A DNA stretch of 64,000 nucleotides from the NCBI RefSeq assembly GCF_900128495.1, contig NZ_LT635801.1, forward strand, positions 1,313,997-1,377,996, given 5' to 3'. The first letter of the stretch is position 1. The number at the start of each line of letters is the position of its first letter. Positions 1-64,000 of this stretch are shown in pieces. The DNA is from Bacteroides ilei (GTDB taxonomy: Bacteria; Bacteroidota; Bacteroidia; Bacteroidales; Bacteroidaceae). The position numbers and the translations under genes were made by a program. Under the pieces are notes generated by a model. The model was given only the letters and a program-made list of their open reading frames with translations. It was not told the DNA's origin and made no database searches.

Positions 1-96
1 GGCCATACCTCCGTGAGAATGACACAGGTGTACGCCAAAATCATCAACCAGAAAAAAGACGAAGCAGTCAATTTGGTTAACGGCCTATTCGACTGA
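1..96 (+). CDS. Tyrosine recombinase (ICE integrase), C-terminal 31 residues
   Basis: The window opens inside an open frame ending at the TGA at 94-96. It reads GHTSVRMTQVYAKI followed by a lysine-rich tail. This is the end of the catalytic domain of tyrosine recombinases: the GHTS segment carries the second conserved histidine, and the Y of QVYAKI is the nucleophile that attacks DNA at the att core. The rest of the enzyme lies before the window. In Bacteroidales conjugative transposons the integrase sits at one end of the element, so the att junction is probably just outside the window. The family is clear; subfamily and att specificity cannot be read from 31 residues. Confidence 0.85.
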   Translation, partial: GHTSVRMTQVYAKIINQKKDEAVNLVNGLFD

Positions 97-217
97 TGTA
101 GTCATACATGTCAAATTCAATTTACAGGTAAATATTTCCGGCTTTTCTCCGATATTTCAAATGGTCGAAGTAATGCCACTATTATAATAAGTATAAACCC
201 ATAAAAAACAATTCGAC

Positions 218-315
218 ATGAAAGGACAAAACAACAGGTCCTCTCTTTTTTTGAAGGGAGACCACATCTGCACCACTTCGCTACGGAACAGGATGTAGCG
301 GAAGAATTTTACGAG
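218..315 (+). other. Probable missing 5' part of the 316-999 gene, out of frame across a T7 run
   Basis: An ATG at 218 behind an A-rich leader opens a frame that stops early (TAG after codon 26). The T7 run at 246-252 lies in its zero frame as T TTT TTG (247-253). After a -1 shift there, or if one T is missing, the frame joins the downstream gene without interruption. The joined N-terminus starts MKGQNNRSS and continues through EGRPHLHHFATEQDVAEEF. Without the shift the downstream frame has only a TTG start at 316. A one-base homopolymer deletion, phase variation or programmed slippage could each explain it. Confidence 0.45.
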
Positions 316-999
316 TTGCTCTCCGAAGCAAGGGAGCTTTATCTTCAAGACGTCATGGCAGACGGCAAACGATATGGCCGCTACGTGGATGACTTTATAA
401 ACAGCCACCGGTACATCGACTGCAACAGTGCGGTTTGCAGGAATTGCCATGAAATGAACATTCATATCATCAGAGGGCTGTTGCTCGATTGTACAAGTCT
501 CGTCAAAAGCCTCTTTACCGCAGAAACATTTTCTTTCGAGGAGTGCATGGCCTTGAAACAAAAGTACGACATTGCCGGAGTATGGTTCGACTCTTCACGT
601 ACAGAAGATTCCAGAAACGCTCCACCTCTCTCCTTTGGTTGCAATTTTTCCCGTGAACAGATGACAGGTATTGTGGCTTGCGCCAACGCTTATCATCTGT
701 TTTGCGTTTCCACTCTCCGCATCGAGGACATGGAAGCGCTTTTTGCCTGCAAGGAGAATTTCTGTATACGTGTGAACAATATCCGCCATGTGGCGGTTCT
801 GTTCGATGCGTTGCTCGAAAACACCTTTATCCTGCCTCACTGGCAGTCGGTTCTCGACAAGGGGCGGTTCCTGTTGTCCAAAGACGGCACAAGATATGTT
901 ACCGCTTCAAGCCTCTCGTCTGCCCTCTCTGCGGCGAGGAACAACATTACATCGGCAAACCTCGGCATACGAAAAGCCATCAGTCGGCTGAAAATATGA
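316..999 (+). CDS. Uncharacterised ICE protein next to the integrase
   Basis: 227 residues counted from a TTG codon. Coding-like sequence extends upstream in the same frame to about position 205 without an ATG, so the true start is probably the out-of-frame ATG at 218. I recognise no catalytic motif. The protein is mixed alpha/beta and has several cysteines, including the pair in AVCRNCHE near residue 43. It has no signal peptide or membrane segment. Genes of unknown function beside the integrase are usual in Bacteroidales ICEs and may take part in excision control, but nothing here proves that. It may be inactive if the frameshift is real. Confidence 0.55.
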   Translation: MLSEARELYLQDVMADGKRYGRYVDDFINSHRYIDCNSAVCRNCHEMNIHIIRGLLLDCTSLVKSLFTAETFSFEECMALKQKYDIAGVWFDSSRTEDSRNAPPLSFGCNFSREQMTGIVACANAYHLFCVSTLRIEDMEALFACKENFCIRVNNIRHVAVLFDALLENTFILPHWQSVLDKGRFLLSKDGTRYVTASSLSSALSAARNNITSANLGIRKAISRLKI

Positions 1000-1113
1000 C
1001 ACGAAGTGCCAAAAAGCCAAGTATGTGAAAGATAAAACAGTGATAGTTGCCGTGATACGTGCATAGTATCATGCCGGAATTTCCGGCTGTCCGGTTCACA
1101 TCACATAACTTTG

Positions 1114-1143
1114 ACCTCCGTTAGCGCGCTGCATAACGGAGGT
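1114..1143. promoter_or_regulatory. Perfect 10-bp inverted repeat upstream of the HTH gene
   Basis: ACCTCCGTTA (1114-1123) and TAACGGAGGT (1134-1143) are exact inverse complements around a 10-nt spacer, 24 bp before the ATG at 1168. No T-run follows, so an operator or a leader hairpin is more likely than a terminator. Confidence 0.5.
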
Positions 1144-1167
1144 AACTCTCCATTGTCTAATTTTAAC

Positions 1168-1572
1168 ATGTATTTTATGCAAAACAGAACAACATTCATG
1201 GAGCGGTTAAGCGAACGGCTGACCGCCATAGAAGCGGTTCTCAAGAAGTTGGAACCGGTGGAAGGTCTGTTGGAGCGTGTGGCTTTGCTGGAAAATACCA
1301 TTTACACGACCAAGAAAGTCTTCACTTTTCAAGAGGCGTGCATGTATATCGGCGTGTCCGAAAGTATGTTGTACAAACTCACATCGAACAAGGAAATCCC
1401 GCACTACAAACCTCGCGGCAAGATGCTTTACTTCGCGAAGGAAGAGCTGGACGCATGGCTCTTGCAAAACTACGAACCTACGGTGGACGATGCCATGCGT
1501 ATGGCGACGGAAGTATCCGCAACCCAACCGTTCTTTAACCAGAAGCGCTATGGAAAACGAAAAAAGAACTGA
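1168..1572 (+). CDS. Helix-turn-helix (excisionase/MerR-like) DNA-binding protein
   Basis: About 134 residues from the ATG at 1168; a TTG at 1111 is in frame but falls across the inverted repeat, so I reject it. The N-terminus is a short coiled coil (ERLSERLTAIEAVLKKLEPVEGLLERV). The C-terminal half is an excisionase-type winged HTH: FTFQEACMYIGVSESMLYKL is the helix-turn-helix and the IPHYKPRGKMLYF segment the wing. This family in Bacteroidales ICEs includes excision and transfer regulators. It overlaps the next gene by 23 bp, so the two are co-transcribed. It is probably an ICE regulator or recombination directionality factor. Confidence 0.8.
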   Translation: MYFMQNRTTFMERLSERLTAIEAVLKKLEPVEGLLERVALLENTIYTTKKVFTFQEACMYIGVSESMLYKLTSNKEIPHYKPRGKMLYFAKEELDAWLLQNYEPTVDDAMRMATEVSATQPFFNQKRYGKRKKN

Positions 1573-2674
1573 CCGTAACTCGTGGGCGGAACTGGACGAG
1601 AATCGCCTGTCGGATATTCTCACGGCATCGCAGATAAAGGCCACGGACACCTACGTGACTCCGCCCCAGATTATATGGATCGACAACTCCACCATAGCGA
1701 CGCTCGGCAATTTTAGCGCTTCGACGGGTAAGGCGAAGGCGAAAAAGACGTTTAATGTCTCTGCTATTGTCGCCGCGTCACTGGCGGGCCGGCAGGTTTT
1801 GAACTACCGGGCGCATCTGCCCGAAGGCAAGCGTAGGATCTTGTACGTGGACACCGAACAGAGCCGTTTCCATTGCCATAACGTGTTGGAACGTATTCTC
1901 CGCCTGGCGGGGCTGCCCACCACAACCGACAACGAGAATCTCGATTTCATTTGCCTGCGGGAATACACGCCAGCCGTGCGTATTGAGGTCATCGACTACG
2001 CTCTGCGACAGAACAAAGGGTACGGGCTGGTCATCATTGACGGCATCCGCGACCTGATGCTCGACATCAACAGCACCAGCGAATCGGTGGAGGTTATCAA
2101 CAAGATGATGGAGTGGTCGTCGAAATACGACCTGCATATCCATTGTGTGCTGCACCTGAATAAAGGCGACAACAATGTGCGCGGGCATATCGGCACGGAA
2201 ATGAGCAATAAGGCGGAAACGGTGCTGGTCATCACCAAGAGTGCGGAGAATCCCGTTATCAGTGAAGTTCATGCGCTGCATATCCGCGAGAAGGAGTTCA
2301 AACCGTTTGCTTTTTCCGTTGATGACGAAGGATTGCCGGTCATGGTGGATAACTATTCGTTTGATGGCAGCGTGAGACCGAAGGCCCGGAGCAGCTTCAT
2401 GGATTTGTCCATCGAGCAGCACCGGGAGGCGCTTTCCGCCGCTTTCGGGGACAGGCCCATCAAAGGTTTCGAGAACGTACTACAGGCTCTCATGGCTTCC
2501 TATGAGGCTATCGGGTTCAAACGGGGACGCAGCGTCATGATAAAACTGCTGCAGTACCTGACGGAAAACCTAAAGCTGATCGTCAAACGGGACAAGCTCT
2601 TTTATTACGATGTGACCCCGACCGAAGCCTTGCTTTTCGACGAAGAATGCGAGGACGCGGAAGGTGAAAAATAA
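1550..2674 (+). CDS. RepA-like / RecA-fold AAA ATPase
   Basis: 374 residues from the ATG at 1550, inside the end of the HTH gene. A phosphate-binding loop lies at residues 54-67 (FSASTGKAKAKKTF), in the atypical lysine-rich form seen in plasmid RepA-like helicases. The Walker B strand is LVIIDGIRD near residue 164, and VLHLNKGD near residue 205 fits sensor motifs of the RecA/RepA fold. This family acts in plasmid or ICE replication and mobilisation. The following toprim gene suggests the pair primes and unwinds DNA for ICE replication or second-strand synthesis. The true substrate is unproven. Confidence 0.75.
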   Translation: MENEKRTDRNSWAELDENRLSDILTASQIKATDTYVTPPQIIWIDNSTIATLGNFSASTGKAKAKKTFNVSAIVAASLAGRQVLNYRAHLPEGKRRILYVDTEQSRFHCHNVLERILRLAGLPTTTDNENLDFICLREYTPAVRIEVIDYALRQNKGYGLVIIDGIRDLMLDINSTSESVEVINKMMEWSSKYDLHIHCVLHLNKGDNNVRGHIGTEMSNKAETVLVITKSAENPVISEVHALHIREKEFKPFAFSVDDEGLPVMVDNYSFDGSVRPKARSSFMDLSIEQHREALSAAFGDRPIKGFENVLQALMASYEAIGFKRGRSVMIKLLQYLTENLKLIVKRDKLFYYDVTPTEALLFDEECEDAEGEK

Positions 2675-2678
2675 TTTA

Positions 2679-2723
2679 GTTTACTTTGGTCCGGGTATAT
2701 ATAGGAGAAAAACCAAAGTAAAC
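2679..2723 (+). terminator. 12-bp perfect inverted repeat followed by T6: terminator or attenuator
   Basis: GTTTACTTTGGT (2679-2690) and ACCAAAGTAAAC (2712-2723) pair perfectly over a 21-nt loop, followed by CGTTTTTTG. It sits between the ATPase and the primase-like gene. The AT-rich stem and long loop leave open an operator role instead. Confidence 0.5.
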
Positions 2724-2755
2724 CGTTTTTTGAAAACAAGTGAAAAGAAAATGAC

Positions 2756-3643
2756 ATGACCATAGCGGAAGCAAAACAACTGCGTATCGTGGACTATCTT
2801 GCCAGCCTCGGCTACCACCCCCAGAGTGTAACATCGAAACAATACTGGTATTTGTCGCCGCTACGCAATGAGCGTACCCCGTCGTTCAAGGTCAATGACC
2901 GGCTCAACGAATGGTATGACTTTGGCGCAGCGACGGGCGGAGACCTTGTGGAACTGGGCAAGCACCTTTACCGGACGGACAGCGTGAGCGAAGTGCTTGC
3001 CTATATAGGCAAGCACGAGAACGCTATCCCGATACAAAGGGTGCGGATTCCGGGGACAACGCCCCGACCCGTCGAAGCCGACATGAAGGACGTGCTCATC
3101 GTACCGTTGCAGCACCATGCGCTGCTCTCGTACCTTCATTCCCGTGGAATCGACGGAGACATCGGCCGCATGTTCTGCCGGGAGGTCCATTATGAATTGC
3201 GGCAACGGCGCTACTTCGCCCTTGCCTTCGGTAACGTGGCGGGCGGGTACGAGATTCGCAATCCTTATTATAAGGGCTGTATCCGGTGTAAGGACATCTC
3301 TGTCATCAGGCATTCTCATAGTGAAGCACAGAACCGGGTTTGCGTGTTCGAAGGCTTCATGGATTTTCTCTCTTACCTGACGCTGAAACAGACGGGTGAT
3401 GATACGGTCTGCATCGGCGCACCTTGCGATTACCTCGTGATGAACTCGGTGAACAACCTGAAAAAGGCTTTGGAACACTTGCAGGTGTACGAGGAAATAC
3501 ACTGTTATCTCGACAATGATCTCGCCGGACAGAAAACGGAAGAGACCATCGCCGGCATGTACGGCAAGCGGGTACACAACGAAGCACTCCGTTATCACGA
3601 GTACAAGGACCTGAACGATTACCTGCGTGGAAAGAAACGGTAA
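2756..3643 (+). CDS. DnaG-type primase-like protein with toprim domain
   Basis: 295 residues from the ATG at 2756. The N-terminal 80 residues resemble the region before the catalytic core in DnaG-like proteins (YWYLSPLRNERTPSFKVN, YDFGAATGGDLVEL), but the CHC2 zinc ligands are missing. The toprim signature follows: VFEGFMDFLSYL near residue 198 supplies the catalytic Glu, and LDNDLAGQ near residue 252 supplies the metal-binding Asp pair. Such proteins make RNA primers or act as accessory primases on mobile elements. With the upstream RepA-like ATPase it forms a likely replication pair. It ends just before a strong terminator. Confidence 0.8.
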   Translation: MTIAEAKQLRIVDYLASLGYHPQSVTSKQYWYLSPLRNERTPSFKVNDRLNEWYDFGAATGGDLVELGKHLYRTDSVSEVLAYIGKHENAIPIQRVRIPGTTPRPVEADMKDVLIVPLQHHALLSYLHSRGIDGDIGRMFCREVHYELRQRRYFALAFGNVAGGYEIRNPYYKGCIRCKDISVIRHSHSEAQNRVCVFEGFMDFLSYLTLKQTGDDTVCIGAPCDYLVMNSVNNLKKALEHLQVYEEIHCYLDNDLAGQKTEETIAGMYGKRVHNEALRYHEYKDLNDYLRGKKR

Positions 3644-3668
3644 GGCATTATCGTTACCCCTCCCTTGA

Positions 3669-3697
3669 AAGCTCTCCTCCCGGGAGGGCTTTTTTTA
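3669..3697 (+). terminator. Rho-independent terminator after the primase-like gene
   Basis: An AGCTCTCC / GGAGGGCT stem is followed by a run of seven T, 25 bp after the stop codon. It closes the first operon. Confidence 0.8.
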
Positions 3698-3726
3698 TGC
3701 CCGTTTTTCCCGGTACATTCGCCTTA

Positions 3727-3877
3727 AAGTATGAAATTAAAGTTCAATTTATATGTTTCGTACTTATTTCTATGTAATAAAATACTGTTTGATATAAAGA
3801 GATTTCGTTATATCGAATATAATACATTTCTTTGCATTTGTACTTTCAAAGTTCAATTAAAGTTTAATTTCATACTT
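3727..3877 (+). promoter_or_regulatory. Control region of the tra operon with a 15-bp inverted repeat
   Basis: AAGTATGAAATTAAA (3727-3741) recurs inverted as TTTAATTTCATACTT (3863-3877), ending 8 bp before the first tra ATG. The element AAAGTTCAATT is also directly repeated inside (from 3740 and 3848). The intervening 120 bp is very AT-rich and holds a weak -7-like TTTCTTTG (3827-3834) with TTCG at -33. In related conjugative transposons the tra promoter depends on excision proteins; a weak core promoter flanked by symmetric sites fits such control, by inference. Confidence 0.5.
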
Positions 3878-3885
3878 AAAAACAA

Positions 3886-4332
3886 ATGAGTTCATACTTT
3901 ATATTCGCCCTTGTACTGACGGGGCTGTACATCGTCTATTACGCAGTCAATATTACCCGTGACCTGTATGGAAAGAAGGGAACGGAGAAGACTGACGAGG
4001 AAGTTTTCGACCTCGGTCCGATGGATGCCACGGAAGAGAGTGTCGAGGTTTCGGAGAACGAGACCGGGTTTAGTATCGGAAATGAGACATGCGACACGGA
4101 AGCCGTAGCTGCCCCACCTGCGGTACAAGACGGCGATACAGGGAAAAAGGAGGCAGCCGCGAAAGAGCGGCTTGAAAGGCTGAAGGCCAAGGCGGAGGCG
4201 CAGATGGAAGAGATCGCTCCCTACCTGTCCGACGGCTTTACCGACGAAGAGATGTATAAGGCGTTGATTTCCAAAGGACGCTTGGACAACCGTCCCTGCC
4301 TGAAATGGAGACCGGTCAAAGATAAGCTGTAA
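3886..4332 (+). CDS. Small membrane-anchored tra protein (TraD position)
   Basis: 148 residues. One N-terminal membrane helix (YFIFALVLTGLYIVYYAV) is followed by a charged DLYGKKG linker, an acidic low-complexity stretch (residues 35-80), then a basic helix and a conserved-looking tail (LSDGFTDEEMYKALISKGRL). It is the first gene of the tra operon, one base before the first DUF4134 gene. In CTnDOT-type operons the gene before traE is traD, and I place this one by position only. The topology suggests an inner-membrane protein with a cytoplasmic tail. Confidence 0.6.
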   Translation: MSSYFIFALVLTGLYIVYYAVNITRDLYGKKGTEKTDEEVFDLGPMDATEESVEVSENETGFSIGNETCDTEAVAAPPAVQDGDTGKKEAAAKERLERLKAKAEAQMEEIAPYLSDGFTDEEMYKALISKGRLDNRPCLKWRPVKDKL

Positions 4333-4333
4333 G

Positions 4334-4660
4334 ATGTCGAAAACGAAAAAGATACTATGTGCGCTTTGTTCCATCATCCCCTGTTCAGCTCTGGCGAAAA
4401 GCGGCAGCGTGAATTACAGTTGGGGTGCGGATGCGCTGGCGACGATGCACGACTACGTGGTAACGATGATGTTTTACGTCCAAGCTCTATGCTGTGCCAT
4501 CGCCGGGATTTGTGTGATTGTGTCCGGATTCCAGATTTACGTAAAGATGAACACGGGCGAGGACGGCATCACCAAGTCCATCATAACGCTTGTCGGCGCG
4601 TGTCTGTTCCTGATCGGTGCGTTCCTCGTCTTTCCTGCCTTTTTCGGCTATCGCATATAG
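4334..4660 (+). CDS. traE: TraE-family (DUF4134) protein, copy 1
   Basis: 108 residues: a signal-type N-terminus (KILCALCSIIPCSALA), a short periplasmic part starting with NYSWGADAL, and two hydrophobic helices ending in FPAFFGYRI. This is the DUF4134/TraE layout, similar in topology to VirB2-like pilin precursors and small inner-membrane components of type IV secretion. It is followed 77 bp later by a second DUF4134 protein. The two copies share the layout but differ in sequence, so they are old paralogues. Confidence 0.8.
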   Translation: MSKTKKILCALCSIIPCSALAKSGSVNYSWGADALATMHDYVVTMMFYVQALCCAIAGICVIVSGFQIYVKMNTGEDGITKSIITLVGACLFLIGAFLVFPAFFGYRI

Positions 4661-4737
4661 AAACCGGCAACCGGCGGCGTGTTGCCGCGATGATGATTCG
4701 GAAGAACTGCAATACTTACCCTAAAAAATAAATAATC

Positions 4738-5103
4738 ATGTTTCAAAAAACTAAAAGACAAATGAAAAGAATGTTTTCTACGAAAAAGATGCAGATGCTC
4801 ACGCTGATGTTGCTGTGCGGCACAACAGCCGTCATGGCCCAGAACTCCGCAGGCGATTATTCCGCCGGTACGACTGCACTGGCGACCGTGACGGAGGAAA
4901 TTGCCAAGTATGTCCCCATCATGGTCAAACTGTGTTACGCCATCGCAGGCGTGGTGGCTATCGTGGGCGCTATCTCGGTATATATCGCCATGAACAACGA
5001 GGAGCAGGACGTAAAGAAGAAGATCATGATGGTCGTGGGAGCCTGCATTTTCCTAATCGCTGCCGCACAAGCACTTCCGATGTTCTTCGGTCTCGGCGCA
5101 TAA
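4738..5103 (+). CDS. traE: TraE-family (DUF4134) protein, copy 2
   Basis: 121 residues. A basic N-terminus and signal peptide (MLTLMLLCGTTAVMAQ) precede a mature part with GDYSAGTTALATVTEEIAKY. Two hydrophobic helices follow, separated by MNNEEQDVKKKIMM, with a PMFFGLGA end. This is closer to canonical TraE than copy 1. The short mature form with two membrane helices fits a pilin-like or inner-membrane mating-channel subunit. The next gene, traF, follows after 12 bp. Confidence 0.85.
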   Translation: MFQKTKRQMKRMFSTKKMQMLTLMLLCGTTAVMAQNSAGDYSAGTTALATVTEEIAKYVPIMVKLCYAIAGVVAIVGAISVYIAMNNEEQDVKKKIMMVVGACIFLIAAAQALPMFFGLGA

Positions 5104-5115
5104 ACCTCCCGCACG

Positions 5116-5412
5116 ATGAAAGGCAAGGACGAACGTTATCCCGATTACCCGTTGTTCAAGGGTCTGCAACGGCCTTTGGAGTTCATGGGGATTCAGGGAC
5201 GCTACATCTACTGGGCGGCGGGTGTTGCCGGCGGAGCCATCGTCGGTTTTATAATCGCCTACTGTCTCGCAGGGTTCGTGGTCGGACTGGTCGTGCTGGT
5301 TGCGGTCGTCTCGGCGGGTATCGCCTTTATCATGCTCAAACAGCGGAAAGGGCTGCATACCAAGAAAGACGGGCGCGGGGTGTATATCTATGCCCACTCG
5401 AAGAAGCTGTGA
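5116..5412 (+). CDS. traF: TraF-family (DUF4133) protein, VirB3-like
   Basis: 98 residues. DYPLFKGLQRPLEFMGIQGRYIYW begins the DUF4133 motif, then come two adjacent membrane helices (residues 30-75) and a basic C-terminus. The size, the helix pair and the position directly before the VirB4-like ATPase match VirB3/TraF proteins, which anchor the ATPase at the inner membrane. Confidence 0.85.
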   Translation: MKGKDERYPDYPLFKGLQRPLEFMGIQGRYIYWAAGVAGGAIVGFIIAYCLAGFVVGLVVLVAVVSAGIAFIMLKQRKGLHTKKDGRGVYIYAHSKKL

Positions 5413-5466
5413 GAAGAAAAGAAAAACCATCACGGGCAACGTGTGGTCTTGTTGAATGTTGAACGC

Positions 5467-5505
5467 GGGCCGGCCGCCTGAAATCCGGGCGGCCCGGCCT
5501 TTTTA
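5467..5505 (+). terminator. GC-rich hairpin plus T5 between traF and traG
   Basis: GGCCGGCCGCC pairs with GGCGGCCCGGCC (one bulge) around a short loop and is followed by TTTTTA. It looks like an intrinsic terminator inside the tra operon and may reduce expression of traG and later genes relative to the small traE/traF subunits. Confidence 0.7.
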
Positions 5506-5517
5506 TCGTATTTTGAG

Positions 5518-8223
5518 ATGACTTTGTACATCATTCTACTTTTTATCGCCTTGTGTGCCGGCATGGCCCTGTCGGTCTATGCGTTCGGTACCGGAGGCAA
5601 GCGCAAGCGTATCTTTCAGGACATCTATTTTTCCGTGGAGGAGACGAACGGCGTGGGTGTGCTCTATACCAAGACGGGCGAATATTCCGCTATCCTGAAA
5701 ATAGAGAACCCCGTGCAAAAATACTGCGCGAACATCGACAGCTACTATGAGTTCACGCACCTTTTCACCGCCCTCGCACAAACGCTCGGCGAAGGATATG
5801 CCCTGCACAAACAGGACATCTTCGTCAGGAAACAGTTCGAGAACGAGACGGGCGACAAACACGAGTTCCTCTCGTCGGCCTACTTCCGCTACTTCAAGGG
5901 GCGCAACTACACGGACAGCGTGTGTTACCTGACCATCACACAGGAGGCGAAGAAGAGCCGACTGTTCTCGTTCGACAACAAGAAGTGGCGCGATTTTCTG
6001 GTCAAAATCCGCAAAGTGCATGACCAGTTGCACGATGCCGGGGTGCAGGCCAAGTTCCTGAACAAAGCCGAGGCAAGCGAATACGTGGACCGCTACTTTG
6101 CCATGAACTTCAAGGACCGGATCGTGTCGATGACCAACTTCAAAGCAGACGACGAGACGGTCTCGATGGGCGACAAACGCTGCAAGGTATATAGTCTTGT
6201 CGATGTGGACTGCGCCGCACTGCCTTCACTGATACGACCTTATACCAATATAGAGGTCAATAACACGGATATGCCCGTGGACCTGCTGGCTGCCATCGAC
6301 AGCATTCCGAGTGCGGAGGCTGTCATCTACAACCAGATTGTCTTCCTGCCCAATCAGAAAAGGGAACTGGCCCTGCTGGACAAAAAGAAGAACCGGCACG
6401 CCAGTATTCCCAATCCGAGCAACCAGATGGCCGTGGAGGACATCAAGCGGGTACAGGAGGTCATCGCGCGGGAAAGCAAGCAGCTTGTGTACACCCATTT
6501 CAACCTGATTGTCGCCGTACCGACTGGTACGGACCTGCAAAAATGCACGAACCATTTGGAGAACGCTTTCGGGCGTATGGGTATCCATATCTCCAAGAGG
6601 GCGTACAATCAGCTGGAACTGTTCGTGAACTCGTTTCCGGGTAACTGCTACGGCATGAACGAGGACTATGACCGCTTCCTGACGCTGGGTGACGCGGCGG
6701 TGTGCCTGATGTATAAGGAGCACATACAGCACAGCGAAGAAACACCTCTGAAAATTTACTACACGGACCGCCAAGGCGTGCCGGTGGCTATAGACATCAC
6801 GGGAAAGGAAGGAAAAAACAAACTGACAGACAACTCGAATTTCTTTTGTTTAGGGCCTTCAGGCAGCGGCAAGAGCTTCCACATGAACTCTGTCGTGCGC
6901 CAGTTGTACGAGCAGGGAACGGACGTGGTGATGGTCGATACGGGTAACAGCTACGAGGGGCTTTGCGAGTATCTGGGCGGCAAGTACATTTCCTATACCG
7001 AGGAAAGACCGATTACCATGAACCCATTCCGCATCAACCGGGCGGAAATGAATGTGGAGAAAACGGGCTTCCTGAAAAACCTCGTACTGCTCATCTGGAA
7101 AGGCTCGCAGGGTACGGTCACAAAGACGGAGGATCGCCTGATAGAACAGGTTATCACGGAGTATTACGACACCTATTTCAATGGGTTCGACGGCTTCACG
7201 CCCCTGCAACGGGAGGATTTGCGTAAGGGGCTGCTCATCGACGACCGTAACCATGCCGAGAAGCAGGGCGAAGACGAAGGAGAGCGGGCCGGGCGTATCG
7301 AGCGCATGATCGACGAGATGGAACGCCGCCGTAAGGAGCTAAAAGTGGAAGAGCTGTCGTTCAACTCGTTTTATGAGTTTTCCGTGCAGCGCATCCCCGA
7401 CATCTGTGCCGAGAACCACATTTCGGGCATCGACATCTCGACATACCGTTACATGATGAAGGACTTCTACCGGGGCGGCAATCATGAAAAGACGCTGAAT
7501 GAGAACATGGACAGTTCACTGTTCGATGAGACGTTTATCGTCTTCGAAATCGACAGTATAAAAGATGATCCTCTCCTGTTCCCTCTTGTCACACTGATTA
7601 TCATGGACGTGTTTCTGCAAAAGATGCGTATCAAGAAGAACCGTAAGGTACTGGTCATCGAGGAAGCGTGGAAAGCTATTGCCAGCCCGCTCATGGCCGA
7701 ATACATCAAGTTTATGTACAAGACGGCCCGTAAATTCTGGGCTTCGGTCGGTGTGGTGACGCAGGAAATACAGGACATTATCGGCAGCCCTATTGTCAAG
7801 GAGGCCATCATCAACAACTCGGACGTGGTGATGCTGCTCGACCAGAGCAAGTTCCGCGAGCGGTTCGATGAAATCAAGGCTATTCTCGGCCTTACCGACG
7901 TGGACTGCAAGAAGATATTCACCATCAACCGGCTGGAAAACAAGGAAGGGCGCAGTTTCTTCCGCGAGGTGTTCATCCGCCGGGGAACGACCAGCGGCGT
8001 GTACGGCGTAGAAGAACCAAGAGAATGTTACATGACCTACACCACGGAGCGGGCGGAGAAAGAAGCTCTTAAACTCTATAAACGGGAATTACGGTGCAGT
8101 CATCAGGAAGCTATCGAGGCGTACTGCCGCGACTGGAACGCCAGCGGTATCGGGAAGTCCCTGCCGTTCGCCCAAAAGGTCAACGAGGCCGGACGGGTAT
8201 TGAATCTTCATGTAAAACAATAA
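5518..8223 (+). CDS. traG: TraG conjugation ATPase (VirB4-like)
   Basis: 901 residues. An N-terminal membrane helix (LYIILLFIALCAGMALSVYAF) is followed by a VirB4 N-domain and a C-terminal RecA-like motor. Walker A is GPSGSGKS at residues 446-453, and Walker B is KVLVIEEAW near 710-718. The later NNSDVVMLLDQSK segment is typical of TraG-family ATPases. It powers assembly and substrate transfer of the mating channel at the inner membrane. Full length for the family, with no frame damage. It follows a terminator-like hairpin and precedes the alpha-CTD-like gene by 23 bp. Confidence 0.95.
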   Translation: MTLYIILLFIALCAGMALSVYAFGTGGKRKRIFQDIYFSVEETNGVGVLYTKTGEYSAILKIENPVQKYCANIDSYYEFTHLFTALAQTLGEGYALHKQDIFVRKQFENETGDKHEFLSSAYFRYFKGRNYTDSVCYLTITQEAKKSRLFSFDNKKWRDFLVKIRKVHDQLHDAGVQAKFLNKAEASEYVDRYFAMNFKDRIVSMTNFKADDETVSMGDKRCKVYSLVDVDCAALPSLIRPYTNIEVNNTDMPVDLLAAIDSIPSAEAVIYNQIVFLPNQKRELALLDKKKNRHASIPNPSNQMAVEDIKRVQEVIARESKQLVYTHFNLIVAVPTGTDLQKCTNHLENAFGRMGIHISKRAYNQLELFVNSFPGNCYGMNEDYDRFLTLGDAAVCLMYKEHIQHSEETPLKIYYTDRQGVPVAIDITGKEGKNKLTDNSNFFCLGPSGSGKSFHMNSVVRQLYEQGTDVVMVDTGNSYEGLCEYLGGKYISYTEERPITMNPFRINRAEMNVEKTGFLKNLVLLIWKGSQGTVTKTEDRLIEQVITEYYDTYFNGFDGFTPLQREDLRKGLLIDDRNHAEKQGEDEGERAGRIERMIDEMERRRKELKVEELSFNSFYEFSVQRIPDICAENHISGIDISTYRYMMKDFYRGGNHEKTLNENMDSSLFDETFIVFEIDSIKDDPLLFPLVTLIIMDVFLQKMRIKKNRKVLVIEEAWKAIASPLMAEYIKFMYKTARKFWASVGVVTQEIQDIIGSPIVKEAIINNSDVVMLLDQSKFRERFDEIKAILGLTDVDCKKIFTINRLENKEGRSFFREVFIRRGTTSGVYGVEEPRECYMTYTTERAEKEALKLYKRELRCSHQEAIEAYCRDWNASGIGKSLPFAQKVNEAGRVLNLHVKQ

Positions 8224-8246
8224 CAATCAAATTATCAATTACAAAA

Positions 8247-8654
8247 ATGGAAAAGATAGACATCAGCCAAAGTGTAAAGACACTTGAGTTCGGGAGCAAA
8301 TATGAAGCCCGTATCCAGCGGATATTCCGTGAGTTCGACATCAAGACCATCCGGGATTTATGCCAATGGCCCGGAAAGGACTTGGTAAGGGTACGCGACA
8401 TGGGTAGAAAAAGCATTGAGGAAATAGAGGAGGTTCTGGAAAGATACAATCTCCGGTTGGGGATGCTCGGTAAGGAACTGGACGAATACGCCGGCATAGA
8501 AAATTCCGTACAGGACGAGGAAGAAGAGGCGAAATGGGAACAACGCAGGTACGAGATCGCCAAGGAGGTATTCATACATCACCGTCTGGTGGCAGAATCC
8601 GCCGTATATGAGGCCGACGGACTGATACGTGCACTAAGAGGCATGACGCGCTGA
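8247..8654 (+). CDS. RNA polymerase alpha C-terminal-domain-like protein
   Basis: 135 residues from the ATG at 8247; a longer frame from 8094 overlaps traG and is rejected. Residues 25-70 (FDIKTIRDLCQWPGKDLVRVRDMGRKSIEEIEEVL, split by the usual turns) match the helix-hairpin-helix fold of the alpha-CTD, including the RxxGRKSIEEI motif used for DNA minor-groove and regulator contacts. There is no alpha N-terminal assembly domain. The remainder is acidic and helical. It lies between traG and the large exported protein. It could tether or compete with host polymerase to favour ICE promoters; that is inference. Confidence 0.75.
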   Translation: MEKIDISQSVKTLEFGSKYEARIQRIFREFDIKTIRDLCQWPGKDLVRVRDMGRKSIEEIEEVLERYNLRLGMLGKELDEYAGIENSVQDEEEEAKWEQRRYEIAKEVFIHHRLVAESAVYEADGLIRALRGMTR

Positions 8655-8685
8655 CGGGCGTCTGTTTTTAACTGGGAAAGAATCC

Positions 8686-11244
8686 ATGATGAAACGGCTG
8701 TCACTTATCCTCATACTCCTGTCGCTCGTCGTCGTGCAGCAGGTCCACGCACAGTATTACAGCGTGAACTACGATGCGCGTACCGTGGCGGCAATGGCTA
8801 CCGCTTTCGGTACGGAAGCCGTGGCGGAAAGCTATTACCGGGAGCAGGTCGATGACATTCTCAAGCACTACAATGCGGCGGAAGTGGCCACGGCAGGGAT
8901 TTTTGCGTCCAAGTTCTTGGAACATAAAGCCTTTTCCGACCTCGGCATCTGGAACAGCAGTACGGAGAATTACTACTACCGCCGCATTTACCGCATGGTC
9001 TCTGAGAAAATCATGCCGAAGATATGGGTGGTGGCGAAACTGATGCTGCGCTCGCCGCAAACGGCTATCTACTGGGGCAGCTACCTGATGAAAATCTGCG
9101 ACGAGACGAAAAGTCTGTGTATGCAGTTCGAGAGTGTAGTGACGAACAGCACTCTGGGCTTTTCGGACATCGTGTTTCTGGAAATCAACCGAAACATCGC
9201 CCCTCTGCTGAAACTCTCGGAAGTGGGCGACATCGACTGGCAGCATATGTTGGACGATCTCGCCAGCGTGCCGGGTAACTTTACCAAGGAGAACCTGCAA
9301 CACGACATCGACAACCTCTACAACATGGGTGTCGGTCTCGCCTCGGCTGGTATCGGAAATATCGGTGACGCCCTGCTGCAGACCAGTTCGTTCCATGAGC
9401 TGATGGGCGGCAGGATCAGCAAGATTATCGACCTGTACGATCATTACGGTGCGCTCTTCGAGCAGGCGGAACATGACCTCGGCGGTCTGCTGATCGACAT
9501 GGTGGGTGGAGAGGATAACGTAGCGGGACTGTTCGATTTCAGCAACTACGACCTGACCTCGTGGATAACGGATTATCTGGACGAGACAGCGGGAAACTAC
9601 TACACGCAACGGTGGTATATCGGCCGACGCGAGCAAGGGAGTATCGCCCTGTGCGATTACTACCCGCCGACGGACGATAACAGCATACTGAACGGTGGAG
9701 AGTGGACGCGTTTCGAGACGACCGATCCCGGCTTCTATCCCAATGCATCACAACGGGAGCAGGCACTCGCCAATTCGGAACGGTATGCCGGATGGTCGAG
9801 AAGCCGGGTACAGCAACTCAACAACCAAAACGACGGCTATACCTATAATATTAACTACTGGCAGAACGGTTACATCATCAGCCGGGGCGGCAAACAGACG
9901 AAGAAAGCCTATGCCTACGAAATCCATGTGAAGAAAAGCTGGAACCGGGAGGAAATCATTTACGAGGAGGTGTTCGATTCTTATTCGATGGACCTAAACA
10001 CGTTCAAGGCGCAACTCAATGCCCGTCTCTCGGAGTTCAACGACAACGAGGAGGGTTATACCTATTATATAGCTTCCGACGCACGGAACTATTATCAGGC
10101 AACGGATGCCGCAAAGTTACAGGGCTGCGAGAGCGTGACCATCAGTGTAACCTGCTCGGACGGGGCTACGCTCGGTCAGGGCACGACACAGTACAAATGC
10201 CGGAAGTGCGGCAAATCCCTGAACGCCCATTCAAAGGAGTGTGCCATGCAGACCACGGTTACGGAGAACGAATTGGACTTATCCGAGTTGGACGCCATGC
10301 TGCAGGAGGCGGAGAAGCAAGTGGCCGTCCTTCAGTCGCAAATCAATGCGTTGGAGAATGAGAATGCCGACCTGCTGAAAAAAATCGCCGAGGCGAGCGT
10401 GGAAGATGCGGCGGTGTACCGACAGCAGTACAATGCGAACAAAACACAGATAGACCGCCTGAAAAGCGAGCTGTCCGAATGGCAGAAGAAACAGCAGGAA
10501 TATACCGACGCAAAAACCGAGGCGGCGGGCGATAACGATGTGGCAACGGACGACTATTACCGCATACCGGCCATCATGCAGGACTGCAAGACGGCTTACA
10601 GCCTGTCGTGGCAGGACGGCGGGGCGTGGAACGGCTACACCTATGTCCGTAAGGCGACCATGCCGAATATCAACGGGGTCATCACGTTCAAGGCAACGGT
10701 CTCGATAGCCCGCAAACCGAAATATTTCCTCGGTATCAAGATACACCGTGCCATCGTGCAGATCAGTTGGGAACTGACCACGGAATATACCGACACGTAT
10801 GTGGCCGACGTGCTGACGCTCGACCCGAACCTGTCGGACGCGGAGAAAACGAAACTGGTGAACGACCGTATTGCGGAGATTGCACGGGAGCATCCTTCGT
10901 GCAAAATCACGACGGAATACGCCCGTACCCCGCCATTGGAAGAGACTCCGACCGGAGAGGTGTACCATCTGCTGTGGTCGAGCGACCGGCTCGAAATCGC
11001 ACGGGAAGTGGATTCCCGGATTACAAAAATATATGCAGACCTCGTGTCGCTGGAAAAGATGATGCACTATAAGCGGAGTATCATCGACGTGCTGAAGGAC
11101 GTGCTGCCCGAACTGGACATGGACGAGGGACGCAGGCTGACGCTCGTGGAGGAATGCCACGAACGTTGGGTGGAGAATGCGCGAAACCTGCGGAACGGAA
11201 ACGGCAGGAACGGCAAAGACAGCGGAAAGGAGGTGCGGCCATGA
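8686..11244 (+). CDS. Large exported tra-operon protein with Cys4 motif and coiled coil
   Basis: 852 residues with a clear signal peptide (LSLILILLSLVVVQQVHAQ). Residues 20-290 are helical and tra-like. A zinc-ribbon-like motif follows near 504-523 (CRKCGKSLNAHSKEC), then a strong coiled coil near 525-610, and a C-terminal domain ending in EECHERWVENARN. The coiled coil suggests oligomerisation or a periplasm-spanning role. It overlaps the next exported protein by 4 bp, so they are translationally coupled. No enzyme motif is seen. It occupies the traH/traI position, but the size is larger than usual and I do not assign a name. Confidence 0.7.
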   Translation: MMKRLSLILILLSLVVVQQVHAQYYSVNYDARTVAAMATAFGTEAVAESYYREQVDDILKHYNAAEVATAGIFASKFLEHKAFSDLGIWNSSTENYYYRRIYRMVSEKIMPKIWVVAKLMLRSPQTAIYWGSYLMKICDETKSLCMQFESVVTNSTLGFSDIVFLEINRNIAPLLKLSEVGDIDWQHMLDDLASVPGNFTKENLQHDIDNLYNMGVGLASAGIGNIGDALLQTSSFHELMGGRISKIIDLYDHYGALFEQAEHDLGGLLIDMVGGEDNVAGLFDFSNYDLTSWITDYLDETAGNYYTQRWYIGRREQGSIALCDYYPPTDDNSILNGGEWTRFETTDPGFYPNASQREQALANSERYAGWSRSRVQQLNNQNDGYTYNINYWQNGYIISRGGKQTKKAYAYEIHVKKSWNREEIIYEEVFDSYSMDLNTFKAQLNARLSEFNDNEEGYTYYIASDARNYYQATDAAKLQGCESVTISVTCSDGATLGQGTTQYKCRKCGKSLNAHSKECAMQTTVTENELDLSELDAMLQEAEKQVAVLQSQINALENENADLLKKIAEASVEDAAVYRQQYNANKTQIDRLKSELSEWQKKQQEYTDAKTEAAGDNDVATDDYYRIPAIMQDCKTAYSLSWQDGGAWNGYTYVRKATMPNINGVITFKATVSIARKPKYFLGIKIHRAIVQISWELTTEYTDTYVADVLTLDPNLSDAEKTKLVNDRIAEIAREHPSCKITTEYARTPPLEETPTGEVYHLLWSSDRLEIAREVDSRITKIYADLVSLEKMMHYKRSIIDVLKDVLPELDMDEGRRLTLVEECHERWVENARNLRNGNGRNGKDSGKEVRP

Positions 11245-11963
11245 AACGTGCCCTGCTGATGACAGTCGTGCTGCTGGCTCTCCTGCCCGGCATCGCCAAG
11301 GCGCAATGGACCTTCGACATCGTGTCGGTAGAAGCTTACATCAACGACCACAAAAAACAGCGCAGTCTGCTGCTGGCCCGCAGTACGCTGGAATACAGCA
11401 ACAAGCTGCTGCACGAATACAGCCGCGAGGAGATCGGCGAGTACAAGGAACTGAATGTGGACTTGGACCGCTATACCCGCGCCTTCGACGTCATCGACGT
11501 GATGTACCAGTCCTTGCGGACGGTACTGAACGTGAAAAGCACTTATACGGCGGTCAGCGACCGTATCGGCGATTACAAGAGACTGCTGGAAGATTTCAAC
11601 GAGAGAATCGTGAAACGGGGACGCATCGACCCCGGCGACGTGGTGATACTGGCTATCAACGAGAAAGCGATACGGGACATCGCCGATGACGGGGAGCAGC
11701 TCTACAAGTCGGTAAGCGACCTTGTATTGTATGCCACCGGAGCAGCGGCCTGTTCTACTTCCGACCTACTGCTGGTGCTGGAGGCAGTGAACACGTCGCT
11801 GGACGACATCGAGCGACATCTGAACCGGGCATATATCGAGACGTGGCGGTACATACAGGTGCGTATCGGCTATTGGAAAGAGAAGATTTACCGTCCCAAA
11901 GTCAAGGAGATTATCGACGGGGCTTTCGGACGGTGGCGCAAAGCGGGACGGCTGGATTATTAA
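11241..11963 (+). CDS. Exported helical tra protein (DUF4141/VirB5-like type)
   Basis: 240 residues from the ATG at 11241, which overlaps the upstream stop as ATGA and has AAGGAGG before it. A signal peptide (MTVVLLALLPGIAKAQ) is followed by an almost all-helical mature part with heptad-like spacing and a GAFGRWRKAGRLDY end. Exported helical proteins between traG and traJ occupy the position of TraI or VirB5-like minor pilus components. The C-terminal RW motif is shared with four other exported proteins in this window. Confidence 0.7.
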   Translation: MKRALLMTVVLLALLPGIAKAQWTFDIVSVEAYINDHKKQRSLLLARSTLEYSNKLLHEYSREEIGEYKELNVDLDRYTRAFDVIDVMYQSLRTVLNVKSTYTAVSDRIGDYKRLLEDFNERIVKRGRIDPGDVVILAINEKAIRDIADDGEQLYKSVSDLVLYATGAAACSTSDLLLVLEAVNTSLDDIERHLNRAYIETWRYIQVRIGYWKEKIYRPKVKEIIDGAFGRWRKAGRLDY

Positions 11964-11982
11964 CGAACGATGAAAGGGAAAA

Positions 11983-12750
11983 ATGAAACGAACATTATTA
12001 CTCATGGCGGTTGTGACAATCACAACTGGCGGCATCAAGGCGCAGTCGGTCACTTACAACCACGATTCGCCGAAACAGAATCAGATTACGGTCATGGAAA
12101 CCGGCACGGGTGCTCTGTCGCCCGAACTCTACTACACGCTGCTGCACAACAAATACAAGAAGTCGGCGGCGAGTAAGAACAAACTGTCGTTCCGCACGCT
12201 GGCGGGTGTGAACCTGTACAACCAGACGGACGAGGCGGAAGCCATCGACTCAGCGCTGGTCAAGCGTGCCGAAATCGAGGCGCTGAACGTGGCCGACCGG
12301 CAGATCGACCTCGCGTGGCTGGCCGAAGGCGATAAGATAAACGCTCAAATGGAACGGCTTCAGCGTAACATCGACCGAATCCTCCTTGCCGGAGGCACGA
12401 CGGACGACAAGGAACGGTGGACGGAATACTACCACGTGTACCAGTGCGCCATCAACGCCACCAAGGATGCCTATATGCCCAATGCGCAACGGAAGAAGGA
12501 ATACCTGCGGATTTATGAGGACGTGGTACGACAGAACGAGATTCTGGTCGGTTTCCTTGCCCGAAGACAGAACGCTACGGTTACGGACGGGCTATTGAAC
12601 GCAACTGTCGACCGGAGGCTGAACAAAGGCGGTATCGTCCGAGAGGCAATGGGCCGGTGGAACGAATCGCGTTTCACAGTGCGAGGGTCACAATCGGACG
12701 GTGGCACGGATACAGGAGACGGAGACGAGACGGTAAACAGAGGGAACTAA
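11983..12750 (+). CDS. Exported tra-operon protein (DUF5045-like)
   Basis: 255 residues with a signal peptide (LLLMAVVTITTGGIKAQ). The mature part starts with SVTYNHDSPKQNQ and is mainly helical (residues 80-220). It contains VREAMGRWNESRF near the end and a low-complexity GTDTGDGDETVNRGN tail. It resembles the DUF5045 proteins that precede traJ in Bacteroidales ICEs, recalled from family knowledge and not searched. Probably a periplasmic component of the mating apparatus. Confidence 0.65.
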   Translation: MKRTLLLMAVVTITTGGIKAQSVTYNHDSPKQNQITVMETGTGALSPELYYTLLHNKYKKSAASKNKLSFRTLAGVNLYNQTDEAEAIDSALVKRAEIEALNVADRQIDLAWLAEGDKINAQMERLQRNIDRILLAGGTTDDKERWTEYYHVYQCAINATKDAYMPNAQRKKEYLRIYEDVVRQNEILVGFLARRQNATVTDGLLNATVDRRLNKGGIVREAMGRWNESRFTVRGSQSDGGTDTGDGDETVNRGN

Positions 12751-12763
12751 AAGCATATAACCT

Positions 12764-13897
12764 ATGGCAGACGGAAACATACTTTCAGATTTCGGTATCG
12801 ACCTCTTGGAAGAGGAGATCGACGACGTGATTTTTCAGACCAACGAGTTCCTGACCGATGCGACCTTTACGGGGTCACAAGGACCGTTCTGGTGGATATT
12901 GCAGATGTGCATGGCGCTGGCCGCACTCTTCGCCATCATCATGGCGGCAGGTATGGCGTACAAGATGATGGTCAAGCACGAGCCGCTGGACGTGATGAAA
13001 CTTTTCAAGCCGTTGGCCGTGTCGCTCATTCTCTGCTGGTGGTATCCTCCAGCAGATACGGGCATGGCTGGCAGCGGGAGCAACTGGTGCTTTCTGGACT
13101 TCCTCTCCTATATTCCGAACTGTATCGGTTCGTACACACACGACCTCTATGAGGCCGAAGCCTCGCAAATCTCGGATAAGTTCGAGGAAGTGCAGGAATT
13201 GATTTACGTGCGCGACACGATGTACACCGCCCTTCAGGCGCAGGCCGATGTCGCCCATACGGGTACGTCGGACCCAAACCTCATTGAGGCGACGATGGAA
13301 CAAACTGGCGTGGACGAGGTTACTAACATGGAGAAGGATGCAGCGAAGCTGTGGTTCACGTCGCTGACTTCGGGGGTCATCGTGGGAATAGACAAAATCA
13401 TCATGCTGATAGCCCTTGTGGTATTCAGAATAGGTTGGTGGGCCACGATTTACTGCCAGCAAATTCTTTTGGGAATGCTCACCATTTTCGGACCTATCCA
13501 GTGGGCGTTCTCGCTCCTGCCCAAATGGGAAGGTGCGTGGGCGAAGTGGCTCACGAGGTATCTGACGGTACATTTCTATGGGGCGATGCTCTACTTCGTG
13601 GGCTTCTACGTGCTGCTGCTGTTCGACATCGTACTTTGCATACAGGTAGAGAACCTAACGGCGATAACGGCAAGCGAGCAGACGATGGCGGCTTACCTGC
13701 AAAACTCCTTCTTCTCGGCGGGCTATCTGATGGCGGCAAGCATCGTGGCCCTAAAATGCCTGAACCTCGTCCCCGACCTTGCGGCATGGATGATACCGGA
13801 GGGTGACACGGCGTTCTCAACCCGAAACTTCGGCGAGGGCGTGGCACAGCAGGCCAAAATGACGGCAACAGGCGCAATGGGTACGGTAATGAGATAA
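12764..13897 (+). CDS. traJ: TraJ, VirB6-like polytopic inner-membrane protein
   Basis: 377 residues with no signal peptide. Membrane helices lie near 42-65, 84-100, 210-225, 232-250, 280-305 and 325-345. The PFWWILQMCMALAALFAIIMA start and GPIQWAFSLLPKWEGAW turn are TraJ signatures. VirB6-like proteins form the inner-membrane pore platform for the transferred strand. It is flanked by an exported protein and traK, the conserved order. Confidence 0.9.
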   Translation: MADGNILSDFGIDLLEEEIDDVIFQTNEFLTDATFTGSQGPFWWILQMCMALAALFAIIMAAGMAYKMMVKHEPLDVMKLFKPLAVSLILCWWYPPADTGMAGSGSNWCFLDFLSYIPNCIGSYTHDLYEAEASQISDKFEEVQELIYVRDTMYTALQAQADVAHTGTSDPNLIEATMEQTGVDEVTNMEKDAAKLWFTSLTSGVIVGIDKIIMLIALVVFRIGWWATIYCQQILLGMLTIFGPIQWAFSLLPKWEGAWAKWLTRYLTVHFYGAMLYFVGFYVLLLFDIVLCIQVENLTAITASEQTMAAYLQNSFFSAGYLMAASIVALKCLNLVPDLAAWMIPEGDTAFSTRNFGEGVAQQAKMTATGAMGTVMR

Positions 13898-13924
13898 CAA
13901 AGTAACGATAAATATTCAAACAAA

Positions 13925-14539
13925 ATGGTCATCAAGAATTTAGAGAACAAAATCAAACTGGTCGGAATTATTTGTACCGCCTTTCTTGTGGGCTGCGTCA
14001 TCATCAGCGTGTCGAGTATCTGGACGGCCCGCACGATGGTTACGGACGCTCAAAAGAAAGTATATGTGCTGGACGGCAACGTGCCCATACTGGTACGCCG
14101 CACGACAATGGAGGAAACGCTCGACGTGGAAGCCAAGAGCCATGTCGAAATGTTCCACCACTACTTCTTTACCCTTGCTCCCGACGACAAGTACATCCGC
14201 TACACGATGGAGAAAGCGATGTACTTAGTGGACGAAACGGGCTTGGCACAGTACAATACGCTCAAGGAGAAAGGTTTCTATTCCAACATCTTGGGAACGA
14301 GTGCCGTCTTTTCGATTTTCTGCGACAGTATCACCTTCAACAAGGAGAAGATGGAGTTCACTTACTACGGGCGGCAGCGTATCGAACGGCGCAGCAATAT
14401 CCTGATGCGCGAACTGGTTACGGCGGGACAGCTCAAGCGTGTACCCCGGACGGAGAACAACCCGCACGGGCTGCTCATTGTGAACTGGCGCACACTGCTG
14501 AACAAGGACATCGAGCAAAAGACAAAAAGCAACTATTAA
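13925..14539 (+). CDS. traK: TraK, VirB8-like bitopic membrane protein
   Basis: 204 residues: a cytoplasmic start (VIKNLENKIK), one membrane helix (LVGIICTAFLVGCVIISVSSIW), then a periplasmic domain with the TraK pattern (SHVEMFHHYFFTLAPDDKYI, YYGRQRIERRSNILMREL). The VirB8-like periplasmic fold bridges inner and outer parts of the channel. Full length, and 13 bp before the next gene. Confidence 0.92.
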   Translation: MVIKNLENKIKLVGIICTAFLVGCVIISVSSIWTARTMVTDAQKKVYVLDGNVPILVRRTTMEETLDVEAKSHVEMFHHYFFTLAPDDKYIRYTMEKAMYLVDETGLAQYNTLKEKGFYSNILGTSAVFSIFCDSITFNKEKMEFTYYGRQRIERRSNILMRELVTAGQLKRVPRTENNPHGLLIVNWRTLLNKDIEQKTKSNY

Positions 14540-14552
14540 CTCTACCAGTCCT

Positions 14553-14936
14553 ATGAATATCAAAGGATTCAGACGTATGCTGTTCGGCGAGAAGATGCCG
14601 GACAAGAACGACCCGAAATACAAGGAGCGCTACGAACGCGACGTGGATGCCGGGCGACGCTTCGCCAAAGCGACACGTATCGACAAGGCAGTGGCCAAAG
14701 TACAGGGTTTCGCCAACGCCCACCGGACGCTGTTTCTCGTCATCGTATTCGGCTTCGCCATCTGCGGGCTGACATGGAATATTTACCGCCTGACGGTGGT
14801 GTACCGCCATCATCCAGTCCGCCGAACGGCCACGGAAATGCAGGATTCCGTGCTCCGGGAACGGCATAAGATGCTTTCCGTACCGCATGTACGAAGATTC
14901 GATACGAAGGAAAGCGGTACGGAAAGGCCGGAATAG
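14553..14936 (+). CDS. Small bitopic tra protein (TraL position)
   Basis: 127 residues. A basic cytoplasmic region (residues 1-55, KYKERYERDVDAGRRFAKATR) precedes one membrane helix (TLFLVIVFGFAICGLTWNIY) and a short basic periplasmic tail. It sits between traK and traM, where traL is found in CTnDOT-type operons. I assign it by position and topology only. Confidence 0.7.
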   Translation: MNIKGFRRMLFGEKMPDKNDPKYKERYERDVDAGRRFAKATRIDKAVAKVQGFANAHRTLFLVIVFGFAICGLTWNIYRLTVVYRHHPVRRTATEMQDSVLRERHKMLSVPHVRRFDTKESGTERPE

Positions 14937-15008
14937 AACGGCAGGCTTATGAATATGCCGTTTGAGAGAACTATAAGCAAGTATGTGCAACTCAATTAAA
15001 GGGAAACA

Positions 15009-16160
15009 ATGAACAATATCTTCAAGAGAATCAATTTCAGGCAGCCGAAGTATGTGCTTCCGGCTATCCTCTATATCCCCCTTCTCGGCACGTCGTACTT
15101 CATTTTCGACCTGTTCCATACCGAGAAGGCCGAGGTACAGGACAAGACACTCCAGACGACCGAGTTCCTGAATCCCGAATTGCCAGACGCCCAAATCAAG
15201 GGCGGCGACGGTATCGGCAGCAAGTATGAGAACATGGCCAAATCATGGGGCAAGATACAAGATTATTCCGCTGTGGACAACATCGAGCGGGACGAACCGG
15301 ACAATAACCAAGAGGAATATGAATCGCAGTACACCGAAGAGGACATCGCCCTGCTTGACCGGCAGGAAAAGGAGAAAGATCTGGCAGCGGAAGCGGCCGA
15401 TGCCAAGAGGCGGGAGCAGGAAGCTCTCGCAGAACTGGAAAAAGCACTCGCCGAAACGAGGTTGAGAGGACAACGGGAGGTCATGCCGTCCGAAACGGAC
15501 AGCACCGCAACGGCGGCTCCGCCAGACACGATGACGCAGGCCAAGGGAACCATCGACGAGGAAAGCCGTTCGGTCAAAGCTCCTGCGGAGACGGACAAGG
15601 CAAGCGAGGTGGTGAAGAAGGTAAAGACGACTTCGGACTACTTCAACACACTGGCGAAAGACGCTCGGGAACCGAAACTCATCAAGGCGATCATCGACGA
15701 GAACATCAAGGCCGTGGACGGCTCGCGTGTGCGGCTGCGCCTGCTGGACGACATCGAAATCAACGAGAGCGTGGTCAGGCGTGGTACTTACCTGTATGCC
15801 ACAGTGAGCGGTTTCTCTTCCGGACGTGTAAAAGGAAGCATCAACAGCATATTGGTGGAGGATGAACTGGTCAAGGTCAGCTTGTCAATCTACGATACGG
15901 ACGGGCTGGAAGGACTTTACGTACCCATCAGCCAGTTCCGCGAGACAAGCAAGGACGTGGCGAGCAGTGCCATGTCGGGCAGCATGAACATGAATACCAG
16001 CGGATACGGTAACAGCCTCGCCCAATGGGGTATGCAGGCGGTGAACAATGCCTACCAGAAAACGAGTAATGCCATCAGCAAGGCTATCAAGAAAAACAAG
16101 GTGAAGCTGAAATACGGGACGTTTGTGTATCTGGTGAACGGACGGGAAAACAGGAACTAA
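15009..16160 (+). CDS. traM: TraM, VirB10-like channel protein
   Basis: 383 residues. The N-terminal FKRINFRQPKYVLPAILYIPLLGTSYFIFDLF provides an anchor helix, followed by a charged, proline-poor linker (80-200) and a C-terminal conjugative-transposon TraM domain (SRVRLRLLDDIEINESVVRRGTYLYA, SLSIYDTDGLEGLYVP). VirB10-like proteins span the envelope and link inner-membrane ATPases to the outer-membrane pore. Full length. The methylase pair follows, separating it from traN. Confidence 0.92.
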   Translation: MNNIFKRINFRQPKYVLPAILYIPLLGTSYFIFDLFHTEKAEVQDKTLQTTEFLNPELPDAQIKGGDGIGSKYENMAKSWGKIQDYSAVDNIERDEPDNNQEEYESQYTEEDIALLDRQEKEKDLAAEAADAKRREQEALAELEKALAETRLRGQREVMPSETDSTATAAPPDTMTQAKGTIDEESRSVKAPAETDKASEVVKKVKTTSDYFNTLAKDAREPKLIKAIIDENIKAVDGSRVRLRLLDDIEINESVVRRGTYLYATVSGFSSGRVKGSINSILVEDELVKVSLSIYDTDGLEGLYVPISQFRETSKDVASSAMSGSMNMNTSGYGNSLAQWGMQAVNNAYQKTSNAISKAIKKNKVKLKYGTFVYLVNGRENRN

Positions 16161-16173
16161 AAGGGCAGTGACA

Positions 16174-16527
16174 ATGGAATCAGATATATCAAAACTTCAT
16201 AAGGGAACGGACGGCTTCTATTACGAGGACTACATCGCTCCCGATAAGCCCGAAACATTCGTCGGGAAGCTCGTAAGTACCGAATGGTGGCACAAAGGGG
16301 TACGATTCGCCCTGATATGCAACTTTCAGGCAGAAGACGGGCGGAGGATTGCCTTATTCGCCTTCCAAAAGCATACCGGTTTTTACGGGCCGAGAGACGG
16401 TGCGGTCAATTTCAAACATGTGGAGAAGAATACCCTCTGGGAGTGTGAAATCCGGAAAACCCGGACGGAACGCTGTACCTGGATGAGCGCCCGGCAAATT
16501 GTAGAACCGAAAACAGACGCAATATGA
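16174..16527 (+). CDS. Uncharacterised small cytosolic protein coupled to the methylase
   Basis: 117 residues from the ATG at 16174; an in-frame GTG at 16168 is an alternative. No signal or membrane segment. It is rich in W, H and F in the middle (TEWWHKGVRFALICNFQAEDG) and looks like a compact beta domain. Its stop overlaps the methylase start as ATGA, so the two are translationally coupled and may work together, for example as a specificity or regulatory partner. I do not recognise the family. Confidence 0.65.
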   Translation: MESDISKLHKGTDGFYYEDYIAPDKPETFVGKLVSTEWWHKGVRFALICNFQAEDGRRIALFAFQKHTGFYGPRDGAVNFKHVEKNTLWECEIRKTRTERCTWMSARQIVEPKTDAI

Positions 16528-17366
16528 TAGAGACGGATCGCATTTACCTTATGGACTGCATGGAGGGCATGAAACAGATAGCGGATGGTAGCGTGGACGC
16601 CATAATCGCCGACCTACCTTACGGGGTGTTAAATCGCAGCAATCCGTCGGCGAACTGGGACCGCCAGATACCGTTAACAGCCTTGTGGGAGCAATACCGG
16701 CGGATTACCAAGCCGGACAGCCCCATTATCCTGTTCGGGCAGGGGCTTTTCTCCGCATGGCTCATGCTGTCGCAACCCCGGCTATGGCGGTACAACCTCG
16801 TGTGGCAGAAAGATCGGGTGACGGGACATCTCAATGCCAAACGTATGCCGCTCCGGCAGCACGAGGATATTCTGGTATTCTATAAAAAACAGCCGGTCTA
16901 TCATCCGCAGATGACACCGTGTCCTTCGGAACGGAGAAATCACGGGAGGCGTAAAACGGAGGGATTTACCAACCGTTGTTACGGAACGATGAAACTCTCA
17001 CCGGTACGCATAGCCGATGACAAATATCCGACCTCGGTCATCTTCATGCCGAAGGAACACAAGAAAGGTGCGTTCTACCACCCGACACAAAAGCCCGTGG
17101 CGTTGATGGAGTACCTGATACGGACCTACACCGACGAAGGCGATGTTGTACTGGACAACTGTATCGGGTCAGGCACAACCGCCGTGGCCGCTATCCGCAC
17201 GGGACGGCACTACATCGGATTTGAAATCGAACAGGCGTACTGCGAGATTACCGAGCGGCGGATTCAGGAGGAACTGGAATGCAGGAACAAGGCACAAGAG
17301 GAAAAAGAGATAAGGGAAGAAAAACAAATCAATAAATCAATGACATGGACAAAAAAGGAATCGTAA
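16524..17366 (+). CDS. Orphan site-specific DNA methyltransferase (N4/N6 amino type)
   Basis: 280 residues. The catalytic motif is DLPYG near residue 31, a DPPY variant. The AdoMet-binding motif is DNCIGSGTTA near residue 213, so the order is catalytic motif first, then AdoMet motif (beta-type layout). PTQKPVALMEYLIR precedes it, as in this family. No restriction nuclease gene is nearby. Embedded between traM and traN, it is expressed in donors with the mating machinery and could pre-methylate ICE DNA before transfer to resist recipient restriction. Its recognition sequence is unknown. Confidence 0.85.
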   Translation: MIETDRIYLMDCMEGMKQIADGSVDAIIADLPYGVLNRSNPSANWDRQIPLTALWEQYRRITKPDSPIILFGQGLFSAWLMLSQPRLWRYNLVWQKDRVTGHLNAKRMPLRQHEDILVFYKKQPVYHPQMTPCPSERRNHGRRKTEGFTNRCYGTMKLSPVRIADDKYPTSVIFMPKEHKKGAFYHPTQKPVALMEYLIRTYTDEGDVVLDNCIGSGTTAVAAIRTGRHYIGFEIEQAYCEITERRIQEELECRNKAQEEKEIREEKQINKSMTWTKKES

Positions 17367-18196
17367 CGGCATTTCTTCTGGCGGCAGGGCTACTGGGAAT
17401 GCCGAATGTACAGGCACAACGAACCTACGAGGAGATGGAACAACTTACGGTAAATGAACAGGTAACAACGGTCATCACGGCCTCGGAACCGGTACGCTTC
17501 GTGGACATCTCCACCGATAAGGTTGTCGGCGACCAACCGATAGATAACATCGTCCGCCTGAAACCGAAAGAGGGCGGACACGAGGACGGCGAGGTGCTGG
17601 CCATAGTGACCATCGTAACGGAACGCTACCGCACACAGTATGCACTGCTCTACACCACACGGGTGCGGGAGGCGGTAACAGACAAGGAAATCCAGTTGCA
17701 GGAACGAAACGCCTACCACAACCCGGCGGTCTCGATGTCCACCGTGGAGATGACACGCTTCGCCCGGCGTATCTGGAACTCGCCCGCGAAGATCCGCAAC
17801 GTCGCCACCAAGGCACACCGCATGACCATGCGGTTGAACAACATCTACGCCGTGGGAGAGTATTTCTTCATCGACTTCTCGATAGAGAACCGGACGAACA
17901 TACGTTTCGACATTGACGAGATACGGGTGAAGCTGGCGGACAAGAAACTGACCAAAGCGACTAATGCGCAAGTCATCGAACTGGTCCCGGAACTGGTGCT
18001 GGAGGCAGGCAAGACGTTCCGGCACGGCTACCGGAATGTGGTCGTGGTTAAGAAAATGACGTTCCCGAACGACAAGGTACTGACCATCGAGATGACGGAG
18101 AAACAAATCAGCGGGCGTGCCATCAGCCTGAATATCGACTATGAGGACGTGCTGTCGGCCGATTCGTTCAGCACGGCATTGCTGGAGGAGGAATGA
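17345..18196 (+). CDS. traN: TraN, VirB9-like outer channel protein
   Basis: 283 residues. A signal peptide (IVTAFLLAAGLLGMPNVQAQ) and a TraN body (EQLTVNEQVTTVITASEPVRFVDIS near the start; VGEYFFIDFSIENRTNI, RHGYRNVVVVKKMTFP later). The VirB9-like beta-rich C-terminal domain works with TraM and TraO at the outer membrane. The start overlaps the methylase end by 22 bp. Confidence 0.92.
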   Translation: MDKKGIVTAFLLAAGLLGMPNVQAQRTYEEMEQLTVNEQVTTVITASEPVRFVDISTDKVVGDQPIDNIVRLKPKEGGHEDGEVLAIVTIVTERYRTQYALLYTTRVREAVTDKEIQLQERNAYHNPAVSMSTVEMTRFARRIWNSPAKIRNVATKAHRMTMRLNNIYAVGEYFFIDFSIENRTNIRFDIDEIRVKLADKKLTKATNAQVIELVPELVLEAGKTFRHGYRNVVVVKKMTFPNDKVLTIEMTEKQISGRAISLNIDYEDVLSADSFSTALLEEE

Positions 18197-18705
18197 CAAT
18201 GAGAAAGACGATTATCCTGACGATTGCCTGCATGTGCCTCGCCGTCGGTGCGAATGCACAACGGGGCAGCGGCCGCCTTTCGCTCAGTGCGGGGCTGCTG
18301 TACAAGAACGGGCTGGACGTGACGCTGGCCTACGAACACGAGATGAACTACCGCCATGCGTGGGAGTTCTTTGCCAACGGCTACCTGCAATGGGCAGAGT
18401 GCGAATCCTGCAAGCATGTATGCCCGAAATCTTTCTGGCAGAATTACCGTACCTACGGCTTCGGCGTGGCTTACAAACCCTGCGTCACGAAGGGACGCAA
18501 CCATTACGGAAGCCTCCGTATCGGGGCTTCGGGCGGAAGCGATACGAGGAAGTTCCTTGTCGGGCTGCATTTCGGCTACGAGCACAACTATGTGTTGCGG
18601 GCGGGCTGGACGCTATACTGGCAAGTCAAGGGAGACGTGATGATAAAGGGGGCCGATGTGCTGCGTACAGGGGTCGCCCTTGGTATTAAACTACCTATAA
18701 AATAA
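18193..18705 (+). CDS. traO: TraO, outer-membrane beta-barrel-like transfer protein
   Basis: 170 residues; the ATG at 18193 overlaps the traN stop as ATGA, and a second ATG at 18199 is equally possible. A signal peptide (IILTIACMCLAVGANAQ) precedes alternating beta strands (SLSAGLLYKNGLDVTLAYEHEM, RNHYGSLRIGASGG) ending in ALGIKLPIK, as in conjugal TraO. A cysteine pair in CESCKHVC near residue 75 may form a disulphide. Confidence 0.88.
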   Translation: MTMRKTIILTIACMCLAVGANAQRGSGRLSLSAGLLYKNGLDVTLAYEHEMNYRHAWEFFANGYLQWAECESCKHVCPKSFWQNYRTYGFGVAYKPCVTKGRNHYGSLRIGASGGSDTRKFLVGLHFGYEHNYVLRAGWTLYWQVKGDVMIKGADVLRTGVALGIKLPIK

Positions 18706-18712
18706 GGGAAAT

Positions 18713-19384
18713 ATGAAACAGAACATTATCAGAAAGGCTTGCCCGATTTTGCAGGCTGTCTTTATGTCCGGGGTGTTGGCCGCCTGTGACGCACATATCG
18801 AAGTACCCGACACGGCAGTACGTCCCGGGCACGTCCTCTGTGTGGACGGCAAGGCCGTGCCGTACAGCGAGTACGAAAATTCCGGGAAACAGGCGATTGC
18901 CGTCGTCTTCCATACCTATTCCGACGGAGAAACGGAAGGCAACGGGTATGCCGTTTATCTGTGGGACATGGCACCGAAGGCTTTCGCCGACAGCCTCGGC
19001 GTCGAGCAGGGTACGTCGGCAGACATCACGGCATACGACGGGAATGCGAACACGAATGCACTGCACGGGACGGACGAAACGACTTCTCCGATGGCCGAAT
19101 CCGTTTTTGCCCTGTGGAAATACGGGCAGAGCGCCTATGTGCCCTCAGTGGCGCAGATGCGTCTGCTGTACGCGGCACGTGGCATCATCAATCCGGTCAT
19201 CGAGAAATGCGGCGGAGACCCGCTTCCGACTGAGGCCAACGAGTGCTGGTACTGGACATCGACGGAGGTGGAAGGACAGCAGACGGTCAAAGCATGGCTC
19301 TACTCGACAGCCAGCGGAGCCATGCAGGAAACGCCCAAGACGCAGGCGCATAAAGTGCGTCCCATTATAACCATCAACAACTGA
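18713..19384 (+). CDS. Lipoprotein with DUF1566/FISUMP-like C-terminal domain
   Basis: 223 residues. The lipobox is VLAAC near residue 24, after a long signal peptide. The C-terminal half has the DUF1566 pattern (PSVAQMRLLYAARGIIN, CWYWTSTEVEG, AHKVRPI), a fold found in surface lipoproteins and adhesin tips of Bacteroidetes. It lies after traO, where traP/traQ occur in other elements, but it is not homologous to those by eye. It may be a surface-exposed cell-contact factor. Confidence 0.7.
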   Translation: MKQNIIRKACPILQAVFMSGVLAACDAHIEVPDTAVRPGHVLCVDGKAVPYSEYENSGKQAIAVVFHTYSDGETEGNGYAVYLWDMAPKAFADSLGVEQGTSADITAYDGNANTNALHGTDETTSPMAESVFALWKYGQSAYVPSVAQMRLLYAARGIINPVIEKCGGDPLPTEANECWYWTSTEVEGQQTVKAWLYSTASGAMQETPKTQAHKVRPIITINN

Positions 19385-19388
19385 ATTT

Positions 19389-19877
19389 ATGATTATGAAC
19401 GGAATTAAAGATTTCAATGCACCACAATATGTGGATATAGTACATCCGGACAAAGGATTTTTCGGGTATCTGTTGAGATGCAAATGTCCTAAGCAAGAGG
19501 ACGTTTCCGGTAATTACATATTCCTCGATGATGGAATAGACTGCTACGAGAGGTTTCCTTCCGCAAAGAACCGCAGGGAAGAAATCCGGACGGAATGGAA
19601 CGGTCGTATCAGCCATTACCATGATATTTTCCAAGGGCAGCTCTACTATGTCAATAAAGAATTGATTGAAGGTTTCATTGATTTCATGACTTGTGGCTCT
19701 GACGATGCTGTCCGGATTTTCCTTGAGAAGTTTACAGCGGAAGTACGGGCTTCTGCAATATATGACGCTTTAAGGCTTAAACCTCTATATGCAGTTTCCC
19801 ATGTCTGCCAGCTTACTGCTGATAACCGTATACAATGGCCTCATATCCATGTCCTCTGGGGCATTAAAAAGAATTGA
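19389..19877 (+). CDS. Uncharacterised cytosolic protein before the coupling ATPase
   Basis: 162 residues with a start at 19389 or 19395. No signal or membrane helix. It has a small N-terminal motif with cysteines (LRCKCPKQEDVSGNYIF) and an LEKFTAEVRASAIYDAL helix. Codon use and base composition look more AT-rich than the neighbouring tra genes, hinting at later insertion. It ends 7 bp before the coupling protein start. Family not recognised. Confidence 0.55.
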   Translation: MIMNGIKDFNAPQYVDIVHPDKGFFGYLLRCKCPKQEDVSGNYIFLDDGIDCYERFPSAKNRREEIRTEWNGRISHYHDIFQGQLYYVNKELIEGFIDFMTCGSDDAVRIFLEKFTAEVRASAIYDALRLKPLYAVSHVCQLTADNRIQWPHIHVLWGIKKN

Positions 19878-19884
19878 CATAGCA

Positions 19885-22071
19885 ATGGAAGAGAGCAAGG
19901 AATTACAGGGATTTTACCAGATATTCCGTGCGGTGGTGTATGTTTCCGTCCTCATGGAGTTCTTCGAATATGCCATCGACCCGGCGACCTTGGACCACTG
20001 GGACGGCATCCTTTGCAATATTCACGGACGTATTAAGCAATGGATGATATACAACGACGGGAATCTCGTGTACAGCAAGTTAGCCACGATACTGCTTATC
20101 TGCATCACCTGTCTCGGAACACGGAATAACAAGCATTTAGAGTGCAATGCACGCACTCAGGTCGTGTACCCGCTTGTAGGCGGTCTGTCGCTGCTCGCCC
20201 TGTCGGTATGGCTGTTCAACCACCCGATGGAAATACGACTATACACCCTGCCGCTGAACATCATTTTCTATATGGCGACTTCCCTTGCGGGTGTGATACT
20301 GGTACACATTGCACTGGACAACATACCAAAGTTCACCAAGGACGGTCTGATGAAAGACCGTTTCAATTTCGAGAACGAGAGCTTCGAGCAGTGCGAGGAA
20401 CTGATAGAGACCCCGTACAGCGTGAACATTCCCATGCGGTACTATTACAAAGGCAAATTCCGCAAAGGCTGGACCAATATAACCAACTGTTTCCGTGGAA
20501 CATGGGTCGTCGGAACACCGGGATCGGGTAAGACATTCAGCATTATCGAGCCGTTTATCCGACAACATTCGGCCAAGGGATTCGCAATGGTGGTCTATGA
20601 CTACAAGTTCCCGACGCTGGCCACGAAACTTTATTACCACTACAAGAAGAATCAGAAGCTCGGCAAAGTGCCTAAAGGGTGCAAGTTCAACATGATTAAC
20701 TTCGTGGACGTGGAATACAGTCGCCGAGTAAACCCTATCCAAGCGAAGTACATCAACAACCTCGCCGCGGCGAGCGAAACGGCAGAGACGCTGTTGGAGA
20801 GCCTGCAAAAGGGCAAGAAAGAGGGAGGCGGCGGCAGCGACCAATTCTTCCAGACATCGGCTGTGAACTTCCTCGCTGCCTGTATCTATTTTTTCGTGAA
20901 CTATGAACGCGAACCTTACGATGCCAAAGGGAACAAGTTGTACGCCGAGAAACGGCAAGACCCCGAAACGAAGTTCTGGAAACCGACAGGCGTGGTGCGG
21001 GACAAAGAGGGCGGAGAGATCGTGAATCCGGCCTACTGGTTAGGCAAGTATTCGGACATGCCGCACATCCTTTCGTTCCTAAACGAGAGCTACCAGACCA
21101 TCTTCGAGGTACTGGAAACGGATAACGAGGTAGCACCATTACTCGGCCCGTTCCAGACGGCTTTCAAGAACAAGGCAATGGAGCAGCTGGAGGGTATGAT
21201 AGGCACGTTACGTGTCTATACCTCGCGCTTGGCGACCAAAGAGAGCTACTGGATATTCCATCGTGACGGGGACGACTTCGACCTGAAAGTGAGCGACCCG
21301 AAACATCCGAGCTACCTGTTGATAGCGAATGACCCGGAAATGGAAAGCATTATCGGCGCTTTGAACGCCTTGATATTGAACCGTCTCGTTACCCGCGTAA
21401 ATACTGGGCAGGGCAAGAACATTCCCGTGAGCATCATCGTCGATGAGCTGCCGACACTGTATTTCCACAAGATAGACCGCCTGATCGGTACGGCACGAAG
21501 CAACAAGGTAAGCGTGACGCTCGGCTTCCAAGAGCTGCCGCAGCTTGAAGCGGATTACGGAAAGGTAGGTATGCAAAAAATCATCACGACGGTGGGCAAT
21601 GTGGTGAGCGGTTCAGCCCGTGCCAAGGAGACACTGGAATGGTTGTCCGGCGACATTTTCGGCAAGGTGGTGCAAATCAAGAAAGGCGTTACGATAGACC
21701 GGGACAAAACCTCTTTCAACCTGAACGAGAATATGGACAGTCTCGTGCCCGCTTCGAAAATCTCGGATATGCCGACAGGCTGGATATGCGGACAGACAGC
21801 ACGAGATTTCATCAAGACGAAAACCGGTATGGGCGGCTCGATGAACGTGCAGGAAGCGGAAGAGTTCAAAACCTCGAAGTTCTTCTGCAAGACGGATTTC
21901 GACATGAAGGAAATCAAGAAGGAGGAAGCGGCGTATGTACCGTTACCAAAGTTCTACACGTTCAAGTCGAGGGAGGAACGGGAACGCATTCTTTACCGGA
22001 ATTTCGTGAATGTGGGAATGGAGGTAAAAGAAATGATAAAGGACGTTCTGAACAAACGAGGGGCTAAATAG
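19885..22071 (+). CDS. MobC/VirD4-type coupling ATPase
   Basis: 728 residues from the ATG at 19885; the longer frame from 19789 overlaps the upstream gene. Several N-terminal membrane helices (near 15-30, 65-80, 95-110, 122-145) precede a RecA-like motor: Walker A GTPGSGKT at 210-217 and Walker B SIIVDELP near 516-523. This is the Bacteroidetes MobC/TraG-like coupling protein that docks the relaxase-DNA complex on the mating channel. In many ICEs the relaxase gene lies directly upstream of mobC; here it does not. Confidence 0.9.
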   Translation: MEESKELQGFYQIFRAVVYVSVLMEFFEYAIDPATLDHWDGILCNIHGRIKQWMIYNDGNLVYSKLATILLICITCLGTRNNKHLECNARTQVVYPLVGGLSLLALSVWLFNHPMEIRLYTLPLNIIFYMATSLAGVILVHIALDNIPKFTKDGLMKDRFNFENESFEQCEELIETPYSVNIPMRYYYKGKFRKGWTNITNCFRGTWVVGTPGSGKTFSIIEPFIRQHSAKGFAMVVYDYKFPTLATKLYYHYKKNQKLGKVPKGCKFNMINFVDVEYSRRVNPIQAKYINNLAAASETAETLLESLQKGKKEGGGGSDQFFQTSAVNFLAACIYFFVNYEREPYDAKGNKLYAEKRQDPETKFWKPTGVVRDKEGGEIVNPAYWLGKYSDMPHILSFLNESYQTIFEVLETDNEVAPLLGPFQTAFKNKAMEQLEGMIGTLRVYTSRLATKESYWIFHRDGDDFDLKVSDPKHPSYLLIANDPEMESIIGALNALILNRLVTRVNTGQGKNIPVSIIVDELPTLYFHKIDRLIGTARSNKVSVTLGFQELPQLEADYGKVGMQKIITTVGNVVSGSARAKETLEWLSGDIFGKVVQIKKGVTIDRDKTSFNLNENMDSLVPASKISDMPTGWICGQTARDFIKTKTGMGGSMNVQEAEEFKTSKFFCKTDFDMKEIKKEEAAYVPLPKFYTFKSREERERILYRNFVNVGMEVKEMIKDVLNKRGAK

Positions 22072-22097
22072 GATTCCGATATGAGGGAAAGTAAAAA

Positions 22098-22135
22098 AAA
22101 CGCCTGCAATGATTTCGTGTCCATTGCAGGCGTTT
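22098..22135. terminator. Strong terminator after the tra operon
   Basis: A perfect 14-bp stem AAACGCCTGCAATG / CATTGCAGGCGTTT has A-rich and T-containing flanks on both sides, 26 bp after the coupling-protein stop. It can work in both directions, ending the tra operon and the opposing gene. Confidence 0.85.
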
Positions 22136-22180
22136 CTTGCTCCCTATCTATTGTAGAAAATCCTGTGGTCCAAAACCAGC

Positions 22181-22257
22181 TTCTTGCGGTCCCTAAAAAA
22201 ATCATTGATAAACAATGTGTTATAATCTTGCGGCCCAAAATCGGTTTCTTGCGGCCC
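22181..22257 (+). repeat. Three short direct repeats TTCTTGCGGYCC
   Basis: TTCTTGCGGTCC (22181-22192), ATCTTGCGGCCC (22225-22236) and TTCTTGCGGCCC (22246-22257) are spaced 44 and 21 bp apart between the terminator and the convergent AlbA gene. Function unknown; protein-binding iterons are possible. Confidence 0.4.
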
Positions 22258-23909
22258 TACACGAAAGAAGGGAAATCAGGTGTTTTTATATAACGGGTAT
22301 ATTTACCAGCCCCCTCTTTTTGTATAATACCAGCATCTTCCATTTTGGAGATAAATGCCCGAACCTGTTTTTCGGACAATATATCTGCGAATATTTCCTT
22401 GAGGGCAGCCCGGTTGATAAAACCATTTTTACGGAAACAATCCGATACCGACTTAAGATGGTTCATATTCAATCCTTTCAGTTTTTCAGCCGCTTCATTC
22501 CGGTACTCTTCCGACAAGCGGTAAGCTCCATTTTCGTCTATTACAAGACCTTCTTCAGATAATTTTCTCAAGATATTCCCTTCAAGTCCCTCGTAATCCC
22601 TCATTGCGATTTTATACAAAGTCAGCAATTCAAAGACATTCAGTTGTTCAGCAGGTGTCCTTTTGCTCTGCTCGTTCCTGATGAAAACGACAAAATCCTT
22701 ATCCAGTACGGGAGCCTTGAACGTGAGACTTACCTGATAGGGGTCTGTTCCCGAATAATCCGGCAGTGCCTTTCCCTCCATGATACAGTTGTAGAACATC
22801 TTGTCAACCCCTTGGCCGGAACGCTCCACCAATCCTGTCTTCTGCAATATCTCACTCATCAGTTTACTACGCGGAACGCTGTTTACCGTCAAGATGTTAT
22901 TTATATCCACACCTGAAGGGAAACCACCGGCATTGGTAATGGTTATGCTGTCGGGATATTGCTTGATGACCACATCGCTCTGAATCAACATCGAACGGTG
23001 GCAGCAGGCATTCAAGATTGCTTCCCTGATAGCCTCCTTGTTGAATGAAGGTATGTCAAATATATATGGGCCGTCATTGTAATGCAGAAGCGGATTGCTT
23101 GCCGGTTGGTTAATGTAATCCCAAACCTTGTCAATGGCTATAAACAGTGGCAGCTGAAATTCCTTGCGTGCGGTGTATTGTATCATCGAGTGATACATCC
23201 TGAACTCCACGACAATGTTGTTCTGCGGCAGGTATTTCCGTATGGCTTCGGGCTTTCCGAGCAGGATAAGCGCCGCATAGTTCAACTTTCCGTCTTTCAA
23301 CAAATCCAAATCCGACAACACCTGTTCGTCGGGGTAAGTCCGGAAAAGTGGATTTTCCTGTTTACGGGCATACTGGCTCTTCATTTCCGCAATGGCTTCC
23401 TTATCCAGATCCCCTATGGTAAGCCCCTCGCATATCTTGGCCGAGAAATCCGGTTCCTGTTCCGACAATATCCTGAATATTTCGGCATCGGACATTTCAC
23501 GCAGGCTTTCTCCGGTACGCATGAGAGGTACGCCCTCAAACCTCAATAGTCTGCCTATCGGCCGGGAGGGTACGGAGAGGACAAGCACACGCTTACCGTC
23601 CTCGTAAAGCTCGGTCGCTTCTATCCTTATTCCCAACCTTTCGTAAATTTCATCCGTGAGTTCTCCCACTTTGTCTTGGGCAAAATCCGAGCCGACAACC
23701 GTATGAGGCATTTTATCCGCCATACCCAATACCAGCCGCCCGCCTTTTTCATTCGCCAAAGCGACAATATACCCCAACACACACCGCCGCCTTTCTTTCG
23801 GATCAACATGCTTTCCACCTGCAAACGGGTAATTCCGCTTTGCTTCCTTAAATTCTATATGGTCTTCGCTTTCGCGTAGTTGTTTCAAATCCTCAATCAT
23901 CATTTCCAT
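22257..23909 (-). CDS. AlbA/Schlafen-type ATP-binding regulator
   Basis: 550 residues from the ATG at 23909; a longer frame from 23996 runs into the promoter. The N-terminal AlbA_2 (Schlafen AAA_4) domain shows HIEFKEAKRNYPFAGG and NEKGGRLVLGMAD. The central GHKL-like ATPase part has REAILNACCHRSM and the GLVERSGQGVDKM motif, and the C-terminus is winged-helix. The family comprises putative transcriptional regulators, and some relatives act in defence. It is transcribed toward the tra operon and separated from it by the bidirectional terminator. It is an accessory gene at the tra/leading-region boundary. Confidence 0.8.
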   Translation of the reverse strand: MEMMIEDLKQLRESEDHIEFKEAKRNYPFAGGKHVDPKERRRCVLGYIVALANEKGGRLVLGMADKMPHTVVGSDFAQDKVGELTDEIYERLGIRIEATELYEDGKRVLVLSVPSRPIGRLLRFEGVPLMRTGESLREMSDAEIFRILSEQEPDFSAKICEGLTIGDLDKEAIAEMKSQYARKQENPLFRTYPDEQVLSDLDLLKDGKLNYAALILLGKPEAIRKYLPQNNIVVEFRMYHSMIQYTARKEFQLPLFIAIDKVWDYINQPASNPLLHYNDGPYIFDIPSFNKEAIREAILNACCHRSMLIQSDVVIKQYPDSITITNAGGFPSGVDINNILTVNSVPRSKLMSEILQKTGLVERSGQGVDKMFYNCIMEGKALPDYSGTDPYQVSLTFKAPVLDKDFVVFIRNEQSKRTPAEQLNVFELLTLYKIAMRDYEGLEGNILRKLSEEGLVIDENGAYRLSEEYRNEAAEKLKGLNMNHLKSVSDCFRKNGFINRAALKEIFADILSEKQVRAFISKMEDAGIIQKEGAGKYTRYIKTPDFPSFV

Positions 23910-23937
23910 AAATGTAATTTCGGTATAAAATAGAGTG

Positions 23938-23945
23938 CAAAGGTA
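23938..23945 (-). promoter_or_regulatory. Bacteroidetes -7 box for the AlbA gene
   Basis: The - strand carries TACCTTTG, a full match to TAnnTTTG, 28 bp before the ATG at 23909. No clear -33 TTTG is present. Confidence 0.6.
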
Positions 23946-23997
23946 TAAAAAATGTGGGAGATACAGGGTATTTACAGCTATTTCTCTTAAATACAAA

Positions 23998-24140
23998 TTA
24001 AGTACACATCAATAAAAATCGATATGTACTTAATTCATATAAAACTGTTTGCAGGTTCACATCATAAAAGTACAGTACCTCTATCCCAGTGTGAAGTTTG
24101 TTTTACGAACGACCGAAATCGCTTACGAACGACAAATTTT
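23998..24140. other. Candidate oriT: inverted repeat plus direct repeats in AT-rich DNA
   Basis: A 13-nt inverted repeat with one mismatch (arms 23998-24010 and 24021-24033; TTAAGTACA...TGTACTTAA) is followed by GCAGGTTCACA, AGTACAGTACC and two TTACGAACGAC boxes (24103-24113, 24123-24133). It lies between the coupling gene and the first of the leftward maintenance genes, where the proposed transfer direction requires oriT. No nic consensus was recognised. Confidence 0.35.
24101..24140 (+). repeat. 40-bp direct repeat, copy 1
   Basis: This unit begins TTTTACGAACGACCGAAATC and continues with a second TTACGAACGAC. It recurs at 24509-24548 in the same orientation, 408 bp away, with only a few differences. 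The small 24183-24395 gene lies between the copies. Confidence 0.8.
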
Positions 24141-24182
24141 GTGTCACATAAAATAGAAGATCACGAAAATAAGGGACTGTTG

Positions 24183-24395
24183 TCAACCGGCATAAGCTCC
24201 GCTGGGCAAATGTTCATTTAGTGCATTTACAATATCTTCTCTTGCCGAATTAGAATCGACGGACATCGTTAATCCTCCTGATTGATTCGGTGATAAACTA
24301 AGATTAGTACAGCCATAGTCTCTTTGAATATAGCCATATGCTATTCTCACAGCCTTTTTATCTGTCGTTCCATTGATATTAATTTCATGTGTCAT
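24183..24395 (-). CDS. Small uncharacterised protein between the direct repeats
   Basis: 70 residues from the ATG at 24395. It is compact and neutral (ININGTTDKKAVRIAYGYIQRDYG, VNALNEHLPSGAYAG) with no signal or membrane helix. No known family. The AT-rich setting and the bounding 40-bp repeats suggest it belongs to a small duplicated or inserted module. Moderate doubt whether it is expressed. Confidence 0.4.
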   Translation of the reverse strand: MTHEININGTTDKKAVRIAYGYIQRDYGCTNLSLSPNQSGGLTMSVDSNSAREDIVNALNEHLPSGAYAG

Positions 24396-24508
24396 AATGT
24401 AAATATGATTAATTTCCTACTCTTTGAAGGGCTTTTCGGATTCCGCCCGTTATTATTTTGTGAACCTGCACCGCAAATATAAGGGGAACAGGCAGCCACA
24501 GACAATCC

Positions 24509-24548
24509 GTTTTACGAACGACCGAAATCATTTACGAACGGCAGATTT
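24509..24548 (+). repeat. 40-bp direct repeat, copy 2
   Basis: Begins TTTTACGAACGACCGAAATC exactly like copy 1 and again contains a second TTTACGAACG box. About 50 bp upstream, TGTGAACCTGC is the inverse of GCAGGTTCACA near copy 1, so the module is flanked by both direct and inverted elements. Confidence 0.75.
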
Positions 24549-24576
24549 TTATCCATTTCCATCGTATCATGCACAG

Positions 24577-24617
24577 AAAAGCCGTACCCTGTTCGTTTTC
24601 CGACAAGGCACGGCTTT
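24577..24617 (-). terminator. Terminator of the 24.6-25.8 kb leftward operon
   Basis: AAAGCCGT (24577-24584) pairs with ACGGCTTT (24610-24617), 20 bp beyond the stop of the 24637-25014 gene on the - strand. Confidence 0.6.
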
Positions 24618-24636
24618 CATCCCCCAAAAAGAGGAA

Positions 24637-25014
24637 TCAGACAGTGACAACAGTTACATATAAATTCTGTCGCTCCTGTTCGCAGAATTTATCGTACTCG
24701 GCTTTGTCCGTACCGCTTTCGATAGCCCGGTCGATGACACCGCCCAGTTCGTCGAAACAAACCTCGCTGTTCACACATTCCACGTCCATTCCCTTCACAA
24801 GATAAACCTCGTAATAATCCGAGCCATTGAGCACGACGATGACATATCCCGCGTGCAGTCGTCCATTTACCTTGATGCGGAGTGCCGGCAACTCCCTGTA
24901 CAGGGTGGCGGCAAATTCTTCGATACTCCACGACATGAGGACGGTCATGGGGGTTAATGTTACTAACTGTTCCTTAATGATCTGTGCAACCTGCATTACA
25001 TATTCTTTTTCCAT
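24637..25014 (-). CDS. Uncharacterised small protein, last gene of palindrome-A operon
   Basis: 125 residues from the ATG at 25014 (MEKEYVMQVAQIIKEQL); the longer frame overlaps the gene upstream. Alpha then beta pattern with RIKVNGRLHAGYVIVVLNGSDYYEVYLVKG in the middle and an acidic helix at the end. No signal or membrane segment. It is the distal gene of a four-gene leftward unit preceded by palindrome A. Small proteins of this type in conjugative leading regions are often anti-defence factors, but no specific family is recognised. Confidence 0.65.
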   Translation of the reverse strand: MEKEYVMQVAQIIKEQLVTLTPMTVLMSWSIEEFAATLYRELPALRIKVNGRLHAGYVIVVLNGSDYYEVYLVKGMDVECVNSEVCFDELGGVIDRAIESGTDKAEYDKFCEQERQNLYVTVVTV

Positions 25015-25048
25015 AACTCTAAGTTTATAAATTATCGTTCCAAGATTT

Positions 25049-25321
25049 TTACTCGAACCAGTCGGGGTTACTCTCTTTGAGTTCGGCAATCAGTTCGTTT
25101 TCGGGAAGCTGAATGCTTTTCTCGTCGGTGAAGTAGAAAACCTCGTCGTAGATACTTTCAGCTTCTTTGCTGGCGAAACCTTCGTTTTCGTCATCGAAAC
25201 TGCAGGGCTGCAGGGCATCCAGCAGGGTGGTCGGGGCAATCAGCAATTCTTCGCCATCGTTGGCTTCCACAATACGGCATACATAGCTCTTGCCGCCAAA
25301 TTGAATTTCATTTGTTCTCAT
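25049..25321 (-). CDS. Uncharacterised acidic small protein
   Basis: 90 residues, acidic (FDDENEGFASKEAESIYDEVFYFTDEK), starting MRTNEIQFGGKSYVCRIVEAND. Third gene of the palindrome-A operon. The acidic character is compatible with a DNA-mimic or with a plain soluble factor; nothing decisive is visible. Confidence 0.65.
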   Translation of the reverse strand: MRTNEIQFGGKSYVCRIVEANDGEELLIAPTTLLDALQPCSFDDENEGFASKEAESIYDEVFYFTDEKSIQLPENELIAELKESNPDWFE

Positions 25322-25331
25322 ATTATCCTCC

Positions 25332-25604
25332 TTATCTTAATGGTATATTACGTCCGTGTTCATTGAGGTATTCCATGATGCGCTTCGCTTCCTCGTGCGA
25401 GGCTTGGTTCCGTTCGTCATAACGCCGGTTGTCGTCCGCCATGACCTTGATACACGCCTTAATCAGGCGGTAGAGGCTTTGCTGAAGCGTGGGGTGCATG
25501 TCGGGGATTGCCGCTGCGAACCATTCGGGGTTGAAACTGAAACTGTTTACCGCCATTTCCCAATCTTTGGCGAGGCGGTACTCTTTGCTTTCTTTAATGT
25601 CCAT
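25332..25604 (-). CDS. Uncharacterised small helical protein
   Basis: 90 residues from the ATG at 25604 (MDIKESKEYRLAKDWEM). Helical, with NPEWFAAAIPDMHPTLQQSLYRLI and a basic end. The start lies 11 bp after the upstream gene's stop, indicating one operon. Family not recognised. Confidence 0.65.
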   Translation of the reverse strand: MDIKESKEYRLAKDWEMAVNSFSFNPEWFAAAIPDMHPTLQQSLYRLIKACIKVMADDNRRYDERNQASHEEAKRIMEYLNEHGRNIPLR

Positions 25605-25615
25605 ATTCTTGAATT

Positions 25616-25813
25616 TTAATAGTTCTCGTTGCATATTCTGTCAAGTTCCCTAATTATGGGTGTCACCTCTTTTCCTGTAAGACTTTCTATGTCATACAGC
25701 AAATGCTCCAAGCGGTCATACGCCTTTTCTCCCGCTTTTGTAAATTCTCCGGTGCTGTCGAATGCGTTACCTTCACACCCCAGTTCTTGCAATAATTCTT
25801 CTAATGTCTTCAT
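25616..25813 (-). CDS. Uncharacterised small protein, first gene of palindrome-A operon
   Basis: 65 residues from the ATG at 25813 (MKTLEELLQELGCEGNAFD). The longer frame to 25978 only translates the palindrome and is rejected, because the equivalent frame is broken in other copies. Helical, acidic. First gene of the four-gene leftward unit. Confidence 0.6.
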   Translation of the reverse strand: MKTLEELLQELGCEGNAFDSTGEFTKAGEKAYDRLEHLLYDIESLTGKEVTPIIRELDRICNENY

Positions 25814-25866
25814 TTGTTGAATTTTTAACGTTTGTTTTTCTTTCCCTCTGCTCGGCTTCCTTGTTA

Positions 25867-26043
25867 CCGGAGCCGCTTCGGGTTTTATGGTGCTTTCCGG
25901 GGCTGGCGAAAAAGCCCTTTCCGACGTTTTTTCTTGCCAATTACGCTTCGCAGAAGGAAGAATTTGCAAGAAATGCAATTCAAAACGACGGAATCAGGCG
26001 CGACAGCCCATATTTGCACCGATAAAAACCGATGCGGTGACGG
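25867..26043 (-). promoter_or_regulatory. Palindromic leader A (putative single-stranded-DNA promoter)
   Basis: Nested arms on the + strand: GGTGC/GCACC (25889-25893, 26016-26020), GGGCTG/CAGCCC, TTCCGACGTTTT with AAAACGACGGAA, TTCTTGCCAATT with AATTTGCAAGAA, and an apical CTTC-GCA-GAAG. Outer pairs extend it to about 177 nt. CATATTTG, a near -7 box, lies at the 3' base. Controls the 24.6-25.8 kb unit by inference. Confidence 0.7.
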
Positions 26044-26149
26044 ACAGGAAAGCCAGACGGAAGAGAATACGGAAACCTGAAAGCAATAGAAAAGGACGAC
26101 TGGAAGCTAAAAAAGAGAAATTATATATCTATATATGGATAATTGTTCG

Positions 26150-26157
26150 TATATTTG
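26150..26157 (+). promoter_or_regulatory. -7 box for hipBA
   Basis: TATATTTG matches TAnnTTTG 26 bp before the ATG at 26184, in an AT-rich stretch with ATAT-type partial palindromes (26121-26180) that could be HipB operators. Confidence 0.5.
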
Positions 26158-26183
26158 TATATAAATAGTGATATATTGATATT

Positions 26184-26498
26184 ATGGAAGCAACGAACTA
26201 TACTACAAACAGTGATATGCTGACACTTCTGGCGTCGCGGGTCAAGGAGTACCGTCTGGCAGCCCGCATGAGCCAAAAGGAACTGGCCGAACAGTCGGGC
26301 GTGAGCCAGACGACAATCAGCCATTTTGAACAAGGGGTCAGCCGTAACCTGACCTTGGCCAATTTCATCTCCCTGCTGCGTGCGCTCGGTCAGGAAGAGC
26401 GGCTCGCAGAGATTCTGCCGGAACTTCCCATGCCGCCGATGGCGCTTCGGGAAATCGAGAAACTGATACCTAAACGAGTAAGGAGGGGTAAGAAATGA
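26184..26498 (+). CDS. hipB: HipB-like antitoxin, Xre HTH
   Basis: 104 residues. Residues 17-70 form a Xre-type helix-turn-helix (EYRLAARMSQKELAEQSGVSQ, TISHFEQG). The C-terminal tail is rich in P, E, R and K and probably contacts HipA. It overlaps hipA by 4 bp (ATGA), the usual toxin-antitoxin coupling. It should bind DNA upstream and repress the operon with HipA. This module is on the + strand, unlike the surrounding region, and lacks a palindromic leader. Confidence 0.88.
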   Translation: MEATNYTTNSDMLTLLASRVKEYRLAARMSQKELAEQSGVSQTTISHFEQGVSRNLTLANFISLLRALGQEERLAEILPELPMPPMALREIEKLIPKRVRRGKK

Positions 26499-27793
26499 TA
26501 GAAAGTCTCGATGTAATCCTATGGGATAAAAAGGTCGGCACGCTTGTCGCCAATCGGGAAGGACACCGCAGCAAAGCCTGTTTCTACTTCGACAGCGATT
26601 ATGTCCGCGACGGCTATGACATCGCCCCGCTCCGTGCGCCGGTAAAAGGGGTTGCCGCACAGCGCGGCCTGCCGGTCTATCCCGATGAAGAGCGGCTTTT
26701 CGGCGGCCTGCCGTCGTTCATAGCCGATTCACTGCCCGACCATTGGGGAAACACCGTATTCAACGAATGGGCCAAAGTGCATCATATCCGTATGAGGGAC
26801 TTGTCCGCCCTCGACCGTCTTGCCTATATCGGACGGAGTGGCATGGGGGCATTGGAATTCGTCCCGCCCACTGCCGAGGAACTGGAGACACCGTTCAAGG
26901 TCAAAATCGCCGACCTCTACCAACTGGCCCGGCAGGCTTTCGAAGAAGCCGGACGGTTCAACGTCCCGGTATCGGGCAACCTGATGGTCGAAAGCCTGTT
27001 CAAGGTGGGCACGTCCGCAGGAGGGCGACGACCCAAGGCGGTGGTCAACGTCAATTTCGAGGAGGGACAATGTTACTCCGGACAGGTGGCGACCCCTTAT
27101 CCGGGCTACACGCCGATGATCGTCAAGTTCGACGAACACCAGAAGATGCCGACGACACGGATAGAATACAGCTATTACCTGATGGCCGTGGATGCCGGGC
27201 TTCAGATGATGCCAAGCCGCCTGCTGGAAGGCGAGCAGACAGCGCACTTCCTGACCGAGCGTTTCGACCGCCGGAACGGCAAGAAGGTGCATATCCAGAC
27301 ATTGGCTGCCATGAACCCCTCGGCGGATTCTTACGAAGCACTGTTCGAGGTAGCTTGCCGTATCGGCGTGCCGCCGGGGGAACTCCGGCAACTGTTCCGC
27401 TCGATGGTGCTGAACGTGCTGGGCGGGAACGTCGATGACCATAACAAGAATTTCAGCTTCCTGATGGGCAATGACGGGGGTTGGCACGTTGCTCCAGCCT
27501 ACGACTACACGTTCTCGGTCGATCCGGACGCGCCGTATTATGTAAACCGCCACAGCATGACGGTCAACAACAAAACGGAGGGCATTGCAGCAGAGGATTT
27601 GATGGAAGTAGCCCGCCGGTACGGTATAAAGGCCGCAGAGCCGTTCATAGAAAAGGCCATAGGTATCGTCTCGCGTTACCCGGAATACGGCCGGGAGGCC
27701 GGTGTCGGAGAGGAATGGATAAAGACGATAGAAAAGGAAATCACCGCACGAGTGGAATGCGTGAGCGACAACCGGACGGGCCGATTAAAATAG
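26495..27793 (+). CDS. hipA: HipA-like serine/threonine kinase toxin
   Basis: 432 residues, full length for HipA. The N-terminal domain has WDKKVGTLVANREGH, and the central part has YIGRSGMGALEF. The kinase core carries NVDDHNKNFSFLM near residue 313 (catalytic Asp and metal-binding Asn), followed by PAYDYTFSVD for the metal-binding Asp. HipA kinases phosphorylate aminoacyl-tRNA synthetases and induce dormancy; here the pair likely stabilises the ICE. A terminator follows 28 bp later. Confidence 0.9.
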   Translation: MIESLDVILWDKKVGTLVANREGHRSKACFYFDSDYVRDGYDIAPLRAPVKGVAAQRGLPVYPDEERLFGGLPSFIADSLPDHWGNTVFNEWAKVHHIRMRDLSALDRLAYIGRSGMGALEFVPPTAEELETPFKVKIADLYQLARQAFEEAGRFNVPVSGNLMVESLFKVGTSAGGRRPKAVVNVNFEEGQCYSGQVATPYPGYTPMIVKFDEHQKMPTTRIEYSYYLMAVDAGLQMMPSRLLEGEQTAHFLTERFDRRNGKKVHIQTLAAMNPSADSYEALFEVACRIGVPPGELRQLFRSMVLNVLGGNVDDHNKNFSFLMGNDGGWHVAPAYDYTFSVDPDAPYYVNRHSMTVNNKTEGIAAEDLMEVARRYGIKAAEPFIEKAIGIVSRYPEYGREAGVGEEWIKTIEKEITARVECVSDNRTGRLK

Positions 27794-27820
27794 AACATGA
27801 GATTTCATGCAGGGAAAATG

Positions 27821-27850
27821 AACCCACCCGCTTTTGTGGCAGGTGGGTTT
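27821..27850. terminator. Bidirectional terminator between hipA and the convergent gene
   Basis: AACCCACC (27821-27828) and GGTGGGTT (27842-27849) pair with a T-rich right flank. It separates the + strand hipBA from the - strand gene ending at 27858. Confidence 0.75.
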
Positions 27851-27857
27851 GTCATTG

Positions 27858-28334
27858 TCATTCCGCCCCTTTCTTGCTTAGGAGGGTCAACTGGTCGGGA
27901 CGGTCGGGAAACCAATAGGCGTCGCTGTCAAGATACACGCATCTGCCACCGTTCCAAGGCTTCCTGAAAGCCAACACCTCTTTGGGGCCGAATACTACTC
28001 CATAATCGTTTGTAAATGCTACCATGTCGCCTACGGCCAAATCGTCCTCCGTTTCCATGACTTCGGAAAGGCGATTGTAAAACTCCATGCCTTCGGCTTC
28101 ACGTTCCGCTTTCCAGCGCAAAAAATCCTCTTTGTGACTTCTGCCCGTGCTTATCGGCAATAATTCCGAAGGCAAAACCTCCGCTTCCGAAGTACCGGAT
28201 GAAATCAGAATAATGCTGTCGTCTTCCATGTTTTCCGGTGCAGAAATCACTCGGTAAGCCCCGTCGGACAAACCGTTGTCCGGGTCATGCCAGTAAAGCA
28301 GATTCCCGGTCTTGATAAAATCGTATTTTCCCAT
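27858..28334 (-). CDS. Uncharacterised leading-region protein behind palindrome B
   Basis: 158 residues. It begins MGKYDFIKTGNLLYWHDPD and has a beta-rich N-terminal part, a charged helix (HKEDFLRWKAEREAEGMEF) and a second beta part (VGDMVAFTNDYGVVFGPKEV). No signal or membrane helix. A monocistronic unit between palindrome B and a terminator. Family not recognised. Confidence 0.65.
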   Translation of the reverse strand: MGKYDFIKTGNLLYWHDPDNGLSDGAYRVISAPENMEDDSIILISSGTSEAEVLPSELLPISTGRSHKEDFLRWKAEREAEGMEFYNRLSEVMETEDDLAVGDMVAFTNDYGVVFGPKEVLAFRKPWNGGRCVYLDSDAYWFPDRPDQLTLLSKKGAE

Positions 28335-28390
28335 TGTCTTGTAAGTTATTGATTATTTATTTCCCTTTTTTCGATCCCTTTCCTTCGGAA

Positions 28391-28559
28391 CCGCTTCGGG
28401 GTTTTACTGATGCAGTACACGGTCATCGGTACAGCTTCATACGACGGCTCTTCTTGCCAATTACGCTTCGCTTGGGAAGGAAGAATTTGCAAGAAGTGCA
28501 CTTCAAGCCGGCGAATCAAGCGCGATGTTCGACTTTCGCATCGGATAAAACCCGTGCGG
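28391..28559 (-). promoter_or_regulatory. Palindromic leader B
   Basis: Core 28409-28542 runs GATGC to GCATC. CATCG/CGATG replaces the GCTGTCG/CGACAGC pair of copy C. Further pairs are TTCTTGCCAATT with AATTTGCAAGAA and apical CTTC/GAAG. GGTTTTA/TAAAACC and CCGC/GCGG extend the base. The -7-like box is degraded here (GACTTTCG). Sits 57 bp upstream of the 27858-28334 gene. Confidence 0.68.
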
Positions 28560-28797
28560 TGAGGGACGGGAAAGCCGGACGGGAGAAACAGGCGGCTCGT
28601 GCCGCTATAAAAGGGAAAGAATGCAGTTATAAGAGGAAACGGGTGGTGGGGGGGGGTATTTGGGAGGCTGACTATAAAAGGACGAAAACGGGCGATAAAG
28701 ACAAAGGAGATAGCGCACCGACTGTGTTATCGGTACGCCATTTTGTACATTCAAATTTCGGAACCCGATGCTTTTCTATTCGTGGAACAATCCTTTT
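28560..28797. other. Gene-free stretch with repeated TATAAAAGG motifs
   Basis: No credible gene. Holds TATAAAAGGG (28606), a TTATAAGAGGA variant (28628), a G9-class G run and CTATAAAAGGA (28672). A GCGCACCGA/TCGGTACGC hairpin (28713-28738) may terminate the neighbouring leftward gene. Confidence 0.5.
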
Positions 28798-29313
28798 TCA
28801 AAAACATTCTTCTCCGAATGGCTCGATGTTCGCTTTTTGAAAAATTTGCGGGTTATGCTGATAAAGAAGCGGCAGGTTCAACATAGCCATAGGGTATTCC
28901 ACGAAGCCGCTCCTGCGCTTATACTCGGAATCGGTTGCCAGTCCGTTTTTCACCAAGAACTCCATTGCTTCGGGGTAATGATTGACGTCGATAAATGTAC
29001 GGTCCGGCAGACCGAGTGCGTCCATTTCCTCCAAATTAACGGAAAGCACGATATATTCGTCTTCATCTTCCACCATTACCAAGGTGAGAGCTAACCAACC
29101 ATTGCGGTAAAACTCTGGTACGAGGTAATACTGTTCGCCTCTGAACTCGTATTCTTTCTGCCTGAAAGAACTGTCCGGCTCTACGATTTCAAATTCATCT
29201 TCGCCTGTGGCAAAGGCTATCATAGGGTTACTGGCATCTACATACGCTTCACCTGCTTTGTAACACAAATACTCTTTGTTTTCCGAACGAACGATTGTAA
29301 ATTGAATTTCCAT
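28798..29313 (-). CDS. DUF4313-like leading-region protein
   Basis: 171 residues. The C-terminal two thirds match the pattern I know for DUF4313: NGWLALTLVMVEDEDEYIVLSVNLEE, then LPDRTFIDVNHYPEAMEFLVKNGLA and a GFVEYPMAMLNLPLL end. Such proteins are common on Bacteroidales ICEs and have no proven function. The protein is acidic and soluble. It is monocistronic behind palindrome H. Confidence 0.72.
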   Translation of the reverse strand: MEIQFTIVRSENKEYLCYKAGEAYVDASNPMIAFATGEDEFEIVEPDSSFRQKEYEFRGEQYYLVPEFYRNGWLALTLVMVEDEDEYIVLSVNLEEMDALGLPDRTFIDVNHYPEAMEFLVKNGLATDSEYKRRSGFVEYPMAMLNLPLLYQHNPQIFQKANIEPFGEECF

Positions 29314-29383
29314 AAACTTTTTTCGCTATTAATTGATTAAACATCGTTTTTATTTTTTCCCTTCTTTCGGAAGCCTTCAGGCT

Positions 29384-29612
29384 TCTCCCGTCGGGATTTG
29401 ATTTTTACGTGCATCAAAGATTGCCTTTCAGGGAGAAACAGGCAAGGAATTTGGACAGAATTTTATAGTTGCGGTATTGAGCGTCCGCGAAATATGGACG
29501 ATTGAAAATCGGGAAAGCTGCTGAAAAATTGTGTTCAAATAGCGTAGCGGTACTTGAATGTTCCTCCAAGGCAATACCTTTGCACCGGAAAAAGCATGTC
29601 CCGACGGGCAGA
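29384..29612 (-). promoter_or_regulatory. Palindromic leader H, with a consensus -7 box
   Basis: Longest copy (about 229 nt). Pairs: TCTCCCGTCGGGA with TCCCGACGGGCAGA at the base, GTGCA/TGCAC, ATTGCCTT/AAGGCAAT, then GACAGAATTTT near AAAATTGTGTT and an apical CGTCC/GGACG. TACCTTTG (29575-29582) on the 3' arm is a perfect -7 box with TTG 18 nt upstream, pointing rightward in duplex DNA while the gene is leftward. A GAAGCC/GGCTTC mini-hairpin lies nearer the gene. Confidence 0.68.
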
Positions 29613-29695
29613 GCCGTCGGCGAAGGGATTTCCATACAAAAGGAAAACGAAGGGGTAAAAAGGGAGATCTGCCGGTGGCAGGTGCTAAAAAAGAC

Positions 29696-29727
29696 AGCCG
29701 GGCTGCACTGCATGGCACAGCCCGGCT
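29696..29727 (-). terminator. Terminator after parB
   Basis: AGCCGGGCTG / CAGCCCGGCT stem with, on the - strand, a T-rich tail (TCTTTTTTAG). It lies 117 bp beyond the parB stop. Confidence 0.75.
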
Positions 29728-29843
29728 TCGGGCATTGCCGTACCGATGTCACGTATGCAGTCCTCACAGTTATCGTTACCTCCTTTTGTAGGTAATATGC
29801 AAATCAGCAGAACGGATTTCTCCGCCCTGCTTCTGAATTATGG

Positions 29844-31589
29844 TCAAGCTGCCGTTTCTTCAGGCTGTGGCAGTGCTTCGGGTTGCGCTTCTGCCGTGAC
29901 TTGTGTTTCTTCGGTCTCGGCGGCTTCTGTCTGCTTCTCCTGCTGTTCCTTTACCAACAGCACGGCTTTGCGTTCCTCGATACGTTTATGGCGTTTCTCA
30001 TACACCTCATTGTATTCACTTTCAATTCCGGCGAGCGTGTCGGGCATGTGCTTACGGGCAAAATCGAGCAAGAGGGTGGCGGCAGCGTTACTACCGTATG
30101 CGCCTTTGAAGCTCTCTATCAAGAAATCCCTACGGATAACGGCTTTCTGCTTGGCTGTGAGGTTGGCGATGATGTCCATCTTTTCTTCGTCCGTAAGATG
30201 TTGATAGACTTCTTTCTCTTCGATACCGAATATCTCGAAGTGTTCCTTGCGGAGAGACGACAGCAGGAAGAAATATATCATCTTTTCTTCGTCCTGCGTG
30301 AATTTGCTTTCGGACATATCGACATCCAAAATCTGTTTCTTGGTATCTTCTACCGTTTTCTCACGGGCTATTTCCTTGTTACGCTCGTCCTGCTTCTCCA
30401 GTTTCTCCATCGGGGAGAGCGTTTTTTCGGTTGCTTCGTTTGCATTGACGGTGGCACTTGCCTTATAGCGCAGTGTAATTTCTTTCTGCCCGATGCAGAT
30501 ATAAAACGTAAGTTCGCCCGTGTCGATTCGTTCATGGATTGACCTGCATTTTTCCATATAGTTGCTGAAATCCTGCTCGTACTCCTTGTATGCCTGTTCG
30601 TATTCCTCGATAGTGTCGTATTCTTCCTTTTCGGGAGCTACGGGCGTTTCGGGGTATGCCGTGGCATAGGTATTTAAATGCTCAACCTCGTACCCCATAG
30701 CGGTAAGGCGTTCCACTGCAACCACATTATTGTTGAAATCTTGGTAGCCCAACGATACGGAGGGGTATTGTTCCACAAACTGCAAGGCTTTCTCCACGAG
30801 ATAGGAGGCGTTCATTTCGGCCAGACAACTCCGGTTGGCGCAATTTCCGCAACCACCCTCGCAGAACAACATCATGTTGTTGGTATTGTGGGGGCATGAG
30901 GCGCACAGGGTCTTATCGAATGCGTAACGGCTAAGGTCTGTCGTGAAATCCTGTTCGATAAACTTTGCTACCTCGGCGGCTTTCAGTCCTCGCCAACTGT
31001 TGTAAGAATCGGCTTTCAAATGCTTGTCGTACACCTCTTTCTGAATATCCGTACCGTACCGGCAAATTTCGCTCGCCACGCTGATTGTGATTTCGTCCTT
31101 TTCCAGAAGTTCGGCTATTTCGGGTATCAGTGAGACGAATTTCAAACGGGTACGGATATAGTTCTCGTTCTTGCCGAACTGCACGGCCAACGACTGCACA
31201 TCATAGCGACCACTCTCTATAAGTTTTTGGTAAGCGTTGGCTTCTTCTATGGGGGTAACGTCCTTGCGTTGCAGGTTCTCCGTTACGGCCATTTCGGCGG
31301 CGGTCTCGTCCGAAACGTTCAGCAAGATAGCCGAAATTTCTTCCAATCCTGCCAAAAGGGAAGCACGATACCTGCGTTCTCCGAAAACAATCTCAAACTT
31401 TCCGCTTTCATCAATGGGGCGCACTCCGATAGGTTGCAATACTCCCTGCTGACGAATGCTCTCGGCCAGTTCGGCAAGGCTCACCTCGTCAAAGTACTTG
31501 CGTGGGTTATAACTGCTCGGCTGAATGTTTGCCAGTGCTACCGATACGATGTTTTTCTCTGCTACAGATTGAATGTTTGCTGTTTCCAT
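29844..31589 (-). CDS. parB: ParB/Spo0J-like protein with Cys-rich insert
   Basis: 581 residues, about twice the size of chromosomal ParB. ParB/sulfiredoxin-like domain: NPRKYFDEVSLAELAESIRQQG and the FGERRYRASLLAG CTP-binding/GERRxR motif near residue 70, then an HTH region (VQSLAVQFGKNENYIRTRL). Residues 228-256 hold a CxxC...CxxxCxxC...C cluster that may bind zinc. The C-terminal half is charged and helical. Separated from parA by palindrome C and one small gene. Such ParB-like proteins are frequent in leading regions; a role in maintenance or anti-defence is possible. Confidence 0.85.
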   Translation of the reverse strand: METANIQSVAEKNIVSVALANIQPSSYNPRKYFDEVSLAELAESIRQQGVLQPIGVRPIDESGKFEIVFGERRYRASLLAGLEEISAILLNVSDETAAEMAVTENLQRKDVTPIEEANAYQKLIESGRYDVQSLAVQFGKNENYIRTRLKFVSLIPEIAELLEKDEITISVASEICRYGTDIQKEVYDKHLKADSYNSWRGLKAAEVAKFIEQDFTTDLSRYAFDKTLCASCPHNTNNMMLFCEGGCGNCANRSCLAEMNASYLVEKALQFVEQYPSVSLGYQDFNNNVVAVERLTAMGYEVEHLNTYATAYPETPVAPEKEEYDTIEEYEQAYKEYEQDFSNYMEKCRSIHERIDTGELTFYICIGQKEITLRYKASATVNANEATEKTLSPMEKLEKQDERNKEIAREKTVEDTKKQILDVDMSESKFTQDEEKMIYFFLLSSLRKEHFEIFGIEEKEVYQHLTDEEKMDIIANLTAKQKAVIRRDFLIESFKGAYGSNAAATLLLDFARKHMPDTLAGIESEYNEVYEKRHKRIEERKAVLLVKEQQEKQTEAAETEETQVTAEAQPEALPQPEETAA

Positions 31590-31628
31590 AATTCATAAAT
31601 TTTAAATTGTTATTAATTGATTGTTTGA

Positions 31629-31892
31629 TTAATTAATGCCGTTTTTATCGGTGTCATACTCGTACATCTGCGGATTGTCGTACCCCTCGAACGATAGCCG
31701 GAACGTGTCGAAGTCTTTCCTGCTTGCCAGTCTGACGGTATCGTTTTTCCCGATGAAATAGGGTTCGAGCATTGTCCGAGACGGTGCGCCAAGCGTTACC
31801 CTGTCTGCCAACGTGCAAACTTTGTCGGGTTGTTCGGGCATGATATAACCCAGTGCGTACTCGTTGTAAACTACCAATTTGATTTTATCCAT
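31629..31892 (-). CDS. Small uncharacterised protein cotranscribed with parB
   Basis: 87 residues from the ATG at 31892 (MDKIKLVVYNEYALGYIMPEQPD). The longer frame to 32117 translates the palindrome and is rejected. Beta-rich, with LADRVTLGAPSRTMLEPYFIGKND. It lies 39 bp before parB and directly behind palindrome C. Family not recognised. Confidence 0.65.
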   Translation of the reverse strand: MDKIKLVVYNEYALGYIMPEQPDKVCTLADRVTLGAPSRTMLEPYFIGKNDTVRLASRKDFDTFRLSFEGYDNPQMYEYDTDKNGIN

Positions 31893-31954
31893 ATCGCTGT
31901 CAATTTTAAGTTGTTTTTTTCTTTCCCTCTTTTCGGTTCCTTTCTCTGCCTGAA

Positions 31955-32120
31955 CCGCTTGAGGTTTTACGGATGCGGTACACGGCTGTCGGTACAGCTT
32001 CATACGACGGCTTTTCCTGCCAATTACTCTTTCGCAGAAAGGAAGAATTTGCAGGAAATGCACTTCAAGCCGCCGTATCAAGCGCGACAGCAGACCTTTG
32101 CATCTGATAAAACACAACGG
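31955..32120 (-). promoter_or_regulatory. Palindromic leader C (type copy)
   Basis: Core 31972-32104. + strand arms: GATGC/GCATC, GCTGTCG/CGACAGC, CTTCATACGACGGCTT with AAGCCGCCGTATCAAG, TTTCCTGCCAATT with AATTTGCAGGAAA, and apical CTTTC-GCA-GAAAG. GTTTTA/TAAAAC extends the base. GACCTTTG (32093-32100) sits on the 3' arm. Precedes the parB unit. Confidence 0.75.
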
Positions 32121-32307
32121 TGACGGCAGAGAATGAGACCGGGAAAGCGGTAAAGGAATCGGTAGAAAAGGAATATGCCTGTTAGGGTTAGAAAGGGAAT
32201 AAAACGGGCAGCATGCCTGCGCTTGCAGGCAGGTAAAAAAGAATAGGCGGTAAGACTATAAAGGAGGAATGCGCCCTATGGAAACAGCGGGCGGGTAGAA
32301 AAGGACG
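32121..32307. other. Gene-free stretch with AGAAAAGGA/TATAAAGGAGG motifs
   Basis: No gene. Contains GTAGAAAAGGA twice (about 32163, 32296) and CTATAAAGGAGG (32256-32267), the same purine-rich motif that follows other palindromes. Confidence 0.45.
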
Positions 32308-32347
32308 CATGGCTGCCGTCTCCTTGGTGGGGAGACGCTGCAGCCAT
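32308..32347 (-). terminator. Terminator after the parA operon
   Basis: CATGGCTGC.GTCTCC pairs with GGAGAC.GCAGCCATG in a long stem just 7 bp beyond the stop of the 32355-32609 gene. Confidence 0.7.
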
Positions 32348-32354
32348 GATCTTT

Positions 32355-32609
32355 TTACTGTTCGTTCTTTTCCAGGTACTCTTTCATCGCCTCGTTCACG
32401 ATGTCTTTCAGCGACATGTTCTTCTTGATGGCGAGGAATTTCATGCGGTTATGGATGCTCTTGTTGATGATAAAGTTGCAATGGACCGCCGTTTCTTTTT
32501 CCGTGGGGGCTGCTACCGGCTGCTTCCCGCCGGTAGATTTTTTCGTGGGCGACAGCAACCCGTCCAGTCCGCCCTTCATGCTGTCTTTCAGTAAATCGCT
32601 CTTGCTCAT
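32355..32609 (-). CDS. Ribbon-helix-helix-like partition partner
   Basis: 84 residues. The last 45 residues (VHCNFIINKSIHNRMKFLAIKKNMSLKDIVNEAMKEYLEKN, in turns) match a CopG/ribbon-helix-helix fold, the DNA-binding partner often paired with ParA on plasmids. The N-terminus is flexible and basic. It starts 7 bp after parA stops, so they form one operon. It probably binds the nearby AT-rich palindromes. Confidence 0.7.
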   Translation of the reverse strand: MSKSDLLKDSMKGGLDGLLSPTKKSTGGKQPVAAPTEKETAVHCNFIINKSIHNRMKFLAIKKNMSLKDIVNEAMKEYLEKNEQ

Positions 32610-32615
32610 ATCGGG

Positions 32616-33371
32616 TTATTTTAATTTCAGTACCTCTTGTGCCAGAGCCATGTAGTCCTTAGCTCCGTTGCTGTTCTTGCTATACTCGAAGATGTTCTTG
32701 CCCTTTATAGGCGCTTCGGCCAAAGATACATTGTCCCGTATAACGGTCTTGAACACCTTGTCGCAGAATGAATCCTTGACGAGTTCGGCCACGCTCTTGT
32801 TCAGCGTCTTACGTTTGTCAAACTGCGTAATGACGATACCGCCAATGGCGAGTTTCGGGTTCAAGCGTTCCTGGACGGTGGTAATCACGTTCATGATCTT
32901 GGCCATGCCGCGCATAGCGAGGAACTGTGCCTGTACCGGGATAATCAGGTAGTCTGCCGCAGTAAGGGCGTTCAGTGTCAGCAATCCCAGCGAGGGCGGA
33001 CAGTCGATAAGGATATAATCGAATTTCCGGTGATCGAGCGATTTGGCTATCAGCCCGCTCAATATCAGTTCCCGTCCCGGCTCGTTGATGAGTTCGGCCT
33101 CGGCAGCCGAGAGATCGAGACAAGACGGTACGACGGTAACACCTCCTGCCGTTTCAACTAACGGCAAGGGGTATTTGCCTTTCATCGCCCCGTACACGGT
33201 CTGTTCCTCCTCAATGGAGAGGCCGAAGGATTCCGTGAGATTTGCCTGACCATCCATGTCGATAGCCAGCACGCGCTTTTTCTTTTGCTGCAAGGCCGCA
33301 GCCAGATTGATGGTGGTGGTCGTCTTTCCGACCCCGCCTTTATGGTTTAGAACCGCAATTATTTTTGTCAT
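32616..33371 (-). CDS. parA: ParA partition ATPase
   Basis: 251 residues. The deviant Walker A is HKGGVGKTTTTINLAAAL (residues 10-27), the A' motif is AIDMDGQANLTESFG, and Walker B is YILIDCPPSLGLLT near residue 120. It has ParA/Soj length and no N-terminal HTH, so autoregulation would depend on a partner. The AT-rich palindrome array immediately upstream (33398-33510) is the likely operator or centromere. It helps keep the ICE when excised or replicating. Confidence 0.92.
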   Translation of the reverse strand: MTKIIAVLNHKGGVGKTTTTINLAAALQQKKKRVLAIDMDGQANLTESFGLSIEEEQTVYGAMKGKYPLPLVETAGGVTVVPSCLDLSAAEAELINEPGRELILSGLIAKSLDHRKFDYILIDCPPSLGLLTLNALTAADYLIIPVQAQFLAMRGMAKIMNVITTVQERLNPKLAIGGIVITQFDKRKTLNKSVAELVKDSFCDKVFKTVIRDNVSLAEAPIKGKNIFEYSKNSNGAKDYMALAQEVLKLK

Positions 33372-33397
33372 AACATATTGCCTTTAAATTCAATACA

Positions 33398-33510
33398 AAG
33401 ATAATACTATTTTTAGTAATTACTAAATTTAGTATATACTAATTTACTACAATATATCATTTTAGTATATTAGTATTATAGTATTTACTATTATACTAAA
33501 TATAGTATAT
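33398..33510. promoter_or_regulatory. TAGTA-type palindrome array upstream of parA
   Basis: TTTAGTAATTACTAAA is a perfect 16-bp palindrome (about 33411-33426), followed by TTAGTATATACTAA and several half-sites (TAGTATT, TTTACTA, TATAGTAT) over 110 bp. The spacing and location suit ParA-operon operators or a parS-like site. The same motif recurs at 40428-40510. Confidence 0.6.
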
Positions 33511-33623
33511 GCTATACAGTAAGGCAGATTTGCTCTGTACTACAGTACTTTTTAAATGCAAGAATTAAGTGTATTCTTCAGAAAAAATCCTTCGAGTACA
33601 CTTTACAGATGAGTACAAAAAAA

Positions 33624-33665
33624 CAAGAGAATCCATAGCAATTATTGTAGCAATAGATTCTCTTG
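33624..33665 (-). terminator. Terminator of the 33.7-39.9 kb cargo operon
   Basis: CAAGAGAATC (33624-33633) and GATTCTCTTG (33656-33665) are perfect inverse complements, with TTTTTTT downstream on the - strand. Confidence 0.8.
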
Positions 33666-33745
33666 TCTAATAAGGCTTGGTTTATTTATCAGCAAATTTC
33701 AAATGAGAAAGGGTCAGAAAGTAAATCAATAGATATTTTACAAAT

Positions 33746-35500
33746 TTACCAATACTCGATGGTTCGTTTCTCTGTATATTCTTCTGGAGCAGTATATTCA
33801 TCGCCGACATAGTTCCCATTGTCATCATACTTATCGTATTCGGTGGTGTAGCTTACCTTCCGCTCTATCCAATTCTTGTGCTTGTCGAACTTGGTATAGG
33901 TATAGCGATAAGTGGTGTTACCTTCTTCCGGGTGCTCCTGTATCATCGTGGCCGGGTATTTGCTGTCACCTTCATAGCTGTATTTCCAAGTGACGTATGC
34001 CATGTGCGAAGTAAACTGATGACTGATGATACGATTGCGCTTATCAAACATATAGGTCTGGTCAAGTTCCGTGTTGGTATCAGCATCTGGACAAATATCC
34101 GTCCGCATACCATCTTTTGATTCGATGTTCACCACATAATCTCCCCATCCCTCCACTTTATAGGAAGTAGCTGTGGCATATTGATAGGCCGCTTCGTCTC
34201 CGAACTTGTTCTGCATGGCAATCAGATTGCCCGCCTGGTCAAATTTGAGTGATTCCTCATTGCCGTTTACCGACTTGACTTTACCGGACAACCCATAAAT
34301 ATCCGTTCCTTTGTAGCGTAAACTACCCATTAGGGCAGGTTGACCGTTTTCTTTTGCAGCTTTCATGGAAGCAATCGTTTCATCGTCCCAGTAATCAATG
34401 CTGCGGACAACTGTCAGGCTGGGAGCCTCACCCGCTTTGACAGCAGAAGAACGATCCCGATTCGATGTAAATCCGTCTCTGAAAGCCTTATAGTAGGTAC
34501 GCAATGCAGGTATCTCATCGATGTTAGCCGGGAATGTAACGGTAGCTTGTGTCCAGTTTCCTTTTTCATCATATACATAATCGTAGGAGACGGTAAACGT
34601 CATGTCATCCACCCGCCAGTTGTTGCCTTTACTTTTATATACACCTCCGCTATACGTCCAAGTAGCCAAGTCTCCGTGTGAGTTATACGCAAAGCTGCTG
34701 GTACAAGTCAGTGTTTCGTTCCCCCCGTCAAATTCAACGGGAATCTTCTCTACGGCTTGTGTGCACAGATGGCCTGTATAGACATAGGTTGTCACCGATT
34801 GTCCTGTCTTGTAACTGTCGATGTCTTTCAAGAACATGTTCGTGGTCTTCGGTGTTTCAAAAGACTTCAAGTGAGCGAGCGAGTCAAACTGCATCTCATG
34901 AAGCGTCACGCCCGATTCATTGACCGTGCCATTCTTTTTTTCGGGCAGGATGGATTGCAATACCCCATTACCGTGATAGGCATACAGAAAAGTGGTTGTG
35001 TCATAATGTCCCCGCCCGTTCTTGTCGCGACGTATCAACCGACCTGCACTGTCGTATGTGAAGCCGTCATCTTTTTTCCGGCGTTTGTAACGTCCGTCAT
35101 CTACCGATTTGATTTGGGTCAGATTGGAATTGCCGTTATATTCATACGAAATGACATCAAATCCGGTTGCACCCACATTGAAAGAAGTGCGCCGCTGTTC
35201 GGACAAACGGCCGTTAGGCAAGAACTCGTATTGCGAGGTGCTTGTCACACCCCATTGTGCATTGTGGTATTCGTAGGTGACCAGCTTCGGATAGTTGCGC
35301 AATCCCATCTTTGCCCAATCCGTAGGATAGTTTACGAAATAAGGCATCAGATGTTCCGCATTCATATCCACTCTTACCGGATCAAAATACACCTGAAGCG
35401 GTGTATAAGGCTGGTTGCTTTCTTCACTGCCACAGCTTGCTGCTCCTATCGACAGCAAGCAAGAAAGACCGACAGCTTGTATGGTCTGTAATGCTTTCAT
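33746..35500 (-). CDS. Exported lipoprotein with YD/RHS-like repeats
   Basis: 584 residues. Signal peptide and lipobox (LLSIGAASC, Cys near 23). The body has repeated YEYN, YDSAGRLIRRD, YNSHGDL and YDEKGNW units, the YD-repeat pattern of RHS-like beta shells but with few, irregular copies. Probably a surface lipoprotein. Last gene of a six-gene leftward cargo operon with AT-richer composition than the tra genes. Function unknown. Confidence 0.75.
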   Translation of the reverse strand: MKALQTIQAVGLSCLLSIGAASCGSEESNQPYTPLQVYFDPVRVDMNAEHLMPYFVNYPTDWAKMGLRNYPKLVTYEYHNAQWGVTSTSQYEFLPNGRLSEQRRTSFNVGATGFDVISYEYNGNSNLTQIKSVDDGRYKRRKKDDGFTYDSAGRLIRRDKNGRGHYDTTTFLYAYHGNGVLQSILPEKKNGTVNESGVTLHEMQFDSLAHLKSFETPKTTNMFLKDIDSYKTGQSVTTYVYTGHLCTQAVEKIPVEFDGGNETLTCTSSFAYNSHGDLATWTYSGGVYKSKGNNWRVDDMTFTVSYDYVYDEKGNWTQATVTFPANIDEIPALRTYYKAFRDGFTSNRDRSSAVKAGEAPSLTVVRSIDYWDDETIASMKAAKENGQPALMGSLRYKGTDIYGLSGKVKSVNGNEESLKFDQAGNLIAMQNKFGDEAAYQYATATSYKVEGWGDYVVNIESKDGMRTDICPDADTNTELDQTYMFDKRNRIISHQFTSHMAYVTWKYSYEGDSKYPATMIQEHPEEGNTTYRYTYTKFDKHKNWIERKVSYTTEYDKYDDNGNYVGDEYTAPEEYTEKRTIEYW

Positions 35501-35506
35501 GTTCCG

Positions 35507-36811
35507 TTATTTTTGATTTGTTGGATGATTTTCCTTGCAGGGGACCTGCTTGGTGACAGGATGATAAGAGATATTCCAGACGGGATAAGCTCCGACCTTA
35601 TCTACACAGCACGAATACAGATAACAGTTCCCGTGTATCGAACTTTCCGAACCCAGCAATCCGGAGATGTATTTGCATCCTTTTCCCGACACAATGATTT
35701 TGCCTTCATTCACCACCTGATGGAAAGAGGAACCTCCGAAACTGCCGATTACTCCTCCGATGGCGGAAAATTCAGCCAGCAGGTCATGCTTGATTTCGAT
35801 GTTGCCTGCATTGTACAGATCCAACGGATAGATTCGTTCGTAGTTGTGAGGTGTCAGTTCGCCACATACCCCTCCGATATTAAATGTAGCAGATGTATTC
35901 TGTGTGTCCAAGCGGATGTTTCCCCAATTATGGAGATGCTCTATATCAGTTTCATTGGTTTTGAAAAGTCCGACAACACCACCGATGTAGCTATGATCAG
36001 GTTGGGCATCGGCCTTCCACTGCACGGTCAAATCGCCTTTATTCTCGACGCAGACATTCTCTTTGATAAAGATTTTACCATAATTGGTGGCCCTCCCGAT
36101 GACTCCACCTATGTAGGCATCACTGCACGGATTAACGGTGAGGTTGCCCTCATTGATTACCTTGCCACGCAAAGCCACTTCCACTTCGGAGCCGTAGCTA
36201 TCCAGGTCTCCGACAAGTCCACCCAGACAGAGTGTACAGATACCCTTATTGTCAGCGAATGAGATATCCACCTTGCTGGTACAATTCTTGATACACCCAT
36301 TCTTGAACTTTCCCGCCAGAGAACCGGCAAGCAGGCTATAACCGTCTTCTCTCTTTTGAGCGTCGATGGTCATGTCACCTGCCAATGTCAGATCCTTGAC
36401 CACAGCTTCTTTTTCACCACCCATTTCTTCAAACAGACCGACATCAAATACTCCTTTGGAACTCTCTTCAATGACCACCCGTATTCCGTCGAAGGTAATG
36501 GTATGTCCGTTGCCGTCGAACTCCCTAACCGGGAATTTAATCGGTGTCCATTCACCGCTGATTTCGATGTCCTTCACCAGTTTAATCCGCACTTCATCTG
36601 CTGGAATCTCCCTGCCTGCATCGGTGAGCAGCGTTTGTGCTTCCATGTTTTTATCCTTGATTTCGAACGTTTCGTTCAGGAAACGCAGTTCACTCTCTTT
36701 TCCGATTTCAAATACCTGTTCCGCCTCGTTGAAATGCAAGGCGGTGACTTTCTCTTCACACGATGTCAGCCAAAAAGGCAGGCAAGCGACAAGGTAAACC
36801 ATTCTTTTCAT
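35507..36811 (-). CDS. Exported lipoprotein with GLUG-type repeats
   Basis: 434 residues from the ATG at 36811 (MKRMVYLVACLPFWLTSC). Lipobox LTSC at residue 18. From about residue 170 it has repeats of IGGVVGLF, IGGVIGRA, IGGVCGEL and IGGVIGSF spaced by about 35-45 residues, the GLUG motif of beta-helical adhesins. An opening segment like FDGNGHTITFDGI also fits right-handed beta-helix proteins. Likely surface-exposed. Confidence 0.75.
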   Translation of the reverse strand: MKRMVYLVACLPFWLTSCEEKVTALHFNEAEQVFEIGKESELRFLNETFEIKDKNMEAQTLLTDAGREIPADEVRIKLVKDIEISGEWTPIKFPVREFDGNGHTITFDGIRVVIEESSKGVFDVGLFEEMGGEKEAVVKDLTLAGDMTIDAQKREDGYSLLAGSLAGKFKNGCIKNCTSKVDISFADNKGICTLCLGGLVGDLDSYGSEVEVALRGKVINEGNLTVNPCSDAYIGGVIGRATNYGKIFIKENVCVENKGDLTVQWKADAQPDHSYIGGVVGLFKTNETDIEHLHNWGNIRLDTQNTSATFNIGGVCGELTPHNYERIYPLDLYNAGNIEIKHDLLAEFSAIGGVIGSFGGSSFHQVVNEGKIIVSGKGCKYISGLLGSESSIHGNCYLYSCCVDKVGAYPVWNISYHPVTKQVPCKENHPTNQK

Positions 36812-36824
36812 GATGCTGCTCTTT

Positions 36825-37721
36825 TTACATATCTGCTGCATAATTCTCGCCCTCCATGATAAACATTCCCGACTCTTTCCAGTAATACACCACATAAGGC
36901 TCTACTTTCGACATTTCATTGATGTCCTGCGTGGGCATTCCACTAAAATAGGTAAAGACCAGTGCGTTACCCTCTATTTTTCCGGCATACGACTCCACGC
37001 TTGACATAGGAATGCTTTCACCTTGTGGAGGATACATGGTCGTTTTGACCATAAAAACTTGTTCTCCTTTCTTTTCCAGTGTGAAAGATATTAAGCCGTT
37101 GGCATAACTTTTTGTAAAGGCTGATTCTGGGATGGTATTATCTTTCAAGTAAAAAGCATACTCCGGAGAAATATATCCGATACGTTTGTCTTGGGCAGAA
37201 AGCTCTACCTTGAACCATCCCTTTTCTTTCCCCAAGAATCTGAAACTTTGTCCACGGTTGGCTTTCATTAAAGGACTACCCGATACAGGGGTGGAACGGA
37301 CATTGATTTTATCTCCTCCACTGATGAATACATAGTTACATTTATCTTTCTGCTTAAACACTACCGGCTCTGAACCGGGTGGCAAGAAGGACAGTTCCTT
37401 CGTGGTGGGATTGTACTTGAACTCCGCTTTTTGTTTTCCCATACTGCTTTCTACGGCAACCGAAGCCTCTGTATTATCAATGTGATAGACGTCTACAATA
37501 CTATAGGCAAGCCCATAGCCTCCTTCAAACACATTGTAAGCACCGTAACTGCCATCTGTCGGTGTGTTGTACAGGTCTATTTCCAACTGAATCTGGCTGT
37601 TGCCTTTCCAATATTCCCATTTGCCCACAAAGGGTTTTGTGTCATCTGCTTGTATAGACGCGTGTACACTCAAGAAGCCACAAACAAGGCTTATCAAACT
37701 TAGGCATATCAATTTTTTCAT
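36825..37721 (-). CDS. Exported protein with SH3-like domain
   Basis: 298 residues with a signal peptide (LICLSLISLVCGFLSVHA). An SH3_3-like domain lies near residues 135-190 (INVRSTPVSGSPLMKANRGQSF, then FLGKEKGWFKVEL and GYISPEYAF). The N- and C-terminal parts are beta-rich and unknown. Such bacterial SH3 domains bind cell-wall peptides. Middle of the cargo operon. Confidence 0.72.
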   Translation of the reverse strand: MKKLICLSLISLVCGFLSVHASIQADDTKPFVGKWEYWKGNSQIQLEIDLYNTPTDGSYGAYNVFEGGYGLAYSIVDVYHIDNTEASVAVESSMGKQKAEFKYNPTTKELSFLPPGSEPVVFKQKDKCNYVFISGGDKINVRSTPVSGSPLMKANRGQSFRFLGKEKGWFKVELSAQDKRIGYISPEYAFYLKDNTIPESAFTKSYANGLISFTLEKKGEQVFMVKTTMYPPQGESIPMSSVESYAGKIEGNALVFTYFSGMPTQDINEMSKVEPYVVYYWKESGMFIMEGENYAADM

Positions 37722-37747
37722 TATGCTGTTGCTTTATATGGTTAAAA

Positions 37748-38608
37748 TTAAAGACTAAAAGTGACATATACGGCAGACTGTACCCGTACAGGCTGTCCGT
37801 CTTTGATTCCGGGTGTCCATTCCTTTAAGGACTTGACCACTCTTACGGCTTCGGTATTGAGATTGGCATGAACCTTTTTCACAGCCGTAACATCAGATAC
37901 CGAACCGTCTTTCTCCACTATAAAGGAAACAAGCACGTCGCCCTGAATCTTCTGCTGTTTGCAGATCATGGGATAACGTATGCTTCGGGCAATATCCGCC
38001 AGCAATGCTTGGTTTCCACCGGGGTATTCCGGCTCCTTATCCACCTCGCTGCCTTTGTACACCTTATTGGGGCTTACCTTGGATTGTGCCGGTTCTCGTC
38101 TATCTTCCTTCGGAGTGGTTGGCATACCAAATCTTCTTTCGGGAGTATCTTTGTCTGTTTCTTTTTGCTCTTCCAGTTCCTGTTGTAATATTCTTTGCAA
38201 CACTTCACTGGAGATAAGAAAACCGTTAAACTTGGAAGGAGCGTACCCGGAGAATGCCGATACCACTTCGAAACTGAATGTTTTTCCCTCCTCGATACGT
38301 GGGAAATAATAAGTGCCCGCTGTTTTTATCCGATTGCCCGGCATCAGGTAGAACAAGTCTATGGGCAAACTGCGGCTTGTCTTCTGTGCCACTCCCTTTA
38401 TCTGAAATTTATAGCCGCCATTGGCGCGTCCCGTACAAGTAACGCTGGTAACATGCCAATAACGATCCACTCCGGCATCGCATTTGAACGGCACATTTAC
38501 CGGATAACTCTTGGGAGGAATGGAAAAACTTGTTTGCGCAAAAGTCGCATGACTCATGAAAAATACCCCTAAGACAATGAGGCATAGTAAAATAGATAAT
38601 CGCTTCAT
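37748..38608 (-). CDS. Exported protein with TonB C-terminal domain
   Basis: 286 residues with a signal peptide (LLCLIVLGVFFMSHATFAQ). A beta-rich N-terminal half is followed by a linker and a TonB_C domain from about residue 200 (EYPGGNQALLADIARSIRYP, GDVLVSFIVEKDGSVSDV, VVKSLKEWTPGIKDGQPV). There is no N-terminal membrane anchor typical of energising TonB, so it is probably a periplasmic or outer-membrane TonB-domain protein. A shorter paralogue follows upstream. Confidence 0.8.
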   Translation of the reverse strand: MKRLSILLCLIVLGVFFMSHATFAQTSFSIPPKSYPVNVPFKCDAGVDRYWHVTSVTCTGRANGGYKFQIKGVAQKTSRSLPIDLFYLMPGNRIKTAGTYYFPRIEEGKTFSFEVVSAFSGYAPSKFNGFLISSEVLQRILQQELEEQKETDKDTPERRFGMPTTPKEDRREPAQSKVSPNKVYKGSEVDKEPEYPGGNQALLADIARSIRYPMICKQQKIQGDVLVSFIVEKDGSVSDVTAVKKVHANLNTEAVRVVKSLKEWTPGIKDGQPVRVQSAVYVTFSL

Positions 38609-38638
38609 ACGTATATCGTTTTATAGTTTTTAGATTCA

Positions 38639-39067
38639 TCAGAGTTTAAACGTGATAGGCAGAGTGTATTCCACATTTACCGGTTTGCCATCCTGTGTAC
38701 CGGGAATCCAACGAGGCATGGACTTCACTACGCGGACAGCTTCCTTATCCAAATAAGGATCTACAGACTTGGTAACACGAATATTTGAGATAGAGCCATC
38801 GCTCTTGACTGTAAATTTCACCAACACTTTGCCTTGTATTTTCTGTTCCTTGCAAACTGTCGGATACTTTAGATTCTTTGATAAAAATTGTACCAATGCG
38901 GTGATACCACCGGGAAATTCCGGAGACACCTCTCTCTTGTTCTGGGAAACTTTTGCCATCGAAGGCAAATCATTGATAGTTCTTGCCTCATTTGCAGCCT
39001 GTGTATCCAAACAATTGCCAATCAGCAGTGCGGATAGTAAACTGCTCAAAATAATTTGTTTTTTCAT
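38639..39067 (-). CDS. Short exported TonB C-terminal-domain protein
   Basis: 142 residues: signal peptide (IILSSLLSALLIGNCLDTQA) then an almost bare TonB_C domain (EFPGGITALVQFLSKNLKYP, GKVLVKFTVKSDGSISNI, WIPGTQDGKPVNVEYTLP). A close relative of the C-terminal half of the adjacent 286-residue protein, so a tandem duplication is likely. Confidence 0.8.
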   Translation of the reverse strand: MKKQIILSSLLSALLIGNCLDTQAANEARTINDLPSMAKVSQNKREVSPEFPGGITALVQFLSKNLKYPTVCKEQKIQGKVLVKFTVKSDGSISNIRVTKSVDPYLDKEAVRVVKSMPRWIPGTQDGKPVNVEYTLPITFKL

Positions 39068-39108
39068 ACAGTTTTATTGTTTAATTATCAATACGTTACA
39101 TTATTCAT

Positions 39109-39942
39109 TTATTTGCGATAAAATCCGGAACTGTCGCGTCCCCATTTGCCGCCAAATTGGTCGGTATAATCACACTCGCTATAGGGAGAATCTTGTGTAA
39201 GATGATATAATGTTCCAGAATCAGTAAAACTTGCTGTTTTCAAACCACTTGAACTGCTTGATGATGAACCGCTCCAAGACTCCGTCGCTCCCTTATGCAA
39301 GTCTTTAAAACCGAGAATACCCATAATAAGACCTATCCCGTTGCCTATACTGAATCCCCATTGGGCCATATCCCACATGGTACCAGAGTCTATCCAACCC
39401 AGCCAATCAAGAATAAAACCTACTGCCAATCCAATCGCTCCAACAATCAAACCTACAACCAGCATCAATGCGAAGAATTGTAACACAATCTTGATAATGT
39501 AGATGGCTATGCCTAAAAACAGTATCCACTTTATCGCTGTGAACCAAGCCGATTCTCCTTCGGAATCAAACAACCAAGAGGTTAAGTCCCATGACTCTTC
39601 TTTGGTGGAAGTACCCGCTTCGTCTGTTTCTGTTACGGCTTCCAGATACGATGCGCTGACATAACCCTGCCAGCCATTATAATTGATATTAGCCCATCCG
39701 TTTTCTATAGATACAACATCAATCACGTTATCCTTAGACAATTGTCCTAATAGTTTTCCGTTTTTATTGGCTGAAGCTCGTACATTAAGACCGTTGGGAG
39801 CGGTCACTCGATAATGATCTGCAAAAGATTGCGTACATAGGGAAAAATTAAGGATTAGAAACAAAACCCATTTAACAATGTTTCTGCTAACGAACATATT
39901 CTTCAGCATACAAATACTTTGCTGGCTATATCTGTTCATCAT
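39109..39942 (-). CDS. SH3-domain protein with membrane segments, first gene of the cargo operon
   Basis: 277 residues; internal ATGs at codons 12 and 16 could be the true start, since the signal peptide begins around NIVKWVLFLILNFSLC. A bacterial SH3 domain follows (GLNVRASANKNGKLLGQL, NINYNGWQGYVSASYL), then two or three hydrophobic helices (135-200) with IYIIKIVLQFFALMLVVGLIV, a serine-rich linker and an aromatic tail. Probably inner-membrane with periplasmic SH3. Function unknown. Confidence 0.7.
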   Translation of the reverse strand: MMNRYSQQSICMLKNMFVSRNIVKWVLFLILNFSLCTQSFADHYRVTAPNGLNVRASANKNGKLLGQLSKDNVIDVVSIENGWANINYNGWQGYVSASYLEAVTETDEAGTSTKEESWDLTSWLFDSEGESAWFTAIKWILFLGIAIYIIKIVLQFFALMLVVGLIVGAIGLAVGFILDWLGWIDSGTMWDMAQWGFSIGNGIGLIMGILGFKDLHKGATESWSGSSSSSSSGLKTASFTDSGTLYHLTQDSPYSECDYTDQFGGKWGRDSSGFYRK

Positions 39943-39949
39943 AAATTAA

Positions 39950-40145
39950 GACTCTTGCAGTCCCGTAGAGTCTGCTTGATTAAACCACGAAGCGTGGAAC
40001 TGCAAATGCCACGTTCTAAGTCGGAGGTCGTAGGAATAACCTTTATTCAGAGTATGGTAATAGCAGCCCACGCTATAGCGTGAGAAACCAATTACGCTTT
40101 TCTCTCTGAATAGTCTTGAATTTCCTACGTTCCCGACTTCGAGAT
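39950..40145 (-). ncRNA. Highly structured leader upstream of the cargo operon
   Basis: Small hairpin GACTCT/AGAGTC (39950-39972) next to the first gene, a CCACG/CGTGG element, then a long arm pair. AAGTCGG, CGTAGGAA and TATTCAGAG pair with CTCTGAATA, TTCCTACG and CCGACTT, enclosing a perfect CACGCTATAGCGTG palindrome. It lies between a -7 box (40204) and the first gene, so it should be transcribed as an mRNA leader of about 240 nt. Class not recognised; it differs from the leading-region palindromes. Confidence 0.55.
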
Positions 40146-40203
40146 AAGCATAACGCTTCTTTCTTTTCTAATATGTCTTGGAAAGAGTTTCCTCAATCCG
40201 GCA

Positions 40204-40211
40204 CAAAGGTA
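40204..40211 (-). promoter_or_regulatory. -7 box of the cargo operon
   Basis: TACCTTTG on the - strand is a perfect TAnnTTTG, about 262 bp before the first cargo gene. The duplex promoter points in the direction of the genes, as expected for ordinary transcription, in contrast to the palindromic leaders. Confidence 0.65.
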
Positions 40212-40427
40212 GTGAAATTTCATGAAACAGGACCTTATATACCGTGATTTTCTTAAAGTTAGGAGTGGATTTTAAGTCTATTGTGCTAAAACCAATATTA
40301 AATAAACTGCAAGAAAGACAAATCTATTAAATAATGGGCTAACATTTTCTGAAAAACTCTGTAAGGATAGAAAAAATGTTTGAGATGTATGAACTCTTAA
40401 GAAAGGACGAAACTAAAAAACAAAAAT
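40212..40427. other. AT-rich gap, no gene seen
   Basis: Between the cargo promoter and the TAGTA array. Low complexity AT-rich DNA, no credible frame, probably the junction of the cargo insertion. Confidence 0.5.
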
Positions 40428-40510
40428 ATAGTATCTACTAATTTTAACAAGAATAGGTTTACTAATTTCCTATTTTACTATGATTAGTAAATACTATATT
40501 TAGTATCTGC
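40428..40510. promoter_or_regulatory. Second TAGTA-type palindrome array, beside ssb
   Basis: TAGTATCTACTAAT, TTTACTATGATTAGTAAATACTA and TTTAGTATCTG repeat the motif found before parA at 33.4 kb. The two arrays bracket the 7 kb cargo block, as if one array had been split or duplicated by the insertion. Confidence 0.5.
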
Positions 40511-40535
40511 TTATTTTCAGATAGTTGTTATCTTA

Positions 40536-40949
40536 TCAGAAGGGCAAATCCTCCTTTTCGTCCTGCGGGAAATCGGCGGGAGGAACGGGTGCGCTGTCTG
40601 CACCGTTTACATCGTTGTCCGCTCCGGCTGCCGCACCCTCGCGTTTTCCGGTATTGATAAAGGCAATGCTTTCTGCCGTGATGGAGAGCTGTATTTGGCT
40701 CTCGCCATTCTTGTCTTTCCACAGGGAAGATGACAGCGTACCGTCAACGAGTATGAGTCTTCCTTTCGTCAGATATTCGGACAAATGGATATGGTTGTCC
40801 TTGTTGCTACGTACCCTTATCCAAGTGGTAGTGTTTTGTCCTCTTGAATAATCGTCAACGGCTATGTCCATAGCCATGAATGAGCCGTGTACTCCTGAAA
40901 TAACCTGGCAATCTTTGCCGATGCGTCCGATAGTGTGAACATGTAACAT
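40536..40949 (-). CDS. ssb: Single-stranded DNA-binding protein
   Basis: 137 residues: OB-fold SSB (MLHVHTIGRIGKDCQVI, TTTWIRVRSNKDNHIHLSEYLTKGRLILVDGTL) and a flexible tail ending in the acidic tip EKEDLPF, which recruits replication proteins. ICE- and plasmid-borne ssb in leading regions coat incoming DNA and suppress SOS. It is the sole gene behind palindrome D, a key reason to see these palindromes as early-entry controls. Confidence 0.92.
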   Translation of the reverse strand: MLHVHTIGRIGKDCQVISGVHGSFMAMDIAVDDYSRGQNTTTWIRVRSNKDNHIHLSEYLTKGRLILVDGTLSSSLWKDKNGESQIQLSITAESIAFINTGKREGAAAGADNDVNGADSAPVPPADFPQDEKEDLPF

Positions 40950-41039
40950 AATAGAAAATTGTTTGTGGCAAGGTGGTTGGTCCTGCCGTTACCTAACTGT
41001 TTATTTTTTCCCTTCTTTCGGTTCCTTTCTCTGCCTGAA

Positions 41040-41203
41040 CCGTTCCGGGATTTTATAGATGCGGTACATGGCTGCCGGTAGAGCTTTATGCGACGGCTTT
41101 TCTTGCCAATTACTCTTCGTAGAAGGAAGAATTTGCAAGAAATGCACTTCAAGCCGCCGGATCAAGCGCGGCAGCCGACCTTTGCATCTGAAAAACCGGA
41201 CGG
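41040..41203 (-). promoter_or_regulatory. Palindromic leader D, upstream of ssb
   Basis: Core 41058-41188. GATGC/GCATC, GGCTGCC/GGCAGCC, GACGGCTT/AAGCCGCC, TTTCTTGCCAATT with AATTTGCAAGAAA, apical CTTC-GTA-GAAG. CCG..CCGG/CCGG..CGG extends the base. GACCTTTG (41177-41184) lies on the 3' arm. Compared with C, the GCTGTCG/CGACAGC pair has become GCTGCCG/CGGCAGC and CCT/AGG has become CTT/AAG: both sides changed. Confidence 0.75.
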
Positions 41204-41332
41204 CGATGGCAGAGAGGAGACCGTAGAGGTTATATCTATAACTGATATAAAGGGAAGAGGGCTTCGCCAAAGTATAAGAGCAGAGGGAAAGAGAGAGGTA
41301 TAAAAGGAAGCCGCCAACGGAGTTGCGGTATT

Positions 41333-41392
41333 TATAAACGGATATCGTGCCCTCCGCCAATGGTGTTGCCATAGGCACGATTCCCGTTTATA
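41333..41392 (-). terminator. Terminator of the 41.4-41.9 kb gene
   Basis: TATAAACGG with CCGTTTATA and inner ATCGTGCC with GGCACGAT form a long perfect-arm stem, 25 bp beyond the stop. Confidence 0.7.
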
Positions 41393-41416
41393 GCCTATTT
41401 TGACCGGGCCGGTATC

Positions 41417-41863
41417 TCAAAGAGAGGAAGGCAGCAAATCCCCCATCCTCTGTTCCGGCATAGTGCAAAATCCCCGAACGATAGTAGCTCCGTTTACACC
41501 CTCAAGTCTGGCGAACATTTGCAACGCGTCAAATCCACAGTCGAACTGTTCCATGCTGACAGCGGGGGCAAAATGAACAATACCGTGGGGATAGCTCTTC
41601 GAGACACCTATCCACCCACGCAAATAATCATCGAAGCGTCCTTCTGCTTTTGAGGCGTAGAACTCTTGCGAATGGGAGCTGCAAATACTTTTGCCGTACA
41701 TTTCATCTCCTAAAATCAAAGTGCCTGTTTGCGGGTTATACATAAAACGCCGATTGGTTATCTGAAGAATATCTATGATTTCCCGTTTGACGTCGATAAC
41801 CATCAGGATTTTTTCAACCTGCCGTTTTGTGCGTTTGCCTGTTTTACAGTTTTTCTTGTCCAT
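41417..41863 (-). CDS. Uncharacterised leading-region protein behind palindrome E
   Basis: 148 residues from 41863 (MDKKNCKTGKRTKRQVEKIL); an internal ATG at 41803 (MVIDVKREIIDIL) is possible. Basic N-terminus, then alpha/beta with NPQTGTLILGDEMYGKS and AVSMEQFDCGFDALQMFARL. No signal or membrane segment, no known motif. Monocistronic unit with its own leader and terminator. Confidence 0.65.
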   Translation of the reverse strand: MDKKNCKTGKRTKRQVEKILMVIDVKREIIDILQITNRRFMYNPQTGTLILGDEMYGKSICSSHSQEFYASKAEGRFDDYLRGWIGVSKSYPHGIVHFAPAVSMEQFDCGFDALQMFARLEGVNGATIVRGFCTMPEQRMGDLLPSSL

Positions 41864-41926
41864 CTCTTGTCTTTTATGTGAAACATCTGTTTTTTACCCT
41901 TTTTTCGGTTCTTTTCTCTGCTTGAA

Positions 41927-42092
41927 CCGTTCCGGGATTTTACAGATGCGGTACACGACTGCCGGCAGGGCTTCATACAGCGGTTTTCCCGGCCAATTAC
42001 TCTTTCGCAGAAAGGAAGAATTTGCAGGGAATGCACTTCAAGCCGCCGGATCAAGCGCGGCAGCCGACCTTTGCAGTTGGAAAATCGGACGG
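41927..42092 (-). promoter_or_regulatory. Palindromic leader E
   Basis: Core 41945-42077. CTGCCGG/..CGGCAG, CTTCATACAGCGG with CCGCCGGATCAAG, TTCCCGGCCAATT with AATTTGCAGGGAA, apical CTTTC-GCA-GAAAG. The inner arm reads TTCCC/GGGAA where C has TTCCT/AGGAA and D has TTCTT/AAGAA, a three-way compensatory series. GACCTTTG (42067-42074) on the 3' arm. Confidence 0.75.
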
Positions 42093-42613
42093 CAACGGCA
42101 GAGAAGAGACGGGAACGGTCCGGAAAGTATGACGGTAAAAGGGGGTACGGCCTTGCCGGATATAAATGCAGGAGAAAATGAAGTAGAAAAGAGTGCGGCT
42201 TGGGCGGGTCAGGCAATGGTCTGCCGGGGCAAACATGAAAGGGATTCTCCTTATCCGTCCCACGCCTGAATTTCGACCGAGCGGAATGAAAGCGCGGGGC
42301 GGATAAGAAGTATCGCCGTTTGCCCTTGACGTGGCAGGTCACAAGGGAAAGATACGGAACAGAGGCGGAAAGTCCGAAACCAGCGGCATAAAGACCGGTC
42401 GGGCTGTGGAATACCGTGTTGTTTCGACAGGTCGAAGCTCCGGCATGGAACGGCACGATCCGGGCTGCCGCCGGTTTTGAACGGGCCTCCCGTACCTTTC
42501 CCTGACGACTTGTTACGGCACAGACTTTCCACTGGTTCACGGGTTGGGAAAGCCGGTATATAATGGGGAAACAGCCTGAAGGTAAAAAAGGAGGAAGCCT
42601 CGTTTTGAAAAAA
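42093..42613. other. Gene-free stretch, about 520 bp
   Basis: Longest gap between palindromic units. Short frames on both strands look like chance. Purine-rich motifs (GGTAAAAGGGGG near 42132, GTAGAAAAG near 42184, GGTAAAAAAGGAGG near 42582) recur. A rightward non-coding RNA from the E box could span it. Confidence 0.45.
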
Positions 42614-42617
42614 TGAC

Positions 42618-42636
42618 CGCCGCAGCTATGGCGGCG
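42618..42636 (-). terminator. Terminator of the acidic-protein gene
   Basis: CGCCGC-AGCTATG-GCGGCG hairpin; on the - strand it is followed by TCATTTTTTC, 42 bp beyond the stop codon. Confidence 0.6.
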
Positions 42637-42677
42637 ATCCGTCATCATTGGCATGTGATGAGCAGGTTACATTTTGG

Positions 42678-43076
42678 TTATTCGTCTTCGTAGTATGGTA
42701 TGCCATGCCTTACCACTGTCTTTTCCATTTCTTCCCACCAGACTTCACTATGGCGGTCGTCGTCAAAATCTATGGATTCATTGTCACCGAGCCGCAGCCT
42801 GTCGCGTGTCTCCATTTCCGTTTCAAACACGATCTGTTCCATCTGTTCGTCCGTAACATGACAGGTGTCGAATGGTTCCGGCAAGGATTCCAGTTCCCGG
42901 CGGGAGAGTTCGGATTTGCCGCAAACGAAAACCTTGTCGTAGAAAGCGTCCTCTTTCGGCGGCAGTTCGGGGTCTTGTTCCGGCAGCATGTCCGGACAAT
43001 CTGAATCGTACAGGTGGTTCTCGCCGCGTTCCTGCGTCTGCCGGTTGTTTTCAAGCTCATACATTGTAAGTTTCAT
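42678..43076 (-). CDS. Strongly acidic small protein (candidate DNA mimic)
   Basis: 132 residues with 38 Asp/Glu against 14 Lys/Arg. Acidic patches are spread along the chain (YDSDCPDMLPEQDPELPPKED, ESIDFDDDRHSEVWWEEME). No signal or membrane helix. Overall charge and size resemble anti-restriction DNA mimics such as ArdA, which are typical leading-region products, but I see no ArdA sequence motif. Monocistronic behind palindrome F. Confidence 0.6.
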   Translation of the reverse strand: MKLTMYELENNRQTQERGENHLYDSDCPDMLPEQDPELPPKEDAFYDKVFVCGKSELSRRELESLPEPFDTCHVTDEQMEQIVFETEMETRDRLRLGDNESIDFDDDRHSEVWWEEMEKTVVRHGIPYYEDE

Positions 43077-43234
43077 TTTTTGAATTATTTTTATGGGTTA
43101 TACAAGTTATTTATTCACGTGGGCGTATCTTTTGTAATTTCTTTCCATGTTTCAATTTGTTTTTAAGTTTTTATTTCCCTCGGTTCGAACGATTACAGGG
43201 AGGGAAGTCCGATGCTTTTTTCTGCCTCGTCTTT

Positions 43235-43349
43235 GCATCATAGGATTTGCGGCAAGGATTCCATGAAAAATACGCTTGGAATGAAATGAGAAGGAAGATT
43301 TTTCATCAGGAAAATCGAAGATGGGCCTTGCGGCAAAGTTTTGAGATGC
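43235..43349 (-). promoter_or_regulatory. Palindromic leader F (diverged)
   Basis: Sequence differs widely from A-E but the plan is kept: GCATC/GATGC at the base, CAAGG/CCTTG, TTCC/GGAA, ATGAAAAAT/ATTTTTCAT, then an apical ACGCTT...AAGGAAG loop like copy A. AAGTTTTG (43336-43343), again nAnnTTTG, sits at the 3' base. Confidence 0.6.
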
Positions 43350-43600
43350 AATCAACTTTGCGGGAAAAAAGTGTCGGGCTTTGCGGTCGTCGGTCCGTGA
43401 TGGTAACTCAATCTACAAGAGGTGGAAGCAGAAGTCTGCTTATAAAAAGGAGTATGATATAAAAGGAGTCATCGGAGGTACAAGGGGCAGATTCCGCTAC
43501 AACCGGGTATGGCCGTCGGCAGACCGTAAGGTGAAAAAAATCCCCCTGCCCAGTCATTGTGAACTGAACAGAGGGAAAAGGTTAAATTTATGAATTACGG
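43350..43600. other. Gene-free stretch right of palindrome F
   Basis: Carries TATAAAAAGGAG (43441-43452) and ATATAAAAGGAG (43457-43468), a tandem pair of the motif that follows other palindromes. No credible gene. Confidence 0.45.
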
Positions 43601-46600
43601 TCAGGCCGCTTTGTCGCCGGCCTCGTGTCCGGAAAGGACTGGCTGCGTGCGTTCCGCCTCTTTCATGCTTTCGTCAATCCGGTGCTGTAAAGCGTTGCAC
43701 TCCTGTTTGAGCCTTGCCAACTCGTCCGCCTTGCTCCACTTACGGGCTATGATTGTCTCTAAGGTAGGTATCTCGCTCTCCAGCTTGGCTATCTTCTGCC
43801 GTTGTTCCTCAATCATGCCGGGCAGCTTTTCAAGGGCGGCTTGCGGGTATCGGGAGGATTCCACGAAGCCCAGAGGCAATGCTCCCGATATGCCGCAACG
43901 GTATTTCAGCCCGCTTACACCCTCGACGAGGAACGTGTTGCGGTAGAATGTACCGCCCATGTCATATTCACTGTACACCGACAGGTTCAATCCGGCATAC
44001 GTGCCTATCGTGCTGATTGCCCCGTTGCGGTAGGTTTTGGAAATGCGGTGCAGTTCCCGTCCGGTCTCTTCCGCCGTAGCTTGTGCGAGGTTCAACAACC
44101 GGGTCGTCCGGTCTCCGGTGTAAGAGGTGATATACTCCCAGTCCTGTGTCATGCGTTCTGCCGCACTCTCGGCCTTTATCATATCTTCCTGATTGGCGGC
44201 TATCTTGCGTTCGGCCCTGATGCGGTCTTTCTTGAAAATGGCCTGTTCCTTTTCGAGCTGCATAATCTTGTTGTCGAGTTTTGTTTTCTCCAACAGGTCG
44301 GTATTTCCCGACAAGAGAGCCACGAACTCGGCGAAGTTCATGCCGTTGTCCTCGTCCATAGCGTCCTCGTCGATACGGCGCACGGCAATCGTGCCGTTGT
44401 TGATTTGGTTAATGAACATCTGCTTGTTCTTCAACAGGTTAAACTTGTAAGCGTCGAGTGTCTTTTCAGTGCCATAAATCACCACGTCCACAGTGTTGTT
44501 TCCCCAGAGCTTGACGGTGTTGCCCTTGCGTACCGCCCTGCCGTTGCGCTGTTCCATGTCAGCGGGGCGCCAAGGTATCTCCAGATGATGCACCGCCACG
44601 GCCCTTTCCTGTGCGTTCACTCCCGTTCCCAACATCGAGGTAGAGCCGAACAACACCCGTACCCTGCCACTGTTCATGTCCGCAAAGAGTTTCTTTCTCG
44701 CCCGTTCGGTCTTGGCGCACTGGATAAACTGGATTTCATCGGCAGGAATCCCCATAGCCACCAGTTTGTCCTTGATGTCGCTGTAGATGTTCCACTCGTT
44801 CGGCTTGTAGGTGGAAAGGTCGCTGAAGACGAACTGTGTACCCCGGTTGGCGGTCGAACGCACGTAGTAGTCGTAGATTGTCCGTGCGCAGATAGAAGCC
44901 TTGTTGTTCCCGTCGTCGCCGAACTTGTCGCCCAACAAGCGCATATCGAGGGACATCTTGCGTGCCACGTTGGTAGCGACAAGCATTTTTGCCTTGTCGA
45001 GATTGTCCGGTTGCGGAATATCCAACCCCAAATCTTCCCATTGTCCGCTGTGTGCAAAGGCGACGAGCCGCCCGATCATTTCCTCTTGTTGGATAGTGGG
45101 CGCACTGGAAAGGAAACGCACGTTTTTGTCCGGCACGTCGAGGTTTATCATGTCGGCGGTACGATAGTCGGTAATCTCCCGCAGGAACATCGCCAGTTCC
45201 GGCACTTTGATATAAGTACGGAAACGCTCTTTGCGCTTTATCGTACCCGTTACGTTCAGCTCGTAATCAGCGGTCTTTTTCGTGAAGATAGCCGCCCAAG
45301 CGTCGAAACAGCTTACTTGTTGCCGTTTGAGTTCCCTCGGACGCAGGTATTTGAACATCACGTACAGTTCGGTCAGCGCATTTACGACCACCGTACCGGA
45401 AAGGAACGTAGCCCCCAAGTCCTTTCCCGTGCGGCGTTGAATGTCCCGAATGGCAAACAAAAGGTTCATCGCCCTTTGCGAGCCTTGTGCGTTGCCGATA
45501 CCCGCTACTCTCGTGTGGCGTGTCTGGAACATCAGATTTTTATAGCAGTGGCATTCGTCCACAAATATGTGGTCTATGCCCATCAAGCGGAAATCGACGG
45601 TATCGTCTTTCCGGCGGTCTATCTTCATCTGCAGTTCGGCGAGCTTGGCTTTAAGGTTCTGTTTCCGGGTTTCCAGTCCTTTCTGCATTCTGCCGCTCCG
45701 GTAGCGCATGGTGGACTGTTCCAACACTTCGAGGCTGCGCTCCACGTCGGCCAGTTCTTCCGAGAATATGTCGTACATGGTTTCTTCGGACTGCGGAATC
45801 TTGCTGAACTGGTCGTGTGTCAAGATAATACAATCCCAGTTATTGTTCTTGATCTTTGAAAATACCTCTTTGCGGTTGGCAGGGGTGAAATCTTCCTTGC
45901 CCGGATAGAGCACCTTGGCTGCGGGATATGCCTTGCGGAACGTGTCGGCAATCTCGTGCACGTTGGCTTTCAGTCCGATAATGAGAGGCTTCTGAACCAT
46001 TCCGAGACGTTTCAACTCATAAGCGGCCACGCACATAATCATCGTCTTGCCCGTGCCGACCTCGTGCCAACAGATACCGCCGCCGTTCTGCTTTATCATC
46101 CAAATGGCGTCCTTTTGCGACGGATAGAGGCTGTCGTAGGAGAACTGCTCGAAAGAGAGGCCGGGGAATGTCTGCGCCGAGCCGTCGTAGTGCGGACGCA
46201 CGTAACAGTTGAAACGCTCGTTGTATGTCCTTACCAGTTCGTCCCGGACTTCCAAAGGCTCGTTGTCGAGCCACTGGTTGAAACGTTCTCTGATTTCCTG
46301 TATCTTGGCGGCGGCTTCCTGTATGGCTTCCTCGTCCGGTACTCGTACCTTGCTGCCATCCCGGTATTCCTCTCTCGTTATTTCGGGAACGGTATCGTGC
46401 AGGGCGTGTACAAACAAGTCCTCGCCGTTGTAGCTGCGCACGGAATAGGTATTGTATGCCACAGGCGAATATCCCTGCAGCCGAATCAAGTAAGTGTCGT
46501 TCACGTCGAAATACATCACGTTCGCACCCACTCCGAAGAGTTCGGAAGCAAAATCGGCGTACAGTTTCGTATCTATCCACCGCTCGCCCATGTTGATGTC

Positions 46601-48577
46601 GAGTTCTTCATAGGGTATCGGTTCGGGTATGGCGTTCTCCAGTGCCTTTGCAGACGCTTCGACCCATTCTTTCTCCTTTCCGGTGAGGTCAGGGAGAAAT
46701 GAAAGTGTCTCTTGCTGCTTGGCTATGACATTTCCGGCAAGGAACTTCCCTTTGTGCTCCCATTCTCCGGCTGCCGGATTGTAGAAGATTTCCCCTTGCA
46801 GGGCTTCGATGATTTCTTCTTCGTCCTTGCCTGTGGCTTGTGCCATGTAGTCCATATCGACCTTGCCGTAAAAGTTCAGACTGCTTGCCAGAGCTTCTAT
46901 TGGTGTGAGCGTTTCCGTGTCGTTTATCTTTTTGAAAGCAACGGGTTCACGCATGATGTCGGCTTTGAAGATGTCCCTGCCGACCTGCATTTCTATCGTG
47001 AACACCTCCGTACCGAGACTGTCGAGCATGATAAACTCCTTGTTGTCGTTATCGTGGAAGAATCCCCATTTGGCAACAAAGGCGTCATATAGGGCATTGA
47101 GTTGTTTACGGAACTCCGGGTACTCCTTTTGTTCTTCCCGTTCCCTGCCGGACAGCTCGAAATACGCCTTGCGTATGGGGAAATAGTCGGCGGCCCTGTC
47201 CGTGTTTACCTTGCCATCGTCCACCGGCACGAAATCGACGGCTGTCTCCGTGTAACGGCTCGACTTGCGGAACCGGAGCGTACCTACCTGCCCCTCGAAA
47301 ACGACCATTGCGCCGTTCTTCATCCATGTTTCCATGTCCTCTGTGTAGGCACGTATGCCTTTGGCTGTCTGCGGCTCGCCGAAAAGAGACATCTGTACGG
47401 GGGCGTTGTCTTGGCCGTGACCGCCGAAAAGAGCCTTGCGAAAATAGCGGTCGAAATCGTATTTGAGCAGTGCGGAAAGGTATTGGGACATGGCGTTTTC
47501 ATCGCCTAACCACTGGTATTTGCGAACGTACTTTCCGAACTGGTTCAGCGCAATGCGACTGTCCGTGGCAAGGGCGGTCTTGGGGAGGGTAAAGATTTTA
47601 TTCGCATAGTCGGTCATTGTTCCTGCCGTGTCGGCCTTTTCCTTGGAGACCTGCAAAAACATCTTCTCCCGTAACGAGAGGGTCGCCTTGCGGCTGTGTT
47701 TCTGGAATATCAAGAGGTCGCTCCCTACCTCTATGCCACTTGTCTGCATGAAAAGGGTATCGGGCAGCCGTAGGGCCGTTATGAGGTCGGCATGGTTGAC
47801 GAGGTACTCGCGCACGAACTTGTTGCCCGGTGTGTCGGCAATTCCTCTCGGCGCAACGAACGCCAGTAGGCCGCCCTCGTTCAACAGCTCCATTGCCTTG
47901 ACAAAAAAGTAGTTGTGTATGGTCTTGGCTGACTGTTCGTACATGCCGCCTTTCTTCCACATTTCCGCATCGAATACCCGGAAATTGCCGAACGGGATAT
48001 TCGAGGCGATAACATCGAAGCTCCCATGCTCCAGATGCTGGTCGGCTATCGTCTCGAAACCTGCCGTTACCGTGGTTGTCTTATCATGCAGAAGCGACAG
48101 GATAAGTCCCGTAAGGCAATCTTTTTCAAAGGCGTAACCGCGAGTGTCGGGCATGGCGACGGGCAGAAAACCGCCGATTCCCGCACTGGGTTCGAGAAAG
48201 GTGCGCATTTGCAGGCCGTTATCCATGAATGTGGCGTGTATCTGCCGGGCTACTGCGTCTATGAGGAATTTCGGCGTGTAAAAAGCGGTCAGGACGGAGG
48301 ATTTTATACTGTCGATGACGGCTTGCCGCATGGCATCGTCATAATAAGGATATGCTTCTATCAGGTCTTGCAACCTGTGGATATGCTCGGCCACATCATT
48401 GCTGACGGTGTGTTCCGTTCCTATGCTCAACACGTCTTTAATACCCCCGAAACCGGAATATCGGGATAATACCTCTTTCTCTTGGTCGGTGGCCTGTCGG
48501 TCGTCGATACGGATTTTCATTGCCGTTGCAATGGCTTCCACGTTTGCCACCAGTGATTTCAATTTGTTGTAACTCAT
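43601..48577 (-). CDS. Giant DNA methylase-helicase (DarB-like, SNF2/DEAD)
   Basis: 1,658 residues. The N-terminal methylase-like domain has AdoMet motif EPSAGIGGF (129-137) and NIPFG (193-197), an NPPF variant. The helicase has HEVGTGKTM near 837 (Walker A), VDECH near 1005 (Walker B) and QRNGRAVRKG near 1341 (motif VI). The end is a long coiled coil. The architecture matches large methylase-helicases of mobile elements, including the P1 anti-restriction protein DarB, by layout. It is the largest leading-region gene and sits behind palindrome G with a good -7 box. Likely protects entering DNA; mechanism not proven. Confidence 0.85.
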   Translation of the reverse strand: MSYNKLKSLVANVEAIATAMKIRIDDRQATDQEKEVLSRYSGFGGIKDVLSIGTEHTVSNDVAEHIHRLQDLIEAYPYYDDAMRQAVIDSIKSSVLTAFYTPKFLIDAVARQIHATFMDNGLQMRTFLEPSAGIGGFLPVAMPDTRGYAFEKDCLTGLILSLLHDKTTTVTAGFETIADQHLEHGSFDVIASNIPFGNFRVFDAEMWKKGGMYEQSAKTIHNYFFVKAMELLNEGGLLAFVAPRGIADTPGNKFVREYLVNHADLITALRLPDTLFMQTSGIEVGSDLLIFQKHSRKATLSLREKMFLQVSKEKADTAGTMTDYANKIFTLPKTALATDSRIALNQFGKYVRKYQWLGDENAMSQYLSALLKYDFDRYFRKALFGGHGQDNAPVQMSLFGEPQTAKGIRAYTEDMETWMKNGAMVVFEGQVGTLRFRKSSRYTETAVDFVPVDDGKVNTDRAADYFPIRKAYFELSGREREEQKEYPEFRKQLNALYDAFVAKWGFFHDNDNKEFIMLDSLGTEVFTIEMQVGRDIFKADIMREPVAFKKINDTETLTPIEALASSLNFYGKVDMDYMAQATGKDEEEIIEALQGEIFYNPAAGEWEHKGKFLAGNVIAKQQETLSFLPDLTGKEKEWVEASAKALENAIPEPIPYEELDINMGERWIDTKLYADFASELFGVGANVMYFDVNDTYLIRLQGYSPVAYNTYSVRSYNGEDLFVHALHDTVPEITREEYRDGSKVRVPDEEAIQEAAAKIQEIRERFNQWLDNEPLEVRDELVRTYNERFNCYVRPHYDGSAQTFPGLSFEQFSYDSLYPSQKDAIWMIKQNGGGICWHEVGTGKTMIMCVAAYELKRLGMVQKPLIIGLKANVHEIADTFRKAYPAAKVLYPGKEDFTPANRKEVFSKIKNNNWDCIILTHDQFSKIPQSEETMYDIFSEELADVERSLEVLEQSTMRYRSGRMQKGLETRKQNLKAKLAELQMKIDRRKDDTVDFRLMGIDHIFVDECHCYKNLMFQTRHTRVAGIGNAQGSQRAMNLLFAIRDIQRRTGKDLGATFLSGTVVVNALTELYVMFKYLRPRELKRQQVSCFDAWAAIFTKKTADYELNVTGTIKRKERFRTYIKVPELAMFLREITDYRTADMINLDVPDKNVRFLSSAPTIQQEEMIGRLVAFAHSGQWEDLGLDIPQPDNLDKAKMLVATNVARKMSLDMRLLGDKFGDDGNNKASICARTIYDYYVRSTANRGTQFVFSDLSTYKPNEWNIYSDIKDKLVAMGIPADEIQFIQCAKTERARKKLFADMNSGRVRVLFGSTSMLGTGVNAQERAVAVHHLEIPWRPADMEQRNGRAVRKGNTVKLWGNNTVDVVIYGTEKTLDAYKFNLLKNKQMFINQINNGTIAVRRIDEDAMDEDNGMNFAEFVALLSGNTDLLEKTKLDNKIMQLEKEQAIFKKDRIRAERKIAANQEDMIKAESAAERMTQDWEYITSYTGDRTTRLLNLAQATAEETGRELHRISKTYRNGAISTIGTYAGLNLSVYSEYDMGGTFYRNTFLVEGVSGLKYRCGISGALPLGFVESSRYPQAALEKLPGMIEEQRQKIAKLESEIPTLETIIARKWSKADELARLKQECNALQHRIDESMKEAERTQPVLSGHEAGDKAA

Positions 48578-48619
48578 AATTTAACCTTGTTTTTGTTTCC
48601 CTCTGTTCGGCCTGTTTGC

Positions 48620-48798
48620 GACCGCAGGGATTATTTTTCTGCCCTTTGAAGGTGGCAGGGACAATCGAACAAGGCTGAAGCGAAAAAATACGCTCGACAA
48701 CGGAGAGGAAGATTTTTACGCCTCACTCGCGGCGTAGCCGGCATTGGCAGGATTGGAACTGCCGGATACCTTTGCGGAAAAATAATACCCCGCAGGTC
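48620..48798 (-). promoter_or_regulatory. Palindromic leader G, best promoter match
   Basis: Base arm: GACCGCAGGGATTATTTTT with AAAAATAATACCCCGCAGGTC. Inside: GGCAG/CTGCC, CAATC/GATTG, GGCT/AGCC, GCGAAAAAAT with ATTTTTACGC, apical CGCTC..GAG. On the 3' arm, TTGG (48744-48747), 19 nt and TACCTTTG (48767-48774) form a near-consensus Bacteroidetes promoter that points away from the methylase-helicase gene in duplex DNA. Confidence 0.7.
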
Positions 48799-48943
48799 GC
48801 TGCAAGGCTGGGCACGGAAACCGACAGCTAAAAGAGGGAGGTATGAGAATGGGTACAAGGGCAACAGGACGAAACGGGCATAGAAAAGGAGAAAATCATC
48901 GTATAACAGGGCATCGTGCCGTCGGCAGACCGAAATACAAAAC

Positions 48944-48968
48944 CCGTATCGAGCCTTACCCGATACGG
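48944..48968 (-). terminator. Terminator of the 49.0-49.9 kb operon
   Basis: CCGTATCG / CGATACGG perfect 8-bp stem, 20 bp beyond the stop of the 48989-49378 gene. Confidence 0.6.
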
Positions 48969-48988
48969 ATTATAGTTTCATTGTACAA

Positions 48989-49378
48989 TCAGTCGATGTC
49001 GTAACCTATCATGTATTCATCGTTGATAAGCAAGTAATAGTAACCGTTCAGACAGCCGCGATATTCCTTGCTAAAACCAGCCATCACATCGCCGTTTTCT
49101 CGCGGCTCGCACCATAGCGTACCGTCATATCCGCGAAAGTCGAAACGCACGGTAGAAAACTGTTTACCCTGTTTCACGGCTTCCCTGAAAAGGTGCATAT
49201 CCACACTACCGCAATATTTTTCGATTGTGGAAAGCCGGATACACTGGCCGTCTATGCGTGTGCCGGTCGTAATGCGGTTCTCGTAAAGGGATTTTTCCAA
49301 ATCGGCATTGGCGATTTTACGCAGCCAGTCATTCGCGTGTGTAGCGAGCTGGGCAAGTTTCTGGTATTTTAAAATCAT
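48989..49378 (-). CDS. Uncharacterised small protein
   Basis: 129 residues from the ATG at 49378 (MILKYQKLAQLATHANDWLRK). Helical N-terminus, then a beta domain with STVRFDFRGYDGTLWCEPRENGD near 75-100. It overlaps the upstream gene by 50 bp, which shows tight coupling. Last gene of a three-gene leftward unit behind palindrome J. Family not recognised. Confidence 0.6.
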   Translation of the reverse strand: MILKYQKLAQLATHANDWLRKIANADLEKSLYENRITTGTRIDGQCIRLSTIEKYCGSVDMHLFREAVKQGKQFSTVRFDFRGYDGTLWCEPRENGDVMAGFSKEYRGCLNGYYYLLINDEYMIGYDID

Positions 49379-49622
49379 TTTCCTGTCCGTGTCCACTGCC
49401 TGCCTCCTGCTCTTGGGACGGGTAATATATCTCCTCGATACTTGCCCAGTTCGTAAAAATATAGCCTCTTTTCCGTTTCCCCGGTGCGACAATGCCGATG
49501 ACATTTTCGTTACGGTTGATAAACAAACGCCTGCGTTTCCCCTCAATCTTTACATACAATGACGTAGGGTTTTGTTCGTTGCGGAGATAGGCTTCCGCCG
49601 GGTGAATAGTAAATGCTTCCAT
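49329..49622 (-). CDS. Uncharacterised small basic protein
   Basis: 97 residues (MEAFTIHPAEAYLRNEQNPT). Basic beta-rich middle (VKIEGKRRRLFINRNENV, GKRKRGYIFTNW) suggests nucleic-acid binding. Acidic tail. Overlaps the next gene. No family recognised. Confidence 0.6.
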   Translation of the reverse strand: MEAFTIHPAEAYLRNEQNPTSLYVKIEGKRRRLFINRNENVIGIVAPGKRKRGYIFTNWASIEEIYYPSQEQEAGSGHGQENDFKIPETCPARYTRE

Positions 49623-49678
49623 ATCTGCAAATCATTAAGTTCTGTTTTTCTCGTTGTTGAATTTTCGGGGCTTGCGGT

Positions 49679-49903
49679 TCAGGGCTTCGGGATTTCGCCC
49701 GTTCTTTGCAGTACCCCGTCCCGATAGAACTCGATAATACCGGGCTTGAAGCCCATCTCGCCGAGGGCTACATACTTGATATAATCCCGGTATTTTTCGC
49801 CGGAAAAGTTCTTGCCGCATAAGTTGTTGAAGAACATCGGGATAGAAAACCCGTCCTCGCTCGACAGCACCACTTTGCCGTCCTGTCTGATTTCATCTGT
49901 CAT
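49679..49903 (-). CDS. Uncharacterised small protein, first gene behind palindrome J
   Basis: 74 residues (MTDEIRQDGKVVLSSEDGFS). Compact, with NNLCGKNFSGEKYRDYIKYVALGE. No signal or membrane helix and no known motif. The gene starts about 107 bp from the proposed palindrome J. Confidence 0.6.
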   Translation of the reverse strand: MTDEIRQDGKVVLSSEDGFSIPMFFNNLCGKNFSGEKYRDYIKYVALGEMGFKPGIIEFYRDGVLQRTGEIPKP

Positions 49904-50010
49904 ACTCGTTTTGTTTTTAAGAGTTCGTTAAACATTGAAAGCCGTTTTTTTCTTTCCCTGCTTTCGCCTTGCGGTGCAGGTCTGTTTTTCGACTTTTTAA
50001 GGCAGAGAGA

Positions 50011-50119
50011 GGATAAAGCATCGGCATAATGAGCCAAACCCGGATAGAAAACCGACTATGCAATGGTCTGTTTTCGCCATCCGAATGGAATGCGGCTTGG
50101 CGTTTATGCGCTTTGTCCT
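50011..50119 (-). promoter_or_regulatory. Palindromic leader J (least certain copy)
   Basis: GGATAAAGC, GCATAA and GCCAA on the 5' side pair with TTGGC, TTTATGC and GCTTTGTCC on the 3' side. ATGG/CCAT lies near the tip. A CTTTG is present at the 3' base but the -7 box is poor (GCGCTTTG). The same TTTCTTTCCCT leader motif lies on the gene side. Confidence 0.45.
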
Positions 50120-50225
50120 ACATTCGCCGACAAAAAGAGAAAGGCAGATCCGCCAACGTGAGAGAGAAAATTGCCGATACAACAGAAAAAAAACGGCGAC
50201 AGGCAGGAGAAACTACCCCGAAAAA

Positions 50226-50256
50226 TTTGCGCCGCAACAGGATTTATGTAATTTTG
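50226..50256 (+). promoter_or_regulatory. Consensus Bacteroidetes promoter for the DUF4143 ATPase
   Basis: TTTG (50226-50229), exactly 19 nt, then TAATTTTG (50249-50256): a full TTTG-N19-TAnnTTTG match, 30 bp before the ATG at 50287. Confidence 0.8.
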
Positions 50257-50286
50257 CAGTCGTATTTCAAAATTGCATAAACAAAT

Positions 50287-51456
50287 ATGGAGACAAAATA
50301 TATACGCAGGGAATTATCCGCCGTGATAGAAGAGGCGTACCGTTACTTTTCGGTCATAACCGTTACCGGGCCCCGACAGTCCGGCAAGACGACGCTGATC
50401 CGTAATCTGTTTCCGCACCTGCCGTACTACTCTTTGGAGAACCTCGACGTGCGGAGCTTTGCCGAAAACGACCCGGTCGCTTTTCTGAACCAGCACACGG
50501 AGGGCATGATTCTCGACGAAGTGCATAATGCCCCGAACCTTTTGTCGTATATCCAAGGTATGGTGGACGCTGATGCAGACCGACGCTTCATCCTTTCGGG
50601 CAGTTCGCAGTTCGCCATGCTGAAAAAGGTTACTCAGTCCTTGGCGGGACGTACCGCTGTATTCGAGCTGCTGCCCATGTCCTACTCCGAGATACGGGAG
50701 ATAGCTGCCGATACGCCGCTCGACCATCTGTTGTTTAACGGGTTCTATCCCGCCATTTATTCAGGGCGCAACGTACCCAAATTCCTATATCCGGCGTACA
50801 TGAAAACCTATCTGGACAAGGACGTGCGCGATTTGTTGCAAATCAAGGACATGATGCAGTTCCACACGTTTATCCGGTTATGTGCCGGGCGTATCGGCTC
50901 GTTGTTCAAAGCCTCCGAGCTGGCGAACGAAATCGGCATCAGTTCCCATACGGTTACAGCGTGGCTGTCTGTATTGCAGGCATCCTATATCGTGGCCCTA
51001 CTGCCACCATATTTCGAAAATACGCGCAAACGGCTGACCAAAACGCCCAAACTCTACTTCACGGACACGGGGCTTGCCTGCCATTTGCTCGGCATCGAAT
51101 CGCCGGAACAGCTTGCAAGGGATAAAATGCGGGGAGCGTTGTTCGAAAATTTCATCGTAACGGAAGCGTTGAAACGGAGATACAACCAAGGTAAGGAGAG
51201 CAACCTCTATTTCTACCGGGATTCGAACCAGAACGAGGTCGATTTGTTGTTGAAAAAAGGTTCGGAATTTTACGGTATCGAAATCAAGTCGGCAATGACT
51301 TACCATGCTGATTTTGAAAAGGCATTAAAACAGATGGACGGCTGGGTCAAAGGTCCTGTAGAGGGCAAGGCGGTGATCTATGCAGGCACGCTCGAAAACA
51401 CCGCAGGGGAAATCAAACTCTTGAATTACACTCATCTGGACAATGTGCTGGATTGA
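50287..51456 (+). CDS. AAA ATPase with DUF4143 domain
   Basis: 389 residues. Walker A GPRQSGKTT (28-36), Walker B ILDEVHNAP near 77, then LSGSSQFAMLKKVTQSLAGRT (sensor). Winged-helix and DUF4143 nuclease-like C-terminal part with RGALFENFIVTEALKRR and EVDLLLKKGSEFYGIEIKSA, which carries the D..E.K pattern of restriction-endonuclease folds. Common accessory family of unknown cellular role. It has its own consensus promoter and is independent of the palindromes. Confidence 0.88.
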   Translation: METKYIRRELSAVIEEAYRYFSVITVTGPRQSGKTTLIRNLFPHLPYYSLENLDVRSFAENDPVAFLNQHTEGMILDEVHNAPNLLSYIQGMVDADADRRFILSGSSQFAMLKKVTQSLAGRTAVFELLPMSYSEIREIAADTPLDHLLFNGFYPAIYSGRNVPKFLYPAYMKTYLDKDVRDLLQIKDMMQFHTFIRLCAGRIGSLFKASELANEIGISSHTVTAWLSVLQASYIVALLPPYFENTRKRLTKTPKLYFTDTGLACHLLGIESPEQLARDKMRGALFENFIVTEALKRRYNQGKESNLYFYRDSNQNEVDLLLKKGSEFYGIEIKSAMTYHADFEKALKQMDGWVKGPVEGKAVIYAGTLENTAGEIKLLNYTHLDNVLD

Positions 51457-51523
51457 TTTCGAAGGAGACAAAAGGTACCGTCAATCAACCTAAACGATAT
51501 AGACGTATTTAATCCGGCCGATT

Positions 51524-52342
51524 ATGGAAGCGAAACTTTGGTTTATTCTTTTGTGCAGTGTCGTGGCTCTTCTCCTATATGTCATCGGTTTCTGGAGAAG
51601 GAAGGCCGGAGAAGCGGCATTCGCAGCCGCACGGGCAGCCGCTACCGCCGAGGATCGTGACCGTTATTGCCGTCTGGCTGTCATGGCGGGCCATCGGGAG
51701 GCCTGCAAGATGTTCTGTCTTGCCCGTTCGGACTTTTTCGAGGACCACCGACCGCTCGAACCGTTCAAGTCACACGGGATAAAGGTCGTTTTCTACGGGT
51801 ATTACTATCCTTCGCGGTACACAGACCTGCTCAACGAAGAACAGCGTGCGTTCTGCCGTTCCCTCTACCAGTTCAAAGAGGGTGAGAATCACGGTATCGG
51901 CTTTTTCAAGGCATGTATGTCCGCCTTGAAGCTGGACGATGCCCCTTACCACATCATGTTCATGCCGTGCAGCGACGAGTTCAAGTATGCCCGGCGGTTC
52001 AAGCGTCTTGACTGGTACATTAGGACCCATCGGAAGGGACGGACTTCGGGGCTGTACGATGTCGATGTGTTCGAGCCACGCGACAGCCTGCACGAGGCCA
52101 AGGGCGGCGAAAACCGCATCCTTGAAAGGAACTACCGGATTACGGGGGATATAAAAGGGAAACAGGTCATCATCGTGGATGACGTGCTGACGAGCGGACA
52201 GAGTATGGCTGACTACAAGGAGGAGATAGAGCGGTGCGGTGGCAAAGTGGTGGCGGCCATTTTCTATGGCAAGACCGTCAGCGTACCGCCGATGTTACTG
52301 GTAAAGGCTGTGGTCTGGGGCGGCTACATTAAAACTGGTTGA
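51524..52342 (+). CDS. Membrane-anchored phosphoribosyltransferase-like protein
   Basis: 272 residues. N-terminal membrane helix (LWFILLCSVVALLLYVIGFW), a helical repeat-like stretch (AAFAAARAAATAEDRDRYCRL), then a type I phosphoribosyltransferase fold with the PRPP loop VIIVDDVLTSGQSM near residue 222. ComF-like in the C-terminal part. An anchor on such a domain is unusual. Substrate unknown. Confidence 0.75.
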   Translation: MEAKLWFILLCSVVALLLYVIGFWRRKAGEAAFAAARAAATAEDRDRYCRLAVMAGHREACKMFCLARSDFFEDHRPLEPFKSHGIKVVFYGYYYPSRYTDLLNEEQRAFCRSLYQFKEGENHGIGFFKACMSALKLDDAPYHIMFMPCSDEFKYARRFKRLDWYIRTHRKGRTSGLYDVDVFEPRDSLHEAKGGENRILERNYRITGDIKGKQVIIVDDVLTSGQSMADYKEEIERCGGKVVAAIFYGKTVSVPPMLLVKAVVWGGYIKTG

Positions 52343-52479
52343 AAAAAATTGTTGAAACCAGCAATATGAAAGAACAAATAGAATGGGAAAGAAGAGGTTA
52401 CGCTATTTGCTGAAAGGCTTCCGCATATCGGGTAAACAGCATAACCTCCAAAGTTCTGTAAATAGTTTTTAGGCTTGTA

Positions 52480-52962
52480 TTATATAATTTCCTGCCACTT
52501 TTTTTGCCTATGCTTATAAAATTTGAGAGCCCACCAAGCTGCAAACTGAGTTAAATAACCCGCATGCAATTCAATACTATCTGTATATCTTGTAACATTT
52601 TCTGCAATCTTTTCCATTTGAATATAATGATTCCATATAGTTACTCTTTTATTATACTCATTTGAAACTATCTCTCTTGACTTTTTGTCTATCTTAATTA
52701 TGCTTATTGTATGTTTTCCAATAGGGATAAATCTATGAAGGAACAATTTGAAGCAAAATGTCTCTCCCTCTTTCCAGACGGAAGGAACATCGTCATAGGA
52801 TATAAAACTTGCTTTGGGTTTACAAATCTCCCTTAAAGTATCAATATCTTGAATCTTACACCAAATATTTTCAATGTCAGTTTCAAATACTGATGTCACT
52901 ACAATTTTGCAACCTACAACTCTTTTGCCGTCCCGTGTCGTTAAACAAATCTTTTTTATCAT
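52480..52962 (-). CDS. SRPBCC/START-like small-molecule-binding protein
   Basis: 160 residues. VTSVFETDIENIWCKIQDIDTL begins a polyketide-cyclase/START-like fold, KEGETFCFKLFLHRFIPIGKHTISI gives the long strands and IELHAGYLTQFAAWWALKFYKHRQKKW the C-terminal helix. AT-rich composition. Divergent from the LuxR regulator with a shared, symmetrical promoter region, so it may be its target or sensor partner. Confidence 0.65.
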   Translation of the reverse strand: MIKKICLTTRDGKRVVGCKIVVTSVFETDIENIWCKIQDIDTLREICKPKASFISYDDVPSVWKEGETFCFKLFLHRFIPIGKHTISIIKIDKKSREIVSNEYNKRVTIWNHYIQMEKIAENVTRYTDSIELHAGYLTQFAAWWALKFYKHRQKKWQEII

Positions 52963-53018
52963 ACAGAAACAATTAAAACATTAAACATCTATTTATCTTA
53001 TACTTATACTCTTTTGCG

Positions 53019-53036
53019 TATCTTTGTGCAAAGATA
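53019..53036. promoter_or_regulatory. Back-to-back -7 boxes for the SRPBCC and LuxR genes
   Basis: TATCTTTG-TG-CAAAGATA: each strand shows a perfect TAnnTTTG, and the two boxes touch. Transcription cannot start both ways at once on one DNA, suggesting mutual exclusion of the two genes. Confidence 0.65.
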
Positions 53037-53114
53037 GATGCTATATACTCCAAGGGCAATAGTCATTTATAATGAGTACAGTTTAACTGTTTAATAATAA
53101 ATGTTGTAGCAAGC

Positions 53115-53885
53115 ATGATGATTGATGAAATAGAACAGAAAATCATAAATATACTTCCAACATCAAACACTATGTTTGATGAAATTGATTATTCCATTCT
53201 TGAAAAAAGGAAAGAAGACTGGATTAAACTTTCAGAAATTACGCATAGTATTGTATTGGTGTTTGATTGCTACACTAATAAATTTGTTTTTGTTTCTGAC
53301 AATATTCCTAAATTATATGGAGTTGATTCCCGCAGGTTGTTTGTTGACGGACATCGGCAGGTTATAGAACTTATACATCCGGACGATATAGATTATGGAT
53401 TACTTGTAAGAAAGAAAATCTATTCGATATTACGTTCATTCTCCGATGCAGAAAAGATGAACTATAAAGCCATTCATGAAATGAGGATAAGAAATGTCCG
53501 AGGTGAATATATCCGCATAATAGAACAGGAACAAGTTCTTGAGTTGGATAAATCGGGAAATATTTGGCTTATGCTGTCAGTTATTGACATTGATGCAAAC
53601 CAAGAACTGGAAATAACCAAAAGCCATCTGTATAACTTAAAAACAGGAGACCAGATTTTTATAGATTTATCTGATACATTGAATGAGCCTTTGACAAATA
53701 GAGAATTAGAAGTCTTACGTTTGATGAAGCAAGGTTTGTTAAGCAAGGAAATTGCAGATACCCTGCAAATTAGCATTAACACTGTAAATAGTCATAGGCA
53801 AAACATATTGCAAAAGTTAAAAGCAAATAATTCTGCTGAAGCTATAAATTTTGCCCAAAGACTGTGCCTATTTGACAAAAAATGA
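53115..53885 (+). CDS. PAS-LuxR transcriptional regulator
   Basis: 256 residues. PAS-like domain near residues 40-165 (FVFVSDNIPKLYGVDSRRL, RIRNVRGEYIRIIEQEQVLEL) and a LuxR-type HTH at 190-245 (LTNRELEVLRLMKQGLLSKEIADTLQISINTVNSHRQNILQKL). It should sense an intracellular signal and control nearby genes. AT-rich; part of a small inserted module with the SRPBCC gene. Confidence 0.85.
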   Translation: MMIDEIEQKIINILPTSNTMFDEIDYSILEKRKEDWIKLSEITHSIVLVFDCYTNKFVFVSDNIPKLYGVDSRRLFVDGHRQVIELIHPDDIDYGLLVRKKIYSILRSFSDAEKMNYKAIHEMRIRNVRGEYIRIIEQEQVLELDKSGNIWLMLSVIDIDANQELEITKSHLYNLKTGDQIFIDLSDTLNEPLTNRELEVLRLMKQGLLSKEIADTLQISINTVNSHRQNILQKLKANNSAEAINFAQRLCLFDKK

Positions 53886-53943
53886 TATTCTTGTTCCCGT
53901 TTCATAGAAACAGATAAGGTAAGAAGAATAAAATCATGGACAA

Positions 53944-54618
53944 CTATAGTTCGGTCAATGCCGCCACACACTCTTCGCGTATGGATCTGATGTAATCCAG
54001 TATCACTGACGGGTCAATGCTTTTGCCTTCGAGTTTGCAGGAAATATGCAGGTGTTCACCGGTGCTGCGTCCTGTCGAACCGGTAATGCCGACGACATCC
54101 CTCGGTCGGATAGCCGCTCCTTTCCGGGTAAGAACACGTGATAGGTGGCAATAGCTGACCGTGTAGTCTCCATGCCGTAAGGTCACATACTTACCGGAGG
54201 ATTTGTCCTGCCCGACTTTCACTACCACTCCCGCCATCATGGCCATCACCTCGTCGCCCCTCGCATGGAGGTCGATTCCGTTGTGAAACTTCTTTTTTCC
54301 GGTAAAAGGGTCTTTCCGATACCCATAAAGCGAATTGATTTTCATCCGGCGCAGCGGATAGCTTACGCTAAGGTAACGCTCTATCCATACGTGCTTGCAG
54401 GTGTCGGCGGGTAATGCCGAGGCAGCGTCTCCTGCCGACGGTAAAGTGTCTTGGACGGAAAGCGTGTTTCCGGGCAAGGTCGCCACATTATCCCTATCAG
54501 CAGAAACGACTTCGACCCTGTATCGGGATGGTACGGTCGAAACCGTATTGAATTGTGCTTGGACCGGGCCTGCGACGCCCGCAATGCCCGCCATCAAAAC
54601 CAGTAGTTTCTTTCTCAT
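53944..54618 (-). CDS. Exported M23 (LytM) peptidase
   Basis: 224 residues from the ATG at 54618 (MRKKLLVLMAGIAGVAGPVQAQ signal, split). M23 domain with HNGIDLHARGD near residue 116 (His/Asp zinc ligands), the SYCHLSRVL strand and GEHLHI near residue 199 (third ligand). It cuts peptidoglycan cross-links to let the mating channel through. Divergent from the 54.8-64 kb transfer operon. A second M23 gene is at 62929. Confidence 0.88.
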   Translation of the reverse strand: MRKKLLVLMAGIAGVAGPVQAQFNTVSTVPSRYRVEVVSADRDNVATLPGNTLSVQDTLPSAGDAASALPADTCKHVWIERYLSVSYPLRRMKINSLYGYRKDPFTGKKKFHNGIDLHARGDEVMAMMAGVVVKVGQDKSSGKYVTLRHGDYTVSYCHLSRVLTRKGAAIRPRDVVGITGSTGRSTGEHLHISCKLEGKSIDPSVILDYIRSIREECVAALTEL

Positions 54619-54695
54619 GCGGCAAATATAACCAGCTCCGCCCAAGATGTCCCGTTTCCACGACCTTTTTCGACCAAAGTACAATAAAAAAGGCA

Positions 54696-54733
54696 TTCAG
54701 AGTATGAATTTATGCGTAAAATCATACTCTGAA
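54696..54733. promoter_or_regulatory. 12-bp perfect inverted repeat between the M23 gene and the right operon
   Basis: TTCAGAGTATGA (54696-54707) / TCATACTCTGAA (54722-54733), in the divergent intergenic region. Operator-like. Confidence 0.55.
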
Positions 54734-54798
54734 CATAAAAATAAACACTCTTAATACACTAATATTATTCTATTATATACAAGTAAATGAAAAGAATC

Positions 54799-54806
54799 TA
54801 TCTTTG
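54799..54806 (+). promoter_or_regulatory. -7 box of the right transfer operon
   Basis: TATCTTTG is a perfect TAnnTTTG, 30 bp before the ATG at 54837. No TTTG at -33. Confidence 0.6.
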
Positions 54807-54836
54807 CAAAGTATAATTCAAAATACAAAATTAAAT

Positions 54837-55595
54837 ATGAATACAGTACGATTTGAACTAATTGAATTACCCTATCCGACACTGGCCCGATTCGGGCTTA
54901 CACAGGAGATGATCGAGGACTTGCCGATGCGTGTCCTTGACGAGATTTGCGACGGCAGACACTCTCCCGTGCTTCCGGTCCGTGTCCTTGACGAGAAAGG
55001 AGAACTGATTGAGAGCCGCAGCCGCTTCGCCCTTGTCCGCAGGGACGACGGCCGGCCGGACGTGGTGTTTTATCCCGTTTTGGAATCCTCGCCGCTGGAA
55101 CGCTATGACGAGGCGCAACAGAAACAGTTGCTCGACGGCAAGGCCATCATCGCAGACGTGGAAACAGCGGACGGGCGGCACAGCAAGGCATTCGTGCAGA
55201 TAGACGAGGGAACGAAGCAAGTGATGTATGTCCCTACGCCGATTATCGGGCGCAATCTGCAAGTGCTGGCCGAAATAATGCATCTCGGTCCGGTAGAGGT
55301 AAACGGAATGCAAAACGGCGAACCTCTGACACTGGTCGTGGACGACGAACCCGTTACGGTGGGTATCGACCTGCATGACAAGACCGGCATCCGCTTCTGT
55401 TCGGGTGACAGCCAGAAATGGAAGGAACAGCCCAAGCGAGAGTGGGACAAGTACACTTTCGGCGTGTACGGCTGCTGGGTGATGGACGACGACGGCAACC
55501 TCGACTACGTTCCCGAAGAGGAATATACCGAGGAACTGTGGAATGAACAGAAGAAAAGCGCCGAGCGTAACCGTGCGGCGGGACTTCACAAATAA
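54837..55595 (+). CDS. DUF4099-like ICE protein
   Basis: 252 residues from the ATG at 54837 (MNTVRFELIELPYPTLARFG). YPTLARFGLTQEMIEDLPMRVLDEI is the pattern I associate with DUF4099 N-domains; the rest has repeated beta units (PVRVLDEKGELIESRSRFALVR, GKAIIADVETADGR, TVGIDLHDKTGIRF). Frequent on Bacteroidales ICEs, unknown role. Opens the right operon. Confidence 0.7.
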   Translation: MNTVRFELIELPYPTLARFGLTQEMIEDLPMRVLDEICDGRHSPVLPVRVLDEKGELIESRSRFALVRRDDGRPDVVFYPVLESSPLERYDEAQQKQLLDGKAIIADVETADGRHSKAFVQIDEGTKQVMYVPTPIIGRNLQVLAEIMHLGPVEVNGMQNGEPLTLVVDDEPVTVGIDLHDKTGIRFCSGDSQKWKEQPKREWDKYTFGVYGCWVMDDDGNLDYVPEEEYTEELWNEQKKSAERNRAAGLHK

Positions 55596-55615
55596 CATCT
55601 TAACATTCATCAAAT

Positions 55616-55840
55616 ATGGCAGAACACCAATATTATCCCGAAGAGGTACTTATCGAGAAGATGGAGCGCGGCGAATATGGCTGGCTCGACTATGTGAACC
55701 ATTTTTCAGCCGAGTGGCAGGAGGAATATACCCGCTATTGCAAGGAGCACGGTCTCATGGTGGGCAACGAATCCGCTGCCGAGTTCGTCCATTACAAAGA
55801 CGAGCAACTGGAAGCGGCGATGGAGAACGAAGATGCATAA
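55616..55840 (+). CDS. Small acidic uncharacterised protein
   Basis: 74 residues (MAEHQYYPEEVLIEKMERGE). Helical and acidic with WLDYVNHFSAEWQEEYTRYCKEH. The gene is 20 bp after the preceding one and 24 bp before the next, in one operon. No family recognised. Confidence 0.7.
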   Translation: MAEHQYYPEEVLIEKMERGEYGWLDYVNHFSAEWQEEYTRYCKEHGLMVGNESAAEFVHYKDEQLEAAMENEDA

Positions 55841-55864
55841 CGGAAACCTTTTTAACAACGGATT

Positions 55865-57439
55865 ATGGCGATACGAAAGAATACCAACCCCCGAATGATG
55901 GACCTGCAACCCGAAATGCAGGACATATTGAGGCGTAACGGTATGCAGGCCCACGTAGTCAGCGACGACACGGGCTACCGGCTCGTGGTACAGGGCCACG
56001 ATTCGCCTCTGCTGACCTATGACCTTACCGAGCGTCAGATGTTGGCCCTGACAGACTGGGGGACAAACTCGGCCAACAAGAAAGCCTACAACGTGTTCAC
56101 GAGCATTGTAGGGAAAGACTTTTATATGCCCAAGAACTTCGTCCATGCCCGTAACGCCAACGGTCGTGTCGCTATGGGACTGCACGGCTACCGTATCGGT
56201 ATCGGCGAATACGGACGTGTGGGACGGCTGGGTATGCCGCCTCCGTTCCTCGGCTGGACGCCACGCCACCAGTGGGGTTTCCATCTGCGGCGGGTCGGCG
56301 GACAACTATTCTATCCGGGACCACCCATTGTCCCTGAACGGTGGGACGGGCGAATGAAGCCGGGCGAATTGCAATCGGGCGGCTACGGATTCTATTACAA
56401 GTACAAGGACGGACAACCTATACAGTCCGCACGACAGACCGATGTCCTGCAGGACTTGCAAACGGTCATCACGCCGATGGTCAGCCGTCCGCGTAGTACG
56501 GAACCGGCTCGTACCTACAAGGAGTTGATTGCTTCTCCGGTCTATTTTTCCAACGAGAAATGGCAGGAGTGCCTCGCCTCACATGGTCTTATCGTCGATA
56601 AGGAGGCACGGACCCTGACCGTACAGTCCGAAAAGGTGGCCGCCGATCTGGTCTATGACCTGACGGAAGAAGAAACGGCCGTCCTGACCTCCAACTCCAT
56701 CGAAGAGCAACCTGTCGAGAAACGACTGGAAGTCCTGAACGGGGTAATCAAGGCGGATTTCGCCGACAAGGTAACAATGGCGGATCTCGACAGCGAGCGG
56801 CGTATCGCCCTCGGCCTGCACCCCGAAGTACAGGAGGAACTGACGCAACGTCAGCAACAGGAGCAGGAAATTCTCTCCCCGCTGGAAACCCGACTCCGGC
56901 AGGAGATGCCGTATGGCGCAACCGCTTCCGTCGATGGACGGGATATTTCCGTGCTCGACGAGCGCAAGGGCTGGTACCGGGAAGAACGGCACGGCAGGGA
57001 GGTCGAGGTCGACGAAATAGCCGTACACCCATCCCCCATAGAGGGTAAGTACAAGATGACGGCCGTCATCGACGGGCAAGTCATCAGCCACGAGATCAGC
57101 CAGAAGGATTACGACAAATTCCTTGCGGTCGATGACTACCACCGCATGAAAATCTTTTCGAAGATATTCAGCGAGGTGGACATGAAGATGCGTCCGGAAG
57201 CGCAGCGCGGTCTCGGCGTGAAGATTTTCGCTGCCCTCACGGCAGGAACCGTCATCACGGCGGGCGTTGTCCACGGCTTGCGGCATCATCATCACGGTCC
57301 GGAGTTCTACGGCGAGCGTTTCGGTGGCCCGCCACACCCGTATTTCAAACCCGGTGTCGATACGCCGAGAGACGTGGCCATACGCAATTTCGAGGCACAG
57401 ATGAATCAGGATATTAACGATATGAGAAGAGGGAGATAA
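55865..57439 (+). CDS. Uncharacterised protein with internal duplication and C-terminal membrane helix
   Basis: 524 residues. Residues 13-110 and 225-320 look like two copies of one domain: LTYDLTERQMLALTDWG with VFTSIVGKDF matches LVYDLTEEETAVLTSNS with VLNGVIKADF, and AMGLHGYR matches ALGLHPEV. A later DUF3945-like segment (GKYKMTAVIDGQVISHEIS) precedes one membrane helix (KIFAALTAGTVITAGVVHGL) and a histidine-rich loop. Full length, no frame damage. Role unknown. Confidence 0.7.
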   Translation: MAIRKNTNPRMMDLQPEMQDILRRNGMQAHVVSDDTGYRLVVQGHDSPLLTYDLTERQMLALTDWGTNSANKKAYNVFTSIVGKDFYMPKNFVHARNANGRVAMGLHGYRIGIGEYGRVGRLGMPPPFLGWTPRHQWGFHLRRVGGQLFYPGPPIVPERWDGRMKPGELQSGGYGFYYKYKDGQPIQSARQTDVLQDLQTVITPMVSRPRSTEPARTYKELIASPVYFSNEKWQECLASHGLIVDKEARTLTVQSEKVAADLVYDLTEEETAVLTSNSIEEQPVEKRLEVLNGVIKADFADKVTMADLDSERRIALGLHPEVQEELTQRQQQEQEILSPLETRLRQEMPYGATASVDGRDISVLDERKGWYREERHGREVEVDEIAVHPSPIEGKYKMTAVIDGQVISHEISQKDYDKFLAVDDYHRMKIFSKIFSEVDMKMRPEAQRGLGVKIFAALTAGTVITAGVVHGLRHHHHGPEFYGERFGGPPHPYFKPGVDTPRDVAIRNFEAQMNQDINDMRRGR

Positions 57440-57447
57440 AGACAACT

Positions 57448-58896
57448 ATGAGAGAAGGAGACCTAACCTACGACGACTTCCTGCAAAGGCTGAACATTCA
57501 GGATGTGCTGATTGACGCAGGCTACCACCTGAACCGGCGCGACGGCCTGCGTTATCCCTCGTATGTCCGTCTGGACAGCGATGGGCGGCGTATCCGCGGC
57601 GACAAGTTCATCGTGACGCAACAGGGAAAATGCTGTTTCCAAGCCCAGCAGCAGAAAGTCTATAACATCATCTCGTTCATCAAGGAGCACCCGCAGTTTT
57701 TCGCTGAATATCGTGTGGGCATGTCTCCCGACCGGCTGGTGAACCTCGTGTGCAACCGGCTGCTGAACCATCCCATCGAGGACCGGACAACATGGATTAT
57801 CCAGCCCAAGCGGGACATCCGCCCGTTCGACATCGCGAACTACGACATCCACAAGTTCAACCCGCAGGACCGGGAGACACAGAAGAAGTTCTATCCTTAT
57901 TTCAAGAGCCGGGGTATCGACCTCTACACGCAATATGCCTTCCACCGCCACTTCTGTCTGGCGACGAAACATCGTGAGGACGGTGCGGCATACACCAATC
58001 TCGCTTTTCCGCTGACCTTGCCCAAAGGCGACGGTACGGTCGTGGGCTTCGAAGAACGGGGACGTGCAAGAATGAACGGAAGCGGCAGCTACAAAGGCAA
58101 GGCCGAGGGCAGCAATTCGAGCGAGGGGCTGTGGATTGCCAGCCCTGCCAAGACCCCACTTGCGGAAGCCAAGCGTATCTATTGGTTCGAGAGTGCCTAC
58201 GACGCAATGGCTTATTACCAGCTTAACCAGAAATGGGACAAGGAACTTAGAAAGGGAGTGTTCGTCTCTACCGGCGGAGCACCGAGCCAGCAACAGTTCA
58301 AAGCCATGACAGAGGCCACTCCACACGCTTACCACCATCTCTGCTTCGACGGGGACCGTGCCGGGCAGATCTTCGCCATCAACTTCGCGCTCACCCATGC
58401 GGGCAAGACATTCACCAGCAACGTGACGAAAGACGACAAACTGCAGGTCCGTATCAGCGGCGAGGAGAACCAGAACTACGAAATAAAACTCGAACCCTTC
58501 GACTTTCACAGGATAGTCGGCACGCTTTTACGTCCCAAAGAAATCTATCGGGAAGATGGTACGCTTGACTATCGGACAATCGGCGACGGATATTTGCAGG
58601 AGATGAGCATGGTGTGCCAAGATGAGTACGAGATGGCTCTTGCCGAGGGTTCGGCCAGTGAGGAAACGCTGGAGGGCATGAGACAAAATATCATGGCCAT
58701 AGAGGATGCGATCCGTAATCTTCCCGCTCCCGGCGAGGACGGCACCGGCCTTATTGTGTACGAGCCCGCTGAAAAAGGCTATAAGGACTGGAACGAACAG
58801 CTCTTGGCAAAGGCCAAGCTGCAAGAATCAGTTCACGAAGAGCCGGCCAGAAGAGAAGAACCCGAACAGGAACGGCAAGTACGTTTCCACCGATGA
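57448..58896 (+). CDS. Toprim-domain DNA-processing protein, copy 1 (active-site intact)
   Basis: 482 residues. N-terminal primase-like region (DDFLQRLNIQDVLIDAGY, RGDKFIVTQQGKCCF), a central domain with GFEERGRARMN, and a toprim fold: IYWFESAYDAMAYYQL near residue 248 has the catalytic Glu, CFDGDRAGQ near 290 has the metal Asp pair. Related to ICE toprim/DUF3991 proteins. Directly followed by a diverged copy. It may prime or cut DNA in the recipient. Confidence 0.8.
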   Translation: MREGDLTYDDFLQRLNIQDVLIDAGYHLNRRDGLRYPSYVRLDSDGRRIRGDKFIVTQQGKCCFQAQQQKVYNIISFIKEHPQFFAEYRVGMSPDRLVNLVCNRLLNHPIEDRTTWIIQPKRDIRPFDIANYDIHKFNPQDRETQKKFYPYFKSRGIDLYTQYAFHRHFCLATKHREDGAAYTNLAFPLTLPKGDGTVVGFEERGRARMNGSGSYKGKAEGSNSSEGLWIASPAKTPLAEAKRIYWFESAYDAMAYYQLNQKWDKELRKGVFVSTGGAPSQQQFKAMTEATPHAYHHLCFDGDRAGQIFAINFALTHAGKTFTSNVTKDDKLQVRISGEENQNYEIKLEPFDFHRIVGTLLRPKEIYREDGTLDYRTIGDGYLQEMSMVCQDEYEMALAEGSASEETLEGMRQNIMAIEDAIRNLPAPGEDGTGLIVYEPAEKGYKDWNEQLLAKAKLQESVHEEPARREEPEQERQVRFHR

Positions 58897-58937
58897 CAAC
58901 ACGGCACACCCCACATGAAACAATAAAAGAGAAAACA

Positions 58938-60341
58938 ATGAATGACAAGGAACTTACACAGGACGATTTTTTGCAAAGGATTGACATACGGGATATACTG
59001 CTCGATGCCGGCTACCGCCAGAACCGACGCTTCGGTCTGCGTCTCTCCTCGTTTATCCGCACGGACAACGAGGGAAAGCGTATCCGGGGCGACAAGTTCG
59101 TCATCACACAGCATGGGAAGTGCTGTTGCCAACCACCCCAGCAGAAAGAATACAACGTCGTTTCGTTCATCAAGGAGCACCCGACGTTATTCGCGGAATA
59201 TTATGAGGGAATGGACCTGAACCAGTTGGTGGACCTCGTATGCAGCCGTCTGCTGAACATACCCGTCGAAGAGGAATACGAGGTGCCGATCGTACAGCCC
59301 CAACGGGAGATCCGACCGTTCGACATAACGGAATACGACATTCAGAAGTTCGACCCGAAGGACCGGGAAGTGCAGAAGAAATTCGCCCCCTATTTCAAGC
59401 ACCGCGGTATTGACCTCGGCACGCAGCACGCCTTTTACCGGGATTTCTGTCTGGCAACCCGACACTGCGAAGACGGGCATAGGGACATCTGCCTCGCTTT
59501 CCCGATGGCGTTACCCCAAAATACGGACAGAATCGTAGGCTTCGAGGAGTGCGGACGCGCCCGCTTGGACGGACAAGACAGCTACAAAGGCATGGCAGAA
59601 GGCAGCAATACGGACGAAGGGCTATGGATCGCCAGCCCTGCCAGAACGCCTCTTGCCGAGGCCAAACATATCTACTGGTTCGGGAGCGCCTACGACGCGA
59701 TGGCCTTTTACCAGCTTCATCGGGCGCAAAACCAAGAGTTGCGAAAGGCGGTCTTCATTTCGACGGGCGGTGACCTGACCGAGAAACAGATGCGGGGCGT
59801 GCTGGAGCAGACAATCCCCGCCCGGCAGCATATCTGTTTCGACAACGACCATACGGGAAGCGTGCTTGCCAGAAGTCTGCAAAAGGAGATATACCGCACG
59901 ATACGTGAGGCCATCGAGGTAACACCCGAACGGAAACCGTACCTCGATTCCATACCGGACGGCGACGATCTGGACGGAGGGGAATTTTATCTGCTGCCCA
60001 AGGGCGGTCTGCAAGAGAGCTGCATAGAGTTCGATGCCGAGCGGGATGAAGCCTTTTCGATGAGCTCGAGCAGGCTGTGCGCCCCGGAAGACGTACAGGA
60101 CCAGATAAACAGGATGAACAAATGCTACCGGGAGTTCCGGGTGAAACTGCGGGAGTTCCTCGGTATCGACAAGGAACACGACGTCGCCATTACCCGTAAA
60201 GAGCCGGACTATCGCTATACGAGCTGGAACGGACAGCTTCTGGCCGAACGGAAGCAGCAGGAAGCATCCGTCGGACAGGGACAGGAGCAGGAGCCGGAAG
60301 AAAAAGCCGGACAGGAGCGGCAGACCCATTTTCGCCGATGA
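58938..60341 (+). CDS. Toprim-domain protein, copy 2 (catalytic Glu lost)
   Basis: 467 residues from the ATG at 58938, which aligns with copy 1 (MNDKELTQDDFLQRIDIRDI); a longer frame from 58893 overlaps copy 1. Same layout throughout, but the toprim Glu is Gly: IYWFGSAYDAMAFYQL in place of FESAYDA. The Asp motif is CFDNDHTGS. A paralogue probably without catalysis, possibly a DNA-binding or regulatory partner of copy 1. Confidence 0.78.
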   Translation: MNDKELTQDDFLQRIDIRDILLDAGYRQNRRFGLRLSSFIRTDNEGKRIRGDKFVITQHGKCCCQPPQQKEYNVVSFIKEHPTLFAEYYEGMDLNQLVDLVCSRLLNIPVEEEYEVPIVQPQREIRPFDITEYDIQKFDPKDREVQKKFAPYFKHRGIDLGTQHAFYRDFCLATRHCEDGHRDICLAFPMALPQNTDRIVGFEECGRARLDGQDSYKGMAEGSNTDEGLWIASPARTPLAEAKHIYWFGSAYDAMAFYQLHRAQNQELRKAVFISTGGDLTEKQMRGVLEQTIPARQHICFDNDHTGSVLARSLQKEIYRTIREAIEVTPERKPYLDSIPDGDDLDGGEFYLLPKGGLQESCIEFDAERDEAFSMSSSRLCAPEDVQDQINRMNKCYREFRVKLREFLGIDKEHDVAITRKEPDYRYTSWNGQLLAERKQQEASVGQGQEQEPEEKAGQERQTHFRR

Positions 60342-60835
60342 GCGCACTGCATCCCATACAAGACAGCCGGAACGTCATCCTGCGGCCGCACGCCGGGCAA
60401 TTCGTCATAGACGAACTGCCGCTGATGTTCGTGTGCATGGCGGGGCTGGTGCACGGCGGCATGGAAGGTCTGCCATTGAGTAGTATGGCGAGAGTCGTTT
60501 CCTTATTTCTGCTCATCGTGCTGCTGTATCGCTTCATCTACCTGCGTCGGATACGTTACAGGGTCGGCGAAGAACAGCTTGTCAGCGAACACGGCATTTT
60601 CATACGCAGGGTGGACTACATGGAACTGTACCGTATCGTGGACTTTCAAGAACACCAGAGCCTCCTGCAACAGATTTGCGGGTTAAAGACGGTTCGCATT
60701 CTCTCAATGGACCGGAACACGCCAAGGCTCGACCTTATCGGCATACGGCGTAGGGACGACATCGTGGCGATTATCCGTGAACGTGTGGAAATCAATAAAC
60801 GAAAAAAGGGAATCTATGAGATTACGAATCATTAG
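60338..60835 (+). CDS. Membrane protein with bacterial PH domain
   Basis: 165 residues. Two membrane helices (LPLMFVCMAGLVHGGM, SLFLLIVLLYRFIYL), then a bPH_2-type domain (YRVGEEQLVSEHGIFIRRVDYMELYRIVDFQEHQSLL). Such domains are found in small inner-membrane scaffold proteins. ATGA overlap with the toprim gene and 20-bp overlap with the next gene indicate one operon. Confidence 0.75.
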   Translation: MSALHPIQDSRNVILRPHAGQFVIDELPLMFVCMAGLVHGGMEGLPLSSMARVVSLFLLIVLLYRFIYLRRIRYRVGEEQLVSEHGIFIRRVDYMELYRIVDFQEHQSLLQQICGLKTVRILSMDRNTPRLDLIGIRRRDDIVAIIRERVEINKRKKGIYEITNH

Positions 60836-61511
60836 TATATGGGTGTGTGTTGTATTTGTCGGTCTGCTTCCGCAACTGGCCAAGGCGCAGATTGCTGCCT
60901 CAAACCCGCTGGAATGGGCGGCGTTGGCCGAGGGCAATGAATTGATTAACGGCCAGATAGATAAACAAATCAAAGGACAGACGCAGACTGCCCTGATGCA
61001 AAACAGTATCGCAGCAGAGTTCAACCGCATACACGAGTGGGAGAAACAGTACAACAGCTATCTCAAGACGGCGAGCGGCTATGCCTCGTCACTGAAAGCC
61101 TGCACGCACCTCTATAATGACGGCGTGCGGATTTTCCTCACACTGGGAAAATTGGGTAACGCGATACGGAACAATCCGCAGGGTATCGTTGCCAGCATGA
61201 ACATGAACAACCTCTATATCGAGACGGCGACGGAACTGGTTTCCGTGTTCACGTTGCTGAACGATGCCGTGGCCAAAGGCGGAACGGAAAACATGCTCAC
61301 GGGGGCGGAACGGAGCAAAACCCTGTGGGCGTTGAACGATCAGCTTGCGGCATTCAGCCGGAAACTGCATCTGCTCTATTTGAGCCTGCGCTATTATACC
61401 CTGAACGACGTGTGGAACAACATAACGGCGGGTATGATAGATCGCAGCAACGGCGAGGTGGCCCGTCTGGCCATGTCCCGCTGGCGCAGGGCGGCAGCCA
61501 TCGCCCGTTGA
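60816..61511 (+). CDS. Exported helical transfer protein with RW motif
   Basis: 231 residues from the ATG at 60816 (signal RIISIWVCVVFVGLLPQLAKAQ, in part). The mature part is helical, and ends in EVARLAMSRWRRAAAIAR. The same type as the exported proteins at 11241 and 61540. Likely a periplasmic coiled-coil component of a mating apparatus. Confidence 0.7.
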   Translation: MRLRIISIWVCVVFVGLLPQLAKAQIAASNPLEWAALAEGNELINGQIDKQIKGQTQTALMQNSIAAEFNRIHEWEKQYNSYLKTASGYASSLKACTHLYNDGVRIFLTLGKLGNAIRNNPQGIVASMNMNNLYIETATELVSVFTLLNDAVAKGGTENMLTGAERSKTLWALNDQLAAFSRKLHLLYLSLRYYTLNDVWNNITAGMIDRSNGEVARLAMSRWRRAAAIAR

Positions 61512-61539
61512 AAAGAAGGGAAATAAAAAACGAAGAACG

Positions 61540-62223
61540 ATGAAGCGGATAATCTCGATATGGATTCTGTTGCTGTGCGCCGGTATCTCGAAGGTACAGG
61601 CGCAGAACGATGCGACCCTTGCGGGAATGATTCTGGTTTATACCAACAAGGCCGAGAAGGAACTGAAAAACCAAGAGAAGGTCATGCTGATGCAAACTAC
61701 AGGGCATGTGTGGACGAAGGAAGAAGTGGAAGGCACGACGGACTTGCAACGGGAGTTCAACAATTACCTGAACTCGTTCCGCTCGATTGTCTGCTATGCG
61801 GCTCAGATTTACGGTTTCTACCATGAAATATCGCAGCTTACAGACAACATGGGCGACTTCACCAAACAATTGAGCAGACATTCGACCAACGCATTGGCCG
61901 TTGCCCTCTCCACGCGGCGCAACCAGATTTATCGGGAGATGATATTGAACAGCGTGGAGATTGTGAACGACATCCGCACGGCCTGCCTGTCGGACAACAA
62001 GATGACGGAAAGGGAACGTATGGAGATCGTGTTCGGCATACGCCCGAAACTCCGGTCGATGAACCGGACGCTGCAACGGCTGACCAAAGCCGTGAAATAT
62101 ACCACGATGGGCGACATCTGGCGGGAAATCGACGAGGGCGCACGCCCTGTCGCAGACAAGTACGACATCGTGAAAGCCGCCCAAAGACGATGGCGGCAAA
62201 ATGGAAGAAATGTTAGACCCTAA
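61540..62223 (+). CDS. Exported helical transfer protein with RW motif
   Basis: 227 residues. Signal RIISIWILLLCAGISKVQAQ; mature part almost all helix with heptads (LSRHSTNALAVALSTRRNQIY) and an IVKAAQRRWRQNGRN end. Paralogue-like to the preceding gene in the signal region and C-terminal motif. Confidence 0.7.
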   Translation: MKRIISIWILLLCAGISKVQAQNDATLAGMILVYTNKAEKELKNQEKVMLMQTTGHVWTKEEVEGTTDLQREFNNYLNSFRSIVCYAAQIYGFYHEISQLTDNMGDFTKQLSRHSTNALAVALSTRRNQIYREMILNSVEIVNDIRTACLSDNKMTERERMEIVFGIRPKLRSMNRTLQRLTKAVKYTTMGDIWREIDEGARPVADKYDIVKAAQRRWRQNGRNVRP

Positions 62224-62237
62224 AAAAGAATAAAAAT

Positions 62238-62903
62238 ATGGGAGCTTGGGATACGATATTGAAATACGGCGGAAAGGCCATGAAAGGCATGGGCAAGGCC
62301 GCCAATGCGACGGGGAAAAGTGCCGGTCATGCGGTACTGCATCCCTCGCAGACCCTTCGGGGAGCCGGGCAGGCGGTCAAGACGGCTACCGCCGGAGCTG
62401 CCGTCGGCTATGTGGGCTGGGAAAAACTGACCACCGACAAAAGTGTCGCACGGATCGTCAGTGAGGCCGTAGTTGGCAAATCCGCCACGGATGCCCTTGC
62501 AGGTACGACCGAAGACATGAAGGAACTGAAAGACAAAGCCGGAGAGACGGTCTCTGCCATAGGCGAGGCTGTGGGAGGCGCGGACTCGAAACTGAACGGG
62601 GTATCGAACTTCCTGCGGGAAGCCTCCGGCGGTGGGTTGTTCAACATGCTCAGCGGCTTTTTGCGAAACCTCGGAGGAGGCAATGTGTCGGGATTGAACA
62701 TTGCAGGACTGATTGCGGCGGCGTACCTCGTGTTCGGACGTTCCGGCTGGCTGGGTAAAATCGCCGGTCTGTTTCTGGGCATGATGCTTATCGGTAACAA
62801 TGCGGGCGTTGTCCGCACGGTTCCCTCGGAAACGGTATCGAGGACACAGACGCCGACACTCTCTCCGGAGGAACAAGCGCAAAGCGGAGGAATGAGAAGG
62901 TAG
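62238..62903 (+). CDS. Gly/Ala-rich membrane protein of the right operon
   Basis: 221 residues. Residues 1-60 are glycine- and alanine-rich and basic (GKAMKGMGKAANATGKSAGH), followed by an amphipathic middle and hydrophobic helices near 160-195 (IAGLIAAAYLVFGRSGWLGKIAGLFLGMMLIGN). Loosely phage- or secretion-like, but no family recognised. Confidence 0.65.
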   Translation: MGAWDTILKYGGKAMKGMGKAANATGKSAGHAVLHPSQTLRGAGQAVKTATAGAAVGYVGWEKLTTDKSVARIVSEAVVGKSATDALAGTTEDMKELKDKAGETVSAIGEAVGGADSKLNGVSNFLREASGGGLFNMLSGFLRNLGGGNVSGLNIAGLIAAAYLVFGRSGWLGKIAGLFLGMMLIGNNAGVVRTVPSETVSRTQTPTLSPEEQAQSGGMRR

Positions 62904-62928
62904 GAACACATAAAAAATATATATCACA

Positions 62929-63759
62929 ATGAAATATACGGAAGAAATGATCCTGCACTCGGACAGCGGCTACTGTATGCCGTTCGAAGAGCCGCGGGGA
63001 AAAGACGTGGAACTGTCGCTCGGTTACGGTGAGCAGGTACACCCGACAACGGGAGAAAAGTTCTTTCATCACGGGATAGACTTCAAAGCGCGGTGCTACA
63101 TGCTGTCGGCTGTGGCCAGCGGCATCGTGTCGGGCGTGGGAAACGACCCGGTACACGGCATTTGCCAGACAGTCCGTTACGGCGGGTACGAGGTGACATA
63201 CGGTCATCTGTCGAATGTGTTCGCCCAATTCGGACAGCGGGTGGAAGCCGGACAAACGGTGGCTTTGAGCGGTGAACGGCTGCATATAGAAGTCAAATTC
63301 AAGGGCGAGGAGCTGAACCCGATAGAGTTCCTGACCATGTTGTACGGCAACATCAAGGCTTTGCAGGAAACCGACGGCAACGGCCCGGCAGGTTTTTACG
63401 ATACGGAAACTGGGGTAACAAACGACTACGAGAAGGACCAAAGGGAAATAGAAGAGCTGATGCTCCGCTTTCTGCCGCTTTACATGGAGGATTTGCAGCG
63501 GGGAGCGTACACGGTGCCCGCACATACGGAACAGTCGCTACGCCACATCTTCACGATGGGAGCGATGAAAGAGTATTTCTACGAGCAGATGCCGAGCATA
63601 GCCAATCCCCTCGGACTGGGGCGCAAAGCCATGCCGCTTGCCAGCAAAGTTCAGAACCTACTGATAGCGGATTTCCTGAACTACCTTGCCCTGCGGCATG
63701 AGGTGTACCTCTCCACAATGGGCGGCGAGGTAAAAAAAAACTTCATGACGAAGCTGTAG
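62929..63759 (+). CDS. M23 peptidase-like protein, apparently shortened by a frameshift
   Basis: 276 residues. M23-like domain: FFHHGIDFKARCYM near residue 46 (His/Asp) and GERLHIEVKF near residue 117. There is no signal peptide, unlike the 53944 enzyme, and the His-x-x-x-Asp site seems complete. The stop at 63757 comes soon after an A9 run. In the -1 frame the sequence stays open and protein-like to the window end, so the true product is probably longer. Confidence 0.75.
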   Translation: MKYTEEMILHSDSGYCMPFEEPRGKDVELSLGYGEQVHPTTGEKFFHHGIDFKARCYMLSAVASGIVSGVGNDPVHGICQTVRYGGYEVTYGHLSNVFAQFGQRVEAGQTVALSGERLHIEVKFKGEELNPIEFLTMLYGNIKALQETDGNGPAGFYDTETGVTNDYEKDQREIEELMLRFLPLYMEDLQRGAYTVPAHTEQSLRHIFTMGAMKEYFYEQMPSIANPLGLGRKAMPLASKVQNLLIADFLNYLALRHEVYLSTMGGEVKKNFMTKL

Positions 63760-64000
63760 CGGGCTGCGGACTCATCGACCCGCTGGCGGAGCTGGACATC
63801 GACATCCAGAGCTTCGACATATCGAGGATCGTCTCCGTCTATCCCGACCGCGCCGGAGTCCGCTGGTGGACGAAAGCATGGTTCAACAACCGGGAAGAAG
63901 GGGAAGCCTCGGTGGAAATCGAACGGGAACAGGCGGTACGCTTCATTCAAGACCGTATCGAAAAAGATGCATGGCTCGAAGAGTTTTTCCCCAAGCAAAT
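63741..64000 (+). other. Open -1 frame continuing the M23 gene, running off the window
   Basis: After a -1 shift at A AAA AAC (63735-63741) the frame reads LHDEAVAGCGLIDPLAELD, then ISRIVSVYPDRAGVRWWTKAW and on to the edge without a stop. The protein-like composition shows real coding. A missing A in the A9 run (63732-63740) would explain it equally well. Confidence 0.6.

Follow-up and report, generated by a model that had tools for sequence, protein, structure and literature searches.

The nine palindromes between 25.8 and 50.2 kb of the window, by which we mean the whole analysed stretch of 64,000 nucleotides, probably serve a conjugative element as promoters that work in single-stranded DNA, and as judged from sequence comparison and predicted folds they would act as Bacteroidetes-type analogues of Frpo that drive leftward genes from the folded + strand. 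The window is part of a 119-kb integrative conjugative element, and each palindrome stands before a leftward gene, with ssb and an N6-methylase/helicase gene among them (Table 1).

Table 1. Palindromes, associated motifs and neighbouring genes, in window coordinates
Feature	Position	Strand	Promoter box	Downstream gene or remark
Coupling protein, Bacteroides MobC type	19789..22071	+		end of rightward tra cluster
Copy A palindrome, class I	25881..26030	+	CATATTTGC 26009-26017	gene 25616-25816 (-)
Copy B palindrome, class I	28386..28551	+	GACTTTCGC 28531-28539	gene 27858-28334 (-)
Copy B' palindrome, own type, without apical motif	29380..29615	+	TTG 29554, N18, TACCTTTGC 29575-29583	DUF4313 gene 28798-29313 (-)
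ParB-family gene	29844..31589	-		leftward gene set
Copy C palindrome, class I	31950..32113	+	GACCTTTGC 32093-32101	gene 31629-31892 (-), then parB
ParA-family gene	32616..33371	-		leftward gene set
Copy D palindrome, class I	41035..41196	+	GACCTTTGC 41177-41185	ssb 40536-40949 (-)
Copy E palindrome, class I	41924..42085	+	GACCTTTGC 42066-42074	gene 41417-41863 (-)
Copy F palindrome, class II	43209..43371	+	TTG 43328, N22, CAACTTTGC 43353-43361	gene 42678-43076 (-)
Copy G palindrome, class II	48626..48789	+	TTG 48744, N20, TACCTTTGC 48767-48775	N6-methylase/helicase gene 43601-48577 (-)
Copy H palindrome, own type	49968..50170	+	TTG 50097, N19, TACATTCGC 50119-50127	ORF 49679-49903 (-)
Predicted 5'UTR conserved motif, TTTCCCT..TTCG	48596..48609 (G)	+		also 28360, 29356, 31922, 41007, 41894 (TTACCCT), 43174
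Conserved apical hairpin, TACGCTC..GAGGAAGATTT	48689..48715 (G)	+		also 25942, 28462, 32025, 41111, 41998, 43271

A conserved promoter box in the 3' arm

The original prediction had placed a promoter box in the 3' arm of the + strand palindrome with the genes running leftward, and this was borne out in all nine window palindromes, whose 3' arms carry nAnnTT[T/C]GC; the box does not, however, sit at the very base of the palindrome, as a further stem lies below it. A match to the -33 element had been assigned to G and H alone, but a TTG is also present in B' (N18) and F (N22), besides G (N20) and H (N19). The C of TTCG in copy B, formerly read as decay of the box, is shared by many related copies, 17 of 54 in class I and 18 of 47 in class II, and the box of copy F, previously given as AAGTTTTG, is placed by the alignment at 43353 as CAACTTTGC (the earlier letters may differ). 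The loss of the first T described for A to E agrees with class I at large, where the box keeps this base in 18 of 54 copies and is without it in 36.

Relatives were collected with nhmmer (217 rows, 150 of them distinct, with 22 below 23 bits unused), and removal of near-identical rows reduced class I from 69 to 54 and class II from 59 to 47 copies. The consensus of the Bacteroidetes primary sigma factor is described as a -33 TTG and a -7 TAnnTTTG (PMC7366714). In class II the full motif TTG-N19-22-TAnnTT[T/C]G is found on the folding (+) strand in 36 of 47 copies, with a mean of 0.9 and a maximum of 3 in shuffles, and on the mRNA-sense strand in 0 of 47; the TTG columns are conserved in 46-47 of the 47. 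Among the 59 class II rows, near-identical ones still included, 48 were matched only by model positions preceding the box.

In class I the pattern A-nn-TT-[T/C]-GC is nearly invariant among the 54 copies (A in 53, TT, G and C in 54 each), and the opposite arm is variable. A -33 TTG at the right spacing is seen in a single copy, below the shuffle mean of 5.7. As the short word nAnnTT[TC]G arises by chance in most sequences of this length (shuffle means of 40.6 out of 54 in class I and 34.9 out of 47 in class II), its presence proves little, and it is the fixed alignment column that constitutes the evidence. In class II, sequence and predicted fold place both promoter boxes within a single stem and direct them towards the gene, and class I, to which A to E belong, carries the -7 box only and thus departs from the two-box arrangement of Frpo; the case for class I is less clear than that for class II. 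Class III (alignment A4) also shows both boxes in one stem, but its 23 rows were chosen by eye from 59 R1 matches, so that the shared motif is no independent evidence. Of the 59 R1 matches as a whole, 46 have the box and 26 the full bipartite motif, the R1 model having been built from motif-bearing sequences, and a gene with any start codon lies to the left in 41 and to the right in 33 (n=59), which makes this test non-discriminating. One subfamily of these matches (L221, L222 and L225), two of whose three members have no left gene, may be of a different nature.

Covariation and folding of the + strand

For each of the alignments A1, A2 and A4 (three classes), none of 500 shuffles attained the covariation score, and slid controls gave far lower values; note that the structures were inferred from the same alignments and that relatedness is not preserved in the shuffles. 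In the stem the -33 TTG is paired with CAA, and covariation is seen two pairs further on. Five window copies were scored for folding as single-stranded DNA, giving z values of -5.9 for D, -4.5 for G, -7.7 for B' and -4.4 for H, and the fold of copy F is weak at only -2.2.

The + strand of class I is the more stable one in 37 of 54 copies with RNA parameters and in 38 with DNA parameters, and after shuffle correction in 44 and 42, respectively; for class II the figure is 33 of 48. This difference in folding energy is supportive of the + strand, but weak if taken alone. The RNAalifold consensus of one alignment, -23.5 on the + and -12.8 on the - strand, was given no weight.

Placement of the genes and upstream duplex promoters

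Leftward genes lie downstream of the palindrome in 99 of the 100 class I and class II copies with flanks. A leftward ORF starting with ATG within 160 nt of the palindrome base is present in 53 of 54 class I and 46 of 46 class II copies, one of the 47 class II copies being without flank and left out of this count, and the median distance to the start codon is 71 nt in class I and 55 nt in class II. These distances bear on an unlikely alternative, that RNA polymerase uses the folds as initiation sites (ssi/sso) to prime second-strand synthesis and that gene expression is a by-product. The anatomy of such sites would be identical, and Masai and Arai 1997 mention both roles of Frpo in their title; however, the palindromes closely precede genes, the space between palindrome and gene holds a conserved 5'UTR motif and an RNA-like hairpin, and for priming alone nine copies within 25 kb would be superfluous.

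We consider it more doubtful still that the palindrome is the structured leader of a leftward mRNA, a riboregulator or attenuator transcribed from an upstream duplex promoter, although a conserved fold before start codons would suit such a leader and either palindrome strand can fold. An ordinary leftward duplex promoter upstream had been named at the outset as the finding that would speak against a single-strand promoter, and within 300 nt upstream the bipartite motif occurs in 0 of 54 class I and 0 of 47 class II copies (0/101), with a lone leftward TAnnTTTG in 7 of 54 and 8 of 47. The 250 nt before the start codon contain TAnnTTTG in 1 and the bipartite motif in 0 of 94 genes predicted to be fold-driven, and in 91 and 26 of 292 other genes at the same loci. 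If palindrome-near genes are not split by strand, the box is found in 11 and the bipartite motif in 6 of 112, and 10 and 6 of these fall among the 18 genes on the other strand. A leader would moreover leave the conserved promoter box unexplained, and Rfam returned no family at gathering score, with chance-level matches alone at E up to 5.

Base-pair changes bear on the same alternative. On the + strand, palindrome pairs show 111 changes to G.T and 74 to A.C, and mRNA-sense RNA predicts the reverse; read as such an RNA, A.C would outnumber G.U, contrary to the RNase P control, in which 24 of 30 loci passed the orientation and length filter and gave 106 G.U-type against 32 A.C-type changes on their own RNA strand (p 3e-11). 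The 5'UTR hairpin, by contrast, has 16 against 33 on the + strand, a lean opposite to that of the palindrome (Fisher p 0.0007) and towards G.U in mRNA. Against the unpaired columns of both classes (275 versus 280) the palindrome G.T excess is modest (p 0.014), and it does not differ from the unpaired columns of class I by themselves, 119 versus 98 (p 0.31); all these p-values are rough, since changes in related sequences are non-independent. The ratio of G.T to A.C further varies with the set of pairs, from 52:36 to 86:53 and 51:34 in class I and from 75:56 to 60:40 in class II, where well-formed pairs in 24 sequences give 31:8; in A2 it is 23:17 and in A4 19:10. The modest excess in these alignments is better suited to excluding mRNA-sense RNA than to proving the + strand.

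It is very improbable that the boxes act in duplex DNA as ordinary rightward promoters of antisense or short RNAs or of right-hand genes, for although class II boxes fit the full consensus rightward and 6 of the 18 other-strand genes beyond the palindrome have a bipartite promoter, a rightward ATG-started ORF within 160 nt is present in just 10 of 54 class I and 9 of 46 class II copies, and this reading accounts for neither the covarying fold nor the leftward gene.

Relation to the transferred strand

Of 16 elements with a relaxase gene close by, 13 have the palindromes on the strand opposite to it (p 0.011), the exceptions being G486:C9, G225:C37 and G384:C36; if only matches at E up to 0.001 are used, the figure is 11 of 14 (p 0.029). 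This is as expected of the transferred strand, and the + strand is probably that strand, with the nick strand assigned by a rule of thumb. Together with a conserved promoter box in a single arm of a fold that covaries, the near lack of leftward duplex promoters, genes that run leftward and base-pair changes at odds with an mRNA leader, this strand relation favours the Frpo-like geometry originally predicted, as far as sequence data can indicate. In the 119-kb element an oriT-like region lies upstream of the Mob_Pre relaxase gene. If transfer proceeds rightward, copies A to H are some 40 kb and more from this region, separated from it by the tra genes, and would therefore not constitute a classical leading region.

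A model for expression from the incoming strand

We propose that the + strand folds once it has been transferred into the recipient, and that the folded 3' arm would then offer the Bacteroidetes -7 box as non-template strand, together with the -33 TTG in classes II and III. The box points away from the gene in duplex DNA, but folding of the single strand would turn it towards the gene. Host RNA polymerase with the Bacteroidetes primary sigma factor could use this fold, presumably starting near the base of the stem (for copy G the RNA sense would read ..AGAAAAATAATCCC..), and leftward transcription of ssb, the methylase gene and further genes would precede second-strand synthesis. Conversion to duplex DNA should shut the promoter off, and expression of the genes would thus begin with the arrival of the DNA in a new cell.

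More broadly, it seems fairly likely that Bacteroidetes conjugative elements have an independently evolved class of single-stranded DNA promoters of their own for their primary sigma factor, that a single element carries several of them, that they occur in several types of element throughout the order, and that they serve the zygotic induction of scattered establishment genes from the incoming strand.

Comparison with known single-strand promoters

In the accounts cited here, single-strand promoters have so far been described for elements found via similarity to Frpo or via E. coli-type boxes. The survey of Samuel et al. 2024 was based on similarity to known Frpo and on the E. coli -35/-10 consensus, its main text contains no words beginning with Bacteroid, and our literature search found no report of such promoters in Bacteroides. 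If the proposed function is correct, expression from incoming single-stranded DNA would be a more general strategy, one that has arisen on the basis of an unrelated promoter consensus. How Bacteroidales conjugative elements become established in gut bacteria would then be easier to explain, and genes of unknown function could be picked out by the folded motif as candidates for establishment or anti-defence roles.

The leading-region anti-defence islands of Samuel et al. 2024 contain single-strand-binding protein, methylase and antirestriction-type genes, as is the case here, and are oriented towards oriT, as predicted for this element. Frpo and Frpo2 of plasmid F and the single-strand promoters of ColIb-P9 likewise place a hairpin before ssb and establishment genes, and these hairpins are described as rebuilding both promoter boxes on the transferred single strand (PMC9849209, PMC11541004). 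The palindromes studied here differ from Frpo in that they belong to a different phylum, use -33 TTG and -7 TAnnTTTG instead of -35/-10 boxes, possess a conserved apical hairpin and a 5'UTR motif, and occur in nine copies in the window, most of them far from the oriT candidate. The likeness to Frpo proposed here is one of geometry.

Promoter box within the palindromes

Nine palindromes (A, B, B', C, D, E, F, G and H) are found at 25.8-50.2 kb of the window, each before a leftward gene, and in 9/9 the + strand carries nAnnTT[T/C]GC in its 3' arm. The original prediction that a promoter box occupies this arm while the genes run leftward was thus confirmed, and we regard the association of palindrome and box as real. 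Note that the short word nAnnTT[TC]G alone occurs by chance somewhere in most windows; the informative property is its fixed position. Copies A to E form class I and F and G class II, while B' and H possess fold and box without the apical motif. For the alignments, nhmmer was run on the window, one further locus of the same genome, 58 methylase/helicase-encoding loci and 11 stretches of other genomes, yielding 150 distinct rows. Removal of near-identical rows reduced class I from 69 to 54 and class II from 59 to 47; class III comprises rows picked by eye.

According to the accessible part of PMC7366714, the Bacteroidetes primary sigma factor recognizes TAnnTTTG at -7 and TTTG at -33. The bipartite motif TTG-N19-22-TAnnTT[TC]G was present on the folding strand of 36/47 class II copies (shuffles: mean 0.9, maximum 3) and on the mRNA-sense strand of 0/47, and from sequence the predicted Bacteroidetes promoter is complete on the class II folding strand. 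In 48/59 class II rows, the match involved no model positions other than those before the box. The TTG, with columns invariant in 46-47 of the 47 copies, pairs with CAA; the second pair beyond it covaries (GC 31, TA 11, CG 2). In class I the box has A in 53/54 copies and TT, G and C each in 54/54, with T or C between TT and G, and the opposite arm varies freely, as if chiefly the non-template strand mattered. Two of the weak points foreseen for this class were borne out, with a -33 TTG in a single copy of 54 and the first T of the box missing in 36.

The apical hairpin of classes I to III, AAATACGCTC..GAGGAAGATTT, is better conserved than the remainder of the fold and may be bound by some protein. 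On their far side, many palindromes are accompanied by words resembling TATAAAAGG, which also occur in the class II alignment.

Leftward genes and duplex promoters

In 53/54 class I and 46/46 class II copies, the stem base is followed within 160 nt by the ATG of a leftward ORF of 60 or more codons (median distance 71 and 55 nt, respectively); rightward ORFs by the same definition follow 10 and 9 copies. The rival explanation named with the original prediction, transcription from an ordinary leftward duplex promoter upstream, found little support: within 300 nt, the bipartite motif was detected in 0/54 class I and 0/47 class II copies, and a lone leftward TAnnTTTG in 7 and 8. In the 250 nt before the start of genes predicted to be fold-driven, TAnnTTTG occurred in 1/94 and the bipartite motif in 0/94, versus 91/292 and 26/292 for other genes of the same loci.

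The fold and its strand

The covariation score was matched by 0/500 shuffles in each of the three classes; another measure, further pair types, was matched by 16/500 in class I. When the partner was slid by one column, the share of paired cells fell in classes I and II from 87-89% to 43-51%, and in class III from 79% to 51-57%, a comparison in which the real structures have an advantage, as they were derived from the same alignments. Single-stranded DNA folds gave z-scores of -5.9 (D), -4.5 (G), -7.7 (B'), -4.4 (H) and -2.2 (F).

An mRNA-sense leader would be expected to show mainly those + strand changes that give A.C, since these are G.U in such an RNA. The opposite was observed: in classes I and II pooled, 111 changes led to G.T and 74 to A.C, which makes this reading unlikely. 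As a control, RNase P from bacteria of the same family gave 106 and 32 when scored on its RNA strand. A small hairpin to the left of the palindrome, within the predicted 5'UTR and with class II pairs assigned by hand, gave 16 and 33 (Fisher p 0.0007 versus the palindrome), so that the polarity flips near the predicted transcript start. Measured against the unpaired columns of classes I and II together (275 to 280), the G.T excess of the palindrome has p 0.014 and the A.C excess of the 5'UTR hairpin p 0.025. As the palindrome does not differ from class I unpaired columns alone (119 to 98, p 0.31), an mRNA leader is excluded more firmly than the + strand is proven.

Predicted transferred strand and oriT candidate

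Non-coding DNA directly upstream of the relaxase gene, beyond the window, is conserved and is a candidate oriT. GGGTATTAGGC precedes the relaxase gene in 14/30 Mob_Pre loci, whose relaxases are 44-100% identical, some loci being near-identical; related hairpins such as GGGCAAGCCC were recognized by eye in others, down to approximately 40% relaxase identity. According to the accessible part of Samuel et al. (PMC11541004), relaxosome genes typically lie on the lagging side of oriT; by this rule the + strand would leave rightward and the leftward genes would read towards oriT.

Among elements with a PF03432 or PF01076 relaxase within 50 kb on the same contig, the motif lay on the strand opposite to the relaxase in 13/16 (p 0.011), and in 11/14 (p 0.029) once two elements with E >0.001 were dropped. 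The 13 include two that rest on partial matches (G456 and G304:C101) and one, G219:C44, with the motif only on the relaxase 3' side; G486:C9, G225:C37 and G384:C36 break the rule. In the loci of the two partial matches (L238 and L257), roughly 0.35 kb separates a related fold from the Pfam match of a Mob_Pre relaxase that follows it.

The element and its relatives

The window (G000:C1:1313997-1377996) belongs to a 119-kb element, since a second genome, G149, shares the stretch from -1265 to 117959 (window coordinates) with an identity of 99.97-99.99%. The main gene order is conserved in the stretches fetched from three relatives (G033, G080 and G036), with some genes absent or relocated. Within the element, TAGTA..TACTA palindromic repeats form clusters that are possible partition or operator sites, and a group II intron reverse transcriptase is encoded.

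Features of the element (window coordinates unless stated otherwise)
Feature	Position	Strand	Remark
Tyrosine integrase	left end of element		
TraG, TraM, TraN, MobC-type coupling protein	after integrase	rightward	tra genes
ParB, ParA, SSB, 1658-residue N6-methylase/helicase	after tra genes	leftward	gene set with the palindromes
Cargo; ArdC-like protein	beyond leftward gene set		
Direct repeat ACGAACGACCGAAATC	24105 and 24514		two spots in one long intergenic region
DUF805b RNA (RF02914)	24414-24449	-	exceeds gathering score; between coupling protein gene and copy A
TATAAAAGG-like words	28606, 28673, 41245, 41299, 42135, 43458		
TAGTA..TACTA repeats	33405-33514		beside parA
TAGTA..TACTA repeats	40424-40516		far end of 7-kb block of other genes
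Apical hairpin (example)	48689-48715		
Mob_Pre relaxase gene	104008-105525	-	
Candidate oriT	105526-105690		locus L017
Additional palindrome copies	111.2 and 112.4 kb		
R1 match	114.0 kb		weak (E 0.016)
R1 match	117.2 kb		
Group II intron reverse transcriptase	L015:7408-9255		locus coordinates

The class II sequence model R1 has 24 matches at E <=0.1 in its own genome. With the best 8-9 first-look candidates scored per genome, it was matched in at least 25/295 genomes of the order, its own included, and in at least 4/345 of a draw from the phylum, two of which represent one genus from another family of the class.

Comparison with known single-stranded promoters

The literature searched, with preprints and most subscription papers outside its scope, yielded no single-stranded DNA promoter in Bacteroides; none of the papers since 2024 mentioning Frpo concerns Bacteroides by title, and the accessible part of PMC12826799 contains no word beginning with Bacteroid. 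The 2024 survey of Samuel et al. (PMC11541004), in the part available, sought similarity to Frpo together with E. coli-type boxes, a strategy that a Bacteroidetes consensus would escape. Frpo of plasmid F, as described in the available part of PMC9849209, folds as single-stranded DNA, which restores its -10 and -35 boxes, and the leading genes of F are expressed early from it. In anatomy the palindromes are an analogue of Frpo. The Frpo-like geometry originally proposed is likely, and the palindromes are likely to represent a new, Bacteroidetes-type variant of the single-stranded DNA promoter.
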